IMG/VR virus record: IMGVR_UViG_3300025093_000002
Location: 1 to 64,000 of that record
DNA length: 64,000 nt
Direction: 5' to 3' (one strand)
From: a virus
Part shown: piece after piece, positions 1 to 64,000 of the stretch
Layout: each line of letters opens with the position of its first letter
Position numbering within the stretch: the stretch's first letter is position 1
Translations under genes and position numbers: made by a program
Notes under the pieces: generated by a model
Seen by the model: only the letters and a program-made list of their open reading frames with translations
Databases searched by the model: none
Told to the model about the DNA's origin: nothing

Positions 1-87
1 GAGATGAGCGACCTTTTCATCATCATCGAAGCGTTCGGCGCAAAGCATGGCGTCACGTTTCACGACCGTCAGGAGCGAGCCGCATGA
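1..87 (+). CDS. ninB: NinB-like recombination protein, C-terminal fragment (cut by window edge)
   Basis: The last 28 codons of a gene whose complete copy lies at 41233-41631; the DNA is identical to that copy over everything visible. NinB proteins of lambdoid phages bind single-stranded DNA and take part in phage recombination. The stop codon overlaps the next start as ATGA, so the two are probably translationally coupled. Only the C-terminus is visible, so the upstream part of this copy is unknown. Confidence 0.85.
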   Translation, partial: EMSDLFIIIEAFGAKHGVTFHDRQERAA

Positions 88-127
88 GCCTCCCCCTCAC
101 CGCCCCTAGCTCTGTCCGCCGCTCTAA
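1..127. repeat. Unit-length direct repeat, copy 1 (identical to 41545-41671)
   Basis: Bases 1-127 match 41545-41671 without a difference, and the match may continue left of the window. It covers the ninB end and the start of the following small gene. After base 127 the copies diverge, although the gene order stays parallel to the integrase. The 41,544 bp spacing equals one full lambdoid genome map, so this repeat marks the joint between two phage genomes. Confidence 0.95.
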
Positions 128-278
128 AAAGCGTTGCGCGCAGTATGTCGAGACACACGAGCAGCTTCGGCGCGAAGTCGAGATTGCCCTCATGCGCCAG
201 TCCGATGGCCTTGGAGCATGGCTTGCCGATGCCCTTGAGGCTGAGATGGACTGCTTTGATGTGGAGGCGGCGGCATGA
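84..278 (+). CDS. Small conserved phage protein (64 aa)
   Basis: Unrecognised, hydrophilic, rich in Arg and Glu, probably helical. Its start overlaps the ninB stop (ATGA) and its stop overlaps the next start. A near-identical 62-residue homologue lies at 41628-41816; this copy carries a two-codon insertion in the middle. Conservation in two related phages with mostly conservative changes supports real coding. Confidence 0.75.
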   Translation: MSLPLTAPSSVRRSKKRCAQYVETHEQLRREVEIALMRQSDGLGAWLADALEAEMDCFDVEAAA

Positions 279-460
279 GCCATTTTGCCACTGCACTGGC
301 GATCATCGGTGTTGCATTCGCGGTCGCCTACTGTTCCGTTGAGGTGAACCGCAGCGGCCATGAAGCGAGGAAATTCGAAGCTGAGGCTTGCGAGCGCGCT
401 GGAGGGCGCATGGTCCGCAATTGGGGCCAGCTCGTCTGCGAATACCCAGGGGCGCGCTGA
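275..460 (+). CDS. Small membrane-anchored protein (61 aa)
   Basis: Residues 3-20 are hydrophobic and form an N-terminal transmembrane anchor or uncleaved signal, followed by a charged tail with two cysteines that could lie outside the membrane. It overlaps both neighbours by four bases (ATGA and TGATG). It has no counterpart in the parallel region at 41.8 kb, so it came or went with the neighbouring nuclease cassette. Function unknown. Confidence 0.65.
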   Translation: MSHFATALAIIGVAFAVAYCSVEVNRSGHEARKFEAEACERAGGRMVRNWGQLVCEYPGAR

Positions 461-846
461 TGGGCTACGCTATCCGCCGTCACCCCGAAGCGTTCAGCCT
501 CTCGCCTACCGACAAGAAGCGGCCGGCGAAGAAGGATGCGGGATACCTGTCATGGCTGCACGAGCTTCCGTGCCTCGTGACCGGAGCGCGCCCTGTCGAA
601 GCCGCGCACGTCTCATATGCCGACCCTCGATATGGCAAGCGCGAACGCGGCAAAGGCGAGAAGGCCGACGATCGTTGGGCCATCCCGTTGAGCCGCGCAG
701 AACATAACCGCCAGCACACCATGGACGAGCGAGCCTACTGGCAGTCCGTTGGCATAGACCCGCTTCAGGTTGCCTTGGCCCTCTACGGCGTCAAGGGCGA
801 CAACACCATGGCGGAAATCATCATCAAGAATGCGAGGAAGTCATGA
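460..846 (+). CDS. Putative HNH-like nuclease (YbcO/Ref/DUF968-like, 128 aa)
   Basis: The central part has a Cys and several His residues in the order CLVTG, AAHVS, KADDRWAIPLS and EHNRQHTMDE, resembling the His-Me finger proteins that lambdoid phages carry beside ninB. That family cleaves DNA during recombination; the activity here is inferred from motif and position. The ATG at 460 overlaps the previous stop and fits the operon better than upstream in-frame starts. At the same place the second phage has an unrelated CxxC-type HNH protein (41813-42181). Confidence 0.6.
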   Translation: MGYAIRRHPEAFSLSPTDKKRPAKKDAGYLSWLHELPCLVTGARPVEAAHVSYADPRYGKRERGKGEKADDRWAIPLSRAEHNRQHTMDERAYWQSVGIDPLQVALALYGVKGDNTMAEIIIKNARKS

Positions 847-1154
847 CCGCCCCCGCCCCGAATGACGACCTGGTGCGCGAAATCGAAGACGCCGAATGGT
901 GGGAGCGAGGCGACGCCGAAGGCAACACCGTCGTCAGCATTGCGCCCGAAAGCCTCGCAGCGGCATACCGCGCCCAAGCCGAAAGGATTTCGGTGCTGGA
1001 GCGGGCGCTGGAGCCGTTCGCGAAGGAAGCACGGCTGTGGGCTGGTTACGACGAGGCCGAAATTCTCGTTGAGGGTTTTCCCAACGGCCCTGCAAGCATC
1101 ATCACCGTTGGTGACCTTTACCGCGCCCGCACCACCCTCACAGGAGCCCGCTAA
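843..1154 (+). CDS. Conserved phage protein of unknown function (103 aa)
   Basis: Start and stop overlap the neighbouring genes (ATGA, TAATG). The N-terminus (PAPNDDLVR) and a central helical segment (AERISVLERALEPFA, likely coiled coil) are shared with the 100-residue protein at 42181-42483; the parts between differ. This is a mosaic small early protein with no recognised domain. Confidence 0.7.
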   Translation: MTAPAPNDDLVREIEDAEWWERGDAEGNTVVSIAPESLAAAYRAQAERISVLERALEPFAKEARLWAGYDEAEILVEGFPNGPASIITVGDLYRARTTLTGAR

Positions 1155-1951
1155 TGGACAGCTTAGAACAGGCGCGGGAAGCGCTGATTTGGTATGAGAA
1201 CAACGCGGCGGGCTGTCGCCTCATTCACAGCGGCGGCGATGCGCATCGCAACGCTCTTGCGGCAGACGGTGGAACTCGCGCCCGCGAAGCCCTCGCCGCC
1301 CTCTCCCGTCCGGTGGAGGGGGTGAAGGGGGAGCCGCGCGCATTTCTCGTGACGGGCATCAACGAAAGACATGGCCGTATCATCGACGCGCGCAAGTATG
1401 ATCCCCGCCGCGATGATTTCTGGATGCCCGGCCAGAAAGAAAGACACACGGTCGAACCGCTGTTCCTCACCGCCCCGCCCGTCGCTGATAGCGAAGCCCC
1501 CTCCACTCCCGTAGATGGGGCGGGGGCGGAACCTGTCGCTTACGAGATATTCCGTAATGGCGTCTTTGAGGAAGTGTCTCGCATCGCCTTAAACGATGCC
1601 GACAAGCGCGCTGGCTACACGCAGAGGCCGCTCTACGCCGCGCCCCTCGCCAATCCAGAAGCCGAAGCACGGCTGCGGGAGCGGGTGGTGGAGTTGGAGC
1701 GCGAACAGAACTATCCGCTATTCCGCCAGCGGGCAAAAGAGCTTGTCGAACACTGGCAATCGCTCGACGAACCCGCCGAAGCCCGTCTCGCACAAGCCGA
1801 GCGGGGGCCAGCGGTGACGGAGGCCGTGGTTGAGACGGTCGGTGAGGAACTGTTCTCGCGCGGTCATACGAAAATCACAAAGCAGGATGTGCGAGCCGCC
1901 CTCGAAGCCGCCCTCCATCCCCAATCGGCGGCAGGGGAGGAAGGGAAATGA
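1154..1951 (+). CDS. Conserved phage protein of unknown function (265 aa)
   Basis: Begins MDSLEQAREAL and ends ALHPQSAAGEEGK. The homologue at 42483-43235 shares both ends almost exactly but has a different middle, including a CxxCxG zinc motif that this copy lacks. The C-terminal half is rich in Glu, Ala and Arg and probably helical. The conserved-ends, variable-middle pattern suggests repeated recombination inside the gene. No function assigned. Confidence 0.7.
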   Translation: MDSLEQAREALIWYENNAAGCRLIHSGGDAHRNALAADGGTRAREALAALSRPVEGVKGEPRAFLVTGINERHGRIIDARKYDPRRDDFWMPGQKERHTVEPLFLTAPPVADSEAPSTPVDGAGAEPVAYEIFRNGVFEEVSRIALNDADKRAGYTQRPLYAAPLANPEAEARLRERVVELEREQNYPLFRQRAKELVEHWQSLDEPAEARLAQAERGPAVTEAVVETVGEELFSRGHTKITKQDVRAALEAALHPQSAAGEEGK

Positions 1952-2142
1952 CCCCAAACCAGTGGCAAACATTAGAAGCGCTGAACAACTGCACCGCTCC
2001 TTGGGACGCGAAACATCCCAGCAACCGGAATGTTTTGGCGGCGCTTGGGAGGTTGGGGCTTGCCGAAAAACAACTTGGTTACCCCGTAGGTTGGGTCATC
2101 ACCGCCGCTGGCCGTCGCGCCCTTCAGGAGCGCCAGCCATGA
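1948..2142 (+). CDS. Small protein, possible winged-helix fold (64 aa)
   Basis: Residues about 5-60 read like a compact helix-helix-wing unit (NVLAALGRLGLAEKQ, then GWVITAAGRRALQ), as in small MarR-like or wHTH domains. Both ends overlap neighbours by four bases. The parallel slot at 43232-43456 carries a different 74-residue protein that shares only the last residues (ERQP). DNA binding is a guess from sequence style. Confidence 0.55.
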   Translation: MTPNQWQTLEALNNCTAPWDAKHPSNRNVLAALGRLGLAEKQLGYPVGWVITAAGRRALQERQP

Positions 2143-2444
2143 AGACGGCAAGGGAGATAATCGCACGGGCCTACGACCGCGAGCAGGCGGCGCAGATGGG
2201 CGAACCGGACCCATGGCAGGACGGCACCGACCACCCCGAATGGGAAGGCAGTCTCGGATGCGCAGACGTGGCTATAGCCGCTCTCGCTGCCGAGGGGTTC
2301 AGCATCGTGGAGACAGGACTTGTCGAGCAAGCTTTCCGCGATGGCGTTGCCTACGGCACTGTCTGCGACGTAACCGATATCGATAAGGCATGGGAAACGT
2401 CTGCCGTTCGCGCCCGCTCTATAAGGAAGGGGAAGACAGAATGA
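2139..2444 (+). CDS. Conserved small phage protein (101 aa)
   Basis: Starts MKTAREIIA and contains the shared segment AIAALAAEGFSIVETG; the homologue at 43453-43761 has the same start, core and end (GKTE). Start chosen at the ATG overlapping the previous stop. Acidic and helical. Found here and in the second phage directly before the integration cassette. Function unknown. Confidence 0.7.
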   Translation: MKTAREIIARAYDREQAAQMGEPDPWQDGTDHPEWEGSLGCADVAIAALAAEGFSIVETGLVEQAFRDGVAYGTVCDVTDIDKAWETSAVRARSIRKGKTE

Positions 2445-2767
2445 GCCGCGTCTTCACACCTGCGACTCTTGCACAGCGCTGGGAATGCTCCGACAAGCAT
2501 GTTCGCAATCTAATCATGGCCGGCGAATTGCCAGCGTTCCGCGTTGGCGGCAAATTGCTCCGCATCAAAGGCGCGGACGTGGAGGACTACGAATGCCGGA
2601 ATGGCGTCTCACTCGACTCGACGGAGATTTCTGCGTCACCTGGGACGATCCCAGCATCAAGGCCGGAAGGCGACGTTATCGACTTCACACCTCAGACCCA
2701 AAAGAAGCAGCCGCGCGCGCCGCGTCTCGATACGCAGCTTTCACGCGCCCGACTGGCAAGACGGTAG
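2441..2767 (+). CDS. Excisionase-like HTH protein (108 aa)
   Basis: Residues 5-50 form an HTH_17/MerR-like helix-turn-helix (TPATLAQRWECSDKHVRNLIMAGELPAFRVGGK) of the kind found in phage excisionases and recombination directionality factors; such proteins bind beside attP and steer the integrase to excision. It lies directly before integrase A and overlaps its reading frame by 175 bp. The C-terminal 50 residues, in the overlap, are basic and low-complexity and may be dispensable. The first bases of this gene are part of the left anchor of the integration cassette. Confidence 0.7.
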   Translation: MSRVFTPATLAQRWECSDKHVRNLIMAGELPAFRVGGKLLRIKGADVEDYECRNGVSLDSTEISASPGTIPASRPEGDVIDFTPQTQKKQPRAPRLDTQLSRARLARR

Positions 2768-3582
2768 CCGAGATATGGAAAGGCTACGTCGCGGACATGG
2801 AAGGCCGCGCCGTGGTCGGCACGATGAAGCACACATGGAAGGCGCTTCAGTTCCGGTTCGGGGGCTTGAACGGTGATGAGGTGTCGATTGCCGATTGCCG
2901 GGCACACACTGAGCAGCGGCGGCTTGACGGCATCAAGGATGGAACGATCCATACCGAACTAGGCCACCTGCGCATGGTTCTGCTATGGGCCGAAAAGCAC
3001 CGTCTCATTGACCGAGCGCCAGCAATCGAACGGCCGGCGAAACCAGAACCGAAGCACGATTACCTGACACGCGAGGAGGCCAGGCGATTAGTCGATGCTT
3101 CGAAGGCCGCGCATGTGGCACTCGCCATTGAACTGATGCTGGCGACCGGCGCGCGTAATGAGGCTGCGCTGACGCTGACATGGGATCGCGTAGACATGGA
3201 GCGGCGCATCATCCAGCTTCGAAACCCGTTCGATAGGGCGAAGCGGAAAGGGCGCGCAACCGTGCCGATGAATGACAAGATCCACACGGCTATGGGAAAG
3301 GCCAAGAGGGGGGCTTTGACGCCATTCGTGGTCGAGTGGGCCGGAAGACCGGTCAAGTCGATCAAGCGCGGCCTGAAGGCGGCGGGCGCCGAGATAGGAC
3401 GACCAGACGTGTCGCCCCACATGCTGCGTCATTCGGCGGCTGTATGGCTGGCCGAAGACGGGCATTCGATGAATGAGATTTCGCAGTACCTTGGTCATGA
3501 CGACGTGAAGACGACCACGCGCGTCTATGCCAGGTTCTCGCCAACGCACCTTCGGAAGCTCGCTGACAGCCTCAATTTCTGA
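2593..3582 (+). CDS. int: Tyrosine recombinase, integrase A (329 aa)
   Basis: Phage integrase of the lambda/XerD superfamily. The N-terminal arm-binding and SAM-like core-binding regions span about residues 1-150. The catalytic domain carries Arg188 (ATGARNEA), a lysine in the KRKGRATVPM hairpin, His276-x-x-Arg279 (HMLRHS), His302 (LGHDD) and the nucleophile Tyr312 (VYARF), so all residues needed are present. The ATG at 2593 is chosen because upstream in-frame starts lie deep in the excisionase gene. It should recombine the adjacent tRNA-Val-derived attP with the host tRNA-Val(GAC) gene. It is only distantly similar to integrase B at 43933. Confidence 0.93.
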   Translation: MPEWRLTRLDGDFCVTWDDPSIKAGRRRYRLHTSDPKEAAARAASRYAAFTRPTGKTVAEIWKGYVADMEGRAVVGTMKHTWKALQFRFGGLNGDEVSIADCRAHTEQRRLDGIKDGTIHTELGHLRMVLLWAEKHRLIDRAPAIERPAKPEPKHDYLTREEARRLVDASKAAHVALAIELMLATGARNEAALTLTWDRVDMERRIIQLRNPFDRAKRKGRATVPMNDKIHTAMGKAKRGALTPFVVEWAGRPVKSIKRGLKAAGAEIGRPDVSPHMLRHSAAVWLAEDGHSMNEISQYLGHDDVKTTTRVYARFSPTHLRKLADSLNF

Positions 3583-3587
3583 GGCTC

Positions 3588-3611
3588 AGGTTCGGGTAAA
3601 CCTAGAGAGAA
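3588..3611 (+). repeat. Candidate integrase-A arm site, left copy
   Basis: A 24-bp sequence (AGGTT...AACCTAGAG..GAA) matched at 19 of 24 positions by 3783-3806 in the same orientation. The two copies lie 195 bp apart and flank the tRNA-derived core. Each contains an imperfect AGGTT/AACCT inverted repeat. The position and spacing fit arm-type binding sites of a lambda-type attP; binding is inferred. Confidence 0.5.
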
Positions 3612-3643
3612 ATATGTAAACACCAGCTAAGTGCTTGAAAGGA

Positions 3644-3690
3644 TGGTGGGCGTGACAGGGATTGAACCTGTGACCCCTACGATGTCAACA
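3644..3690 (-). other. attP-like core: 3' part of tRNA-Val(GAC)
   Basis: Read on the minus strand this is the 3' part of a tRNA: anticodon loop with GAC (3682-3688), variable region GGGGTC, a perfect T arm (CAGG TTCAATC CCTG) and the acceptor end with encoded CCA (3644-3646). The 5' half is absent: bases beyond 3691 are unrelated. So this is a crossover core joined to phage DNA on both sides (attP), not an intact tRNA or a prophage end. Confidence 0.8.
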
Positions 3691-3782
3691 TTGCGCCCCT
3701 ACCGGAAACCCGCGAAACCCCGGCAAATGGGCACTACGCCATGGCCCTGTGGAGAACGATGTTCCGCTTCTGTCCGGTTTGC

Positions 3783-3806
3783 AGGTTTGGTCGAACCTAG
3801 AGGGAA
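3783..3806 (+). repeat. Candidate integrase-A arm site, right copy
   Basis: Second copy of the 24-bp motif described at 3588, on the late-module side of the core, with five differences concentrated in the centre of the inverted repeat. Confidence 0.5.
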
Positions 3807-3816
3807 CTACGCACGC

Positions 3817-3966
3817 ATGCACATTAGACGCATCGAAACGAAAGGCACCCTCGTCCTCATCGCTGCCCTTATCGTAGCTCTATGGGCAGTGGGAGAGTGG
3901 GTGCTATCGTGGGGGCCTTGGCTTCTGAGTATGGCCGCGACGTTCGGCTTCATCGATACGCTCTAG
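3817..3966 (+). CDS. Small membrane protein next to attP (49 aa)
   Basis: A single hydrophobic segment (residues about 10-30, LVLIAALIVALWAVGEWVL) after a short basic N-terminus. The membrane segment and its DNA recur almost unchanged at 45439-45502 just after the second attP site, where the N-terminus differs. Its 3' end overlaps the convergent gene at 3904. Conservation beside two different att sites argues for a real, though unrecognised, gene. Confidence 0.6.
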   Translation: MHIRRIETKGTLVLIAALIVALWAVGEWVLSWGPWLLSMAATFGFIDTL

Positions 3967-4215
3967 AAGCTCATCCAGCCTGTGATTGATGCCCGAGGTG
4001 TTCTTGTCCGTCAGCGCATCCGCAATGCGCTTCACTTCTGCAATGAGACGATCCATCTGTTCCCGCTCGCCAAACCCCAAACCAATCCCCGCCAGGACGG
4101 CATCATTCGCTTTGGCTGGTGGCGTCGTCTGCCGAGACAGATATTTACCGGCCCCCGCCAGCAACAGGATAGCCCCGTAGATCGCGGCAATCCACAATTC
4201 AGGTGCAATGGTCAT
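3904..4215 (-). CDS. Membrane-anchored coiled-coil lysis-region protein (103 aa)
   Basis: One N-terminal transmembrane segment (residues 7-23) followed by a charged helical region (about 50-95) likely to form a coiled coil, ending PRPPR. That architecture and its place as last gene of the lysis group resemble inner-membrane spanins; no partner o-spanin is visible, so this is tentative. The functional counterpart in module B is the 105-residue protein at 47636-47953, which has the same layout and a similar Pro/Arg end. Confidence 0.6.
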   Translation of the reverse strand: MTIAPELWIAAIYGAILLLAGAGKYLSRQTTPPAKANDAVLAGIGLGFGEREQMDRLIAEVKRIADALTDKNTSGINHRLDELLERIDEAERRGHTQKPRPPR

Positions 4216-4660
4216 TCACGGCCACCCGCTTTTTATGGGTTTTGTCCGATGCGCCAGCTTCGCCCATCGCGCGGATGACGTTGTACGAGTCGAGGAACAG
4301 AAGGACGGGATAAACGGCGAGGCCCGTTGAGCCAGTGCCGGCCTGCGCCATCCCCAATGTGATCTGGAACCAGAAGAAGCAGGCCACGAAGGCAAAGAAA
4401 GCCCGCCAGTGCGGAGAGCGCCGCCAAGCCCCGTTGATGCATAGAACGATGAACCTTAGCCCGCCTGCGATAAGGCATAGCCACCCCCATGTCTCGGGGT
4501 CTGCCATCTGGGCAAGAACCTTGTAGGACGCGCCTTGAAACACGCCGGGGTTCAGCCAGATCACGACGGCCCAATTGATGAGAACAAGTGCCAACGCCCA
4601 TTCGGACGCTCGCCCCGGAAATGTCTCTCGGAGCGAGTGCTTTATGTGGGCGAGGATCAT
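4199..4660 (-). CDS. Multi-pass membrane protein of lysis region (153 aa)
   Basis: Four hydrophobic stretches at about residues 20-36, 55-75, 85-103 and 110-125 suggest an integral inner-membrane protein. It sits between a holin-like gene and the TM/coiled-coil protein, overlapping both at its ends (17 bp downstream, 1 bp upstream). It could be a second holin or holin regulator. No family recognised. Confidence 0.65.
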   Translation of the reverse strand: MILAHIKHSLRETFPGRASEWALALVLINWAVVIWLNPGVFQGASYKVLAQMADPETWGWLCLIAGGLRFIVLCINGAWRRSPHWRAFFAFVACFFWFQITLGMAQAGTGSTGLAVYPVLLFLDSYNVIRAMGEAGASDKTHKKRVAVNDHCT

Positions 4661-4896
4661 CAGTAGAGCCCCGTTGGCGGGTTAGGGAACTGCTTGGCCT
4701 TCTCGGCCGGGCTCTTCCAGTTGGGGATGAGCCAAACAAGCAGGGCACCGACGCCGCCGAGGACTGCGGTGACCGTTGCCTCATCGAGACCAAGGTCGAT
4801 GCCGGAATAAATCTGGAAGAACTGGACGGCAGCCATCACGACTGCGACCCAGAACTTTGCGGCCCGGAACAGGCCGAACATTGCAAGCAGAGGCAT
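4660..4896 (-). CDS. Holin-like membrane protein (78 aa)
   Basis: Two hydrophobic segments (residues 5-27 and 40-58) separated by a short loop, then a charged, Pro-rich tail: the size and layout of small class II/III holins, which form the membrane holes that release or activate endolysin. It lies 4 bp after the endolysin stop, in the same operon. Called from architecture and position only. Confidence 0.65.
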   Translation of the reverse strand: MPLLAMFGLFRAAKFWVAVVMAAVQFFQIYSGIDLGLDEATVTAVLGGVGALLVWLIPNWKSPAEKAKQFPNPPTGLY

Positions 4897-4900
4897 CGGG

Positions 4901-5563
4901 TTATCCTTTCGAGAACAGGTTGCGGAAGAAAGATGCGAGCGCAGCCCAGAAGCCCTGCGCAGGGGCAGGAGCAGGTTCAGGGCGCGGTGTGGGTGTTGGC
5001 GTGGGAAGCGGGCCAGGAACGGGCGGTGCAGCCTTCATGAGCGCCAGAACGTCAACCCGCTTGCCCCGGCTCCAAAGGACGACGCCCTTCGTGTTCGCAG
5101 GGTAGAGGGTGGCGAAACCGCCGCTGGAATACTTGCCACTGAAAAACAGGCCGCGCTCTTTCTCGCGGCGCGGGATGATTTCCTTCGGCTTCGACCAGAA
5201 CATGAACGCCTTGCGCGCCCCGGCCATATCGCCCGCGTTGAACTTCTTTACCCACGTTGCATCATCGATGCCCCCAGTGTTGAAGTCGAAGGACACAGCC
5301 GCGTCGAACTGCTCTTGCGTGAGCGGGCGGGTAAACGCCTTGCGGACGCGGGCTTCGAACTTGGCGATATCGCGCCGGAAAATTTCCATGATTTCCGCCA
5401 TGGAGTATTCGCCACGCTTCAACGCGGGATTCGGAAAGCCGGCAGAGGCAGTATGCCCAATGCCAACCGTCCAGACGCCAACGCTGTCCTTGTAAGGCGC
5501 ATTGACGATGCCTTCGTGGCTCGCGATCTCCACGAGCCCCTTGTCGCTGACCTTTTGGGCCAT
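4901..5563 (-). CDS. Endolysin, GH24 (T4-lysozyme-like) muramidase (220 aa)
   Basis: Cleaves the glycan strand of peptidoglycan for lysis. The GH24 triad is present: Glu17 (SHEG), Asp26 (YKDS) and Thr32 (WTVGIGHT) with the canonical spacing. The lysozyme domain spans about residues 1-170, then a Pro-rich linker and a C-terminal amphipathic segment (FWAALASFFRNLF), unusual for simple lysozymes. There is no N-terminal signal, so export should depend on a holin. A 19-bp stretch upstream, including the ribosome site, is identical to that before the original endolysin start in module B. Confidence 0.9.
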   Translation of the reverse strand: MAQKVSDKGLVEIASHEGIVNAPYKDSVGVWTVGIGHTASAGFPNPALKRGEYSMAEIMEIFRRDIAKFEARVRKAFTRPLTQEQFDAAVSFDFNTGGIDDATWVKKFNAGDMAGARKAFMFWSKPKEIIPRREKERGLFFSGKYSSGGFATLYPANTKGVVLWSRGKRVDVLALMKAAPPVPGPLPTPTPTPRPEPAPAPAQGFWAALASFFRNLFSKG

Positions 5564-5680
5564 CGGTATTCCTTTTTCAGTTGTGGGGGAGGTTGCACGC
5601 GGAGGGGTTGCGTGCTTGAAGGGAGTGCGCCATCAAGGCGCGCGCCAAGTTTTAGGCGCTTATGAAGAAGAGCGGCTTCT

Positions 5681-5758
5681 ATGCTTGGGTATTTGGCAGC
5701 CGTCGTTATCGGCGGGATCGGGATCGGGCTTATATTGCTCGACGTGGCGGGCTACTAA
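5681..5758 (+). CDS. Possible membrane micropeptide (25 aa)
   Basis: A short frame, almost entirely one Gly/Ile/Leu-rich membrane segment, ending 3 bp before the start of the O-antigen ligase-like gene. A purine-rich stretch precedes the ATG. It may be a leader or a tiny partner protein of the polytopic downstream product. Too short to be certain. Confidence 0.35.
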   Translation: MLGYLAAVVIGGIGIGLILLDVAGY

Positions 5759-5761
5759 GCC

Positions 5762-6832
5762 ATGAAGGTCAGGATATCCGAGGTCAGCCTCGCGCCTGCG
5801 GCCCTTGTCTTTGTTCTCTTGCTTGGTTTCATGTCGGCAGGTGCCATCCCGCTCCTGTCGCCTGAACTCCACTATCAAACAGCGTGGCCGACATATCTGA
5901 GATATGGGTGCATCGTCGCCGTCTACGTGATGCTTCTCGTCCGCGCTATCGCGAACAATTCCACCTTTTCCTCCCCTGCCGCTTGCTTTTTCATTGCGTT
6001 TTCGATTTCGCTGGCCATCGCCATGATGTCCGGCATTGAGGCCAAGCGAGTCGTTCTTTACCTTCTGCCGCTAATCGCCATATTCACTCCGCAGCGCATT
6101 TTCGCATTGTTCCCGCGCATAGCGGTGTGGGCTTTGCTCTTGGCGCTTGCCGGCGCAGTCTACGAATATGCGAACGGGACGTTCGGGCGTTTTGACGGTG
6201 CCCGGGTCTCATCGATATTCATCAATCCGAACAACCTCGCTGTGGTGACGATGATTTCCGTCGCCTTGATTTTTGAACACGCGCAATCAACGAGGGCCGT
6301 GAAGGCGCTCGCAGTCGCTATCATGGTGCCGCTTTTGTTCTTGTCCGGGTCGAAGACGGGCTTGCTGATGCTCGCCGCGCTGATTGTATTTTACGCAGCC
6401 CGCCGTAGCGTCCTCGGCGTCGTTGCGGCCGGCATTGCTACTGTCTTGGCCGGGAGCGCGCTGGTCTATTCCGGACTTGTTCGCGCTCCCTTGCTAAGCT
6501 TGACGGAGAGGGTCAAGCAGCTTCAGTCCAGTTTGTCCGAAATCGACAACTGGTTCACGCCCGGCCACTCTCCACAGCCGATGGAATACTACCTCACCAA
6601 CCCCTACATCTACGTGGACAACGCCTACATCCAGACATGGATAGAACTAGGTGTCCCGGCTGCGGTCCTGTTTACGGCGGCCCTCATTTATAAGGCCGCA
6701 ACAGACCGTCTAGGCTCTCCGTTTTGGTTGCTACTGATGGTCGCGGCCCTGACCACAAATATCAACTATCTCTGGCCGGTTGCATATTTCCTATGGGCCT
6801 ATGTCGGACAGCCGCAGAAAACGACTAACTAA
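5762..6832 (+). CDS. O-antigen ligase/polymerase-like membrane protein (356 aa), lysogenic-conversion cargo
   Basis: A polytopic membrane protein with about ten hydrophobic segments and a large hydrophilic loop between about residues 240 and 295, the topology of the Wzy/WaaL/RfaL (O-antigen ligase, Wzy_C-like) superfamily. These proteins polymerise or attach surface polysaccharide in the periplasm. Segments like SGSKTG and the loop ending [12 protein letters not shown] are typical. It lies on the strand opposite the late genes, between endolysin and tailspike, and its end overlaps the tailspike end by 8 bp. Its codon use looks less GC-biased than that of neighbouring structural genes. A role in altering host surface sugar is inferred. 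Confidence 0.8.
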
Positions 6833-9359
6833 AGTTATGGATTGGAATGGCGTAAGACGTGCCACCGATGACCACGACGACCTTGCCGTAGTAAGTGCCA
6901 ATCGCGCCAGTTGAGGTCACTCCGTCCATCTGGAAACCATTGCCAGACCCGTTGCGAACACCCCAGCGGAGATTGCCCGCCTGGTCGAACATACCCGTCA
7001 CAGTGACTCCAGTCGTTCCCGAGTTCTTGCCCTGGATGCCGAAGACGCCGGAAGATTGAACCAAAGAACCCGTAATCGTCTGGCCGTCCGTCGCGCCTGA
7101 GAAGTCCAGACGATTTGTGATGAGCGGGTTGGTGAAGTGGTCTCGTGAGCCGATGGTCACGGAGTTCGCGCGCGCCGGCAGATACCAGTTGGCCTCCACG
7201 CTGCCCGCCGTGCGGGTCGTTATCTGGAGGTGCGACGAATTGACGATATTGCCGCCCGCGTTGATGAGTTGGATGTTCGCGAAGTTTGGCGCACCCGCGA
7301 TATCGAGTTGGATATTGCTTTCCAGGGTCTCGCCAGACAGGCCCGACGAGCCCGCCGTCGTCCCGCCAATACGAGCCTTGTAATCGCATTCGCCTTTGTC
7401 GCCGCAAATCTTGATGTTGCTGTAGTGCGCATAGGCGCAGTTGAGGGCTTCAACCGTCGTGCTCGATGCGATCCACGCCACGCCATCTGGAGACAGACGC
7501 CTCGCAGCAGCCGTCTTCGTCGTGACGACCTGAAGGTCCACATCAACTTGGTGGACACGATTGAGGACAGCATCCTTCTGGCAATTGACCGAAAACCCCT
7601 TGACCCGGATACCCATCGACGTGCCTGACGAGATAGCCGATGAGGCCGCGCCAGCGGCAATCGTACAAGTCGAATAGCAGTCCTCGGCGAAGACCTCGAC
7701 ATCAACACCCATGGCGTTCGCATCGACCGTTTCAAGCACAAGGTCGGCACCGAAGGCATAGAGGCACCCCTTGGCTTTAACCTTGCCGACGAGCGTCCCG
7801 CACTTCTCGGTCGTCGTGAATGGCTGGATGGTTAGCGCCTTGCCGCCGTCGCCATAGGTCGTCTTGTCGAGCGACGGCAGATTGTGGCACTCGACCTCGA
7901 TATGCAGGCGGTCAAAACCGTTGGTCACAGAGACGCCGTTCGAACCCGCCAATCCGGCGTTCATCGAGGTCGATGCGACGGTCTGCGAGATGCCTACGGT
8001 GTATGTCCCGACCCCGCCAGTGCCAGTTCCAAGGGCAGTAATCACGGTGCCACCCGTGACGCCTGTCCCGAAGATGACATCATCGACGCCAAGAGCGCCG
8101 GATGCGACCGCCGTCACAGTGAGCGTCGTGCCAGCTATTTCGCCGGTGAAGATCGCCTTGTCGTTCCCGACCACAGCCTCAATGCGGGGAAAGCCCCGGA
8201 TGCCGAAGTTGTCCATGCCGTTGAGTTGGAACACGTCGGCACCTTCAGCGGAGTTGGTCGCGAAAACCGTTGAGGGGCCATCTGCCAGGATCGAAATGCC
8301 ACCGCAATCAAGCAGGCCGGAAACAATCTGCTGACGGAACGGCATGTTGCGCTGGCCGCTGATCTCGTAGCGATGCCCACCGGGGAAATGCATATCCTGC
8401 CCGGTTTCGAGCGCCAGCGCCCAGACACCCGCAACGCCGTCATAGACGACATCACCAGCCGCAAGGCGGGTTGCTCCGCGTTTGTTGCCCGCGTCGTACG
8501 TGTCCCAATCGAGACGCGGCACGGCATCCATGAACCACAGCGCGTTCAATGGCCCGTCATACGACCGCATCCATGCCTTCGTGACATCAAACGTCGATCG
8601 GATGAAGACGCCGTTCTGTGTGTCCAGATCGACCAGCGTCGAGAAGTCGGCATAGTTGACGAGGAAGAACTGGCCGGCGCGCCCGTCTTGGGTCAGATGC
8701 ACGACCGAATATGCCGCCGTGCTTAGGGCAGCGATTGCAGCGACAGTCGCGACGGGACGGCCGTTGAATGCATTTGTGCCAACGCCGGTCGGATCATACG
8801 TTGCTGCGATCATGTCGCCAGCACCCGCCGCAACCCATCCCGTCGCATAGTCCGTCGCACTGGTCTTCGCCAGAACCTGGCCTGTCGTGCCGCCTGCCGG
8901 GACAAGACGGGTCGATGCGGGCTGAATGGCCGTGTCTGCCGTCGCGCCCTGCGCTGCCGTGGCATAGGCCGTTGCGTCGGTCGTGGCTGCTGTGCCAAGG
9001 CCAAGCGTCGTGCGTTGCGCCGCTGCGTCAGCATCATCGACCAGCGCTCGACCGGCTGCCGTGAAGTCAGCCAGCGCCCAAGTCCCCGCACCCGTCGCAT
9101 AAGGCAACTTGTCGGCAGCGCTCGTCAGGGCTGCGAGGGCCGCAAGGTCCGCGTCATATGCCTGAACGGTGACGCCGATGGTCGAAGACAGCACATAGTC
9201 CGCCAGAGTCGTCGTCAGGGCCGTGCTGGTGACGTAACTCGCAAGCGTTGCCGCCAGCCCGGACGGAACGACAACCTTGTCGGAAATCGCCCCCGCCTGC
9301 GTCTCGGCATCAGATGCTGTGGGGATCTCGAACGAATGCGTATGGTACGCGATGGTCAT
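6825..9359 (-). CDS. Tailspike/tail fibre protein (844 aa)
   Basis: The receptor-binding protein of module A. Residues 1-170 are Ala/Thr/Asp-rich repeats typical of fibre shafts ([25 protein letters not shown]). The middle part is Gly/Asn/Val-rich with short beta-strand periodicity, as in pectate-lyase-type beta-helix spikes. The C-terminus looks compact and beta-rich. It probably binds and perhaps degrades surface polysaccharide. The gene follows a strong terminator-like hairpin and therefore may have its own promoter. Confidence 0.85.
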
Positions 9360-9374
9360 GGTGCGGCACCCAAT

Positions 9375-9399
9375 AAAAAAGCCGCCTCAAAAGGGCGGC
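9375..9399 (-). terminator. Rho-independent terminator before tailspike A
   Basis: On the minus strand: a GC stem (GCCGCC/GGCGGC), a short loop, then six T. It lies between the 75-residue gene and the tailspike start. The same hairpin with a T tract occurs just before tailspike B at 53319-53343. Confidence 0.7.
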
Positions 9400-9451
9400 A
9401 GGTCAGTCGGCAGGGCTTGGGAAGTTTAGGGCGCTTTGAGCGCCATCAGGC

Positions 9452-9679
9452 TTAGACGCGGATGCGAAGTTCGCCCGTCGCGGTCTTATAGATATCGTTG
9501 AGGGCAAGACCGCCCGCGACAGCGGCAGCGTTGTCAGCATAGGTCGGCACGTCGATGCGCTTCAAAAGCGCATTGAGCGGGCAGTGGACCAGTTGGTTAT
9601 TGACAAACAGGACGACACGGATCGCAGCGGGGTCGCTGATTTCCGAAATGGCTGGGGCTGAAAAGCGGGGCTGTTCCAT
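9452..9679 (-). CDS. Small virion-region protein (75 aa)
   Basis: A short protein that starts on the last base of the tail-collar fibre gene (1-bp overlap) and stops before the terminator. Mixed composition with a central hydrophobic strand (AIRVVLFVNNQLV) and an Ala-rich end resembling fibre attachment segments. It could be a fibre chaperone or connector; no family recognised. Confidence 0.65.
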   Translation of the reverse strand: MEQPRFSAPAISEISDPAAIRVVLFVNNQLVHCPLNALLKRIDVPTYADNAAAVAGGLALNDIYKTATGELRIRV

Positions 9680-10689
9680 CAGATTTTGATGATCTTGTTG
9701 AAGACAATACCGGGCTGGACGTTGTTGTGAGGTTCGCCCGTGCCCGATGCCGTGATTGTGTGCGCGTGGTCGGGCGCGCTATTCCCGGTCAAGACATCGC
9801 TAACGCCTTGGGGCGTGCCGCTGGTCTGGAAAAACGCGCCCCCCGAACCAGAAATTGCGCCAAGCGGGATATTGACTGAAATTGCATGACCGCCCGCTGA
9901 ACCAGTTGCCCCGCCGTGGTCGTGCGGGCCATTCTGAGAAGCAGTTAGGATGTGCCTTTCCGCGCCACCCGTCGCGCCTAGCACATCTCCGTTGATGCCC
10001 TCTGAGAAGCCGTTCAGGCGGTCAGCGGACGTGCCGCCCATGTTGTCCTTGCCGACTGTATTGCGGCCCCGGATGTCGGGAAGGTTGAACGTGGTCGATC
10101 CGTCGCCCGCCCCGTAGGTCGTGCCGATAGCCGCGAACAGGTCGGCATACGTGGTGCGCGAGACGGCCTGGCCATAGCAAAGCAGCCAACCTTCAGGTGC
10201 ATTGATGCCCGCATAATCCGTCACCACGCCGGATGGCGTTGCTGACAGGGTAGGATTGAGAAGCAGCCACGCGCCATTGCCGGAATTGAGATCGGTCGAG
10301 TACTGGACCGTGTACATCGCGCCGGACTGAATTTCGCGACCAGCGAGCGCAATGATGCCGCCACCCGTCGCCTTCAGGACAGGCTTAGCCCCTGTCGCAT
10401 TGACGTTCAGCGTGGTTGATTGTGTATTGGTGGCAATCGCGCGAAAGGACACGATCCGACCATTTGCAAGCGTGGTGAACGCGCTCTGCGCTGAAACTGC
10501 GATGACGTTGGCCGTGCCGGTCGCGACGATAGACCCGCCAATGTCAACCAGTATCTCCTTAACGCGGCCCATCATCACGCGGGCAGAGTCGTTGACGCTG
10601 GCCGGCGACATGCCTTCGGCCCAATCAATCGCGCTGTCCGCGTTCGCGTTGTTGGCCGCGATCACGTCCCAATTGTAGATGTTTGCCAT
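9679..10689 (-). CDS. Tail fibre with phage tail-collar domain (336 aa)
   Basis: The central segment (PEGWLLCYGQAVSRTTYADLF to FNLPDIRGR, about residues 165-215) is the classical tail-collar (Pfam Collar) domain. The C-terminal part contains Gly/His clusters (NGPHDHGGATGS, DHAHT) typical of metal-binding fibre tips. The N-terminus probably attaches to the tail. Together with the spike at 6825 this gives the phage two receptor-binding-type proteins. Confidence 0.85.
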   Translation of the reverse strand: MANIYNWDVIAANNANADSAIDWAEGMSPASVNDSARVMMGRVKEILVDIGGSIVATGTANVIAVSAQSAFTTLANGRIVSFRAIATNTQSTTLNVNATGAKPVLKATGGGIIALAGREIQSGAMYTVQYSTDLNSGNGAWLLLNPTLSATPSGVVTDYAGINAPEGWLLCYGQAVSRTTYADLFAAIGTTYGAGDGSTTFNLPDIRGRNTVGKDNMGGTSADRLNGFSEGINGDVLGATGGAERHILTASQNGPHDHGGATGSAGGHAISVNIPLGAISGSGGAFFQTSGTPQGVSDVLTGNSAPDHAHTITASGTGEPHNNVQPGIVFNKIIKI

Positions 10690-10698
10690 GGGCTGTTC

Positions 10699-11463
10699 CT
10701 ATGCGCGACGCGGCATCCGCTTGCTCATGAGCAAGTCGGCCACCGTGGGGTTGTTGAGGACGTTGGAGAGGGCGTTCGCCTGCGCCTGCGACGGGCCACC
10801 GGGGAAGCGGCCAAGCGGTGCGGCGGGCATGGTTTCGAGCGAGGACAGAAAACTGGCGATCGGGTTGCCGCCCTTCGGCTCCGGGGCGGTTGCGTATTCG
10901 GCCACGTCAACCGGCACAGGTGACGGCGCGGGCATGTCGGGCATTGCCATCGGAGAAGGCAGCATTGCGCCGAAGGGCGACTGTTGAGCGGGTGTCGAGG
11001 GCGTTGGCCCGCCCTGCATGGCAAGAAGCTGCTCCGCCTTGCGGCGGTGGTCGGCCATCTGCTTTTCGACCTTGTCGCGGACGGTTCCGGGAGCGCCGCC
11101 ATTGTTTGCGTCAGAGCGGTTGTAGAGGCCGGGAGCGCCGGCATTGACGGTGCTGTAGGCGTCCAGCATCCCCATGCCGGGCTTCCAGCCAGAGGACCGG
11201 AAGTAGCGCGCCACCGCGCCGTCCTCGCCTAGCTGACTGGCAAGCGCCGCATCTGGGCTTGAGAAATCGACGCCGTGCTGCTTGGCCTGCGGCTCGCCAA
11301 ACTGGATCAGTCCGCGATGCTGCCCCCATTGCGTCGTGGGCCCAGCCTTCATCGGGTCGAACGTGCCGGCCGTCTCGTAGGAGATGATGGTCGCCAGATC
11401 GAGCGGGTTCATTCCAAGCGAGCGCGCCGTCGCGACGATGCCGGAACGGAGGTCTGTTGCCAT
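10699..11463 (-). CDS. Virion-associated lytic transglycosylase-like protein (254 aa)
   Basis: Residues 10-125 resemble the SLT lysozyme-like fold (LGMNPLDLATIISYETAG, with Glu30 as candidate acid, then WGQHRGLIQFG and a C-terminal helix bundle). Such proteins open peptidoglycan locally during DNA entry. The remaining 130 residues are Pro/Ala/Met-rich and probably extended, ending in a basic tail. It lies beside the ejection-protein genes, which supports a virion role rather than lysis. Confidence 0.75.
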   Translation of the reverse strand: MATDLRSGIVATARSLGMNPLDLATIISYETAGTFDPMKAGPTTQWGQHRGLIQFGEPQAKQHGVDFSSPDAALASQLGEDGAVARYFRSSGWKPGMGMLDAYSTVNAGAPGLYNRSDANNGGAPGTVRDKVEKQMADHRRKAEQLLAMQGGPTPSTPAQQSPFGAMLPSPMAMPDMPAPSPVPVDVAEYATAPEPKGGNPIASFLSSLETMPAAPLGRFPGGPSQAQANALSNVLNNPTVADLLMSKRMPRRA

Positions 11464-11480
11464 TCACGTTGCCCCAAAGA

Positions 11481-11506
11481 AAAAGGGGCGCCCGAATGGA
11501 CACCCC
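11481..11506 (-). terminator. Terminator-like hairpin before the transglycosylase gene
   Basis: On the minus strand a 9-bp stem (GGGGTGTCC with GGGCGCCCC, two G-T pairs), a 4-base loop and five T. It lies between the opposite-strand cargo gene at 11546 and the transglycosylase start. Confidence 0.6.
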
Positions 11507-11545
11507 TACTGTTCGTGATTATCTTGCGCCCTACTTGGAGGGCTG

Positions 11546-11917
11546 ATGACGCTTGTAGAATTTTACCCACCAGTGGCAGCGGCCACCTTCTTATCCGCGC
11601 TATGGTTTCTTGTGGCCTACCGCTTTCACAAGACCGAGACCCCGGGTGCCGAGAGGTTCAGGTATTTGATCTGGATGCTTTTGCTGCCGGGGTCTTTGCT
11701 ATTCTTTTTTTGGCAACACGGCTGGGAAGCGCCTCTGTCCACATACTTTGAAAGATTTATGGGCGCGCTGGCTGGCGTCAGCATGGGCGCTTTAGGCGTT
11801 TTTCTTATCCAAACGACGTTCTTCGAGAGCCACAGCCACGCAAAGGAAGCAGGTCTCAAATACGTTTATCTGGGGCTGTATTTGGTCTTCCTAGGTTCTG
11901 GTTTTTTTGTTTTTTAG
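11546..11917 (+). CDS. Four-helix membrane protein on opposite strand (123 aa), cargo gene
   Basis: Four hydrophobic segments (about residues 8-25, 38-55, 68-90 and 100-121), rich in Phe, Leu and aromatic residues, with more AT-rich codons than flanking virion genes. A good ribosome site (GGAGGG) precedes the ATG. It lies against the late operon and converges with the 655-residue ejection gene, overlapping it by 4 bp. This looks like a moron expressed in the lysogen; superinfection exclusion is one possibility. No family recognised. Confidence 0.7.
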   Translation: MTLVEFYPPVAAATFLSALWFLVAYRFHKTETPGAERFRYLIWMLLLPGSLLFFFWQHGWEAPLSTYFERFMGALAGVSMGALGVFLIQTTFFESHSHAKEAGLKYVYLGLYLVFLGSGFFVF

Positions 11918-13881
11918 GGCGCGGCAAGCCTGCCGGTCCCTGAAGCGCCCATATTAACGACGATTGCTTGAGCCAGCGCACGACGCCCATCTGAGCGGGC
12001 GGCCGAACTTGCCCCTGCGTTTATAAGCCTGCGAGCCGCCTGAGGGTTCGTTTCCAGCAGTGTCCGCGCAATGTTTTCCATCACCGATGGCGGCATACCT
12101 CTGGCCTCGTTCGCCATCTTAGTCACGGCGTCGATGACAGCAGCGATCGGGCGACCGCGTAGCAGGTTCGTCATGACGCCAGTGTCGAACTTCGACATTT
12201 CAGCAGCGTCGGCCAGATTATCAGCCGTGCGAGATCCACCCATTGCGGCATTGGCCGTTTCAAACATGCGCTGTTCGCGGGCGATCCTGCGCCCCATGCG
12301 GTCGGCTCGCTGAGGGATTGCAAAGGCCGGAAACTCCTGCCCCGTCTTTTCCGTCATTAGCGGCCGAGCCCGGTTGGTGGTCGGAGAAACAGAGGATGCT
12401 TCGACGCGGGCAATCATGGGGTCGGCATATCCCGCGCGGAATGCCATCTGCTCGCCAGGCTCCATAGACTGGAACTGCCGGATGTTGTCTGCCGCCCGAG
12501 CGCGAGATGAAGTCGCCGCGCGGCCCGCCTCGACAGCATCAATGGTTCGGCTTTGCGCCCTGAATGCGTCATTTGCCGAGCGATATTGAGGCGATGCGCG
12601 CTCCAAGGCCGCGTCAAGCTGGCTGTTGACCTGTGTGAGCAGCCGAACCTGATTGTTCTTTCCTTGGCGCTGCGCAGAGCCGATCATATCGGCGATGTCC
12701 TGCTTTGCGCGCAGCACGCTATCGAAGTCGGTGAGGTTAGACCGACCGTCAGTAATAAGCGAGCGGGCGCGGCGGATGACGCCTTCCAAACTGTCGTCGG
12801 CAATACCAGAACCAGGGTTGGCGATCCTGTTCACGCCGGGAGTAATGATGTCGTCGGCGGCTCGGATCGCACCGGAAACGTCAACAGCGCCTGCACCCTG
12901 ACGTGCGGCCTCGTAGTTGACATTGGCGAGAGCCGCCCGTTCTGCCTCCAACGAGGCCGCGCGGGAAGCCGCTGTATCGGGCGCATTGAACCCTTCGGCA
13001 AGCGCACGCGTCAGGCGTTCACCCTGCCCCATCTGGCGCTGCGTCAAAGTATCGACAACGGTCTGGCGCATTTCGTTAGGGGTGCGCGCGACCGTTGAAA
13101 GCATCCGTTGGCCGGAATTGCCCATGGCGTCAGCCACGTTAAATACGCCCTGATCATCCGCCTGCGCTCGCGCAAGAGCATTCGTGATGTCGTCTGCCGT
13201 CATTCCAGAGCGGCGGATACCTTCTCCAAGCGCGCGGTTCGCATAAACTTCCGGTCGCATCCGCGACATGATCGGAGCGGCCAACGCCTTTGCACCTGCG
13301 CCGACTCCTGCAATGGCATAGGGGGCGGCTGCCCCCATGACACCTCCGAGGCCTGCGCCAACGCCAGCGCTTTGGATGCGTCCACCGGCCCCTTCGCCGC
13401 TTCCCGCGCCATGCAGCCCGCCAAGAATAGCGCCATCCGCCGCGCCGCCCACCGCAACACGGCCGAGGTTTTGACCGGCATTCGCGGCATTTGCACCCAG
13501 CGACAGACCGGAGCGAGCCAAGCCGACACCGCCGCCAACACCGCCGGCTACCTGCCCGCCTACACGATAACCAAAACGGTCCTCGGCATCTGACGCATCT
13601 ATGCCGCGCTGGCGGTCCAGTTCAGCGTTATAGTCACCAAGGAGACCGAAACCAGTCCCAAGACCAGCGGCGATTTCATCCGCCATACCAAGAGAAAGCG
13701 TGTCGGCAGCGCCGCGCATGACGGTATCGACCTTGCCCATAAAGCTATCGCGCGGGTCAGCCGGAGCATCGGAAGACGCCGCGCCTACATGCTGCTGAAG
13801 CGCCTTGAATGCACCTTCGGCCGTCTCTCCCTGGACACGGTACGTCTTGCCGTCAGGGCCGGTGATCTGAAACGTCGCCAT
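11914..13881 (-). CDS. Large internal virion/ejection-type protein (655 aa)
   Basis: Starts with a small beta-domain (ATFQITGPDGKTYRVQGETAEGAF) seen at the N-terminus of several phage virion proteins. Residues about 65-200 are Gly/Ala-rich and hydrophobic with zipper-like repeats, suited to membrane insertion. The rest is alpha-helical and charged. Size, composition and position between head-tail and fibre genes match the DNA-ejection proteins of P22-like phages (gp7/gp16/gp20 class). Assigned by analogy. Confidence 0.6.
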   Translation of the reverse strand: MATFQITGPDGKTYRVQGETAEGAFKALQQHVGAASSDAPADPRDSFMGKVDTVMRGAADTLSLGMADEIAAGLGTGFGLLGDYNAELDRQRGIDASDAEDRFGYRVGGQVAGGVGGGVGLARSGLSLGANAANAGQNLGRVAVGGAADGAILGGLHGAGSGEGAGGRIQSAGVGAGLGGVMGAAAPYAIAGVGAGAKALAAPIMSRMRPEVYANRALGEGIRRSGMTADDITNALARAQADDQGVFNVADAMGNSGQRMLSTVARTPNEMRQTVVDTLTQRQMGQGERLTRALAEGFNAPDTAASRAASLEAERAALANVNYEAARQGAGAVDVSGAIRAADDIITPGVNRIANPGSGIADDSLEGVIRRARSLITDGRSNLTDFDSVLRAKQDIADMIGSAQRQGKNNQVRLLTQVNSQLDAALERASPQYRSANDAFRAQSRTIDAVEAGRAATSSRARAADNIRQFQSMEPGEQMAFRAGYADPMIARVEASSVSPTTNRARPLMTEKTGQEFPAFAIPQRADRMGRRIAREQRMFETANAAMGGSRTADNLADAAEMSKFDTGVMTNLLRGRPIAAVIDAVTKMANEARGMPPSVMENIARTLLETNPQAARRLINAGASSAARSDGRRALAQAIVVNMGASGTGRLAAP

Positions 13882-15188
13882 CAGTCCACCTGCTCAATCG
13901 TGTATCCGTCGATGGTTACTGGCTGCCGAGGCCCGCCCGTCTTTTGAAGCGCCTTCTCTTGCGCAACGATGGCCTGCGGCGGCATTCCCGCCTTGATTGC
14001 ATTGAGGGCGCGCTGACGCGACAGGCGCTTCTGTTCGAGAACGGCAGGACCGTCGCCCGGGCGCGGCAGATAGACCGAACCATACTCAGCCACCTCTTCC
14101 TTCGTGATGGCGGCGCCAGTGTCCTTGCGCAGGATGGCTTGCAGAAACTCTTGGCCGGCTTGTTCTGCTTGCTGATACTCTTCGGTCTTCATGTAATTGC
14201 CGACGAACGGCACGCGGGCACCCATGGACTCGTCAAAGCGAGCTAGCGCTTCGCCATACTGGTCAATCATTGGGAGCGAACCTTCCGCGCGGGTGGCGTA
14301 GACGGCGTCCTTGCTCTGCCCCTCGGTCAGCGGCTTGATGTTGCCGCCCTGCTGGAACGTGACAGCGCCCGTTTCGGGGTCCACCTGAAGGCTCATACCG
14401 CCCTTCTTGGAGGCTTCCCAATCCTGATATGTGCCGGGGAAGCCCTGATCCCGAGCATATTCGTATTCGCGAACGCCAGCCGGCAAATCGGCTTGCCCGC
14501 TGTCGGGGGCGATTACCCATTCTCCGGTCTGCTGGTCATAGAGGCGGCCATCGCCAGCGTTGATGAGCTGACGCTCCTGCCCGAAGTTCGCGATTTCCTC
14601 GCCCGTCTGGGCATCCACGAGCCGGCCATTGATCGTTACCGTTTCGCGTTTTGGGTTCAACCGATCCTGAATGTCGAGCTGAAGCTTTGCCAGTTCCAGC
14701 GCGGCCTTCGGGTCAGCGCCCTTCGTGCGGTCGAGAAGGTAGCTCTGCAGCGCGTTCTTGTTGCCGGCCATGAGCGTGGCCGTGCCCTCGTCCATGCCCT
14801 GCGTCTGAAGCCACTGAACCGTCTGGTTGCGGCCTGCTGCACCCGGATTGAAGATGTTGCCAAGGAATGACCCGATACCACCGCCAGAAGGCGCTTCCGA
14901 CACACCGGAGCGCGACAGCGGCTGCTGAGACTGCATCGGTGCCGGCTGAGCCTGCTGGGCAGCATAGGGCGCAGGAGCGGACGGGAAGCCCTGCGCATCG
15001 AGCGTGAACGGCTGCGCCTGCTGTGCAGGTGCCGACATGCTCGACAGCGCGTTGTGATAGGCAAGCATACCGGGGCCGGCCGCACCTGGGCCTTCCAGCA
15101 TGTCAGGCGCAAGGCCAAGACGGTTCGGCATCGGCTGGACCGGCGCACCACCGCCCAAGAGGCGCTGTAGAAAATCCTGAAGCATCAC
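13881..15188 (-). CDS. Virion protein, probable ejection component (435 aa)
   Basis: The N-terminal 110 residues are Pro/Gln/Ala-rich and disordered; residues 110-200 are helical; the middle contains a small beta unit (VTINGRLVDAQTGEEI) and the C-terminal 150 residues are helical and charged. It starts 4 bp inside the previous gene and ends on the first base of the next. It lies in the ejection-gene block; no family recognised. Confidence 0.6.
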   Translation of the reverse strand: MMLQDFLQRLLGGGAPVQPMPNRLGLAPDMLEGPGAAGPGMLAYHNALSSMSAPAQQAQPFTLDAQGFPSAPAPYAAQQAQPAPMQSQQPLSRSGVSEAPSGGGIGSFLGNIFNPGAAGRNQTVQWLQTQGMDEGTATLMAGNKNALQSYLLDRTKGADPKAALELAKLQLDIQDRLNPKRETVTINGRLVDAQTGEEIANFGQERQLINAGDGRLYDQQTGEWVIAPDSGQADLPAGVREYEYARDQGFPGTYQDWEASKKGGMSLQVDPETGAVTFQQGGNIKPLTEGQSKDAVYATRAEGSLPMIDQYGEALARFDESMGARVPFVGNYMKTEEYQQAEQAGQEFLQAILRKDTGAAITKEEVAEYGSVYLPRPGDGPAVLEQKRLSRQRALNAIKAGMPPQAIVAQEKALQKTGGPRQPVTIDGYTIEQVD

Positions 15189-15550
15189 TTGCCTCCCGAA
15201 AGACCGGCTGCCTGCGCATTCATGCCCCGAGCCGCCATCCCCGCCTGAGACGGGAACTTCGGCGTCTGCATCGGTGCCGACATGGCTGGGGCAGCGTTTG
15301 CTGGCATCCCACCAAAGTTCTTGCCCAATTCCTCAAGCAGGCCTGGTGCAAGGCCAATTGCCATGCCCGGTTCGTATTGCGTGTATTGCGGCGCAGGGGC
15401 AGCGGCAGGAGACGGGGCTTGCGCCTGCTGGCGGGGCATCATCGAGAAGAACTGCGACAGGTCGAACTGCGGCATCTGCGGCGCCTGAATACGAGCCACC
15501 TGCTGCTCGACCGGCATGTTGTTCGGACGGAACATGTCAGCGTAGGACAT
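15185..15550 (-). CDS. Disordered small virion-region protein (121 aa)
   Basis: Rich in Met, Pro, Gln and Ala (MPRQQAQAPSPAAAPAP), with a possible helix near EELGKNFG. It resembles in composition the N-terminus of the 435-residue protein encoded next to it. Overlaps both neighbours. Possibly a scaffold or linker of the ejection machinery; function unknown. Confidence 0.6.
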   Translation of the reverse strand: MSYADMFRPNNMPVEQQVARIQAPQMPQFDLSQFFSMMPRQQAQAPSPAAAPAPQYTQYEPGMAIGLAPGLLEELGKNFGGMPANAAPAMSAPMQTPKFPSQAGMAARGMNAQAAGLSGGK

Positions 15551-16542
15551 CAGGCGACCCTTTCCATGGCAAAGCCGATCTGGCCGTAATCGACCGCGAA
15601 GAAGCCGTCGTCTTCAAGAATGAGCGCGGGATCGCCCATTGGCAGTTCCTGCGCCATGACGCCGACATAGCGCTCTGGCTGGCCGACATAGGCGAACTCG
15701 TATAGCTTCAGGCCATTGCGCTCGCCTACAGGTTCGATGTCTTCCTTGAGGCGAATGTCGGACTTGCCGCTCATCATCCCGCCAAGAGCCCCCGCGATGT
15801 TGACCGGGGTACGCTGCGTGGAATTCTGCGTGCCATAGTTGCCCGCTGCACCTGCCGCCGCGCTCTGGAGCATGGCGAGACGGTTCCAGTCCTGGTTGTC
15901 CAGCGCGTAGAACTTCTGCACCTGGTCGCCAAGCTGGGCCTGCGACTGTTGGTCGAGAATGCCACCGGCCTGCAGCGTGGCCCCTGCCCCCGCAAGGCGG
16001 TTCTGGAAGTTCTGCTGAAGCCGGTCGAGGCCCATATTGCGCTGCTGGTCCAGCATCCCGGTGGCGGTAATCTGGTTCTGCGTGTCGCGGTTGAACTGGT
16101 CGGACAGTGCCGAAGCGCGAATGTTGCCGAGACGGTTCGTCAGGACACCAGTGTTCGCCCCCGACCCATAGCGCCCTGCCCCTGAAAACTGGCTCTGGAC
16201 CTGTGCCGCCGTGTCGTCCAACTGCCCGCGAAGCGCGTCGTTGAAATACGGATTGCCTTCCTTCAGCCACTTGCCAGAGGCCATGTCGCCAAGGTTCGCC
16301 GCCGCAGCCGAGCCGCCTACCGGATTATCGCCGGCCGTATTCCAGTTCGCGCCTGCCTGTGCAAGCTGGTTGACGCCTTCCATCGTCGTGCCGGAAAGCG
16401 GCGCAACGGTCGAGCCCATCCATGTGTTGCCGCCCGAGCCGGAGTTGTACAGGTCCATCGCATCGGACGCGGACTTCTCAAACATCGGCTGCGCCCATGC
16501 CGGCGGCTTGTTCTCTTGCGTGGATTTGCTCGTCTTGCTCAT
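15550..16542 (-). CDS. Virion protein with C-terminal S74-type intramolecular chaperone (330 aa)
   Basis: Residues 1-255 are Gly/Gln/Asn-rich with a helical repeat region. The last 75 residues (SDIRLKEDIEPVGERNG, YEFAYVG, VGVMAQEL) match the Peptidase_S74 auto-chaperone that folds trimeric fibres and then cleaves itself off, with the Ser-Asp dyad at the expected place. Such domains normally end tailspikes, whereas here the gene sits among internal proteins, so it may encode a trimeric tail needle or stem. Confidence 0.7.
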   Translation of the reverse strand: MSKTSKSTQENKPPAWAQPMFEKSASDAMDLYNSGSGGNTWMGSTVAPLSGTTMEGVNQLAQAGANWNTAGDNPVGGSAAAANLGDMASGKWLKEGNPYFNDALRGQLDDTAAQVQSQFSGAGRYGSGANTGVLTNRLGNIRASALSDQFNRDTQNQITATGMLDQQRNMGLDRLQQNFQNRLAGAGATLQAGGILDQQSQAQLGDQVQKFYALDNQDWNRLAMLQSAAAGAAGNYGTQNSTQRTPVNIAGALGGMMSGKSDIRLKEDIEPVGERNGLKLYEFAYVGQPERYVGVMAQELPMGDPALILEDDGFFAVDYGQIGFAMERVA

Positions 16543-16976
16543 GCGACAGGCTTCCTGAAAATCACCGCGTATTCACGGTATCCCTGTTTGGCGAGTGCCC
16601 TGCTCCATCCCCGCCGACCTTCAGCCGCCGTAAAATGTGCACCCTGTTCCTTGGCCCACGCTTCGATCGTGCTGCACATCTCCGGCACGCAATTGATGCC
16701 TGCTTCCCCGGCATGGCTCGTCAGCGTCACCACCTTGACGCCCGTCGCATCGACCGTGCGCACATTGGTCAGGCAGAACGAGACGAAGCGGTCCTTCTCA
16801 TCGAGGATCAGCCACAACTGGCGAACCCCGGTCACGATGTCCTGCCCCAGCGATTGAACCGTCACGTCCTCGGGGAACTTGTCGGCCAGCTTCTTCATCG
16901 CAGCCGTCACGTCCTTGGTGAACGGAGCGAGCTGTTCCCACTGCCAGTCCTGCGTATTCACGACGCGATAGGTCAT
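16539..16976 (-). CDS. GNAT-fold virion-region protein (145 aa), gp13-like position
   Basis: Looks like a degenerate GCN5-type acetyltransferase (VRQLWLILDEKDRFVSFCLTNV, then a helix and a C-terminal HFTAAEGRRGWSRAL). T7 gp13 and its relatives share this fold and position after the tail genes. The ATG at 16976 overlaps the stop of the tail-hub gene. Module B has the matching gene at 61532-61972. Catalysis is not implied. Confidence 0.65.
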   Translation of the reverse strand: MTYRVVNTQDWQWEQLAPFTKDVTAAMKKLADKFPEDVTVQSLGQDIVTGVRQLWLILDEKDRFVSFCLTNVRTVDATGVKVVTLTSHAGEAGINCVPEMCSTIEAWAKEQGAHFTAAEGRRGWSRALAKQGYREYAVIFRKPVA

Positions 16977-18433
16977 CGCTGCCCCGACGTGATGGTCTTC
17001 ACATCGACCCCTTGGATGTGGCTCCACTGAGCGCCTTCCTCGATGGTCGAGCGGAACCTGTGGAACCGCCCACGGCTGCGCTTCTTGACCGTTCCGGTGT
17101 TGAAGGAAGGCGATTGCTCGTTCGTCCAGACCACCGGGTCGTTGCGCCGAAAGCGGGTGCCGACCGCGCATGTCAGGCTTGCGGTATCGACAACCGGATA
17201 TTGCTCCATGACGGTCGTGATCTGACCGCCCGTGTCGCCCATTTCCTGCGTCGTCACGACAGCCCGCGCGTTGCTGCCGGAGAAGAACCCGAGGCGGTTG
17301 TCGCGGTCGAAAGCAGCCAGAACCGGCGCTCCGCCCTGCCAGACGCGGCTATCAAGCGAGAACGGCAGCGCGTCGAGACTGGCTGAGATATCCGCAAGCC
17401 CCTCAAGCGTCTGCCCCGGCGTTGCGGCCGGAATGTGCAGGACGATTGACGCCTCGGTCTTCGTCCAGCGCGTCAGGTTCCAGTCGTAGACATAGAAGGT
17501 GTCGTAGTCGCCAAGCCCTGCCTCATCGACCGCGAAATAGACCCGCGAATAGAACGGATCAACAATTCCCCTCATCCGGGCGATGTCGGACGCCTTAAGA
17601 CTTTGGAAGATGGTTCGGTCCACCTTCTCGTAGCCGATGGGCGTCAGGGCCCCATCAGGGCCGATCTGGAACAGCCCGCCCTCGTCTGCATAGAACGCAA
17701 ACGAACCGCGCGTGGCGACGCTCAGGGGCGATTTGGCGCCTCTTGCCTCATGGATCTTCTGGAACGTGAAGACTTCGACCGAACCGGGAACGAACGTCGC
17801 CCTGCGAATGGCTCGCTCCTGGAAGATGAGCGGGTTCGTCGCGTCAGTCGCGCCCTGCACCCGTCCACCATCGGGAAACTGCTGAAAATCGCTGTTCGCC
17901 GTTCCCGGCGTCCACATTTCGATGTTGTTCAGGCCCGACCAGTGAATACGATCCGGGTTGGAAGCCAGCCCGATCAGGACGAGGAAGTCGCCCCACACCC
18001 GAACGCTTGACGCGCGCGGCGGGGAGCCTGCCAGGCTGGCAAATGCTGTGCTGGTCGAAAGGTCGAAGACCTGCGGGTCATTATTCGTGTTGACCGCGAC
18101 GACATAGGGACCGAACTGAGCGAACGACCACGGTGCGCTTTCCGTCGCGCCATAGGTCACGAGCGCCTGAGAGACATCGCCCCAGGCGAGTGTCGTGTTG
18201 TCGAGCAGCCAAAGCTTGTCGGTCGTGCCTGCGAAGATGCGAATGTCGCCGGCCAGCGTGCGCGCCATGAAGGCGTTGAGCGGCTTAGCTTCCATCGCTG
18301 CCGTATACGGCTCAAGGCGCGGGAACGGCATGTAGGAGCCGTCTGCGCAGAGCACGTTCAGGATGCTGCTCGACGTATCGCGGTTCAGATTGCTGACATC
18401 GGGCCGATACTCGGCAATGGGCACCATCACCAT
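16973..18433 (-). CDS. Tail hub / packaged-DNA stabilisation protein, P22 gp10-like (486 aa)
   Basis: A beta-rich protein of the size of P22 gp10 (about 470 aa), located directly after the gp4-like adaptor as in P22. Repeated WGDF/FAQFGPYVVAVN-type strands suggest a beta-propeller-like fold, with a C-terminal beta domain. In P22 this protein closes the portal channel after packaging. The assignment rests on order, size and overall sequence style. Confidence 0.7.
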   Translation of the reverse strand: MVMVPIAEYRPDVSNLNRDTSSSILNVLCADGSYMPFPRLEPYTAAMEAKPLNAFMARTLAGDIRIFAGTTDKLWLLDNTTLAWGDVSQALVTYGATESAPWSFAQFGPYVVAVNTNNDPQVFDLSTSTAFASLAGSPPRASSVRVWGDFLVLIGLASNPDRIHWSGLNNIEMWTPGTANSDFQQFPDGGRVQGATDATNPLIFQERAIRRATFVPGSVEVFTFQKIHEARGAKSPLSVATRGSFAFYADEGGLFQIGPDGALTPIGYEKVDRTIFQSLKASDIARMRGIVDPFYSRVYFAVDEAGLGDYDTFYVYDWNLTRWTKTEASIVLHIPAATPGQTLEGLADISASLDALPFSLDSRVWQGGAPVLAAFDRDNRLGFFSGSNARAVVTTQEMGDTGGQITTVMEQYPVVDTASLTCAVGTRFRRNDPVVWTNEQSPSFNTGTVKKRSRGRFHRFRSTIEEGAQWSHIQGVDVKTITSGQR

Positions 18434-18434
18434 G

Positions 18435-19142
18435 TCAGAACGCCGTCGCCACGATTACGCCCGTACCATTGCGGCGCGAGGTTTCGGCCTTCAGCGCAAG
18501 GTGCTGCTCGTTGTAGTCGTTCAGCGCCTCGGCAGCGAAGTTCGGCTCCTTCAGGATGTTCTTGTAGAGGATGTATTTCGCCCGCGCCTTCAGTAGGTCG
18601 AATGCCTCGACCAGCCACGCATTGCTGTCAGACGGGTCGGTGATGGGCGTCAGGCGATAAGGCCCAAGCTGCAAGCGAATAGTGAACGAGGTTTCGCCGG
18701 GGATCGGATAGAGCCGGATTTTCTGGTCGTAATAGGTGAACGCATATGGCTCGCCCTTCGATGCCGAATTGTCCGACAGGCTCTCCATGTCCTGCTGACG
18801 CCATCGCAGGAGCGTCGTGCGCTGGCCCTGAGCGTCCTCGCTCCAGGCCGCGACAATGCCGCCAAGGCGCGGGATTTGGGCATTATCCGCAGCGCCATAG
18901 AACTGCTGGTTCTCAACCGTCGCAAAGGTCACGTCGCGCGTCTGGTTGAAATAGTAGATTTCACGCTCGCAGAAGCGGATGGCCTCGAAAATGGCCGTCT
19001 GGATTTGCGCGGTGTATTCGCTCGTCGTGTCGTCAATCTCATCCGCGATCTGGGTCACGAGATTGGAGAACGAGGGCGTCTCGTTGGGAACGAGGGGGCC
19101 GATGGAGTCGATTGGACCGCCGGTCGTGACCTGGATAACCAT
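18435..19142 (-). CDS. Head-tail adaptor, P22 gp4-like (235 aa)
   Basis: Helical N-terminus (SNLVTQIADEIDDTTSEYTAQIQTAI, then FCEREIYYFNQTRDV) and a beta sandwich with YYDQKIRLYPIPGE, followed by a long C-terminal helix (EAFDLLKARAKYILYKNIL): the pattern of phage adaptor proteins that dock on the portal. It overlaps the upstream small gene as TAATG. Lies between coat and hub genes as expected. Confidence 0.7.
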   Translation of the reverse strand: MVIQVTTGGPIDSIGPLVPNETPSFSNLVTQIADEIDDTTSEYTAQIQTAIFEAIRFCEREIYYFNQTRDVTFATVENQQFYGAADNAQIPRLGGIVAAWSEDAQGQRTTLLRWRQQDMESLSDNSASKGEPYAFTYYDQKIRLYPIPGETSFTIRLQLGPYRLTPITDPSDSNAWLVEAFDLLKARAKYILYKNILKEPNFAAEALNDYNEQHLALKAETSRRNGTGVIVATAF

Positions 19143-19315
19143 TATTGCACCTCAGGCTTGTGGCGGGTGGCCCATGTGTTGACGGGCGTCAGGTCGTCGC
19201 TCGGAAAGCGCTCGTAAACCCAGCCCTTGGACGTGCGGATGCGCACCGTCACGAAAGGCCCGTTGTTCAGAATTGTCGCATTGTGGAAGCCGAGAGAGGC
19301 CAGATGCTCAAGCAT
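19142..19315 (-). CDS. Small structural-region protein (57 aa)
   Basis: A short frame with clear coding style (TVRIRTSKGWVYERFPSDDLTPV) and overlapping junctions on both sides (8 bp with the zinc-finger gene, TAATG with the adaptor gene). Function unknown; its coupling suggests dosage linked to the adaptor. Confidence 0.65.
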   Translation of the reverse strand: MLEHLASLGFHNATILNNGPFVTVRIRTSKGWVYERFPSDDLTPVNTWATRHKPEVQ

Positions 19316-19460
19316 TCGCGCCCTCGCAGGACTTCACATGAAAATGCAGGCCGCGACCGATGTGCTTGCCGCACTTCGCGCAGTGGCCCTTGATGACGGG
19401 TTCGGGCTTCTTCGGTGGCGTGAAGTCCACCAGGCACCAGTCGGTATCAAGATCGATCAT
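19308..19460 (-). CDS. Small zinc-binding-type protein (50 aa)
   Basis: Contains Cys-x2-Cys followed by His and Cys (GHCAKCGKHIGRGLHFHVKSC), a compact zinc knuckle. An excellent ribosome site (AGGAGG) precedes the ATG. It lies within the head-assembly block between the 131-residue protein and the adaptor. Function unknown. Confidence 0.65.
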   Translation of the reverse strand: MIDLDTDWCLVDFTPPKKPEPVIKGHCAKCGKHIGRGLHFHVKSCEGANA

Positions 19461-19511
19461 GTGGCCTCCTGAAGGAAGGGCGGGGCGACCCGGAAGCCGC
19501 CCCGCTTAGTG

Positions 19512-19907
19512 TCACTGATCGTTGTCGGGGATGTAGGCGATGATGACCTCAAGCGCGCCCGCCGAGGGGGCCGTGCCTGCGCTCAACGTCGCCGTAATCG
19601 TGCGCTCTGCCGGCACGAGCAGGGCCGTTTCCACGTCAAGCTCGATCTGGCCTGCCGTGGAGAGAACCAGTGCCGATGCGTACTCAGCCGCAGCACCGGC
19701 ATAGCCGATGTCCAGGGTCTGGGCGGCTGTGCCTGCGAACGCCGTGGTGACAAATGCACCAGAAGCGTTCGGAACAATCAGCGCGCCAGCCGGCACGGTG
19801 CCGACATCGACCGAGAGAGTGCCGTTCCACACCATGCTCTTGCGAAGATAGTGGACGGCCTGGAGGGCGAGCTGACGGCCCACCTTACCGGGTTCGTTAG
19901 TAGCCAT
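19512..19907 (-). CDS. Probable head decoration/accessory protein (131 aa)
   Basis: Small, beta-rich, with many Ala/Thr/Val and few charged residues (AGALIVPNASGAFVTTAFAG, LLVPAERTITATL), encoded directly after the major coat gene with a good ribosome site. Decoration or cement proteins have this size and location. No specific family recognised. Confidence 0.55.
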   Translation of the reverse strand: MATNEPGKVGRQLALQAVHYLRKSMVWNGTLSVDVGTVPAGALIVPNASGAFVTTAFAGTAAQTLDIGYAGAAAEYASALVLSTAGQIELDVETALLVPAERTITATLSAGTAPSAGALEVIIAYIPDNDQ

Positions 19908-19919
19908 GTTCAGGCCTCC

Positions 19920-21029
19920 TTATGCCGGGTTCGCATACGAAGACACGACGATGACACCGAAGTCCGTGCTATCGAACACGGTCTTCTTCATGCCAAAGAC
20001 GGTCTTTGCAGCGACACCGAGTTCGCGCTGATAGTCGAAGGTTTCTTCCACCAGCTTGTACTTGGACGGGGAGAACTTCATGCCGAAGGCCGCGACCATC
20101 GACTGAGCGCCCAGAAGCACGGCACGGCGAACCGTGGTGATCTGCGCACCAGTGGACGAGTTCACGCCGGGAACGACATGCTCGGACTCGCGAAGGACGA
20201 CACCGTTGTATTCGCCCAGAGCGCCCGAATAGATCGGGTTGTTCTGGCGCGAGCCCTGATAGACGGCCTTGGTGATGTCGAGCCACTGGCCGGTCGAGGT
20301 GTTCGTGCGAAGCGAAGTCACCTGCGTCGGGTGGAGGTACATCACGTATTTGTCCGAACCGTCGATGCGGACGGGACGGATCTTCGGGTTTGCCAGCTTG
20401 GCGCGCTCGACGGCCTTGTCGATGAGCTGGATGTTGAACACGTCTTCTGCGACGATATCTTCATCCGCGTCGTTGGTGGCCGGCGAAGTCGCGTCTGCCC
20501 ACACATGGCGGGAAGCGGACGGTGCGATCGGCGCATTGAAGCCGTAGTGAACCGGCGACATGGCAATGGTGCGGCCTTCGAACGCCATCGAGGGAGCGGT
20601 GAAGCCACCCCAATGAACGAACGCCGTCATCGACATGCGGTCGGCATACCAGTCGACGAGACCGGCATTGGCTTCTTCGCGCAGGTTGAACGGAACGCGC
20701 TGAACGTCGATGGTGCCTTCGTTCTTCACGCGAACCGCGTGCGCGAGTTCGTTGATGAGGATCGCGTCGGAATAGGTCGCCAGTGCCTCTTCGTTGCCTT
20801 CGAGGATGGTGCCTTCCGAAACGCCGTCACCGACGAGCTGCCGGCGCAGGCCAAAGGTCACGCGGTCGCCCGCGCCCTTCTGGGTTTCATCCTTGAGCTG
20901 GATGATGGAGCTGGAAGAGGTGCCGATGAGCGGAGCAATCGCGGTGGCCTTGCTGACTTCGACAGCCAGTTTCTTGGACCAGAGCTTGACGGCAAGCGCA
21001 TCGTTCACCCCATAGGTCGTAACGGCCAT
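19920..21029 (-). CDS. Major capsid protein, N4-gp56 family type (369 aa)
   Basis: The N-terminal half (LWSKKLAVEVSKATAIAPL, GDRVTFGLRRQLVGDG, ILEGNEEALATYSDAI, RVKNEGTIDVQRVPF) has the pattern of the N4-gp56/DUF4043 family of HK97-fold capsid proteins. It is the shell subunit. It follows the scaffold gene, separated by about 160 bp with two hairpins (21119-21168). About 60 residues shorter than P22 coat, consistent with a coat lacking the P22 telokin-like insertion. Confidence 0.85.
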   Translation of the reverse strand: MAVTTYGVNDALAVKLWSKKLAVEVSKATAIAPLIGTSSSSIIQLKDETQKGAGDRVTFGLRRQLVGDGVSEGTILEGNEEALATYSDAILINELAHAVRVKNEGTIDVQRVPFNLREEANAGLVDWYADRMSMTAFVHWGGFTAPSMAFEGRTIAMSPVHYGFNAPIAPSASRHVWADATSPATNDADEDIVAEDVFNIQLIDKAVERAKLANPKIRPVRIDGSDKYVMYLHPTQVTSLRTNTSTGQWLDITKAVYQGSRQNNPIYSGALGEYNGVVLRESEHVVPGVNSSTGAQITTVRRAVLLGAQSMVAAFGMKFSPSKYKLVEETFDYQRELGVAAKTVFGMKKTVFDSTDFGVIVVSSYANPA

Positions 21030-21118
21030 TGTGGCCTCCTATGAGAGATGTTGATGTCGTGGGTTGCTGTCGCTGTGACGCTGCGATCGGGCGAAGCCAG
21101 TTGACCCATTGGCGTGGG

Positions 21119-21168
21119 GCGCTGATGCGTTCAGCGCGAGACGAAAGCCGCCCTTTGAGCCGGCGGCT
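21119..21168 (-). promoter_or_regulatory. Paired hairpins between scaffold and coat genes
   Basis: On the minus strand two stems follow each other: AGCCGCC/GGCGGCT (21146-21168), then GCGCTGA-ACGCA-TCAGCGC. The second has the same ACGCA loop as the hairpin at 22199-22215 but a different, still perfectly paired stem. The linker (TTTCGTC-like) is also shared. Possible partial terminator plus RNA element setting coat:scaffold ratio; function inferred. Confidence 0.5.
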
Positions 21169-21188
21169 ATTTGCTCAGTTCGTTGCGG

Positions 21189-22163
21189 TTATCCCGCACC
21201 CATCATGCGCTCGAACCTGCGAGCGTTTTCGGGGCTCTCCATCCATGCGGAAAACTCTCTGTCCGACATGGAGGCAACGGCTTCAGGCGAAAGCGGGTCG
21301 TTCCCGCCCTTGCCAGGGTTCGCGGCAATGGTACGCGCCGCATTCTGGGCCTCGGCCACCTTTGCGAGGTTGCCGGGCAATTCGGTGTGCTTCTGCGCCG
21401 GCTGTTCGGCTGGCTTGTAGCCGTAGCCCTGCGCCAGCTCGTAGATGAACTGTGCCGACGACATGTTCTGCTGCTTGGCAGCGATGACGATCTGCTTCAG
21501 CTCGGCTTCGATCTGCGCATTGCGCGCCTTCGGGTCGGAGAACCGTGCGTCCACCTTGCCGAGTGCCTGAAGCTGCGTGTCGCGGAACTGCGAAAGCCAC
21601 TGCGCCGCGTTCGGGAAGTCCGCATTTTCCTGCACATAGGACCGCGCGTCGGTTTCCCAGGCGCTCCATATCTGCTGTTCGGCCTGTGTCTCCTGCTGGC
21701 GGGCCTGCTCTGCCTGTTGCCGCTCCTGTTCGGCCTTCTGCGACTGAACTAGCCTGTCCTGCGTCCATTTCAGGGCCGCGAACACGTCTTCGTTCGGGTC
21801 AGGCGGCGTGTCGTCGTTCTTGGCTTCCTGTTGGGGCTGTTGGGCCTTGAGAAGCGTGTTCCAGCGGTCTTCCATGACCGCCTTGAACTGCTTCAGCCCC
21901 TCAAGCTCGCTCTCGACGGCCTTGCGGCGTTCCCGCTCCTGATGCAGCGCACCGTGCGGGACGAACTTGCCCTTCTCGTCGCGAGGCGTTTCGACCTGTT
22001 CCGCGACTTCTTCCGTGGTTTCGACCTGTTGCGTCTCGACCTCGGCTTCCGGTGCTGCTGCGCCTTCGTCCTTGACCTCGACTTCAGTCTCGCCGCCCGT
22101 CTGGAAGTATGCCTGTTCGGCGTCGGAAAGAGCATCGCCCCCGACGTTGTTTTCGTCTGCCAT
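21189..22163 (-). CDS. Scaffolding protein (324 aa)
   Basis: Highly acidic, Gln/Glu-rich and helical, with a long coiled-coil region (about residues 75-175) and a C-terminal helix (DREFSAWMESPENARRFERMM) ending in a small basic patch, the layout of P22-type scaffolds that drive procapsid assembly. Lies between portal and coat genes as in P22. Length is close to P22 gp8 (303 aa). Confidence 0.75.
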   Translation of the reverse strand: MADENNVGGDALSDAEQAYFQTGGETEVEVKDEGAAAPEAEVETQQVETTEEVAEQVETPRDEKGKFVPHGALHQERERRKAVESELEGLKQFKAVMEDRWNTLLKAQQPQQEAKNDDTPPDPNEDVFAALKWTQDRLVQSQKAEQERQQAEQARQQETQAEQQIWSAWETDARSYVQENADFPNAAQWLSQFRDTQLQALGKVDARFSDPKARNAQIEAELKQIVIAAKQQNMSSAQFIYELAQGYGYKPAEQPAQKHTELPGNLAKVAEAQNAARTIAANPGKGGNDPLSPEAVASMSDREFSAWMESPENARRFERMMGAG

Positions 22164-22198
22164 GTTTCACCATTGTGCCCGTATCGTGGGCCATTCGA

Positions 22199-22241
22199 AG
22201 CGTGATGCGTTCACGCGGACGAAGCCAGCCGTGATGGCTGG
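22199..22241 (-). promoter_or_regulatory. Paired hairpins between portal and scaffold genes
   Basis: On the minus strand CCAGCC/GGCTGG (22225-22241), then linker CTTCGTCC, then GCGTGA-ACGCA-TCACGC. Directly follows the portal stop. The arrangement mirrors that at 21119-21168, including the ACGCA loop, with compensatory stem changes. Confidence 0.5.
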
Positions 22242-22243
22242 AA

Positions 22244-24286
22244 TTACTTGGCCGACGACGTGCGCCGGGTATTCGCGTTCTGCTGTGCGATTTCGTTGGC
22301 GCGAGCCTTGGCCGCGATCTGCATCAATTGCAGTTCGGCCTTGCGCTCGTCCATCGCCATCTTCAAATCGGCCTCGCGCTGCTTCATGAACAGGTCGATA
22401 CTGTCCTTCTGGATCGCCATTTCGTTCTTGGCCTGGTCCATCTGCAAATCAGCGGCCTTGCCGGCCATGTCCATCTCGTGCTTCTGCTGCTCTGCCATCA
22501 TCTTCACCTCTTCAGGCGAAGGCGGCTGGTTCTGAGCGGCCTGCTGCTGCGCTTCCATCGCCTTGCGCGTCCAACGATCGACAAGCGATGCCGGCAGCGG
22601 CGAATACTTCAGCACCTCAAGCGCGCTTTCCGGCGTCATCAAGTCCTTCATCATCGGCAGCATCTGCATGATGATCTGCCACGTCCGTTCCTTCTCGTTC
22701 GGGCTGGACGGCGCATCATCGACAATGATGTCGTAGGTCTTGTCGGCAATGCTCTCCTTGGTGAGCGGGACGTATTCCTTCTTGTCGTCGCCAACGATGC
22801 GGATCAGGCGCCCGTCGCTCAGATGGTTCTGGATCAGGAACAGCATCACGCGGCCCTGACGCTTGCGATAGCGGCGAAGGCTGTTGAACAGCGAGGCCAA
22901 GAGGTTCAGCGAGGACTGGCGGCGCTGGTATTCGAGCACACCGGCCTGATCAACCTCACGCGTGCCAAGGAACTCCTGCGACAGGCCCGTAACCTGGCTG
23001 ATGGCTTCCTTGCTCTCCTGGAAGAGCGTGAAGAACCCTGCCGGGAACTGCGCCTGCGGCTTCTCGATGAATTTCGGAGCCGCGCCGGACAACGAGCCCT
23101 TGGTAAACCACGTAATCTCGTCAGCCCTTGCCCAGCTCAATTCGGCCTGGTTATCGTCCTCGAACGCGCCACGCTCTGCCGCTATGCCGCCCTTCGACTG
23201 GCTATTGAGCAGGAACATGACCTGGCTGAAATACTTGTTCGACCAGCGCTGCGGATCCTTGGCCGTGCGCACGATGCCGTAGAACTGGCCCTTGATCTTG
23301 TCGCGATAGCCGGTGACGCACTCCCAGCCGAACAGCCCGGCGGGCACCAGCGGCTTGTCAGGCTCGCCAAGAACCTCACGGCCGATGAATGCACGACGCA
23401 CGACCTTGCGCGTCTGGCGCACCACCGGGAAGCCGGGAATGTCCTTGCGGATAAGCTGCACCTGACGCTCGTCATACTCGCGCGGTTCGCCCGTCATCAT
23501 GTCGGGGCCGCGATAGTAGACCTCGCGCTCAAACCAGCGGCATTCGACAATCGTGCAGTTCTTCGACCGACCTAGCGCCTGATCGACATACTCGCCCTGT
23601 TCGCCCTCATAGCGGTCGGCAGAGTCCTGGTCGTGCGGGTCGGTCGGGTCATTCGAAAGCGTGACGGCCCAGCCAGCGTGCAGCATTTCCTTCGGCACGT
23701 CAGGAAACATTTCCCGCGCCTTGGAGTAGGGCATCTCGTCCACGTACCAAAGGCGCTCGGCATCCTGAAGGTTCGGCTTAACCGCGTTGCAGTCCCATGC
23801 CATCTTCAGGCAGTTGAGGCGGCGAACCTTGGGCGCGCCGTCAGGGTCTTCCTCGAAATCAAGGCTCGTGTCCGTCCAGCCCATGCCGGAAATGACCGCA
23901 TCCTCGAATGCGTCCGACTCTTCGTCCTCAGCCTCGGTCTGGTCGCGAAACCACTCGGCAGCAGACGACAGCAGTTCGTTGGCCTGCGCATCGCCCATCT
24001 CGCGAGGGATATACTGGACCTCACGGCGATTGTTGATTTCCGAGCCGACGACCGCGTTCACCAGCGGCGCAACGCGATTGAACGTCATCGCCGGCCGGTT
24101 CTTGGCCCTCAGTTGGTCGAGGTCGTCCTTGTTCCACTGGTCGCCGGCATAGAACTCAAAGTCTTCGCGGGCTTCCTTGCGCCATTCCAGCACGTGCTTG
24201 ATGTCGTCCTTGAACCACGACTTCAGGCGCGCGGACAGTTCGTCCTGCTCTTCGGCATCGCGGGTGACTTCGTATTCTTCAGCCAT
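22244..24286 (-). CDS. Portal protein, P22-like (680 aa)
   Basis: The dodecameric ring through which DNA enters and leaves the head. The N-terminus (EWRKEAREDFEFYAGDQWNKDDLDQLRAKNRPAMTFNRVAPL) and the NRREVQYIPRE region are characteristic of the P22-type portal family; the last 130 residues form a long Gln/Glu/Lys-rich helix like the P22 barrel. Length is close to P22 gp1 (725 aa). Starts one base before the terminase stop region. Confidence 0.9.
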   Translation of the reverse strand: MAEEYEVTRDAEEQDELSARLKSWFKDDIKHVLEWRKEAREDFEFYAGDQWNKDDLDQLRAKNRPAMTFNRVAPLVNAVVGSEINNRREVQYIPREMGDAQANELLSSAAEWFRDQTEAEDEESDAFEDAVISGMGWTDTSLDFEEDPDGAPKVRRLNCLKMAWDCNAVKPNLQDAERLWYVDEMPYSKAREMFPDVPKEMLHAGWAVTLSNDPTDPHDQDSADRYEGEQGEYVDQALGRSKNCTIVECRWFEREVYYRGPDMMTGEPREYDERQVQLIRKDIPGFPVVRQTRKVVRRAFIGREVLGEPDKPLVPAGLFGWECVTGYRDKIKGQFYGIVRTAKDPQRWSNKYFSQVMFLLNSQSKGGIAAERGAFEDDNQAELSWARADEITWFTKGSLSGAAPKFIEKPQAQFPAGFFTLFQESKEAISQVTGLSQEFLGTREVDQAGVLEYQRRQSSLNLLASLFNSLRRYRKRQGRVMLFLIQNHLSDGRLIRIVGDDKKEYVPLTKESIADKTYDIIVDDAPSSPNEKERTWQIIMQMLPMMKDLMTPESALEVLKYSPLPASLVDRWTRKAMEAQQQAAQNQPPSPEEVKMMAEQQKHEMDMAGKAADLQMDQAKNEMAIQKDSIDLFMKQREADLKMAMDERKAELQLMQIAAKARANEIAQQNANTRRTSSAK

Positions 24287-25591
24287 TTACGATGCCATCC
24301 ATGATGTGTTGCGTGACGAGCCAAAGCCCTGGTAGCGGCCCTTGATGGCCTGCTGTCGCGGTTGCTCGTAAGCCACGCACATGAGGCCGAACGCATCGGC
24401 GCCGTGCGATGACCAGTCGTGCTCAGGACCAAGCCCGACGCCGCGCTGCTCGTCTTTCTTCTCGTGATACCAGCCAAGGGCATCGAGCCCCGCTGACGTT
24501 GTTTCCTCGTTGAACCAGATGGACGGGAACAGTCGCCTGCCCGCCTCGACGCGCTTCAAGGCCGCGCCCTTGCCCTGGTTCTGGATCGTCTCTGTCGTGA
24601 AGCCTGCAGCCTCGATGTGGTCCTGAAACCGAACCGCGCTCACCATGTCGTGACGTGCGCCATCGTGAGGAAGAACGCACAGCGCGTTGTCGTAGCCCTT
24701 CGACCGCAGCCAGTTCAGATGCGCCTCAAGCGGCTGGCCTTCAGCCTCGTAGTAATCCAGCACCCTGATTTCACGGCCGACAAACTGAGCAACCCAGATG
24801 GCTGTCGCATCCCTGACGCCGATGTCCCAGAATGCCTTGAATGGAAGAACCGGGTCTTTCGACACGCGGCCGACGCGCTGTTCCTGCCGAGCCGTCGTGA
24901 TAGCCTCTGCGTAGTAGGCGCCCTCGATGAGCGTCTTGAAATCGCCTTCCCAGATGTGTGGATACTGGTCGGGACGCTTCTTCCTGTCCTCCTGACGCTC
25001 TTTCTCAAGCACCTCGGGAAACCACGGATTGTCCGACCAGTTGATTTCAACGATCTTCGAACCCTCAGGCGGGTTTTCTCTGAACCTCTTGTGCGTCGCG
25101 CTGTTCTTGCGCTCAGGGTTGTAGGTGACCCAAATCTCCGAGTCATGCTCGCGAACGGTCGGGACGACCTTGACCCACGCAGCTTCCGAAACCGGCTCTG
25201 CCTCATCCACCCACAGCAGATGGATTTGCGACTTCGACTTGATGCTGTCGAGGTTGTGCCGAAGACCGATGAATGCAAACGAGATGCGCCCGTCGATCGT
25301 GCGAATGTATTTCTCGCCCACGTCGTAGTGAGCAGCCAGCCACGGCTCGGATGCAATCGCGGCCTTGACCTCGGCCATCGAGCTTTCGTCCAGCGAGTTC
25401 ATGAACTCACGACCGCAGACGATGACGCCCGACTTTCCTTCCTGGCTGAGCTGGTAGCCCTTAACCGCCGCCATCTTGGCGAACGAGCGCGTCTTTCCTG
25501 AACCACGCCCACCATATGCCCCACGATACCGCGCCTCGCCGGCAAAGACCGGGATCAGCTTTGGCGGCAGCTCAAGTCGAACGCTGGTCAT
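24287..25591 (-). CDS. terL: Terminase large subunit (434 aa)
   Basis: The packaging motor. The ATPase domain has Walker A at residues 27-34 (GGRGSGKT) and Walker B LLWVDEAE. The C-terminal RNase H-like nuclease has its acidic residues in WDIGVRDATAIW and near HGADAFG. The size and motifs fit the Terminase_3 (PBSX/P22-like) group. It overlaps the small-subunit gene by 20 bp. Together with the P22-like portal this suggests headful packaging. Confidence 0.92.
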   Translation of the reverse strand: MTSVRLELPPKLIPVFAGEARYRGAYGGRGSGKTRSFAKMAAVKGYQLSQEGKSGVIVCGREFMNSLDESSMAEVKAAIASEPWLAAHYDVGEKYIRTIDGRISFAFIGLRHNLDSIKSKSQIHLLWVDEAEPVSEAAWVKVVPTVREHDSEIWVTYNPERKNSATHKRFRENPPEGSKIVEINWSDNPWFPEVLEKERQEDRKKRPDQYPHIWEGDFKTLIEGAYYAEAITTARQEQRVGRVSKDPVLPFKAFWDIGVRDATAIWVAQFVGREIRVLDYYEAEGQPLEAHLNWLRSKGYDNALCVLPHDGARHDMVSAVRFQDHIEAAGFTTETIQNQGKGAALKRVEAGRRLFPSIWFNEETTSAGLDALGWYHEKKDEQRGVGLGPEHDWSSHGADAFGLMCVAYEQPRQQAIKGRYQGFGSSRNTSWMAS

Positions 25592-32918: not shown

Positions 32919-33182
32919 CTACTCGCCCTCGTTTTCGTAAGGTGCGTTCCAGCCGGGTATCTGGCGGGCTTTGCTGCCGGAGGTGATGCGTTCGTGCGCG
33001 TCTCGGATGTCGCCGTCCCATTCGCGCGATGCTGCGATGATGCTCTCGCACCGGTTGCGCTCTGCCTGGATAGCCTTGGCGATAGCTTCGAGAACATCGG
33101 CCTTGAACGGCGCGCGTTGGGGCATGGCCTCTACAGCGGCAGCAGCGGTTGTCAGGATATCGGCGGGCATGTTCTTGAGCAT
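32919..33182 (-). CDS. Small early protein (87 aa)
   Basis: Helical (KADVLEAIAKAIQAERNRCESIIAASREW). The AERNRCESI core is often seen in small Ead/Ea22-like phage proteins of lambdoid early operons. Function unknown. Confidence 0.6.
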   Translation of the reverse strand: MLKNMPADILTTAAAAVEAMPQRAPFKADVLEAIAKAIQAERNRCESIIAASREWDGDIRDAHERITSGSKARQIPGWNAPYENEGE

Positions 33183-33386
33183 CTACTCGTCCTCGCCTTT
33201 GAGCTGCTTGTGAACGCGGTTGCGCTCGGCAAGGATGGCCGCGACGGCAACACGAACCAGAGGCGTCTTATCGTGTCCGCCAAGACGTATGCGGTCGTGG
33301 GTTTTGAAGTCGTCCGGTGGCGGGCATCCAATGACGGCTTCACGGGCGGCACACAAAACTGCTGCGTCAACTCGTTCGTCGCTCAT
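33183..33386 (-). CDS. Small early protein (67 aa)
   Basis: Shares a segment type with its neighbour (VAVAAILAERNRVHKQL), suggesting an old tandem duplication. Its start overlaps the preceding stop (ATGA). Confidence 0.6.
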   Translation of the reverse strand: MSDERVDAAVLCAAREAVIGCPPPDDFKTHDRIRLGGHDKTPLVRVAVAAILAERNRVHKQLKGEDE

Positions 33387-33619
33387 ATGGTCGCTCCATG
33401 AAGACGGGTCGCGGCACGGACTTGGGGTTGGTTTTCGAGGAACGTCCGAGCCATGCCGCTCATCGAAGGCGCACAGGACGAGAGAAGATCGCGCGAGTGT
33501 TCACGCCCTTCGATGTTGAGATTTGCGCCCCTGACGACCTGGAGGAGGAAGCCGCCAGGGGCATTCCACGTCGCCGGGAGGAGCGAGCGCGTGGATGGGT
33601 GATTGGTGTGGAGAGGCAT
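33383..33619 (-). CDS. Small early protein (78 aa)
   Basis: The segment TWNAPGGFLLQVVRGANLNIEGREHSRDLL looks like a real domain; the N-terminus is less convincing. Starts 3 bp after the previous stop and overlaps the next start by 4 bp. No family recognised. Confidence 0.5.
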   Translation of the reverse strand: MPLHTNHPSTRSLLPATWNAPGGFLLQVVRGANLNIEGREHSRDLLSSCAPSMSGMARTFLENQPQVRAATRLHGATI

Positions 33620-33622
33620 GGG

Positions 33623-33919
33623 TCAGCGCTCCCCGGCTTCGGAGAGGATTGCTGCTGCAATGCGCTGGCCATGGCGATACCAGCTTGGTCCGAATGCATA
33701 GGCGTTAGTTTCCGGGCCTACACCCTCGGAGCGCGCTATCTCGGCCGCGCGCTTCATGCCTTCTGCGAAACAGCCGTTCAGATGACCTGCGATGTAGTCA
33801 CGCATTTCGGCATGCGACATCGGTGCGCTCAAGACGTGCGCCATTTCACGCGCGAGTTCCGCCCTATCTTTGCTTGGGGTGCCGGTCATGCGCTCGTTCC
33901 GGTCGGTGTTCTCGCTCAT
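33623..33919 (-). CDS. Small early protein (98 aa)
   Basis: Helical, with ELAREMAHVLSAPMSHAEMRDYIAGHLNGCFAEGMKRAAEIAR. Start and stop are packed against the neighbouring genes. No assigned function. Confidence 0.6.
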   Translation of the reverse strand: MSENTDRNERMTGTPSKDRAELAREMAHVLSAPMSHAEMRDYIAGHLNGCFAEGMKRAAEIARSEGVGPETNAYAFGPSWYRHGQRIAAAILSEAGER

Positions 33920-34209
33920 GACGAGGCCTGTTCGATGGAGGGGGTATGAGCGGGAGGGGTGGGAAGAGGCATCCAGTGCGTGAATGTGTCGGCTTCGAAG
34001 TTGTCGCCAGCCTCATATGCTTCGGCGTAGCTATCGCGGACGTACGGGTCATAAGTGTCGTCAGGCCACACCCACAACTGCGCCTCAGCGTTCCATGCGA
34101 CGAAGACGAGCGGCGACGAAGTGCCGAAAGTGGACGGCTCACGATAGGCCAAGATTGGCGTCCCGTTCTTCGGCGCGGTCTCAATCGGCTTCCAGGTGTT
34201 CTCGCTCAT
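33916..34209 (-). CDS. DUF551-like small phage protein (97 aa)
   Basis: Contains WKPIETAPKNGTPILAYRE and a late FTHWMPLPTPP, the two conserved ends of the DUF551-type family common in phage early regions. The start at 34209 is the ATG of the conserved MSENTW. Function of the family is unknown. Confidence 0.75.
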   Translation of the reverse strand: MSENTWKPIETAPKNGTPILAYREPSTFGTSSPLVFVAWNAEAQLWVWPDDTYDPYVRDSYAEAYEAGDNFEADTFTHWMPLPTPPAHTPSIEQASS

Positions 34210-34249
34210 GCGATGGCTTCCTTTCCGGTAGTGGTGGGGAGGGAAATGC

Positions 34250-34684
34250 TCATGCGGCGTTCTGCTCAAAATCTTCCGATTGAACCGAACCAGACCGATC
34301 GACGCCGCTTTCGAAGATCCACTGCCGAAATTGAGAAGGCTCAACGTGGGACTTGATGAACTCAAGCAAAGCGCGATCACGAGCGGATTGCAGTTCTTCC
34401 CGCCGCGCGCGCTCAATGCGTCCGCGCTTATGGGTGATGAGTTGCAGCGCCGTTCTCTTATATTTGAGCGAACGCCTGGCACGAGCAGGCCACGTCGGGT
34501 CCGAGAAACGGCAGACGCCGAGAGCCTTCAACTCCAGCTCGTACTCAATCTCTGCGACGGCCGACTGGAGATAGGCATAGGCGTCGTTGCAGTCTTCGAC
34601 TGTTTCGATTTCATCGACAGACCAACCAGCCGCGATTTCGATGTCGGGGATGAAGATGTCCTCGAGGTGCTGGCTCTCGCTCAT
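34250..34684 (-). CDS. Hypothetical helical protein (144 aa)
   Basis: Acidic N-terminus and a long basic helical middle (ARARRSLKYKRTALQLITHKRGRIERARREELQSARDRALLEFI), suggesting nucleic-acid contact. Overlaps the GIY-YIG-like gene by 4 bp. Not recognised. Confidence 0.6.
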   Translation of the reverse strand: MSESQHLEDIFIPDIEIAAGWSVDEIETVEDCNDAYAYLQSAVAEIEYELELKALGVCRFSDPTWPARARRSLKYKRTALQLITHKRGRIERARREELQSARDRALLEFIKSHVEPSQFRQWIFESGVDRSGSVQSEDFEQNAA

Positions 34685-35211
34685 GCTGCGGCTTCCCCTT
34701 GGCGTGTTGCGCGGGCGGGGTCCTGCTCATGAAGCGAGCTGATGTAATCCGGCAGTTTCCCGTCGCGAAGCAGGCGGCGGAACATCACGCGGGCGGCGAG
34801 GCCATACCCGGCATGGGTCTGCGCTTTCGCGGAAATCTCGAACGTCTGGAGCGAGCCGTATCCGAGCTCGGCGTATGCACGTTCACGCCCGCCGAACTCT
34901 TCGACAAGCTCATCGAACGGGAGCTTGGGCGACGGGCCTTCGTCCTTCGGCAACCAAAACGGCTGCCGGCGCGATGCGTCGATGATGAACTGCCAGATGG
35001 GCGGCGAGGACTTGAACCAACCACGCTCAATGCGGATCGGATCGAAGCACTGGAGAAGAATGGCTTCTCCGAGGAAAGCGCCCTTCAACTGCAACATCAT
35101 TTCGATGCCACCGGGAAGCCAAGTCCCCAAGGTCCGCTTGCGGGCATTCACGTCGGCAGATGCGCCGATGCGGATAGGTCCGCCATTCGTGGGCTGGGCG
35201 ACGTAAATCAT
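34681..35211 (-). CDS. GIY-YIG/T5orf172-like protein with helical C-terminus (176 aa)
   Basis: The N-terminus (IYVAQ...GPIRIGASADVNARKRTL...GAFLGEAILLQCF...ERGWFKSS) follows the pattern of the T5orf172/MUG113 branch of GIY-YIG nucleases: IY, RIG, Arg, Glu and a WF-xS segment. A helical region from about residue 95 could bind DNA. It is the second gene of the Cro operon, where lambda has cII. Nuclease activity is inferred. Confidence 0.55.
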   Translation of the reverse strand: MIYVAQPTNGGPIRIGASADVNARKRTLGTWLPGGIEMMLQLKGAFLGEAILLQCFDPIRIERGWFKSSPPIWQFIIDASRRQPFWLPKDEGPSPKLPFDELVEEFGGRERAYAELGYGSLQTFEISAKAQTHAGYGLAARVMFRRLLRDGKLPDYISSLHEQDPARATRQGEAAA

Positions 35212-35441
35212 GCCGCCACCGACCGACGCTTGGCCTCGTCCGCCTCAATCCAGTCCATAACGCGCTGGAAGCTCTCGATGCGAAAATTCCGGCCGTTCTT
35301 CACCTCGGCCAGAAACTTGCTGTCGTTGACGGCTTCTTTCGACATGCCCGAAAAGCTCAGGCCGTATCGACTTGCGTGCGCCTCCGCTCGTTCAAGGAGC
35401 TTCTGGCGGATGAGGTCGGAGGTGATGTGCTTCGTCTTCAT
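35208..35441 (-). CDS. Cro-like helix-turn-helix repressor (77 aa)
   Basis: A short DNA-binding protein, first gene of the leftward early operon and divergent from the CI-like gene across 85 bp with three operators. The helix pair around YGLSFSGMSKEAVNDSKFLAEVKNG resembles a Cro/C1-type HTH. The predicted promoter places transcription start close to the ATG, so the mRNA may be leaderless. Confidence 0.7.
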   Translation of the reverse strand: MKTKHITSDLIRQKLLERAEAHASRYGLSFSGMSKEAVNDSKFLAEVKNGRNFRIESFQRVMDWIEADEAKRRSVAA

Positions 35442-35454
35442 AACCCCATATGGC

Positions 35455-35524
35455 GGGACGCATCCCGAAAAGTCAAGGGACGCATCCCGCTACCGTCAAA
35501 ATATTTTTCATGGGATGGAATCCC
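35455..35524. promoter_or_regulatory. Right operator cluster (three GGGA-N4/5-TCCC sites) and Cro promoter
   Basis: GGGACGCATCCC at 35455-35466 and again at 35477-35488 (22 bp centre to centre), and GGGATGGAATCCC at 35512-35524 with one extra central base. On the minus strand a TTGACT -35 element (35471-35476) lies so that the first operator occupies the promoter spacer. The third operator covers the region of the CI start codons. Related sites occur at 36691-36754. Confidence 0.75.
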
Positions 35525-35526
35525 GC

Positions 35527-36198
35527 ATGAATGACGCGATGCACAAACGAATCAAGGAACGGCTTGAAAGCCTTGGGATGTCCGCAGCGGCGGCTTCAAG
35601 GAAGGCCGGCCTGTCGCCCGACTTCATTCGGGACATGATGCGGAAAGGTGCTAGGCCAGGAGCGGAAAACCTCGCCAAGTTGGCGAAGACGTTAAAAACG
35701 TCGCCCGAATATTTACTCCAAGGTAACGAGCCAACGCGGACCATAGACGTAGTTGGGATGCCGGTGATCGGGGTAATCGAGGCGGGGCAGTTTCGAGACA
35801 TCACGCTCATCAATCAGGACGAAGAGTATCCGATGGTGAACGTCGTGCAGGACGATCGCTTTCCGCATGCTCGGCAATACGCGCTGAGGGTGAGCGGCGA
35901 TTCGATGAACAAACTATTCCCGGATGGCAGCTACGCGATTTGCGCGGAGTTTGCCGATACTGGCATGCGCCTGAAGGACGGCCTGGTGCTGCACGTCGAG
36001 CGCTACATCGCAGGGACGCACCTCGTGGAGACGACGTTGAAGCAGGTCGAAAGCTCGAACGGAAAGCGCTTCCTTGCGCCGCGAAGCACTAATCCTCGTC
36101 ACAAGCCCGTCGAGATAACCGAAGACACCGACTTGTCCGAACTCAAGGTGCGCGGCCTCGTCATTGGCAGCTACACTCCCCAGCATTTCGGCTTCTGA
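35527..36198 (+). CDS. CI-like repressor, HTH plus S24 (LexA-type) domain (223 aa)
   Basis: Residues 8-65 form an HTH (AAAASRKAGLSPDFIRDMMR). A linker leads to an S24 autoprotease domain from about residue 80 with the Ala-Gly cleavage dipeptide (VIEAGQF), the nucleophile Ser in SGDSMNK and the catalytic-type Lys in TTLKQVE. It should keep lysogeny by binding the two operator clusters and cleave itself in the SOS response. An in-frame ATG at 35515 inside the third operator would add four residues. Confidence 0.88.
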   Translation: MNDAMHKRIKERLESLGMSAAAASRKAGLSPDFIRDMMRKGARPGAENLAKLAKTLKTSPEYLLQGNEPTRTIDVVGMPVIGVIEAGQFRDITLINQDEEYPMVNVVQDDRFPHARQYALRVSGDSMNKLFPDGSYAICAEFADTGMRLKDGLVLHVERYIAGTHLVETTLKQVESSNGKRFLAPRSTNPRHKPVEITEDTDLSELKVRGLVIGSYTPQHFGF

Positions 36199-36204
36199 GC
36201 ATTG

Positions 36205-36297
36205 CGTCTAATTTTTAGACGGTAGATATACGGTCCTTATCTTTCTTCTCTAAGAGTTAGATATAGAGACCATATATCTTGCGTCTAATTTTTAGAC
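36205..36297. repeat. AT-rich nested palindrome between CI and wHTH genes
   Basis: The perfect hairpin CGTCTAA-TTT-TTAGACG (36205-36221) recurs at 36282-36297. Between them lie inverted segments GATATACGGTC and GACCATATATC. The second hairpin overlaps the stop of the wHTH gene. The region separates two convergent genes and could be a bidirectional terminator, but the T tracts lie in the loops, which is unusual. Confidence 0.65.
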
Positions 36298-36677
36298 TCA
36301 ATGGTTTTGCGAGGGCGCTTCCCGTTCGGCGGGTTCTTTCGCACTTTGGCGACGAACGGCTTCGTCCGCTCTCTCACCCACTTCTCATCCCCCATGAACG
36401 GCATCGTGTAGATCTGGCTCTCCGCGTGATAGCGGGTGATGAGCAGGAAGCCGGCTTCCTCAAGCTCGACTAGCGCGGTCGCCAGCGTCGTGCGGCTCAT
36501 GTGCGCGTGCTTCGTCAACCAGGTGTAGCTGGGCTTCAACTCTTCCCTCGCCTCTGGCTGAAAGAACGTCGCGAATAGCAGGCCGACGCGCACCGCGCTC
36601 GCGCCCACTTCATTGCACCGCGCGAGCTCGTAGAGCCAATCGACGCGGTTCTGGTTCCATCGCTGCACATAATCCAT
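36285..36677 (-). CDS. Winged-helix DNA-binding protein in the immunity region (130 aa)
   Basis: Residues 50-95 (SYTWLTKHAHMSRTTLATALVELEEAGFLLITRY) are a clear wHTH, as in phage replication initiators and MarR/GntR-like regulators. The N-terminus is aromatic and helical; the C-terminus is basic. It lies between CI and the left operators, the position of rex in lambda. A GAGGG ribosome site precedes the ATG, and one operator falls within its likely promoter. Role unresolved: initiator part or regulator. Confidence 0.7.
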   Translation of the reverse strand: MDYVQRWNQNRVDWLYELARCNEVGASAVRVGLLFATFFQPEAREELKPSYTWLTKHAHMSRTTLATALVELEEAGFLLITRYHAESQIYTMPFMGDEKWVRERTKPFVAKVRKNPPNGKRPRKTIESKN

Positions 36678-36690
36678 CCCTCGCTTGTAA

Positions 36691-36765
36691 GGGAACGGTC
36701 CCGTTCGCGCAATCCAAATAATCGGGATTGGTCCCTTGACGCGGGATTTGTCCCGTGCTTATCTG
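36691..36765. promoter_or_regulatory. Left operator cluster with divergent promoters
   Basis: GGGAACGGTCCC (36691-36702), GGGATTGGTCCC (36724-36735) and GGGATTTGTCCC (36743-36754). Rightward: TTGACG (36736-36741), 18-bp spacer holding the third operator, TATCTG. Leftward: TTGCGC, 17-bp spacer holding the first operator, TACAAG, aimed at the wHTH gene. Repressor bound here should block both directions. Confidence 0.7.
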
Positions 36766-36778
36766 TTCTGGACAAAGC

Positions 36779-36814
36779 GAGCGGCCCCGACGACTTCCCG
36801 CCGCTCTCAACACC
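36779..36814 (+). promoter_or_regulatory. Leader element with boxA-like sequence, copy 1
   Basis: GAGCGG (36779-36784) can pair with CCGCTC (36801-36806); the latter runs on as CCGCTCTCAACACC, similar to the boxA of antitermination sites. It lies in the 5' leader of the rightward early transcript. A second copy is at 37164-37187. Confidence 0.45.
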
Positions 36815-36826
36815 GGGAGAACCGAA

Positions 36827-37120
36827 ATGCACGCAGACCTGAATGACCACCCCTTTTCCACGCAGTCCGTCGAAGCAGAAAGCGGCGTCTGCCACAGCGA
36901 GCGTGCATGGCTCCGCTTCTGCGACGAATGCGAGCGCCTTCTGGGCCATAGCCTTGACGGCTGCGACGACTTCACCGCCCGCGCTAACAACGTCGGGTGC
37001 GGGTACTCGATCGATGAGGCGTTCGTCGCCTTCGAGGGATGCGAAACGGCAGAACAGTACGTCGCCAGTGTCAAGCGCCGCGAGCGCTACGACGGCGGAG
37101 CATTCGTCCGCGAAGCCTGA
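36827..37120 (+). CDS. First early-right protein (97 aa)
   Basis: First gene behind the left promoter, with ribosome site GGGAGA. Acidic, with several Cys and His (GVCHSERAWLRFCDECERLLGH), a possible metal site. Phages often place antiterminators or host-takeover proteins here, and the leader elements around it suggest antitermination, but the sequence resembles no known N protein (those are short and basic). Confidence 0.6.
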   Translation: MHADLNDHPFSTQSVEAESGVCHSERAWLRFCDECERLLGHSLDGCDDFTARANNVGCGYSIDEAFVAFEGCETAEQYVASVKRRERYDGGAFVREA

Positions 37121-37132
37121 GCCTTCCGGTCT

Positions 37133-37151
37133 CCCCTCTTCGGAGGGGTTT
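37133..37151 (+). terminator. UUCG-loop hairpin terminator in early-right operon
   Basis: CCCCTC-TTCG-GAGGGG followed by three T, 12 bp after the stop of the first early gene. Weak T tract, so probably partial. It lies directly ahead of the second boxA-like element. Confidence 0.55.
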
Positions 37152-37163
37152 CCCGAATGCTCC

Positions 37164-37187
37164 GAGCGGTTCGCCGCTCTCAACACC
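37164..37187 (+). promoter_or_regulatory. Leader element with boxA-like sequence, copy 2
   Basis: GAGCGG-TTCG-CCGCTC hairpin running into the same CCGCTCTCAACACC as copy 1, then a short GGCC/GGCC repeat before the ribosome site of the next gene. Confidence 0.45.
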
Positions 37188-37216
37188 ACCGGCCAAGGGC
37201 CAGCAGGGAGAACCAG

Positions 37217-37417
37217 ATGACGCCTAAGCACCCCGACATTCATGTTCAACTGACCGGCGAAGATGGCAACGCATTCTTCATCATCAGTCGTGTGCGCAAA
37301 GCACTTAGCCGTGCGGGCGTCGAGCAAGACGAAATCAAGAGCTTCTCTGACGAAGCCATGAGCGGCGACTACGACAACGTTCTTCGCACCGCCATGAAGT
37401 GGGTGTCGGTCGCCTAG
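37217..37417 (+). CDS. Small early protein (66 aa)
   Basis: A ribosome site (GGGAGA) precedes the ATG. Composition is compact and protein-like (IHVQLTGEDGNAFFIISRVRKALSRAGVEQDEIKSF), resembling small phage early proteins of alpha/beta type. No function assigned. Confidence 0.65.
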   Translation: MTPKHPDIHVQLTGEDGNAFFIISRVRKALSRAGVEQDEIKSFSDEAMSGDYDNVLRTAMKWVSVA

Positions 37418-37473
37418 CCGCGCCTTCCAGCGCACCCCCTCACCCAGACAGACGGAAATGGAAGGACAGACAG

Positions 37474-37890
37474 ATGAGCCGTTCTGGATATTGCGACGAC
37501 ATAGACGACCAGTGGGCGCACATTCGGTGGCGCGGCGCGGTTTCAAGCGCAATCCGTGGCAAGCGCGGGCAGGCTTTTCTCACTGAAATGGCCGAAGCTA
37601 TGGACGCCCTGCCGGAGAAGAAGCTCGTGGCAATGGAGCTTGAGGCGAACGGCAGCGTCTGCGCTATCGGCGCAGTCGGCAAAGCGCGCGGCGTCGATAT
37701 GTCGAAGTTGGACCCTGAGGATTATTCGCGGGTCGCCTACACGTTCGGCATCAGTGACGCGCTGGCCCAAGAAATCGTCTTCATGAACGACGAGGCCGGT
37801 TTCTACAAAGAGACGGAAGAGCAGCGCTTTGAGCGGATGCGCTCTTGGGTGGCGAGCAATCTTCGCAAGCCTGCCGAAGGTGCCTCATGA
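37474..37890 (+). CDS. Conserved-type early protein (138 aa)
   Basis: Contains WAHIRWRGAVSSAIRGKRGQAFLTEMAEAMDALPEKKLVA and a later helical acidic part (SDALAQEIVFMNDEAGFY, ERMRSWVASNL). Proteins with this HIRWRGAV...GKRGQ core are familiar from phage early regions; I know of no function. Its stop overlaps the next start (ATGA). Confidence 0.7.
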   Translation: MSRSGYCDDIDDQWAHIRWRGAVSSAIRGKRGQAFLTEMAEAMDALPEKKLVAMELEANGSVCAIGAVGKARGVDMSKLDPEDYSRVAYTFGISDALAQEIVFMNDEAGFYKETEEQRFERMRSWVASNLRKPAEGAS

Positions 37891-37982
37891 GACGCCTTCT
37901 TTTCCTCATCGCGGTTGTGGCTATCGGCGTCGGTGCCTTGGACGACATCCCGCACATGCCGAAGACGGAGACGGTTCGATGA
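37887..37982 (+). CDS. Small exported or membrane peptide (31 aa)
   Basis: MRRLLFLIAVVAIGVGALDDIP reads as a signal peptide or single membrane segment. Overlaps both neighbours by four bases. Confidence 0.5.
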   Translation: MRRLLFLIAVVAIGVGALDDIPHMPKTETVR

Positions 37983-38257
37983 AGCCGCGCCCGCTTGAAG
38001 AATGGCACGAGGAAGACGGCGATGTCGTCTGGTGGTGCTGGCAAGACGGCCAGTGGCTTGGTGAGCCCGCCTATATCGGCAGCCCGCTTTGCCTTGGGCT
38101 GACGGTCGAATGCCACACTCAGGCGCAGAACGGCGAAACGCCCGCTGCCCGGTTCGAGGTCGGCGGCTGGCCCGGATACCACACGCACTGGACGCCTCAC
38201 CCGGACTTTCCAGAGCCCCCGCACATGCCTTCCATTCACCCATCAAGCCAGCAGTAG
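37979..38257 (+). CDS. Trp-rich small early protein (92 aa)
   Basis: DGDVVWWCWQDGQWLGEP and YHTHWTPHPDFPEPP; the C-terminal HWTPHP-type end recalls the DUF551 protein encoded at 33916. Starts inside the previous gene. Function unknown. Confidence 0.65.
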   Translation: MKPRPLEEWHEEDGDVVWWCWQDGQWLGEPAYIGSPLCLGLTVECHTQAQNGETPAARFEVGGWPGYHTHWTPHPDFPEPPHMPSIHPSSQQ

Positions 38258-38269
38258 GAGACGACGACA

Positions 38270-38605
38270 ATGACCCGTCACATCTTCACAGCGCAGATCG
38301 TAGACGACCAGTTCGGCGCGATTGTCATCCCCGACATTGAGGCGGAACTGACAGTCGATATCGACCACGGCGACGAGCCGGAAGTCACCGTCACGGGCGT
38401 CTGGATCGAGGACGCGAAGCGGCGCGGGTTCGTCAATATCACGCGCAGTTCCGACAAGCTGCTTCGTCTCATCGCTGCGGAAATCATCCGCCAGGCTGAC
38501 GAGGACGACGCGTGGAAATGCGACGTGCTTAAGGCCGAAGGATATCAGTGGCGCGGGCTTGGGGCAAACGACCCCGACGCCCATTGGCATCAGGTGGCGT
38601 TCTGA
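38270..38605 (+). CDS. Hypothetical early protein (111 aa)
   Basis: A beta-rich N-terminal half (HIFTAQIVDDQFGAIVIPDIEAELTVDIDHGDEPEVTVTGVWIED) and a helical C-terminus ending in HWHQVAF. Preceded by AGGAGA and overlaps the next ATG by one base. No family recognised. Confidence 0.65.
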   Translation: MTRHIFTAQIVDDQFGAIVIPDIEAELTVDIDHGDEPEVTVTGVWIEDAKRRGFVNITRSSDKLLRLIAAEIIRQADEDDAWKCDVLKAEGYQWRGLGANDPDAHWHQVAF

Positions 38606-38874
38606 TGTCCGACTTTGACGCCTACGAGTTCGCCAACATCGAAGCCAGCAGAATGAGCGCGAACCCCATCAAGCGGTTTACGTTGCCAGATAGCGCATCT
38701 GACGGTGCAGGCGTCGATTTTGTTCAGATCCACCGCAGCGCCCACCGTGGAGGTGACTATAATCTGGCACTCATTGGCTACGGCTTTGAAGCTAGCCGCT
38801 ACCTGACACGCGACGAGATGGAGCAGCTTCGTGACTGGATTGTGATCGCCCTCGCCAATGAGGCCGCGTCATGA
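38605..38874 (+). CDS. Hypothetical early protein (89 aa)
   Basis: Contains a FANIEASRMSAN segment also echoed in the next protein (LSTIEASRIER), a sign of shared ancestry of the two small genes. Start at 38605 overlaps the previous stop. Confidence 0.6.
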   Translation: MSDFDAYEFANIEASRMSANPIKRFTLPDSASDGAGVDFVQIHRSAHRGGDYNLALIGYGFEASRYLTRDEMEQLRDWIVIALANEAAS

Positions 38875-39077
38875 GCCCGCTTGATATTCACGAGCTGTCG
38901 ACTATCGAAGCCAGCCGCATTGAACGCGAGACGTGGGAACTTCCCGCTGCTGTTCGCGCTCGCTTTGCCGACCATGCCTTGAGCGTTGGCCGTGCTGATG
39001 TCGCCCGCGAATTTCTCACCGAACCCGAGGCTGAGCGCATCGTCGCTGAGGCCAGCAATCAGATGGAGGCCGCGTAG
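38871..39077 (+). CDS. Hypothetical early protein (68 aa)
   Basis: Helical and acidic; the N-terminal LSTIEASRI resembles the preceding protein. Its start overlaps the preceding stop (ATGA) and the next gene follows without a gap. Confidence 0.6.
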   Translation: MSPLDIHELSTIEASRIERETWELPAAVRARFADHALSVGRADVAREFLTEPEAERIVAEASNQMEAA

Positions 39078-39380
39078 ATGCCACAGCACCGACAACTCGA
39101 AGACAAGTTCATTCTGCGCATGCCAGACGGCCTTCGCGAGCAGATTAAAACTGACGCGAAAGCCAACAGCCGAAGCATGAACTCGGAAATCCTCGCTCGC
39201 CTTTCAGGGCAGCAGCGCACCCTTCGCGACGAGTTCGCCGGGCGCATTGCCGCTGGGTGCGTCTCTAACCCCGACACGCGCGCCGGGAGCGGAGACCTCA
39301 GGGCATTCGACGCTACGATAGCGCGTCGTTCTTACGAAATGGCCGATGCGCTACTCGCTGCACGCGAGGCGAAGCCATGA
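39078..39380 (+). CDS. Arc-like ribbon-helix-helix DNA-binding protein (100 aa)
   Basis: Residues 8-42 (DKFILRMPDGLREQIKTDAKANSRSMNSEILARL) match the Arc/MetJ RHH fold: a strand that reads DNA bases followed by two helices. The C-terminal half is helical. It likely regulates an early or integration gene; its operator is not identified. Confidence 0.8.
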   Translation: MPQHRQLEDKFILRMPDGLREQIKTDAKANSRSMNSEILARLSGQQRTLRDEFAGRIAAGCVSNPDTRAGSGDLRAFDATIARRSYEMADALLAAREAKP

Positions 39381-39646
39381 ACATCCGCGCCCACTTCCCC
39401 ATTCCCGGCGAACAGCTCGTCTCGGAAGCAAGGCAAGCCCGCTCGGATAGGGCTGCATCCATCATCCGCGACTGCATCACGCTTCTTCGCAACAGCCATC
39501 GCCGCTCGTTCGAATACAAGGCGCAGGCTCTGGATTATCCGGTCGGCTCTGAACCCTTCAATCGCTACCGCAAATGGAGCGACGAGCAGCGCACCAACAT
39601 GCGCAGGGCTATCCGCGAAATCCGCATCGAAAGGACGCACCTGTGA
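39377..39646 (+). CDS. Hypothetical early protein (89 aa)
   Basis: Basic and helical (ARQARSDRAASIIRDCITLLRNSHRRSFEYKAQAL). Both ends overlap neighbours; its stop overlaps the GTG start of the Gp157 gene. Function unknown. Confidence 0.6.
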   Translation: MNIRAHFPIPGEQLVSEARQARSDRAASIIRDCITLLRNSHRRSFEYKAQALDYPVGSEPFNRYRKWSDEQRTNMRRAIREIRIERTHL

Positions 39647-40146
39647 GCTTTATTCAAGCAGACGCCGCGAACGTGAAGGCAGCGATTGCCGACATGATGG
39701 CGCAGTTCCCCGAACTGGCTGACGACTCCGAGTTGCGGGCCGACATGTTCGAAGGCGAAACCGACCTCAACCGCGTCATCGACAAGGCCATCCGCGAGAA
39801 GTTGGATGCCGACACGATGGCAGCGGCCATCAAGGAACGCGTGTCCGACCTCTCCGAGCGCAAGCGCCGCCAGGAGCGTCGTGCCGAGGCCATGAAGGGC
39901 TTGGTCAAGAGCCTGATGCTCGCCGCCGACTTGCCAAAGGTTGTCCTTCCTGACGCCACGGTGAGCATCACCAAGCCGCGCACGAAGGTCAACGTCACCG
40001 ACATTGACGCTCTGCCGCAGGGGTTCTTCGTGACCGAGCGCAAGGCGAAGTCTGCCGAAATCAAGACCGCCTTGGAAGCGGGCGAACAGATCCCCGGCGC
40101 CGAACTCGTGCTGGGCGAAGAGAGCATCATGGTGAGGACGAAATGA
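39643..40146 (+). CDS. Siphovirus Gp157-family protein (167 aa)
   Basis: A helical N-terminus (ERVSDLSERKRRQERRAEAMKGLVKSLMLAA) and a C-terminal VSITKPRTKVNVTDIDALPQGFF...IKTALEAGEQIPGAELV follow the Gp157 family (Pfam Sipho_Gp157), usually encoded with recombination proteins and once linked to phage resistance in streptococci. Starts with GTG overlapping the preceding stop. Confidence 0.82.
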   Translation: MSFIQADAANVKAAIADMMAQFPELADDSELRADMFEGETDLNRVIDKAIREKLDADTMAAAIKERVSDLSERKRRQERRAEAMKGLVKSLMLAADLPKVVLPDATVSITKPRTKVNVTDIDALPQGFFVTERKAKSAEIKTALEAGEQIPGAELVLGEESIMVRTK

Positions 40147-40841
40147 CCGAAAACCTCGCACTCTGGGAGAAGCTGGGAAAGACTGACCCGGCCCATACGA
40201 AGGGCTTCAAGCGCGGCGGTGGGTTCACCGGAACCGCTATCAAGCCGATGTGGTCCTACAAGCGCATGACTGAAGAATTCGGGCCGTGCGGGACTGGCTG
40301 GGGCGTGGGCGAGCCATCCTTTCAGGTCGTGCCGGGACCGGAAGGCGAAGTACTTGTCTTCTGCACCGCGTCGATTTGGTACGGCAGGCCAAACGAAGAG
40401 CGCGCGACGGTCTACGGCGTGGGCGGCGACAAGGTTGTCGGCAAGAACAAGTTCGGCCTCAACAGCGACGACGAGGCTTTCAAGAAAGCCTTTACCGACG
40501 CCATCACGAACGCCCTGAAGCTCATCGGCGTGGGCGCTGATGTGCACATGGGCCTGTTTGACGACAGCAAATACGTCAACACGCTCAAGCAGGAATTCAC
40601 GGACGAGAAGCCAGCCGATAAGCCGAAGCCAACCAGCGCCGCTGAAATGAAGCGCGGCCTTGAGGCTATCGACCAAGACCTTCTCGACTGCCCGACCATC
40701 GCGGAAGTGAACAAGTGCGCCAAGATTTGGGCATCAATCATGGACCGCGATGAGTGGACCAAGGACTACCGCGAGATTGCGGCTCCGAAGTTCAAAGCAC
40801 GACGCGATGCAATCAACAACGAACAGAAGGAAGTTGCCTGA
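40143..40841 (+). CDS. Putative single-strand annealing recombinase (232 aa)
   Basis: LWEKLGKTDPAHTKGFKRGGGFTGTAIKPMWSYKRMTEEFGPCGTGWGV and the later DAITNALKLIGVGADVHMG look like the Erf/Rad52-like annealing proteins of phages, in which the second segment is a conserved helix near the core. It lies between Gp157 and SSB, the standard place for such a protein. The exact family is uncertain. Confidence 0.65.
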   Translation: MTENLALWEKLGKTDPAHTKGFKRGGGFTGTAIKPMWSYKRMTEEFGPCGTGWGVGEPSFQVVPGPEGEVLVFCTASIWYGRPNEERATVYGVGGDKVVGKNKFGLNSDDEAFKKAFTDAITNALKLIGVGADVHMGLFDDSKYVNTLKQEFTDEKPADKPKPTSAAEMKRGLEAIDQDLLDCPTIAEVNKCAKIWASIMDRDEWTKDYREIAAPKFKARRDAINNEQKEVA

Positions 40842-41224
40842 TGAAGGCTATCGTAATCGCCGGCCGTCTCGGCAAGGACTCCGAACTCCGCAGGACACAG
40901 AAGGGCGATGCCGTTCTTGGCTTCTCCGTTGCCGTCGATGATGGCTATGGCGACAGCAAGCGCACGCTCTGGTTCGAATGCAGCTTATTCGGCAAGCGCG
41001 GACAGTCACTTGAAGGCGCATTGACCAAGGGCAAACAGGTGACCGTCTCGGGCGATTTTTCCACCCGCGAATATGAGGGCAAGACCTTCATGACCGTGAA
41101 CGTCAACGACGTGACGCTTCAGGGCGGCGGCAACGAGCGCCAGCAGCAGACGGCGAAGTCATCCTATGACGAACCCGACAACCGTTCGACAGCCGAAGCG
41201 CTGGACGACGACCTGCCATTTTGA
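40841..41224 (+). CDS. ssb: Single-stranded DNA-binding protein (127 aa)
   Basis: An OB-fold SSB (IAGRLGKDSELRRTQKGDAVLGFSVAVDDGY, WFECSLFGKRGQSLEGALTKGKQVTVSGDF) with a short disordered tail ending in the acidic DDDLPF tip that recruits partner proteins. Shorter than host SSB. Works with the annealing protein in phage recombination and replication. Confidence 0.92.
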   Translation: MKAIVIAGRLGKDSELRRTQKGDAVLGFSVAVDDGYGDSKRTLWFECSLFGKRGQSLEGALTKGKQVTVSGDFSTREYEGKTFMTVNVNDVTLQGGGNERQQQTAKSSYDEPDNRSTAEALDDDLPF

Positions 41225-41232
41225 GGTGAGCC

Positions 41233-41631
41233 ATGGGCCGCGCGCTTCTCGTCATCAACTCAACCGCCGAACGCCAGAAGGCCGCTGCTTGGGTGCAGCA
41301 AGCCCCCTGGGGAACGCGCATTGAATACAAGGGGCCGAAGCGCACCCTGCCCCAGAACGACCGCCTGTGGGCCATGCTGACGGACGTAGCCACGCAACTG
41401 ACGTGGCACGGCGTTCGCCTCACGCCCGACGACTGGAAGCTCATGTTCCTCGATGGCTTGAAGCGCGAACTGCGCATGGTGCCGAACATCGAGGGCAACG
41501 GGTTCGTGAACTTGGGACGCTCTTCGTCCGACTTGGACAAACAGGAGATGAGCGACCTTTTCATCATCATCGAAGCGTTCGGCGCAAAGCATGGCGTCAC
41601 GTTTCACGACCGTCAGGAGCGAGCCGCATGA
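41233..41631 (+). CDS. ninB: NinB-like recombination protein (132 aa)
   Basis: The NinB family pattern is visible: KRTLPQNDRLWAMLTDVATQLTWHGVRLTPDDWKLMFLDGLKRELRMVPNIEGNGFVNLG, followed by SDLFIIIEAFGAKHGV. In lambda NinB (Orf) binds ssDNA and SSB and stands in for RecFOR. Its 3' end is identical to the fragment at 1-87. Overlaps the next gene by 4 bp. Confidence 0.88.
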   Translation: MGRALLVINSTAERQKAAAWVQQAPWGTRIEYKGPKRTLPQNDRLWAMLTDVATQLTWHGVRLTPDDWKLMFLDGLKRELRMVPNIEGNGFVNLGRSSSDLDKQEMSDLFIIIEAFGAKHGVTFHDRQERAA

Positions 41632-41671
41632 GCCTCCCCCTCACCGCCCCTAGCTCTGTCCGCCGCTCTAA
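41545..41671. repeat. Unit-length direct repeat, copy 2 (identical to 1-127)
   Basis: See 1-127. The sequences to the right of this copy (41.7-43.8 kb) remain parallel to 0.1-2.4 kb as a mosaic of near-identical and unrelated blocks up to the integration cassette. Confidence 0.95.
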
Positions 41672-41816
41672 GAGGCGGTGCGCGCAGTATGTCGAGACAC
41701 ACGAGCAGCTTCGACGCGAAGTCGAGATTATGCGCCAGTCCGATGGCCTTGGAGCATGGCTTGCCGATGCCCTTGAGGCTGAGATGGGCTGCTTTGATGC
41801 GGAGGCGGCGGCATGA
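41628..41816 (+). CDS. Small conserved phage protein (62 aa)
   Basis: Near-identical to the product of 84-278, differing by a two-codon deletion and a few substitutions. Start overlaps the ninB stop; its own stop overlaps the HNH gene start. Confidence 0.75.
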   Translation: MSLPLTAPSSVRRSKRRCAQYVETHEQLRREVEIMRQSDGLGAWLADALEAEMGCFDAEAAA

Positions 41817-42181
41817 GCCAGGATGTCGGCACCACGAAGCGTAAGGCCATGTCACCCACGCGGCGGTTGCGCATCTGGGAAGCGCACGGCGGGCAATGCT
41901 GCATCTGTCAGGGCAAGATAGACGGCGTTCGTGAGCGCTGGATTGTCGAGCACGTGCGCCCGCTCGCTCTGGGTGGTGAAGATGCAGACACGAATTGCGC
42001 GCCGGCTCATGAGGCGTGCGCCTCGTCCAAGACGAAAGCCGACATCGCCCAGATTTCCAAGGCCAAGCGCCAGAAGCAAAAGCATATCGGCATCAAGGCC
42101 AAATCAGGCCTGTCCCACCCATTCCTGAAAAAACGCATGGACGGCACGGTCGTTGACCGCCGCACCGGAGAGGTTTTGTGA
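41813..42181 (+). CDS. HNH endonuclease (122 aa)
   Basis: A standard HNH layout: Cys-x2-Cys (CCIC), the His-containing strand IVEHVRPLALGGEDADTN and the closing His plus Cys (APAHEACASSK), with metal-binding and catalytic residues intact. The C-terminal third is basic. It occupies the slot that in the other phage holds the YbcO/Ref-like protein (460-846), so the two probably serve the same step in recombination. Confidence 0.85.
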   Translation: MSQDVGTTKRKAMSPTRRLRIWEAHGGQCCICQGKIDGVRERWIVEHVRPLALGGEDADTNCAPAHEACASSKTKADIAQISKAKRQKQKHIGIKAKSGLSHPFLKKRMDGTVVDRRTGEVL

Positions 42182-42483
42182 TGACCACCCCTGCCCCGAA
42201 TGACGACCTGGTGCGCGCCGGTCTTGAGGCCGCTTACAAGGCCAGCAGCGACTACGTGATGATCGTGGACGACCGGATGCAGCAAATGCTCCGTGTCGCC
42301 ATCCGCGCATATCTCGCGGCGTCTGAGCCAGCCCAAGCCGAAAGGATTTCGGTGCTGGAGCGGGCGCTGGGGCCGTTCGCAGCCGAGGCTGACGCGCGGA
42401 AGAGCAAAGACTTGCGTGGTGCGGTTTGCTTCAACCAGTCGCTGCTCATCGCCGCCCGCGCAGCCCTGAAAGGAGCCCGCTAA
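42181..42483 (+). CDS. Conserved phage protein of unknown function (100 aa)
   Basis: Homologue of the product of 843-1154: same start (PAPNDDLVR) and helical segment AERISVLERALGPFA, different middle. The ATG at 42181 overlaps the HNH stop; a GTG one codon upstream is possible. Confidence 0.7.
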   Translation: MTTPAPNDDLVRAGLEAAYKASSDYVMIVDDRMQQMLRVAIRAYLAASEPAQAERISVLERALGPFAAEADARKSKDLRGAVCFNQSLLIAARAALKGAR

Positions 42484-43235
42484 TGGACAGCATCGAACAG
42501 GCGCGGGAAGCGCTGACGAAGGCCAAGAAGGTGCTTGGGCAAATCCCCGGCGACGTGGACAGCTTCGCAGCATTCGATGCCGTTGATACTGCCCTCGCCG
42601 CCCTCTCCCGTCAGGTGGAGGGGGAGCCGGTCGAGTGCCCGACTTGCAACGGCACCGGAAACGAAGGGCGAAACTCACTATGTCGGGATTGTGATGACCC
42701 ATTCGCCGCCCCGCCCGTCGCTGATAGCGAAGCACTGCGGGAGCGGGTGGACGAGGACGACGCCGAAATGACATGGCGCGATCTTGCCTTGCAGTTTGAC
42801 GGCCAGCGGACGCAGGCGATGCAAATACTGCGCGCGATCCGCGACGGCCACGACATGAAAGACATGGTTGCCGAGTTCGTCGCCGCACCGCCGTTGTTAG
42901 GCGAGGAAGTCCTCGCTGCTCGCATAGCCCGTCTCGCACAAGCCGGGTGCGGGCCAGCGTCGGATTATCAAAACCCCATTCGCAACGATAAGGGCGACAT
43001 CGTCGCTTACCGAGACGAAGCAGGAAACGTCGGGTGGGTCGGAACGCTTAAGGCCGAGGGCGGGCCAGCGGTGACGGAAGCGCGCGACAAGGTGTTGGCT
43101 ACCTTCACCTACAAGATGGCCGTCGAAACGCGCGCGTCCACGAATTACGCCGTACAATTCTGCGCAGCTTTCGCGTCTGCCCTCGAAGCCGCCCTCCATC
43201 CCCAATCGGCGGCAGGGGAGGAAGGGAAGCCATGA
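42483..43235 (+). CDS. Conserved phage protein with zinc motif (250 aa)
   Basis: Homologue of 1154-1951 with matching ends. The middle carries CPTCNGTGNEG and a following CRDC, a DnaJ-type zinc-binding unit missing from the other copy. Helical elsewhere. Function unknown. Confidence 0.7.
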   Translation: MDSIEQAREALTKAKKVLGQIPGDVDSFAAFDAVDTALAALSRQVEGEPVECPTCNGTGNEGRNSLCRDCDDPFAAPPVADSEALRERVDEDDAEMTWRDLALQFDGQRTQAMQILRAIRDGHDMKDMVAEFVAAPPLLGEEVLAARIARLAQAGCGPASDYQNPIRNDKGDIVAYRDEAGNVGWVGTLKAEGGPAVTEARDKVLATFTYKMAVETRASTNYAVQFCAAFASALEAALHPQSAAGEEGKP

Positions 43236-43456
43236 AGCGCGTCGTTTTCACCAGCGAAGCGAGCGCTGCACTGTGCAAGGCGCTTCGCATCCACACGTGG
43301 ATTGACACCACGTCCTACACCTCGTTGTTCGGCATTCAGGCACGGCTTGCCCCAAGGCAGTGGGCGCATGTAGCCGCCAATGGTGCGCCGCTGCTATTCG
43401 ACACAGAAGCCGAAGCGCGCCGCAAGATGGGCGACCTGTTGGAGCGCCAGCCATGA
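43232..43456 (+). CDS. Small hypothetical protein (74 aa)
   Basis: Occupies the slot of 1948-2142 but is unrelated except for the last residues (ERQP). Overlaps both neighbours by four bases. Confidence 0.6.
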   Translation: MKRVVFTSEASAALCKALRIHTWIDTTSYTSLFGIQARLAPRQWAHVAANGAPLLFDTEAEARRKMGDLLERQP

Positions 43457-43761
43457 AGACGGCAAGGGAGATAATCGCGGTCACGGTGGACCGAACGAAC
43501 GGAGAATGGTGGGCCGACGCCATCATCGCCGCTCTCGCTGCCGAGGGGTTCAGCATCGTGGAGACAGGACGCGACCCGGTGACGATTGAGGCGTGCGCAG
43601 AGATTGCCGAGGGCGGTGTCGTGTTCGGCAACCAGAACGAGGTCTACGCCTGTGGCGATATGATGGACGCATGGGAGATGGGCGCTGACGACGCTGGCTC
43701 TTCCGTCGCCAAGGCCATCCGCTCCCTCTCCCGCTCTACAAGGGAGGGGAAGACAGAATGA
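43453..43761 (+). CDS. Conserved small phage protein (102 aa)
   Basis: Homologue of 2139-2444 (same MKTAREIIA start, AAEGFSIVETG core and GKTE end) with a different C-terminal half (EIAEGGVVFGNQNEVYACGDMMDAWEM). Last gene before the integration cassette. Confidence 0.7.
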   Translation: MKTAREIIAVTVDRTNGEWWADAIIAALAAEGFSIVETGRDPVTIEACAEIAEGGVVFGNQNEVYACGDMMDAWEMGADDAGSSVAKAIRSLSRSTREGKTE

Positions 43762-43961
43762 GCCGCGTAAGAGCATTCACGCGCTCGGAAATCATGGACG
43801 CTGCACGTGCCGCCGCAGAGAACGGCATGTGTGCCCGCCTGACGCCCGATGGAGAAATTGAGTTCACGCCAGAGCCTCGGAAGCGCAGTATGCCGAAACC
43901 GACGCCGGAAGAGCTGCTGGAGGGGTTTCTGAATGGAAGGCAAGTTGGTGGGCGTGCATAG
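43758..43961 (+). CDS. Small protein before integrase B, possible recombination directionality factor (67 aa)
   Basis: Begins MSRVRAFTRSEIMDAARAAAENG; the first codons are shared with the excisionase-like gene at 2441, then the sequence differs. It may be the directionality factor of the tRNA-Lys system. Overlaps the integrase start by 29 bp. Confidence 0.55.
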   Translation: MSRVRAFTRSEIMDAARAAAENGMCARLTPDGEIEFTPEPRKRSMPKPTPEELLEGFLNGRQVGGRA

Positions 43962-44943
43962 GGTCAAGGCCAAGCTTAAGGATGGAACCGAGGTCGAATA
44001 CCACTACGCCTGGCGCGGTGGACCTCGGATGCGTTCACGGCCTGGAACGAAAGCCTTCAGCCAGGAATTCGTGCGACTGACACGCGACCGGCCTCAGAAA
44101 GTCTTGGAAGCGTCGTTCGGATGGCTGATAGACGACTATCTCAAGAGCGCGCATTACCAGAAGCTGCGGCCTAGCACCAAGCGCGATTATGACCGTATCA
44201 TCGGCGCTATCAAGCTTCGGTTCTCTCCCATGCCTATCGGTGCAATAGAGGCGCGTGGCGCGCGCAAGGCGTTCAGCGACTGGCGAGACACTATGCGGGA
44301 CACGCCGCGCTCTGCCGACATGCACATGGCCGTTCTGGCGCGCATTCTGTCTTGGGCGAAAGACCGCGAACTCATATCGAAGAACCCGCTAGAGCGGATA
44401 TCGAAGCTCCACAGCGGCAGCCGGAAGGATGTCATCTGGACGCCCTCCCAGATCGCCGCAATCATGAAGGCCTCGCCTCACATCGTTGACGTGGTGAAGA
44501 TTGCGCTCTGGACTATGCAGCGGCAAGGCGACGTTCTGACCATGCCGACGCTGGCGCATTCTGACGACATGCTCTGGATTGTGCAGGGAAAGACCGGAGC
44601 ACGCGTTCGCGTCCGGCCGGCAGATGAATTACAGCCGATCCTGACGCGGGCGAAGGAAGCCAACCGCCAGCGCGTCCTCGTGAACAGCTACGGGCAGAAT
44701 TGGACTTCAAGCGGCTTTCGCGCGTCGTGGCGGAAGGAGCTGGCTCGCCTCAAGATTGAAGGCGTGACGTTCCACGATTTGCGTGGAACCGGCATCAGTT
44801 ACGCATATGCTGGGGGGATGGATATCGAGCGGATCGCTGAGATATCAGGGCACTCTAAGGGCGAGTGCGAAGCGATAATCCGCAAGAACTACCTGGCGGG
44901 CGGCGACGTGATCGAGGCGATCAGAGCAGGAACAAGAGTGTAA
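43933..44943 (+). CDS. int: Tyrosine recombinase, integrase B (336 aa)
   Basis: N-terminal arm-binding region (residues 1-55), SAM-like core-binding domain (55-165) and catalytic domain with Arg197 (MQRQGD), a Lys in QGKTG, His281-x-x-Arg284 (HDLRGT), His307 (SGHS) and Tyr320 (KNYLA). All catalytic residues are present. Next to it lies the tRNA-Lys-derived core flanked by four short arm-type repeats. It is of a different subgroup from integrase A. Confidence 0.93.
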   Translation: MEGKLVGVHRVKAKLKDGTEVEYHYAWRGGPRMRSRPGTKAFSQEFVRLTRDRPQKVLEASFGWLIDDYLKSAHYQKLRPSTKRDYDRIIGAIKLRFSPMPIGAIEARGARKAFSDWRDTMRDTPRSADMHMAVLARILSWAKDRELISKNPLERISKLHSGSRKDVIWTPSQIAAIMKASPHIVDVVKIALWTMQRQGDVLTMPTLAHSDDMLWIVQGKTGARVRVRPADELQPILTRAKEANRQRVLVNSYGQNWTSSGFRASWRKELARLKIEGVTFHDLRGTGISYAYAGGMDIERIAEISGHSKGECEAIIRKNYLAGGDVIEAIRAGTRV

Positions 44944-44966
44944 AATGACGGAAGTCTGTAAAACGG
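44939..44966 (+). repeat. Candidate integrase-B arm sites, left pair
   Basis: TGTAAAATGACGG (44939-44951) and TGTAAAACGG (44957-44966), 18 bp apart in the same orientation. The first overlaps the integrase stop codon. Matching copies lie on the other side of the core at 45090 and 45143. Confidence 0.6.
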
Positions 44967-44998
44967 CTTTCTGGAAATGACCCGCAAAGCCTTGAAAA

Positions 44999-45045
44999 TG
45001 GTGGGTGATGTAGGGATCGAACCTACGACCCGCTGATTAAGAGTC
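44999..45045 (-). other. attP-like core: 3' part of tRNA-Lys(CTT)
   Basis: On the minus strand: anticodon loop CTCTTAA (45037-45043, anticodon CTT), variable region, T arm (GTAGG TTCGATC CCTAC), acceptor end TCACCCA and CCA (44999-45001). The 5' half of the tRNA is absent. Thus an attP-like core, not a functional tRNA. Confidence 0.8.
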
Positions 45046-45089
45046 CCCGCGCAAGTGCAATGTTTTCCGCGCGTTGATATGCTGATGGG

Positions 45090-45153
45090 TGTAAAATGTC
45101 GGCCAGAAAGACTCAACGAAATCAGTGGTGCCCGAATCAAATTGTAAAACGGG
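45090..45153 (+). repeat. Candidate integrase-B arm sites, right pair
   Basis: TGTAAAATGTCGG (45090-45102) and TGTAAAACGGG (45143-45153), same orientation as the left pair. All four share TGTAAAAYG. Confidence 0.6.
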
Positions 45154-45185
45154 AAGCCCTTCCCCTTGCCTATAGGAGAGCGCTG

Positions 45186-45431
45186 ATGAGAGATTACACA
45201 GTCGCTGAAATCGAAGAGCTGCGCACTGCTCTCGCCAATAAAATGCTTTGGGGCCGATATGCGCTTGGCGTCATTGGTGCGTCAGGCGAGCACACAATGA
45301 ATAGGGTGAACCCTGTTGCGGTCGAGGCTCAAGTTCAGACGCACATGATGGCGGGCCATACGGCGGAAACCCTTCTGAGTGAAGAACGCCAAGCTCAAGC
45401 CGCGTGGGAAGCGCAATTTGCGCAGGCTTGA
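45186..45431 (+). CDS. Small protein next to attP B (81 aa)
   Basis: A ribosome site (AGGAGA) precedes the ATG. Helical: YTVAEIEELRTALANKML, later MAGHTAETLLSEERQAQAAWEAQF. Overlaps the following membrane peptide gene by 53 bp. No counterpart beside attP A. Function unknown. Confidence 0.65.
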   Translation: MRDYTVAEIEELRTALANKMLWGRYALGVIGASGEHTMNRVNPVAVEAQVQTHMMAGHTAETLLSEERQAQAAWEAQFAQA

Positions 45432-45513
45432 ACGCCACGGCACCCTCGTCCTCTTCGCTGCCCTTATCGTCGCTCTATGGGCAGTGGGAGAGTGGGTGCT
45501 GGGGCTGCTCTAG
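45379..45513 (+). CDS. Small membrane protein next to attP B (44 aa)
   Basis: Starts with GTG inside the previous gene; a basic N-terminus (KLKPRGKRNLRRLERH), then the membrane segment LVLFAALIVALWAVGEWVLGLL shared with the product of 3817-3966. The DNA of the shared part is nearly identical. Confidence 0.6.
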   Translation: MKNAKLKPRGKRNLRRLERHGTLVLFAALIVALWAVGEWVLGLL

Positions 45514-45668
45514 TCCCGCTTGTCCCAGCGCAGCGTCGAGACGGCGTTCATCGCCAGTTCCATCGTCTCAATCCATGACAGGTCGCAGATCGTCTTGCCG
45601 TCCACGACCAGCTCACGCCGGCACACTTTGCCGTCCAGCATCGTCACGCGAATATGCGCCTTCGTCAT
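45510..45668 (-). CDS. Small late-region protein (52 aa)
   Basis: A compact alpha/beta protein (AHIRVTMLDGKVCRRELVVDGKTICDLSWIETMELAMNAVSTL) with an AAGG ribosome site. Its start overlaps the stop of a 24-codon frame upstream. Last gene of the module-B operon. Confidence 0.65.
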   Translation of the reverse strand: MTKAHIRVTMLDGKVCRRELVVDGKTICDLSWIETMELAMNAVSTLRWDKRD

Positions 45669-45739
45669 GGCCTTCTCTTTCTAAGGTAGTAGCGCGCGAC
45701 ACGCCAGCGAATGAAGATGGAGATGAGCCGGTCAAGCAT
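45665..45739 (-). CDS. Possible linking micro-protein (24 aa)
   Basis: A basic amphipathic peptide (LDRLISIFIRWRVARYYLRKRR) with its start overlapping the metallophosphoesterase stop and its stop overlapping the next start. Possibly only a translational bridge. Confidence 0.4.
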   Translation of the reverse strand: MLDRLISIFIRWRVARYYLRKRRP

Positions 45740-46952
45740 TGACCGCCACCCGCTGAATTTCGCCACGGAACTTGTGATAGGTAATCGCCTGCATCTGCGC
45801 TCGGGCGCTGTAGGCATGGCTCACGGCGTAAGCATCGCGCTCCGCTACGGCGCGCAACTGCTCCCATTTCATGCCGCCGATGTCCTGGCTCTTGTGGTGG
45901 TGGAGGTGTCCGGTGAACAGGAAGCGATGCTTCGTGCGGCCCCAGATTTCCGAATACTCGTCGGCCACGAAATGAACGAGCCGGTCGGCCTTGGCCTTGT
46001 CGCCGTGATGGCCGGCAATCATCACCTTTCCGAACTCATGGACGAAGAATTCGCCAGGCTTCTTGTGGACGATGACTCGTGGGTTATCCCGGTAGCGCTC
46101 GGCTATCGAAAACAGGATCGCGAGGTAGATCGTGGAATTGTGGTTTCCGGGAAGAACGACGACGCGGACTTCCTGGTGCTTTGTCAAAGCGCTTTCAACG
46201 GCTGAAGCGAGAGTGGCAACGCCGATTTCCAGCGTGCGGAACATGCGCGTATCGACATCCAGAACATGCTTCGAGGTAGGCGTCTGGTTCGTGTCGTCAT
46301 TGGCATGGAAGTAGTCGCCCACGTCCATGATGATGCCCGTATGAGCCGCAGGAGAGGCCGCTACGCATTGCGCGACCCAATCCTTCACCCGCTCAGCGGC
46401 AAGGTCCGTGTCGTAGCTGGAGCCCGTTTCATGGTGCCAGGAACGCAGGCCGATATGGGCGTCGGCAATCCCGTAGACCGTGCATAGCTCGCCAAGGACG
46501 ATTGCGGGCGCTTCGACAGGTGTAGCAGGGACGATGTCCGCAAGGGCTGCTTTGATGCGCTCGACAATCTCAAGCGGGTCGGGTTCGCCCTGCTTCGTCT
46601 TGACCCATTGAGCTGAGACGTTGCCGTTCGCGTCGAGTAGTGCGGAGACACCCTTGACGGTGTGCCCTTCAGGAAGGCTGAACGGGCCACGGTCTTCTGC
46701 CGGCTTCTGCCTGACGTATTCGCGGGTAAGATTGCCGTGCGGGTCCAGAACGGACGTTGTGGCGACAATCTCGAAACCGGGCATGACCGGCTTGCGGTTC
46801 ACCAGCCCGCGTGCGGTTGCCATCATGAGATGGCGGCGAAGGGTGGCTTCCGATTTGCCGGTTGCACGAGCAGCATACGAGGCGGTGCCGTGCTGCTGGA
46901 TGATGTCCACGCTCTCAAGGAGCGCTTCGTCTGTCATTGGCGGTGTCGGCAT
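45732..46952 (-). CDS. Metallophosphoesterase with N-terminal HTH (406 aa)
   Basis: Residues 1-60 look like a helix-turn-helix (SYAARATGKSEATLRRHLMMA). The calcineurin-like domain starts near residue 160: IADAHIG (D-x-H), VGDYFHAND (GD), LPGNHN (GNH), AGHHGD and FTGHLHHH (GHxH), all five metal-binding blocks. Such phage enzymes act as DNA exonucleases or phosphodiesterases, and the HTH points to a DNA substrate. Its place between a protease and the end of the lysis operon is unusual. Confidence 0.82.
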   Translation of the reverse strand: MPTPPMTDEALLESVDIIQQHGTASYAARATGKSEATLRRHLMMATARGLVNRKPVMPGFEIVATTSVLDPHGNLTREYVRQKPAEDRGPFSLPEGHTVKGVSALLDANGNVSAQWVKTKQGEPDPLEIVERIKAALADIVPATPVEAPAIVLGELCTVYGIADAHIGLRSWHHETGSSYDTDLAAERVKDWVAQCVAASPAAHTGIIMDVGDYFHANDDTNQTPTSKHVLDVDTRMFRTLEIGVATLASAVESALTKHQEVRVVVLPGNHNSTIYLAILFSIAERYRDNPRVIVHKKPGEFFVHEFGKVMIAGHHGDKAKADRLVHFVADEYSEIWGRTKHRFLFTGHLHHHKSQDIGGMKWEQLRAVAERDAYAVSHAYSARAQMQAITYHKFRGEIQRVAVNA

Positions 46953-47597
46953 TCAGACACCACGCGCCATCAGGTCGCAGATGACCGAGGACGGAACGCC
47001 GAAGCTCATCCCGACATAGGAACCGCCCATTCCGACCGGAGCGATGCGGGCGCCAACGAAGATGGCGATGACGCGGTTCTTGGCGTCGTAGACCGGGCCA
47101 CCGGAAATGCCAGGGCCACCCGAGATGTCCATGACGACGACCGACTTCCACGGCCCCATGGAGCGCGTCTTGCCTGATAGCCAGCCCCGGAACGAGATGA
47201 ACTCGACACCGAGCGGGCTGCCGCGCGCAACGAGGCTCGTCCCCTCGGGAATGTCGCCACAGGCAAGCGGAGAAAAGGACAGGCGGCTGGTGCGCTCGAT
47301 ACGCACGAGGGCCACGTCATAGACCGTATTGACCCAGAGCACTTCGCCCTTGCGGGTGATGCCTCGATCGTCCACAATCTTCGCCGTGGTTTCCTTGCCG
47401 ATGACATGGGCGGCGGTGAGAATGTAGCCCCGCCCGATGTGGACGCCGGAACCTTGGCCCATCTGCATCGTTACACGCACGACAGGGCCGGCCTGCGTCA
47501 ATGGGACGTCGATGGTCTTGTTCACCGCCACATAGGCAGCGAACGCGGCAAATAGGACGAGGCCGCACAGCATCGCCATGGCGCGCATGTTTTTCAT
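46953..47597 (-). CDS. Membrane-anchored trypsin-like serine protease (214 aa)
   Basis: An N-terminal signal anchor (MLCGLVLFAAFAAYVAV) is followed by a DegP/HtrA-type protease domain without PDZ. The triad is complete: His64 (LTAAHV), Asp94 (YDVALV) and Ser165 (GISGGP). It should act in the periplasm or at the envelope. It lies between the TM/coiled-coil lysis protein and the metallophosphoesterase. A role in lysis, virion maturation or host-surface modification is open. Confidence 0.85.
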   Translation of the reverse strand: MKNMRAMAMLCGLVLFAAFAAYVAVNKTIDVPLTQAGPVVRVTMQMGQGSGVHIGRGYILTAAHVIGKETTAKIVDDRGITRKGEVLWVNTVYDVALVRIERTSRLSFSPLACGDIPEGTSLVARGSPLGVEFISFRGWLSGKTRSMGPWKSVVVMDISGGPGISGGPVYDAKNRVIAIFVGARIAPVGMGGSYVGMSFGVPSSVICDLMARGV

Positions 47598-47635
47598 GGC
47601 GCTTTCCTTTTCTGGAACGAGGGAAAGGGTCGTGT

Positions 47636-47953
47636 CTAGGACCGGGGATTTGGGCGCTTGGGAGAGTGGTCGAATGCCCGGTCCAGTCGCTCATTGAGGC
47701 GGTTGATGGCCTCAAGGATTTGCTCGGTGCTTTCGCGATGGCCTGATTTGGAGACGTAGGTTTCCGCAACATGCACACGAAAAGCGCTTAGTTCTTCACG
47801 AGCTAGGGAAGCGCTCGCTTGAGCCGCAGAAGCCAAGACGGCGCTGTCCTTCTTCGCCGTGTCCACCTTGCTCTCAATCCTCCACCAGATGCCCCAAAGG
47901 GTGCCTGAGACGAGAATGAAAAAGCCGATCGCGGCCATGAGTTCGTTGGTCAT
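47636..47953 (-). CDS. Membrane-anchored coiled-coil lysis-region protein (105 aa)
   Basis: N-terminal membrane segment (AAIGFFILVSGTLWGIWW), then a long helical region (residues 30-95) with heptads, ending PKRPNPRS. The same layout as the product of 3904-4215 in module A; i-spanin-like by architecture. Start chosen at 47953, overlapping the holin stop. Confidence 0.65.
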   Translation of the reverse strand: MTNELMAAIGFFILVSGTLWGIWWRIESKVDTAKKDSAVLASAAQASASLAREELSAFRVHVAETYVSKSGHRESTEQILEAINRLNERLDRAFDHSPKRPNPRS

Positions 47954-48357
47954 TTGCGCCCCCGAATTGCCGACGCAATCGCAGTGACGCTTTGCCCAAC
48001 TACCTGAACGCCGAAGAAGGAAAGAAGGATTGCCCCCTGCCAATCATCGAAGGGAGCCGGGAATGCCGGTATGCGCCAGCCAAGCTTGAAGCACGTGTCG
48101 AGCGTGACCAGCAGGAGATGAAACGAGAAGCAGCCGGCGATGATGAAGGTGACCAGCCGCATTTCCCAGAAACCCGCCGTTGCCATGCGGATTTCCGTTG
48201 CCTGCTTTCTCGCCTCTATCTTCGCCTCGATGTCCTTGGCGACCAGATCCGCGACAAGCCGTTGCCCGTCGTTCCTGGCCGATAGCCGCGCCTCGTATGC
48301 CTTGGTGAGTTGCCCGACCAGATCACCTGTGATCCATCGGATTATCGCGCCCCACAC
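47950..48357 (-). CDS. Holin, GTA 3TM type (135 aa)
   Basis: WGAIIRWITGDLVGQLTKAYEARLSARNDGQRLVADLVAKDIEAKIEARKQA matches the helical N-terminal region of the GTA_holin_3TM family, followed by membrane segments about 68-85 and 105-130. These holins release endolysin in phages and gene transfer agents of alphaproteobacteria. Confidence 0.8.
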   Translation of the reverse strand: MWGAIIRWITGDLVGQLTKAYEARLSARNDGQRLVADLVAKDIEAKIEARKQATEIRMATAGFWEMRLVTFIIAGCFSFHLLLVTLDTCFKLGWRIPAFPAPFDDWQGAILLSFFGVQVVGQSVTAIASAIRGRK

Positions 48358-48360
48358 GGT

Positions 48361-48531
48361 TCAGACGCTTTCGTTCCGAACGCCATAGACGCCCGCAGCA
48401 GTGAGGGCCGAAACGACCAGTTCGAGCACGACCGTATCGAGGCCGAGGATTTCGATTTCCAGATAGCGCAGTGCCATCAGGGCAGAGACGCCCGCCAGTG
48501 CAGCCACGAATTTCCGATATGGAGCGAGCAT
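48361..48531 (-). CDS. Small holin-like membrane protein (56 aa)
   Basis: Two hydrophobic segments (VAALAGVSALMALRYL and VVLELVVSALTAAGVYGV). Starts on the last base of the endolysin gene and lies just before the 3TM holin. Possibly a pinholin or antiholin. Confidence 0.65.
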   Translation of the reverse strand: MLAPYRKFVAALAGVSALMALRYLEIEILGLDTVVLELVVSALTAAGVYGVRNESV

Positions 48532-49121
48532 CAGCGTTCCTTTCCGAACAGCTTGAGGATTGCGGCGATGATTGAGGCCCAGAAACCGCCACGCGGGGCT
48601 GCTGGAGCGGGTTTCGGGGTTGGACGGGCTGGCGTGTCCACGCCGTAGCCTTCGGCCTTCAGGAGGGCGTCGTAGCGCTTGGCGATGTCGGCAATCTCGG
48701 CCGCCTTGTCCTTGCCGTTGATGATGCGGCGCGCGTTGACGAAATCGGACTTCTGAAGCGTCATGTAGTCGGACAGCTTCTTGCCGGTGAACCAGCCGTC
48801 CCGAGAGCCGACAACGAGGATTTCCGCCGCATACTTCGGCTCAAGCAGCTTCTTCGGGTTGTTGACGAAATCGACGCCCAACTCGCGGGTGGCGCGCTTG
48901 TAGTTCTCCAGCCAGGTTAGCTGGGCGTAGCCCATCCCGACGTAGGGGTAGTATTTCTTCGACCGCAGATACTTTTCGCCGCCATACTCGCGAACCGGCT
49001 TCATGGTTCGGGCGGTTTCCCACGCGGTTGTAGCCAAAACATATGCGGCTTGGTTTCTTAGAAGGCCATGCTTCTTGCAGGCGTCAATAATCAGCCGAGT
49101 GTCGCCAATCTCTAGGTTCAA
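48531..49121 (-). CDS. Endolysin, GH19 chitinase-like, with replaced 5' end (196 aa)
   Basis: The GH19-type lysozyme core is visible: AYVLATTAWETARTMKPVREYGG (Glu of AWET as acid), YPYVGMGYAQLTWLENYKRA and WFTGKKLSDY. A Pro-rich linker and a C-terminal hydrophobic helix follow. Present reading starts at TTG 49121 (GGAG upstream). The first about 32 codons form a recoded copy of the original N-terminus, which remains at 49636-49731 beyond an HNH gene. The gene should still give a full-length enzyme but from a weaker start. Confidence 0.82.
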   Translation of the reverse strand: MNLEIGDTRLIIDACKKHGLLRNQAAYVLATTAWETARTMKPVREYGGEKYLRSKKYYPYVGMGYAQLTWLENYKRATRELGVDFVNNPKKLLEPKYAAEILVVGSRDGWFTGKKLSDYMTLQKSDFVNARRIINGKDKAAEIADIAKRYDALLKAEGYGVDTPARPTPKPAPAAPRGGFWASIIAAILKLFGKER

Positions 49122-49171
49122 AAATCCGTCTCCTATTGATGCTGTCGCCCAACTCTGATAAGCATCTTCGG

Positions 49172-49663
49172 ATGAAGACGATAGAAGAGCGCCTGTGGGC
49201 GAAAGTTGAAGTGCGAGGTGAGGACGAATGCTGGCCTTGGTTAGGCTACAAGCATGCCAATAGTGGACATGGACAAATTGGTCGGGGCCGTCGAGGCGAA
49301 GGCCAAACCTACGTCCACATCGTTTCATGGGAGGTAGCGAACGGTGCCAAGGTTCCGGAAGGCATGTGCGTTTGCCATAGTTGCGACCACCCGCCATGCG
49401 TGAACCCGAAGCATCTGTTTCTTGGTTCGAAAGCGGACAACACGGCAGATATGGTGAAGAAGCGGCGTCATAAGTTTGGGCAAGACGCGCCTTGGGCTAG
49501 GCTTACCGATAGTGACATCCTTGCTATCCACCATCGTTACGAACAGAAGGCGACCCAGCAGGAAATCGCCCGCGAATTTAAGGTCTCTCGGTCCCTTGTG
49601 GGACTAATCCTTCAAGGGAAGCGCTGGCCACATTTAGCAGTCGCGAGGACGTATGCCGCCTGA
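49172..49663 (+). CDS. HNH homing endonuclease inserted in the endolysin gene (163 aa)
   Basis: N-terminal ECWPWLGYKHANSGHGQI, then HNH_3 core (VHIVSWEVANG, CVCHSCDHPPCVNPKHLFLGSKADNTADM) and a C-terminal HTH for target recognition (ATQQEIAREFKVSRSLVGLILQGKRW). All metal and catalytic His/Asn are present. Reads against the endolysin. Its 3' end overlaps the truncated original endolysin start. An ATG at 49139 would add 11 residues; neither start has a good ribosome site. A free-standing mobile endonuclease. Confidence 0.88.
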   Translation: MKTIEERLWAKVEVRGEDECWPWLGYKHANSGHGQIGRGRRGEGQTYVHIVSWEVANGAKVPEGMCVCHSCDHPPCVNPKHLFLGSKADNTADMVKKRRHKFGQDAPWARLTDSDILAIHHRYEQKATQQEIAREFKVSRSLVGLILQGKRWPHLAVARTYAA

Positions 49664-49731
49664 TTGCGCAGGAGCCCATGCCGCTTGCAGCATTCGATGA
49701 TCAGGCGTGTGTCGCCGAGCGCCAGGTTCAT
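49612..49731 (-). pseudogene. Orphaned original N-terminus of endolysin B
   Basis: ATG 49731 follows a conserved upstream element (19 bp identical to that before endolysin A) and encodes 32 residues (NLALGDTRLIIECCKRHG to YVLATA) homologous to the present endolysin N-terminus at 49121, then runs into the endonuclease DNA and stops. 26 of 32 residues match, yet 24 of 32 codons differ (hand count). Confidence 0.82.
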
Positions 49732-49737
49732 AGGCAC

Positions 49738-49756
49738 TTCCTTTTTCAGTTGTGGG
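49738..49756 (-). promoter_or_regulatory. Conserved endolysin upstream element
   Basis: TTCCTTTTTCAGTTGTGGG on the plus strand, identical at 5569-5587 before endolysin A. On the coding strand it supplies the AAAAAGGAA ribosome site. It shows where the endolysin of module B originally began. Confidence 0.7.
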
Positions 49757-49806
49757 AGAAGCGCGTCAGCTTTTGGGTTGTCGTTAAAAGAATGACGGCC
49801 TAAGAG

Positions 49807-49822
49807 TTCTCCAAACGGAGAA
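49807..49822 (+). promoter_or_regulatory. Hairpin covering the ribosome site of the Kelch gene
   Basis: TTCTCC-AAAC-GGAGAA: the only good Shine-Dalgarno (GGAG, 7 bp before ATG 49828) forms the 3' arm of a perfect 6-bp stem. Translation could depend on opening this stem, for example by temperature or a ribosome upstream. Confidence 0.45.
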
Positions 49823-49827
49823 TTCAG

Positions 49828-51003
49828 ATGAAGAAGCTCGCAGCGGTGTTCGCCACCGTTATCGCCATTGTTGCTCTCGCGGGCTTCGCGAAACCTCAAA
49901 TCATCAATGCCGGCGACTTTCTGGTTCGCCAGCCGCTTCTCAGCATCCGCGCCGAAATGGCAGCGATTACATCCGAGGTTTCGACCCTTCGAGCCGAGAT
50001 GGCGGTTGCATTGGCCCCACCTCCGCCACCCGCCCCTATGCAAGTGCAAGAGGTTGCCGAACCGGCCGTGAGCGATGGGTGGGAACTGGTCACTGATGAC
50101 GCCCCATTCCGCCCCCGCGATGGGTCTTTCGTCGCGTCCTTCAAGGGCTACCTTTGGCTTGGCAATGGCTGGCCGGGTTCTTCCGACAACATGCCGACTT
50201 CAATCTGGCGTTCCCGCGACGGCAAGGATTGGGAGCGTGTCGTTGACAATGCCCCGTGGAAGGGCCGGCACATCGGCAACTTTGTCGTCCTCAATGACCG
50301 CATGTACATGTACGGCGGCGACAACATGACCGACGTCTGGTCATCCGCCGATGGGATTAACTGGCAGCTCGAAATAGCAGAGGCACCGTGGGGCAAGCGC
50401 TATAACCCCTACATGGGCGCGTTCAACGGCAAGCTCTGGCTGATGGGCGGGCAGAACGAACACTGGACCGGCGCCTATAATGATGTCTGGTCTTCTGTGG
50501 ATGGCAAGACGTGGGTGCGCGAGGTTGAGAACGCGCCGTGGCCGCGTCGTAGCCTAGTCTCCGGGTTCGCGGTTCACGACGGGCACATGTGGGTTATGGG
50601 CGGCGGAAGGAAGATACCCGACCCGCGCTGCAATGGATGCGGCCAGACCATCTATGACCTGAACGATGTCTGGAAATCCGCAAACGGCGTCGATTGGGAA
50701 CTCGTCATTCCCCGCGCTGAATGGGCACCCCGAACGCATATGAGTGTGGTCGGCTACGACGGCAATCTTATCGTGACCGATGGCTCTGTCGGTACGCAGG
50801 CGGGCATGTCGAGCGAAGCATGGTTCTCGAAAGACGGTATCGAGTGGCACCCTATCGGCGGCATCCCTGACCAGAAGTTCAGCCCCCGCCATGCATCAAC
50901 GCTGGTTGAGCACGACGGGACGCTGTTTATGGTGACGGGCTATCTTCGCAACGATGTCTGGAAGCTGAACCCGGAAGCTCTTACCGTGCCTCCAACGCAG
51001 TGA
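49828..51003 (+). CDS. Secreted Kelch-type beta-propeller protein (391 aa), cargo gene
   Basis: An N-terminal signal or anchor (MKKLAAVFATVIAIVALAGFA), a short helical and Pro-rich spacer to residue 80, then about five to six repeats of DG-x-W-E-x-V-x-x-APW followed by a GNFVVLNDRMYMYGG-type strand: Kelch blades. Cysteines in RCNGCG may bind metal. It lies between endolysin and tailspike on the opposite strand and overlaps the tailspike end by 23 bp. Probably a periplasmic or surface binding protein made by the lysogen. Confidence 0.8.
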   Translation: MKKLAAVFATVIAIVALAGFAKPQIINAGDFLVRQPLLSIRAEMAAITSEVSTLRAEMAVALAPPPPPAPMQVQEVAEPAVSDGWELVTDDAPFRPRDGSFVASFKGYLWLGNGWPGSSDNMPTSIWRSRDGKDWERVVDNAPWKGRHIGNFVVLNDRMYMYGGDNMTDVWSSADGINWQLEIAEAPWGKRYNPYMGAFNGKLWLMGGQNEHWTGAYNDVWSSVDGKTWVREVENAPWPRRSLVSGFAVHDGHMWVMGGGRKIPDPRCNGCGQTIYDLNDVWKSANGVDWELVIPRAEWAPRTHMSVVGYDGNLIVTDGSVGTQAGMSSEAWFSKDGIEWHPIGGIPDQKFSPRHASTLVEHDGTLFMVTGYLRNDVWKLNPEALTVPPTQ

Positions 51004-53302
51004 GGCGTTTGCGCACGTTCCGTGCCTCGTGCATCAGCACGGCAACGATGCGCTCGTACATCAGGCCTTCTATGTTTTCCTTCTTGAACGAACCATCTCC
51101 GCCATAGTGGACGAGGAAGTGCAGGCCGGCGTCATGGAAATGGTCAGCCGCCAAGCCGATGTAGAGCCGCCTCGTCTCGTCGTTCTTGGCGCTATAGATG
51201 AAGCCAACCATCCCAAGCACGGCATCGACTATCTCGTCTGTGATTTCGCCCTCGACGTTCTTGTGTTTCAGCGCCGAGGTCGAGCGGGCAAGCAGGCCGT
51301 CAGTCCCCACGAACACGTTTGCGGCGGCAGCGGTCGTTTGGCTATAAACGATAGGAGAATAGAACACGCCGTCGTGCCTGATCTCGACCATCTTCGTCCC
51401 GGCGCTATTTTGCCAGATCGTGGATGTGCTGCCCGAGCTACCGCTCAACTGGATAACATTGGGGATACGGTCGGGATAGCGCGCCGTGACGTTCAAATTA
51501 GTGTCAACAAGCAGACAGTTTCGCGTCGTGATCTTGGAAACACCCGCCCCTGTGAACCCAAGGCTCACATTGTCCGAGAGCCGCACGCTGTCGAAATCGG
51601 ACGCGACGACATTCGAGAACAACTCCACATGCCGCCAAATGCCGTTGATGAACTTCTGCCCCTGTCCGCCCAGGGAGGCCGACGGGCTGGAGCTGGACGA
51701 CTGCGAACGGCAATTGATCCATGTCGTCCCATTGCCCTGGTCGGACACGTCGCGGGTGCTGTTCGCCTCCATCCAGACGGAGATAAAGCAGATGTTATCG
51801 CAATCCGCGCTGACGAAGATGCCTTCGTTCACGGCCTCCGGCGTACCGCCCATGAACTGACAACCGCGCGCGTTTTTGCAGTAGTAGCCGGTCCCGTTGA
51901 AGCCTTCCATGATGGCGTTGATGAACGTGCAGTCCGCCGTGTAGTAGGCCGCATCGCCATCATTATCGAGCGTCAGGCCATAGCTCGGCTCGGTCGTGAA
52001 TGCGCCGTAGTTGTCGGAACAAACGAGGTTGTTGAAGACTGCGGCCACGCAGTAGCGAACATGGATTGCGTACTGCGTGCATTCCCGCGCTTCGATGTGG
52101 TCAATCCAGCAGCCCTGCGCCAGGCCGCGCAACTCAACGGCGGTCGTGATGGTCGGGCTACCGATGACGCGGACCTTGCCCATCGTCTTGAAGTCGCGGA
52201 TGACGGCACCAGCCGTTTCAATCGGCGTCGACAGCTTCAAACCAACGCCGGACCCGACAAGCTGAATAACCGGCTTGCCGACGAACTGGACAGTAAGGCC
52301 ATTCGCACCGAGGTTCGTATTGGCGTTGACTGGATATGCGCCCGCACCTTCCGCCATGATGATGTGCTTTGCGCCATACCCAGCGAGCGCGAGTGAGCGA
52401 GCAGCAAGAAGCGCCGTCGTGGTGGCCGAAGCATCGCCCGTATCACCGGAGGCCAGCGCGCCAAACCAACGCACGTCAAAGCCCTGAATAGCCCATGAGC
52501 CGACGCGCACCCACGCTCCAGCCGAAGCCGCAATTGCGTCAGCCTTGATGAACACGCCTTCCTGCGGGTCAGCGGTGATGTGGGCGCTATAGTCGCCAGC
52601 GCGCCAGACGAACTGCCCTTCGCGGCCAGTCTCGTGCAGGAAGGCAAACATGTCCTTTGTCGTATCGAGCGCCTTGAGAGCCGTCCGCGTCGCGATATAA
52701 ACGGGTGTGTCGAGCCTGTCGCGCACGTCGTCGTAGCCTAAAGGTTCGAAGGCAGTGCCTGCTGAATTGCGATGCAGGAACCGGCTTGCCGTCGTCGGCA
52801 GGGTTTCGGCACCGTCAGACACAGCCGCATTCTCGATCCCATTCGCGTTGGCGTTCCAGCGCAGCACTTTCCCTGCCTCGGGGTCCGGGTAGGTCAGGCT
52901 CGAAAGCGAGGACGACTCCTTGAACAGGATGGCACGGTTCAGCCTTTCCTCGCGCCGCTGGATCAGCATCGTCAGCTTGTCGAGCGCGCGTTCATGGCTG
53001 GAGGCCGGGAACGGGTCCTGGTTGTTGTAGGCCGTCAACTGCGTGGTTGGCGGGTCACGAACAATAACGACGGTCGTACCGCTTGCCGGGGCCGTAACGA
53101 ACGTCACCGTGCCGCCATTTGGGTTCCCCGCTCCCGAAACGGTGTAGTGCGTCCCCAGCGTCTGCACCGTATCGACGCCGGCCGAACTGCGGACGATCAC
53201 GCGCAGATCGCCATTGACGAGGAAGTAGAAATTGACGCTGAACGCGGTGGTCGTGCCGTCGCCGGAATAGCTGATGCGCGAGACGCTGGATTGAACCGTC
53301 AT
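50981..53302 (-). CDS. Tailspike with T7-fibre-type N-terminus and S74-type C-terminus (773 aa)
   Basis: Residues 1-125 match the T7 gp17-type tail-attachment domain (SRISYSGDGTTTAFSVNFYF, QLTAYNNQDPFPASSHERALDKLTMLIQRREERLNRAI). The middle (about 260-600) is a beta-helix spike. The last 110 residues resemble an S74 auto-chaperone (Ser in STSALKHKNVEGEI, then a C-terminal coiled coil). It binds and probably degrades host surface polysaccharide. Confidence 0.87.
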   Translation of the reverse strand: MTVQSSVSRISYSGDGTTTAFSVNFYFLVNGDLRVIVRSSAGVDTVQTLGTHYTVSGAGNPNGGTVTFVTAPASGTTVVIVRDPPTTQLTAYNNQDPFPASSHERALDKLTMLIQRREERLNRAILFKESSSLSSLTYPDPEAGKVLRWNANANGIENAAVSDGAETLPTTASRFLHRNSAGTAFEPLGYDDVRDRLDTPVYIATRTALKALDTTKDMFAFLHETGREGQFVWRAGDYSAHITADPQEGVFIKADAIAASAGAWVRVGSWAIQGFDVRWFGALASGDTGDASATTTALLAARSLALAGYGAKHIIMAEGAGAYPVNANTNLGANGLTVQFVGKPVIQLVGSGVGLKLSTPIETAGAVIRDFKTMGKVRVIGSPTITTAVELRGLAQGCWIDHIEARECTQYAIHVRYCVAAVFNNLVCSDNYGAFTTEPSYGLTLDNDGDAAYYTADCTFINAIMEGFNGTGYYCKNARGCQFMGGTPEAVNEGIFVSADCDNICFISVWMEANSTRDVSDQGNGTTWINCRSQSSSSSPSASLGGQGQKFINGIWRHVELFSNVVASDFDSVRLSDNVSLGFTGAGVSKITTRNCLLVDTNLNVTARYPDRIPNVIQLSGSSGSTSTIWQNSAGTKMVEIRHDGVFYSPIVYSQTTAAAANVFVGTDGLLARSTSALKHKNVEGEITDEIVDAVLGMVGFIYSAKNDETRRLYIGLAADHFHDAGLHFLVHYGGDGSFKKENIEGLMYERIVAVLMHEARNVRKRLTALEAR

Positions 53303-53318
53303 TTAGGGATGCTCCATA

Positions 53319-53343
53319 GAAAAAGCCGCCTCAAAGGGCGGCT
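53319..53343 (-). terminator. Rho-independent terminator before tailspike B
   Basis: On the minus strand AAGCCGCC/GGCGGCTT with a 5-base loop, followed by T-rich sequence. Same stem as the terminator before tailspike A at 9375. Confidence 0.7.
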
Positions 53344-53401
53344 TGCGGTCAGTCGATTTTGATGATGCTATTGGGACGGGGATTTTGGAGGGCTAAGCGA
53401 A

Positions 53402-53767
53402 ATGAAGACGATTATTGCCTTGTTGGGCGTCGGGATTGCATTGGCAGGATGCGGTTCAATTACCGTGCCGGTAGCGGTCATATCCGCCAATGGCGATGTC
53501 ATGCGGGGAACCGCAACGGCCGCCATGTCCGGGGGTGAATTCCGGGCCGCCGGGGCGCTGAATGGGAGGCCGACGACCTGTGCCGGAACCTATGACGCGA
53601 TGAGCACGTCGCTGACAATTTCAATGCCTGTGCTTTGCAACGATGGGCGAAAGGGCTTCGTGATCGCTACGCGCGAGTCGAACGGGGTAGATGGATCAGG
53701 CCGCGTCCGTCTCGATGACGGCACGGAGGCCGATTTCGTATTCGGCAAAGCGGCGGCTGCGTTTTGA
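53402..53767 (+). CDS. Lipoprotein (121 aa), cargo gene
   Basis: A lipobox LAGC ends an 18-residue signal (MKTIIALLGVGIALAGCG), so the mature protein is lipid-anchored. The rest is a small beta-rich domain with two Cys (TTCAGTYD, VLCNDGRKG). A GGAGGG ribosome site precedes the ATG. Opposite to the late genes, before a membrane protein. A candidate superinfection-exclusion lipoprotein, without family support. Confidence 0.75.
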   Translation: MKTIIALLGVGIALAGCGSITVPVAVISANGDVMRGTATAAMSGGEFRAAGALNGRPTTCAGTYDAMSTSLTISMPVLCNDGRKGFVIATRESNGVDGSGRVRLDDGTEADFVFGKAAAAF

Positions 53768-54027
53768 AAGACTTTCTCCGCTTCATCATTTCCATAATGG
53801 TCTGGGCAGTCATCGGCCGGTTTGTCCTCCAAACCGGCATCGCTCACCCAATGGCAATCGGTATCGTCTGGATCGTCGGCTTTGTCTGGATCACGGGATG
53901 GGTCGCAGGCGGCGACGTGAGCTACGGCGACGAGCAGCTTAAGGTGACACTGATTGGCTTTGGTGGCGCGCTTGGCTTTGGCGCTGTTGTTGTGTCCTTT
54001 GTCGAACTTTGGAAGTTCGTTACCTGA
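53764..54027 (+). CDS. Membrane protein coupled to the lipoprotein (87 aa)
   Basis: Starts TTG overlapping the lipoprotein stop. Three hydrophobic segments (FIISIMVWAVIGRFVL, AIGIVWIVGFVWITGWV, IGFGGALGFGAVVVSFV). Overlaps the convergent internal-virion gene by 8 bp. Likely works with the lipoprotein. Confidence 0.65.
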   Translation: MKDFLRFIISIMVWAVIGRFVLQTGIAHPMAIGIVWIVGFVWITGWVAGGDVSYGDEQLKVTLIGFGGALGFGAVVVSFVELWKFVT

Positions 54028-56653
54028 ACCAGCCCGGAAGGCCGGGGAACGCCTGCCGATCGACAAAGCTTTCCTGCCCGTAATCCGAACGGCGACGCGA
54101 CTCTTGCCGGCTGAGATAGCCGGGGCTTGCCGCCTCGCGCAGCGAATTGAGAAACAAGTAATCCAGTGCCGGACGGGCATAAAACAGGTTCGCCCAAGGC
54201 GTGTTTTGCAGCCCGTAGGATAGTGCTGACGCGGCCGTCGCATCGCCATCGCGAAGCTTCAGGACGAGTTCCAATCCGTCCAGCGTCGTGCCGATGGTCG
54301 GACCGATCACCGTTTCCGCCAACCCGCCGCCAAAGCGGTTCGTCTGCGCGAACAAGAAGTCGCCATAGATGCCGAATGCACCGCCCTGCACCATGGCCGC
54401 GCCCCAAGTCTTCGGGTCAGACGGATCGCGCGGCGGCCAGTATCCGCGCGCCATGTCCTTCAACGTCATCGACGCGTATCCCGCCATCGTCATGCCGGCA
54501 ACCAGCGCGCCGATATGGCCGGTCTTCTCCAAATAGGAAGCGTCTTTCCGATGCCCGAACAAGGCGCGCCCAAGCACCCGTTGCGTGAACGAAAACGGGA
54601 AGCCCTTGAACTGGCCGATGAACCGGATCGCCTCGCCGGCCACCGTGCCGGGTCGCAAGCCCAGCGTCATGGTGCGGCGGGTGCGGGCATCGACCTCAAC
54701 CATGCCGTAGCTCGTCTCATCGGCCACGAACCGAAGCACGGACAATTCCAGATCGCGACGGCCATCTTCCATAATCGCCGCGCGCTTTTCTTCAAAATCG
54801 GTTTCGCGCTTGGCTCGCGTCGCATCCGACTTGGCCTCGTCCAGCTTGCTCGCCTTGCGCGCCAGTGCGATGCGCTCGCGCACCAGTGGCTCGATCGCAT
54901 CGTCCGGCAATTCCCTGATCCGGTCCGGCGTGACATAGGCGGTGTCATTGACCTCCCGGAACTGCGCCTTGCGGATTGCGTCCCATTTCGTCGCGTCGAT
55001 ACCGTGCAGGCCCAGCACATGCCGGTAATTCGCCGGCAGCGCGCCATAGTCCGACTTAGCCCGCATTCCCATTTCCGCAGCGATGACGCGCCCCGCCGTT
55101 GCGCGATGTACGTCCGTCCACCACGACAGGCCATTCCAGCGGAAAAACTTCTCCTGAAGCCCTGCCATGCGCCCGACAGGGCCGTCTACAGCGGCGGCCG
55201 GGGCAACGATATGGCCGACCAGCCCGTCAAATCCCTCGCCCAGGATGAACGAGATTTCCGCGACCTCACCCTTGGGCCGCCCGCGTCGAAGTCCGTCAAG
55301 CTGTGCCGTCAATCCTTTGAAATACCCGCCGCCGCGAAACATCGAAGCCGCTGCCGCCGTCAGATTGTCGGACACGGATGACAAGACCGCCCCGCCCAGC
55401 TTCGCCATGGACTGCCATGCGCGAATGTCCGCTCCGATCTTTGCCGCCGTGACGCTGACCGGGCGCGATGACATGCCGGTTGCGATATCGAGCGCCTGCC
55501 GCAAGGCCCCGGCGTCCGTCTCAAGACCGGCCTGGCGCTTGATCTTTTCCTGGGGCGACAGTTTCGCGTCGTCACGAATGCGGCGCTTGATGCCATCCAC
55601 CAGCGATCCGAACATCAATTCCGGGTTCGGGCCGAGCGCTTCCATGTTGGCCGCTACGCGCGCCGCTCGGCGCAAATGTGCGACCATGCCGGAAACTGTA
55701 TTGCCAAAGCCGAACTCGCTGCGATAGGCAAGCGCGGCTTCCGGGTCGCGGAAATGCAGCACCCGGCTCTTGCCGAGCGATCGGGCCATGTTCGCCGGGT
55801 TGATACGCTGGCCCTTTTCCTTCGGTGTCGTGCGGTTCGGCATTCCGGTGATGATCGTGTCGTAAACATCGCCCAGGATCGATACGACCTCGCTTTCGTC
55901 CGCCGCATCCGGGAACGTCCGCTCCATGTCCAGCTTCGGCATGACCGACGCGATCCAGTTGTCCTTGCCGGCCGCGATCATCCTGATGTCGTCGTGCGTC
56001 TGAGCGCCGGCCCAGCCGTCGAGCTTTCCGATCGATGCCCCGAGCTTGTTCAGGTCCGTGCGGCTCATTTCAGCATAGGACGCGAAAATCTTCGCCACGT
56101 CCTGCGCATCGCGATTGCCGGTAATCCCGGGCCTGCCGCCTTCCTTCAGTTCGCTCATCTCGCGCATGATGTCGGCGTCGAGTCGGGGATCGCGGATCGC
56201 ATGAACGAGATGTGGCTTGGTCGCCTGCAATTCGCTGAACAGTCCGCCGAGATAACGCGCCTCATAGGCAAGGTTGAGCGCGGCGACCGAATTGCGGCCG
56301 CCCTCCACTCCGCGCTGTGTGCCTTCCAAAACAGCCAGAAGCGCCTTCTTTGGCGTCATGCCGTCCCGCATGAAGCCGTCAACGGCCTGATCCAGCCGAT
56401 CCCGCACCAAAATGTTCAGCGCGGCGTGGCGGCGCTGCATGGCGGCGGCAATCTTGGTACGCTCGGCTTCACGCTCGGCAAAGTCGCGCAGGCGCTCGCC
56501 CATGCCGTCGATCTTGCCTTCGGCTTGAAGCTTCTGCTTGTAATCAGACACGCGCTGGAATGCGGCGTTGATTTCCTCGCGGTTGAGACGCCCCTTGGAT
56601 GCGGTATTGGCGGCGTTGAAGCAATCGGCATCAGGCGTGTATTTACGGCTCAT
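54020..56653 (-). CDS. Internal virion/ejection protein, T7 gp16-C-terminus-like (877 aa)
   Basis: Mostly helical. The C-terminal third (FIGQFKGFPFSFTQRVLGRALFG, DMARGYWPPRDPSDPKTWGAAMVQGGAFGIYGDFLF) is the region shared by large internal virion proteins of T7-like phages, with hydrophobic stretches for entry into the cytoplasmic membrane. The murein hydrolase of T7 gp16 is missing here and is found instead in the 906-residue protein at 58292. Confidence 0.72.
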   Translation of the reverse strand: MSRKYTPDADCFNAANTASKGRLNREEINAAFQRVSDYKQKLQAEGKIDGMGERLRDFAEREAERTKIAAAMQRRHAALNILVRDRLDQAVDGFMRDGMTPKKALLAVLEGTQRGVEGGRNSVAALNLAYEARYLGGLFSELQATKPHLVHAIRDPRLDADIMREMSELKEGGRPGITGNRDAQDVAKIFASYAEMSRTDLNKLGASIGKLDGWAGAQTHDDIRMIAAGKDNWIASVMPKLDMERTFPDAADESEVVSILGDVYDTIITGMPNRTTPKEKGQRINPANMARSLGKSRVLHFRDPEAALAYRSEFGFGNTVSGMVAHLRRAARVAANMEALGPNPELMFGSLVDGIKRRIRDDAKLSPQEKIKRQAGLETDAGALRQALDIATGMSSRPVSVTAAKIGADIRAWQSMAKLGGAVLSSVSDNLTAAAASMFRGGGYFKGLTAQLDGLRRGRPKGEVAEISFILGEGFDGLVGHIVAPAAAVDGPVGRMAGLQEKFFRWNGLSWWTDVHRATAGRVIAAEMGMRAKSDYGALPANYRHVLGLHGIDATKWDAIRKAQFREVNDTAYVTPDRIRELPDDAIEPLVRERIALARKASKLDEAKSDATRAKRETDFEEKRAAIMEDGRRDLELSVLRFVADETSYGMVEVDARTRRTMTLGLRPGTVAGEAIRFIGQFKGFPFSFTQRVLGRALFGHRKDASYLEKTGHIGALVAGMTMAGYASMTLKDMARGYWPPRDPSDPKTWGAAMVQGGAFGIYGDFLFAQTNRFGGGLAETVIGPTIGTTLDGLELVLKLRDGDATAASALSYGLQNTPWANLFYARPALDYLFLNSLREAASPGYLSRQESRRRSDYGQESFVDRQAFPGLPGWFR

Positions 56654-56663
56654 CCAGCGGCCC

Positions 56664-58295
56664 CTAGATCATGCACGCGACGGCGGCACGCATTGCCTCA
56701 CCGTAGGCCGCGCCGTCTTCATAGCCCCGCGTGGCGACATCCAGTTCGATACGGTCGTCGTCGGTCAGGCGGCCCTCGGCTTCCAATTGCTGCAATTCGG
56801 CTTCCTCGATAAACGACCCCGTTTCGGGATCGACGCGGTATTGCTGTGCGATGGCGCGATAGTCGTCGGCGCGGGCGATGCGAATTTCCGCGTCCGCCCT
56901 GCCCTCCGGGATCGGATCGGGACGCGGCGGCGTCGCATCGACCTTCACGCGCGACTTGCCCTTGCGGCCTCTGGTACGACGCGCCTCTGGTTCCGCCACG
57001 ACATCTCTGGCCATGCGGGCTTCATAGTCTGAACGCCATGCATCAAACTCTGCCTTCTGGTCCAGGCTGGGGATTTCAAGTTTGGCCTGCACCGAACGAA
57101 CAATTTGTTCGGGCGCGCGCGCCACCGCCGTACCCTCTATCTCGTCAAGCGGCCGGACGACTGACTGAAGCCGCTCGCCCATGTCCTCGATAATCTGATT
57201 GGGGGTACGTCCCTGGGCCGTCAGTGCCTCGATTTCGTTCACGACCTGCGCTTGATTGGCAATGCGCCAGTCGGCTTCGATCTCTTGCTGGTCGGGCGCA
57301 AGCGTTGCGAATGTCGGATCATCGGCATTAAGGACAGGCGGACGCTTTGCGGCCTCCGTCTCAAGCTTTTCAGCAATCCTTGCCATCGGTTCGGTGGCGT
57401 TGGGCGACAGTCGCACCTCGCCGTCATGGACAAGGCCGGCCACCGCCTCATTGAGCGCGATGCGGGCTTCCTGCGTCGTCTGAAGCGTCGCCAGCCGCTG
57501 CTCCTGTTCCGCCTTGACCTTTTCCAGCCGTTGTACGGAACGGCGGCCGAGGACGCCTGCAACGGTTCCGAACGCGCCGCCGATCATCGCCGCCGTGGCG
57601 ATTTCCGACACGGTTGCCTGCCAGGATACGTTATCGCCAAACCGGGCGCGCGCATCGCGGGTGGCAATGCCGAACACCGCCGTGTTCGCCGCCGCGTCGA
57701 GCGCTGCCGTGGTCGCCGTGCCTTTCACGGTGCCAAAGCGGGCAATGTTGGCCGCCCTGACCGCTGGCCCTGCAATCGGGATATAGTTGATCGGATCGAG
57801 CGCCTGCCCGGCCAGATTGCCGACGATCGACGTAAACGGGCGCTTGACCCCGAAGTGATCGCGAACAGCTCGCACATCATACTGGGTCGCGAGCGCCGCC
57901 GCGCGGTCCTCGGTCATCGCCGCATCCCACGGAATGTTGTCGCGGAAGAACGGCGATGCTTCCCATCCCTCTTTCGTCATCGCGGGCGCGGTCGGTTCCG
58001 GCCGGTCGATGACGCCGAACCGTTCGAGAAGAGCGCGCCCCGAGGCGATGGGGTTCGGTAATGTTCCGCTTTGGCGCTGGATTCGTTCCGGCTCCGGCAA
58101 AGCCTCTAAATTGCCTTCGGGTATACGGGAACTGCGAATGGCCGTGCCGAGGCCGTAGCTTTGCACCGCCCCGCCTATGGTCTGGTCGAGCAACGTTGCG
58201 CCCATGCCCATCGGCATATCCATCGCGGCTTCAAACCTGCGCTGCGGCGACGACGCCCGATAGGTTGGGCCGCGCCCTAGACCGTGCGTTCTCAC
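56664..58295 (-). CDS. Internal virion protein (543 aa)
   Basis: N-terminal Gly/Met-rich part, a hydrophobic Ala/Gly region (about residues 160-260, FTSIVGNLAGQALDPINYIPIAGPAVRAANI) and a charged helical C-terminal half. Lies between two ejection proteins and overlaps the transglycosylase gene stop by 4 bp. Probably part of the trans-envelope tunnel; no family named. Confidence 0.62.
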   Translation of the reverse strand: MRTHGLGRGPTYRASSPQRRFEAAMDMPMGMGATLLDQTIGGAVQSYGLGTAIRSSRIPEGNLEALPEPERIQRQSGTLPNPIASGRALLERFGVIDRPEPTAPAMTKEGWEASPFFRDNIPWDAAMTEDRAAALATQYDVRAVRDHFGVKRPFTSIVGNLAGQALDPINYIPIAGPAVRAANIARFGTVKGTATTAALDAAANTAVFGIATRDARARFGDNVSWQATVSEIATAAMIGGAFGTVAGVLGRRSVQRLEKVKAEQEQRLATLQTTQEARIALNEAVAGLVHDGEVRLSPNATEPMARIAEKLETEAAKRPPVLNADDPTFATLAPDQQEIEADWRIANQAQVVNEIEALTAQGRTPNQIIEDMGERLQSVVRPLDEIEGTAVARAPEQIVRSVQAKLEIPSLDQKAEFDAWRSDYEARMARDVVAEPEARRTRGRKGKSRVKVDATPPRPDPIPEGRADAEIRIARADDYRAIAQQYRVDPETGSFIEEAELQQLEAEGRLTDDDRIELDVATRGYEDGAAYGEAMRAAVACMI

Positions 58296-61012
58296 TGGCC
58301 GCCACCCATGACGCCGAAGGACGCACGGTCCTCAATGAGCCGTTGTTCAAGGTCTTCGTCCGTTACTCCAATCGGGCGCTCTTGTGCGGGCGCATCTTCG
58401 ATCATGAACACGAGCGGTTCACCATCGCCGCCCTCCAGCGCCTCTCCGTCCTTGGGCAGAATGAACACAAACCCCTCATCCGCATTACGGAAGTAGCCTT
58501 CCGACAACGCCTCTTCGATGTAGTTCTGTCGTGCCGCCTCAATGACAGCGCGCGTCCCGTCATGAACCGGTGCGTCGGGCGGTGTGAATGGCGACGCTTC
58601 AAGAGCCTTGCGCACACCCGGCAACTGCCGCTCAAGCCCGCCCAGAATGGCGGCTTCATCTGCCTCCTGTGGGATCAGGATTTGCGCATTGACGGACCAG
58701 TTGCCCGACGACACGCGGACATCGCCGTAAAGGTCTTTTGCCACTGCATCGATCGCACTCGACAATCCTTCGCCCGCCCGAAGCCGAAGATGGACCGCAT
58801 TGCTGATCAGCTTTTGGTCGCGTTGAGCGCGGACGAAGTTCTCGGCCGTGCCATCGGAAAGGCCGTAATAGACATCGCCGATCTGACCCACATCCATCAG
58901 GCGCGCCTGCACGGCCGCGTCGATGTTCGCGGGTGTTTCGGGTGATTTGCCGGGGAGTTTTGACGGGTCGACCATCGCCGCCTGGAACAAGCGCCGCGCT
59001 GCTGCCTCGTCGCCCCGTGCCGCCGCGTCGACCGCCCCTTCGGTGATGTCCGGCAAGCCGGCCTCGACCAGTTGGTCGAACACCGCCTTTTGCTGGTCGG
59101 GATCGTCTGTGCTGAAAATCACGCGCATCATGGCGTCAACGCGCTCGGCTTCCGGTGCCTCTTCATTCTTGAAGCGCTCCACCAGATTGTCGGCCACGAC
59201 GGTCGGCATCAGGCGCAGGTTTTTAATACCAAGTTGCGCTTGTGCATCCGCAGTGGCCGCCAGTGCCTCGCGATGGTTGCCGTCCTCGGAAGGCGTCTGC
59301 CATGCCTTGTCGACATGCGGGAACACCTGACGCGTATAGGCGACAGGATCGGCCTCTCGTGCCGTGATGGTTGCTTCGGCGGCTTTGCTCAGCGTCTCAT
59401 AACGCTGCTGATCGAGGACGGCCGTGTCGCCCGATGCCGTAGGCTGGGCATTCCGGACAACATCCTGGATCGCATCTGCCGGCATGGTGCGGAAATCGTA
59501 CGCCTGGCGGCTGACCTCGACATTGCTCTGGAACTGCGCATAGCGGGAAGCGCCTTCGACGGAGCCATAGGCGTCGAGAAACTGTTCTGCCGTGGGCAGT
59601 TCGTTTTCATATCGGCCCGTGTTCATGATCGCGGTCGGCGCATTGTCGGTCGCGATCTGGATCGACGCGCGGGTTTCGGCGTTGCGCTGGTTTCGCGCCG
59701 TGTCGATGGCCGAATAATTCTGGCTGGCCGCGTCCGCGTCGGGCATCAGCGCCGCGACGCGCGTGCCGCCTGACGAACCTCCGCCGGTTCCCATCTTGGC
59801 ATAGGCGAGAAGCGTCGTGCCGTTGGCGTCGGCAGCATTGACCCTTCCGCCGCTCTTGAGCGCACGGGCGGCCCCACCGGCCCCGCCAAGGTGCATCATC
59901 GCATGGATGCCGTCGCGCGTGATCTGCACGCCGCCAACTGTCTGCCCGATAAACCCTTCAAGGCCCTGCCGCGTGATCTCCTGATCCATGCGCGCGCGGT
60001 GGATTTCGAATGCCTTGCGCTGCGCCGCCGGGTTGGCGAGGAAGTCCGCCAGTTTCCTGACTTCCGGGAAACCGGGGATGTTGAACGTCCCGGTCCATTT
60101 GCCCTGCGCGCCGGCTCGCTTGCTCCACCCCGACAAATTCTCGTTGCCGGGGTCATAGAGACCAAGGTCAGCCATACGCGGCGCGCCGAACTGGTAAAGG
60201 CCGGCATAGCCCCATTTGTTGACGACGCCGGGACGGCCGCCGCTCTCGCGCTGGACAAGAGCGGCCTCAAACCCCTCGCCAACGGCCTGCGGCTTGGCCC
60301 CGAAGAACCTGGCCGTCATCGCCTCGGCTTCCTCGACGCGGCCCGCCTCTGTTAGTCCGTTGATGGCGCCTTGCACGATCGCGCGTTCGGCTTCCTTCTG
60401 CGCCTCGGCGAGACCGGCTTCCGGGATGATGCCGCGATAGGCTTCCGAGCTTGTCCGCAGGCTGGCAAGCGTCTGTTCGGGATCGCCGCTCGAATAGGCT
60501 TCCTGAGCTAGAAGTTGCGCCTGCTCGGAGTACTGCGTCCCAAGAAATTCGATGCGGGCGTTGTGCTCATAGGTCATCGCCCGCGTGGCAAAATCAGCAC
60601 GGCGGCGAAGGACGTTCGCCTCGGCCGCTTCACGCGCCGAACGGGACATGTTCAGCCCGCGCTGTTCAAGCCTGCCCATGACGTTCGCCGACATGTCGGA
60701 CAGTTGCTTGTCGACGCCGGCCTGAAAGCCCTCCCCGCCGGCGGGAGCCGCAGCCTGGGCGTCAAGGTATGCCTGCTGCGCATCGCGCGTGTATTCGAAA
60801 TCAAACGTATTCAGCGCGACCTTGTCTTCGGCCTCGCGGCGCTGATCGGCAAGCCGCGCGCCGATCTCGGCGACGTTCTGGATCGCGGCCCCTGCCTGCT
60901 GTTGCGCACGGCCGATCTGGGCGCCGAACGCATCCGCGTCGGCCCGCACACCGGGGTCGCGCGTCACGCCAACGGATGCGATATCGTCTATGCCGGGAAG
61001 CCGGATTGCCAT
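58292..61012 (-). CDS. Internal virion protein with lytic transglycosylase domain (906 aa)
   Basis: Residues 1-230 are helical. At about 240-390 a transglycosylase-like domain begins with EAALVQRESGGRPGVVNKWGYAGLYQFG (Glu of QRESGG as catalytic acid) and ends near the Gly-rich HLGGAGGAARAL. The remainder is helical and acidic. T7 splits these tasks differently (hydrolase in gp16). The ATG at 61012 is 1 bp after the gp14-like stop; an upstream start would add 12 residues. Confidence 0.75.
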   Translation of the reverse strand: MAIRLPGIDDIASVGVTRDPGVRADADAFGAQIGRAQQQAGAAIQNVAEIGARLADQRREAEDKVALNTFDFEYTRDAQQAYLDAQAAAPAGGEGFQAGVDKQLSDMSANVMGRLEQRGLNMSRSAREAAEANVLRRRADFATRAMTYEHNARIEFLGTQYSEQAQLLAQEAYSSGDPEQTLASLRTSSEAYRGIIPEAGLAEAQKEAERAIVQGAINGLTEAGRVEEAEAMTARFFGAKPQAVGEGFEAALVQRESGGRPGVVNKWGYAGLYQFGAPRMADLGLYDPGNENLSGWSKRAGAQGKWTGTFNIPGFPEVRKLADFLANPAAQRKAFEIHRARMDQEITRQGLEGFIGQTVGGVQITRDGIHAMMHLGGAGGAARALKSGGRVNAADANGTTLLAYAKMGTGGGSSGGTRVAALMPDADAASQNYSAIDTARNQRNAETRASIQIATDNAPTAIMNTGRYENELPTAEQFLDAYGSVEGASRYAQFQSNVEVSRQAYDFRTMPADAIQDVVRNAQPTASGDTAVLDQQRYETLSKAAEATITAREADPVAYTRQVFPHVDKAWQTPSEDGNHREALAATADAQAQLGIKNLRLMPTVVADNLVERFKNEEAPEAERVDAMMRVIFSTDDPDQQKAVFDQLVEAGLPDITEGAVDAAARGDEAAARRLFQAAMVDPSKLPGKSPETPANIDAAVQARLMDVGQIGDVYYGLSDGTAENFVRAQRDQKLISNAVHLRLRAGEGLSSAIDAVAKDLYGDVRVSSGNWSVNAQILIPQEADEAAILGGLERQLPGVRKALEASPFTPPDAPVHDGTRAVIEAARQNYIEEALSEGYFRNADEGFVFILPKDGEALEGGDGEPLVFMIEDAPAQERPIGVTDEDLEQRLIEDRASFGVMGGGQ

Positions 61013-61013
61013 A

Positions 61014-61535
61014 TCAGCCCCAAACCTTTGCGGCCGTACCGAACGCATTGCCGAAGCCGGTCAGGAGTGTCGCCCCCGCCGCGCGAGGACCAGCCTCGCG
61101 CGCATTGCCGGCGCGCATCGTGTCGAGGGTAGCCGAATCTTCGAGGCGGCTTTCGCGCACGAAGCCCTGATGGCCGATGCGGGACGTGCCGAGCGCGATT
61201 TCGCGCAACATGGATTCTTCGACCAGAAGCGGCGACCCTGCATTTGTGATACCGGATGCACCGCCCGCCGCTCGACGCTCGGCCATGATGCGGCTTTGGC
61301 GGCGCTGATAGTCCTCGGCTTCCGCGCCGGCCGCGTCACGCTCCGACTCGGCCTGCTGGCGCGTGGCCTTGGCGTTGAACTCGTTGGCCTGTGCATCGGC
61401 CTCGGCCGCACGGCGCTGCCCGGACGCTTGCACGGCGCTGCCGATAAGGCCCACGGCCCCGGACGCGAGCGAAAGCGCACCTGATGCGCCAATGCCCTTG
61501 ACGAGGCCGGCGACTGCCGGAACGATAAAGCTCAT
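61014..61535 (-). CDS. T7 gp14-like internal virion protein (173 aa)
   Basis: An N-terminal Gly/Ala-rich hydrophobic region (GALSLASGAVGLIGSAVQA), a long central helix (EADAQANEFNAKATRQQAESERDAAGAEAEDYQRRQSRIMAE) and a Gly-rich end: the composition and order of gp14-class ejection proteins that form the outer-membrane pore. Overlaps the gp13-like gene by 4 bp. Confidence 0.7.
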   Translation of the reverse strand: MSFIVPAVAGLVKGIGASGALSLASGAVGLIGSAVQASGQRRAAEADAQANEFNAKATRQQAESERDAAGAEAEDYQRRQSRIMAERRAAGGASGITNAGSPLLVEESMLREIALGTSRIGHQGFVRESRLEDSATLDTMRAGNAREAGPRAAGATLLTGFGNAFGTAAKVWG

Positions 61536-61972
61536 CGATGTTTCCCCAGGAAGATCATGCGCACGAAGATTGTCCGGCCCAGAAGGACGGTCGGGTTGTC
61601 GGCGTCCATTTCGAAACCGAGCACGCGGCACCAACGCAAGGAGCGGTGAAAGCCGGCCTCGACAAAAGTTTCAATCCGCGCGAAGCGGTTGTTTCGCAGT
61701 TGCGCCAGATACGTCTTGTGCATCGCCACCATGCATTCTGCGGGAACCAGCGTCAGCGCGGCCCACGCATAGGCCAAGCCATCTCCCTGGTCCGTCAGCC
61801 CGCCGCTTGCGACCGGAACGCCGTCGACTTCCATCGTCATGGCGTGCGGGTCCTGCTCCAGATGATCGAGGCCGTCCGCTTCGAACCAGTCGCGCGCGAA
61901 AGTCTCGACGGCTCGTTCGCGATAGACTGCAAGATCGGAAAGGCGAAACCGCCTGACCTCAAAGCCGCTCAT
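61532..61972 (-). CDS. T7 gp13-like GNAT-fold protein (146 aa)
   Basis: MSGFEVRRFRLSDLAVYRERAVETFARDWFEADGL...PVASGGLTDQGDGLAYAWAALTLVPAECMVAMHKTYLAQL...GFHRSLRWCRVLGFE is a degenerate acetyltransferase fold as in T7 gp13, which is needed for virion assembly. Follows the nozzle gene as in T7. Counterpart of 16539-16976. Confidence 0.75.
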   Translation of the reverse strand: MSGFEVRRFRLSDLAVYRERAVETFARDWFEADGLDHLEQDPHAMTMEVDGVPVASGGLTDQGDGLAYAWAALTLVPAECMVAMHKTYLAQLRNNRFARIETFVEAGFHRSLRWCRVLGFEMDADNPTVLLGRTIFVRMIFLGKHR

Positions 61973-64000
61973 TGGTCCTCATATCGGGGGCGATCGCCAG
62001 GAGCGTGAATGGCAAAGGCAGATTGCCGCGCATGATCAACCTCGGGTCCGTATCGTACCCGCCGTCCATATCGAGAATTGTTTCCCCGGTGAACAACGGC
62101 ACGGCCTCCCCCATCGGAACAGCGGCGTTGCGGAATGATTTGGCCCGAAGCGAGACCTTGTTGCCGACCTCGACGCCATAATCGAAACTGGCCGAGTCCA
62201 GAAGGGTCAGACCAATCCGCGTCACGGTCTTGGTTTTCGCCACCGCCGTACCGGCCTGCGCGCCATAGGGCAGCTTCATGCCCCTCAGCACCCATTCATA
62301 GCCAAGTCCGACATGCGCGGTCATCGTCGCCCCAAGCCCGGCCTGATCGAGTGTGATCGACCCGCCCGTGACCACCTTGTCCTGCTGGACCGCGCCGTCG
62401 ACCACAACCTTGACCGTCTGGCCTTCGAGATGGCTAAGTCCGGTCAGCGTCGAGGTTGACGCGCCCTTATAGGTCAGCCCGCTATCGACATAGAATGCGT
62501 CCGCCTGGCTTTCCCGCATATCGGTCAGAAACAGATCATGATCGAGATAGCGCGCCCGGTTCGGTCCTTCGAAGATGCCTTCCATCATTTCAATGTAATG
62601 CACGGTATTCCCGTTGATGGTGCGGCGCACCACAAGCCACACTTCGTCGCGGCTGGTTGAGTCGTACACCTGCCCCGATGCGGCCGACCCGCCCGGAATG
62701 ACCGCCATCGACGTGACAAAGCCCGCACCGCCAAGCGTCCGCGTTGTCCAGCCTACCACGCCTTGCGAGCGCTTGTAGGTCATGCAGGCAAGGCTACCGT
62801 CGTTCAGCCGGCACCAGGCCGTTGACAGGGGTTCGGCCTGATACTCTATCTGCTCGATGCCGAGCGTGTTCATGTGCTCCGACAGGATCGTCAGGTCAGA
62901 TGCCCGGAAGCCTTCGATCTCGTAGGAGAACCCGATGTCATAGAGCGACCGTTTGGCGCGATGGACGTAAATGCCAACGTCATCGATCTGGATCGCTTCG
63001 ATATCGGCACAGTCGACCGACGTGTGCTGCGCGGCGGAAATATCCGTTGGCGACAGCGCCGCGCCCTGACTGGAAAATGCCCAGTTGCCCGACGATGTGC
63101 CGACGACAAGTCGTCGGGTGCCGACGATCCACTGGATCGGGCTGATGCGTTTGGCCGCAAGCGTGGCGTTGATCGCGTCATCGGCCTCGACCGTAACTGC
63201 TCCCGCCTGCCACGAGTCAGGCCGCATGTTTTCGAAGCCGCGCGTTTGCGTTGCCCAGATGGTCTGCGGCGAAGCGCCCGTCCCGCCCATCCACAAGCGC
63301 TGCTGAAAGAACGTTCCTGATTTCGGATAGCCGGTCGTCCCGGAGAAGGCTCCAAGCCGCCAGCTTTCAGTCGGCGTCGTTTCCGGCAACTCGCGGAGCA
63401 CCTGAACGGTGACGATGTGGGTGGTCGTGACCGCCGTGATCATCCCGTATCCCGGCTCGCGCCCAGGCCATTCCAGCCGGATCAGTCGTCCGACATCTGT
63501 GGACCTGAACACATCGGAAACACTGCCGGTCACGGACAGCGTGATCGACCCGGTTTTCGCGCTCGGGGCAAGCAGCCGTGACTGCGCCTGATAGCAGTAG
63601 CAGGCCCCGACGCCGCCGATGATCTCAAGGTCCTGATCGCCGGTGAAGCGCACGAAGAAGGTCGAAACGTCAGGCGTGAACGAGATGGAGTACCACCCTG
63701 CGCCATAGGTCGCCGCCGCTACGATTTCAGCGCCCGTGGCCGTGCTGCCAATGGCAAGCCGTATCTCGCCGCCGCCGACGATCTGGAAATGCAGGACATG
63801 GACCGCGCCGGAATTGGCCGTCGAAGTCTGGTGCCGGATTTCCGCCGTACCGGCGTAATCGGCAGCCGAGGTCGGACTGATCGGAGAGCGGCGACGAAGA
63901 AACACAACACGCTGCGCCCGGTCATAATCGACATATCCGGTCCCGGTCACAACCTTGGTCCAGCCCGCAGCGCCGCTTTCGAAATTGAAGTTCGAAATGA
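61959..64000 (-). CDS. Tail tubular B (nozzle)-like protein, N-terminus cut by window edge
   Basis: Beta-rich, with FFQQRLWMGGTGASPQTIWATQTRGFENM, ISPIQWIVGTRRLVVGTSSGNWAF and repeated propeller-like strands, as in T7 gp12-type nozzle proteins. An in-frame GTG at 63950 would start it, but the frame stays open to the window end and reads protein-like (NFNFESGAAGWTKV), so the true start lies outside. About 680 residues are visible. Confidence 0.75.
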   Translation of the reverse strand, partial: ISNFNFESGAAGWTKVVTGTGYVDYDRAQRVVFLRRRSPISPTSAADYAGTAEIRHQTSTANSGAVHVLHFQIVGGGEIRLAIGSTATGAEIVAAATYGAGWYSISFTPDVSTFFVRFTGDQDLEIIGGVGACYCYQAQSRLLAPSAKTGSITLSVTGSVSDVFRSTDVGRLIRLEWPGREPGYGMITAVTTTHIVTVQVLRELPETTPTESWRLGAFSGTTGYPKSGTFFQQRLWMGGTGASPQTIWATQTRGFENMRPDSWQAGAVTVEADDAINATLAAKRISPIQWIVGTRRLVVGTSSGNWAFSSQGAALSPTDISAAQHTSVDCADIEAIQIDDVGIYVHRAKRSLYDIGFSYEIEGFRASDLTILSEHMNTLGIEQIEYQAEPLSTAWCRLNDGSLACMTYKRSQGVVGWTTRTLGGAGFVTSMAVIPGGSAASGQVYDSTSRDEVWLVVRRTINGNTVHYIEMMEGIFEGPNRARYLDHDLFLTDMRESQADAFYVDSGLTYKGASTSTLTGLSHLEGQTVKVVVDGAVQQDKVVTGGSITLDQAGLGATMTAHVGLGYEWVLRGMKLPYGAQAGTAVAKTKTVTRIGLTLLDSASFDYGVEVGNKVSLRAKSFRNAAVPMGEAVPLFTGETILDMDGGYDTDPRLIMRGNLPLPFTLLAIAPDMRTNERL

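Follow-up and report, generated by a model that had tools for sequence, protein, structure and literature searches.

Two complete temperate phages in one self-closing 92-kb virus record, probably joined by assembly at a shared 148-bp tract

Introduction

Does a virus record that carries two sets of temperate phage genes describe one molecule, or two phages written end to end? The question is raised by the window analysed here, which spans positions 1-64000 of a virus record 92,088 bases long; the remainder of the record was also included in the analysis. An earlier note on the window had recognised two temperate phage genomes joined at a repeat and offered four readings: a co-integrate, a replicating concatemer, a phage-plasmid-like fusion, or an assembly join between two co-resident phages.

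Architecture of the record

The last 99 bases of the record (91990-92088) are identical to its first 99, and a 400-base query taken from the window start finds three matches in the record, at 1, at 41545 and, over 99 bases, at 91990-92088. Given the 99-base end overlap and the internal copy of the repeat at 41545, the record is self-closing and consists of two loops:

1 to 41544: loop A, a complete temperate phage unit of 41,544 bp
41545 to 91989 of the record (41545 to 64000 in the window): loop B, a complete temperate phage unit of 50,445 bp

Each loop carries one integrase, one tRNA-derived attP, one late module, one terminase large subunit (TerL), one early region and one NinB. The features of a temperate tailed phage are present in both, namely a tyrosine integrase, the tRNA-derived attP, terminase, portal or adaptor, capsid, tail, lysis and early genes. 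The following genes were placed in loop A:

2593 to 3582, plus strand: integrase A (phrog_1, E 8e-47; 100% match in IMG/VR 3300006790_001255)
4901 to 5563, minus strand: endolysin A
19920 to 21029, minus strand: major capsid protein A (phrog_334)
22244 to 24286, minus strand: portal A (phrog_156)
24287 to 25591, minus strand: TerL A (phrog_3717)
40841 to 41224, plus strand: single-strand DNA binding protein (SSB)
41233 to 41631, plus strand: NinB/Orf recombination mediator, extending into the tract shared with loop B

Tail fibres, an ejection protein, a methyltransferase, a Gam-like protein and an exonuclease are also encoded in loop A. Cutting at the repeat leaves 41,544 bp with exactly one gene set (intA, attP A, late module A and early genes), as the earlier note had stated. 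We further note a gene at 5762-6832 of the window (plus strand), adjoining the tail fibre gene and encoded on the opposite strand from late module A, with a weak match to O-antigen ligase (Wzy_C, below the Pfam cut-off); its product is possibly that of a surface-changing accessory gene.

The region to the right of the repeat had been described as a parallel early tail followed by a different integrase and attP and a T7-like late module, and this description holds. The early tails of A and B run parallel, each ending in NinB. Genes placed in loop B include:

43933 to 44943, plus strand: integrase B (phrog_1, E 3e-41)
50981 to 63950, minus strand: T7-like tail and internal virion genes of late module B, which continues to TerL B
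72204 to 73592 of the record: TerL B

Loop B also encodes an endolysin, capsid, head-tail adaptor, early genes, a Gam-like protein, a RecT-like protein, SSB and NinB. No DNA-level relatives of late module B were found in public phage records. At the position in loop B that corresponds to 5762-6832 of loop A lies a gene (window 49828-51003, plus strand), likewise on the opposite strand from the late genes, with matches to Kelch-repeat (propeller) proteins and none to any defence family. The lysis-side region of loop B holds a gene for a trypsin-like protease (window 46953-47597, minus strand; Pfam Trypsin_2).

Strong matches between A and B run in the same order along both loops and include dozens of near-identical patches. 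The two loops thus read, at the level of sequence, as collinear mosaic relatives aimed at different tRNA genes. The phages themselves are new but ordinary representatives of an already known type. A concatemer of one phage, among the readings offered earlier, is excluded because the units differ over most of their length.

Attachment sites and likely hosts

The attachment cores were recognised by eye as half tRNA genes and then confirmed against bacterial tRNA genes; Rfam gave no credible RNA family at either site.

3644 to 3688: attP A core, 45 bp, the 3' part of tRNA-Val(GAC), identical to the gene of Bartonella genomes
44998 to 45045: attP B core, 48 bp, the 3' part of tRNA-Lys(CTT), with 1 mismatch to the best host copy seen

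The best host copy for attP B is a tRNA-Lys(CTT) gene in a genome of the same class as Bartonella. The relatives of portal A, at 57-66% identity, are encoded by prophages of Bartonella and of a Rhizobiales bacterium. Together, the portal relatives and the tRNA cores suggest alphaproteobacterial hosts for both phages. Shortly downstream of both cores, a 62-bp patch (3844-3905 in A, 45439-45500 in B) is 97% identical between the loops.

Each core sits between its integrase and its late module, and attP A is also spanned by a contig from IMG/VR dataset 3300006790. Phage DNA lies on either side of both cores, as had been observed earlier, and host DNA borders neither, so that neither phage is integrated in the record. 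These features bear on the reading to which we give the least credence, that of two adjacent prophages in one host chromosome or of a phage-plasmid carrying both. One contig does hold two complete temperate sets, but the cores are flanked by phage DNA, no host gene lies between the units, and the record closes on itself. A phage-plasmid is further disfavoured by a scan of about 60 of the proteins, which turned up no gene for plasmid replication or partition.

The shared tract

The two loops meet in a tract of identical sequence, with the following features:

41524 to 41671, plus strand: 148-bp tract identical in loops A and B, reaching from the 3' end of ninB into the beginning of the gene that follows; presumed site of the false join
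1 to 127, plus strand: left copy, the last 127 of the 148 bp, which also forms the opening bases of the record, the first 99 recurring at 91990-92088
Diagnostic bases flanking the tract: T41523 and A128 in loop A; G at position 91968 of the record and G41672 in loop B

The earlier finding that bases 1-127 equal 41545-41671 is exact, and the full tract is longer. Twenty-one further identical bases precede both 41545 and the terminal copy at 91990-92088; the repeat measures 127 rather than 148 bp because the record start truncates the left copy. No other exact match between A and B is as long, the runner-up measuring 76 bp, and a match of this length is far beyond chance. No inverted match of 31 bp was found between loop A and loop B, and neither loop has internal repeats of 40 bp. 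Outside the tract, A and B are 83% identical in the 370 bp upstream and 96% identical in the 280 bp downstream. Both ends of the record fall within these 148 bp, which make up 0.16% of the circle, indicating that it was this repeat that determined where the assembler broke and joined the sequence.

Assembly graph and origin of the join

The k-mer sets of two separate circles and of one 92-kb circle are identical at every k tested up to 149, and at k=150 they differ by just two k-mers. It follows that short-read contigs are unable to show A joined to B, and that both cases produce one and the same graph whenever k is below 148, with the two loops meeting on a single shared edge. Since no other exact match between A and B exceeds 76 bp, the two loops cross once only in a de Bruijn graph built at any k from 77 to 147, and the crossing point is the observed join. 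The junction lies in sequence that is common to both parents and longer than the 99-bp end overlap, and each side is complete and closes on itself through the shared tract.

The length of the end repeat also counts for an assembler origin. Direct terminal repeats in the CheckV study cluster at 55, 77 and 99 bp, lengths that correspond to assembler k-mer overlaps on circular templates (PMC8116208), and the 99-bp repeat matches a k that assemblers commonly use. At the record start, exactly 127 bases of the shared tract remain, against 99 bp in the end repeat, and one k does not fit both neatly. Since 127 is a SPAdes k, this value was considered as well, but set aside in view of the 99-bp end repeat.

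We conclude that two separate complete temperate phages, A and B, were very probably joined end to end by assembly software at the 148-bp tract, and that the 92-kb double phage is probably not a real molecule. Of the four readings offered in the earlier note, the assembly join between co-resident phages is thus the one that finds support. The course of events would have been as follows. A and B, of 41,544 and 50,445 bp and members of the same mosaic group, would have been present as separate genomes in one sample, and the assembler would have used a k shorter than the tract, probably k=99 as judged from the end overlap. The tract would then have collapsed to one shared edge, with the loops of A and B forming a figure of eight, and a walk from A through the tract to B and back through the tract, with a presumed wrong turn, would have yielded one self-closing contig. 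This explanation accounts for the observations with little added.

Some points speak against it, in addition to the imperfect fit of the two lengths to one k. An assembler that makes use of read pairs would be expected to cross a repeat of 148 bp correctly in many cases, yet A to B was written, not A to A; the 96% likeness of the downstream 280 bp weakens pairing without fully explaining the wrong turn. The longest identical tract would also be favoured by homologous recombination, and the join at this tract is likewise what would be expected of a real self-closing 92-kb co-integrate or heterodimer with different virion types, abundant enough to be assembled. Such a molecule would arise by a single homologous crossover at the tract between the two circular phage genomes, in a cell that is co-infected or carries both as prophages. 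Both phages have recombination genes, and their own SSB, NinB and RecT or exonuclease genes would help the crossover; as the attP sites use different tRNA genes, A and B could share one lysogen. The order A-B is, moreover, what the contig states, and a true co-integrate would yield the same contig. We nevertheless consider a co-integrate improbable. The same k-mers arise without any link between A and B, and 92 kb is about twice the capacity of such heads (about 40-50 kb), so that the molecule would presumably not be packaged whole. The distribution of the two gene sets in other records and datasets also disfavours it.

Relatives and separate contigs

Thirty-nine IMG/VR records of at least 35 kb bear NinB; 38 of them have one copy, and two copies occur only in the present record. 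Two terminase matches are found in three other records, where they represent neighbouring or end-split halves, and no other record has two full terminases. Five relatives of 40.8-44.4 kb with a single NinB carry end repeats of k-mer length, 123 or 127 bp, and are thereby closed as single units.

In IMG/VR dataset 3300006790, B is present as a contig of 38,194 bp (45592-83785) and A as a separate contig of 13,263 bp (2024-15286), both at 100% identity to the record wherever compared. The two phages therefore recur and assemble apart, which falls short of showing them unlinked, since neither contig reaches the A/B junction. Searches with four loop A genes (portal, a virion protein, an early gene and NinB) found no near-identical contigs besides the record itself, and accordingly no other contig crosses the junction.

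Comparison with known systems

Microcystis phage Mae-JY35 (PP438426.1) has a late module that is 84-90% identical to that of loop A over long stretches, together with early patches like those of A and of B. It has the same order through the junction region, which is passed once, and unlike the record it consists of a single 42,400-bp unit, in which one integrase and one terminase are encoded. One integrase lies within 2-6 kb after NinB, or at the matching place, in A, B, Mae-JY35 and most of the closed relatives checked. No mention of dataset 3300006790 or of Mae-JY35 was found in the literature searched. Mae-JY35 was deposited as a Microcystis phage, yet by sequence its relatives are alphaproteobacterial phages and prophages; a bacterium that lives together with the cyanobacterium may be the true host.

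Mae-JY35 is a mixture of A-like and B-like pieces, which is of interest for a further explanation, namely that A/B recombinants with a second crossover, present as minority hybrids, contributed reads with genuine A-to-B links by which the assembler was misled, A and B being separate in the main populations. The collinear mosaic relationship of A and B, with its many near-identical patches, is compatible with such hybrids. However, no contig showing a second crossover between A and B was found, and the only 100%-identity contigs elsewhere show the parental order; we regard this explanation as very unlikely. Prophages of Bartonella and of a Rhizobiales bacterium share the A-type portal with loop A and, unlike the record, sit in bacterial genome contigs.

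The assembly join that we favour has a counterpart in the over-long IMG/VR contigs with repeated genomes, which the authors of CheckV consider probable assembly artefacts (PMC8116208). Like the present record, these contigs are about twice unit length and have an end repeat of k-mer size. They differ in that they repeat the same genome, which is exposed by k-mer frequency, whereas the units here are different and the frequency is near 1; because A and B share little exact sequence, checks for repeated k-mers are expected to miss the record. Uncorrected, it would be counted as a single phage that has two types of virion. A self-closing contig with an end repeat of k-mer length resembles a finished genome, yet can contain two different phages, and such cases can be detected by counting single-copy genes (two NinB, terminases or integrases) and by seeking an internal copy of the end repeat.
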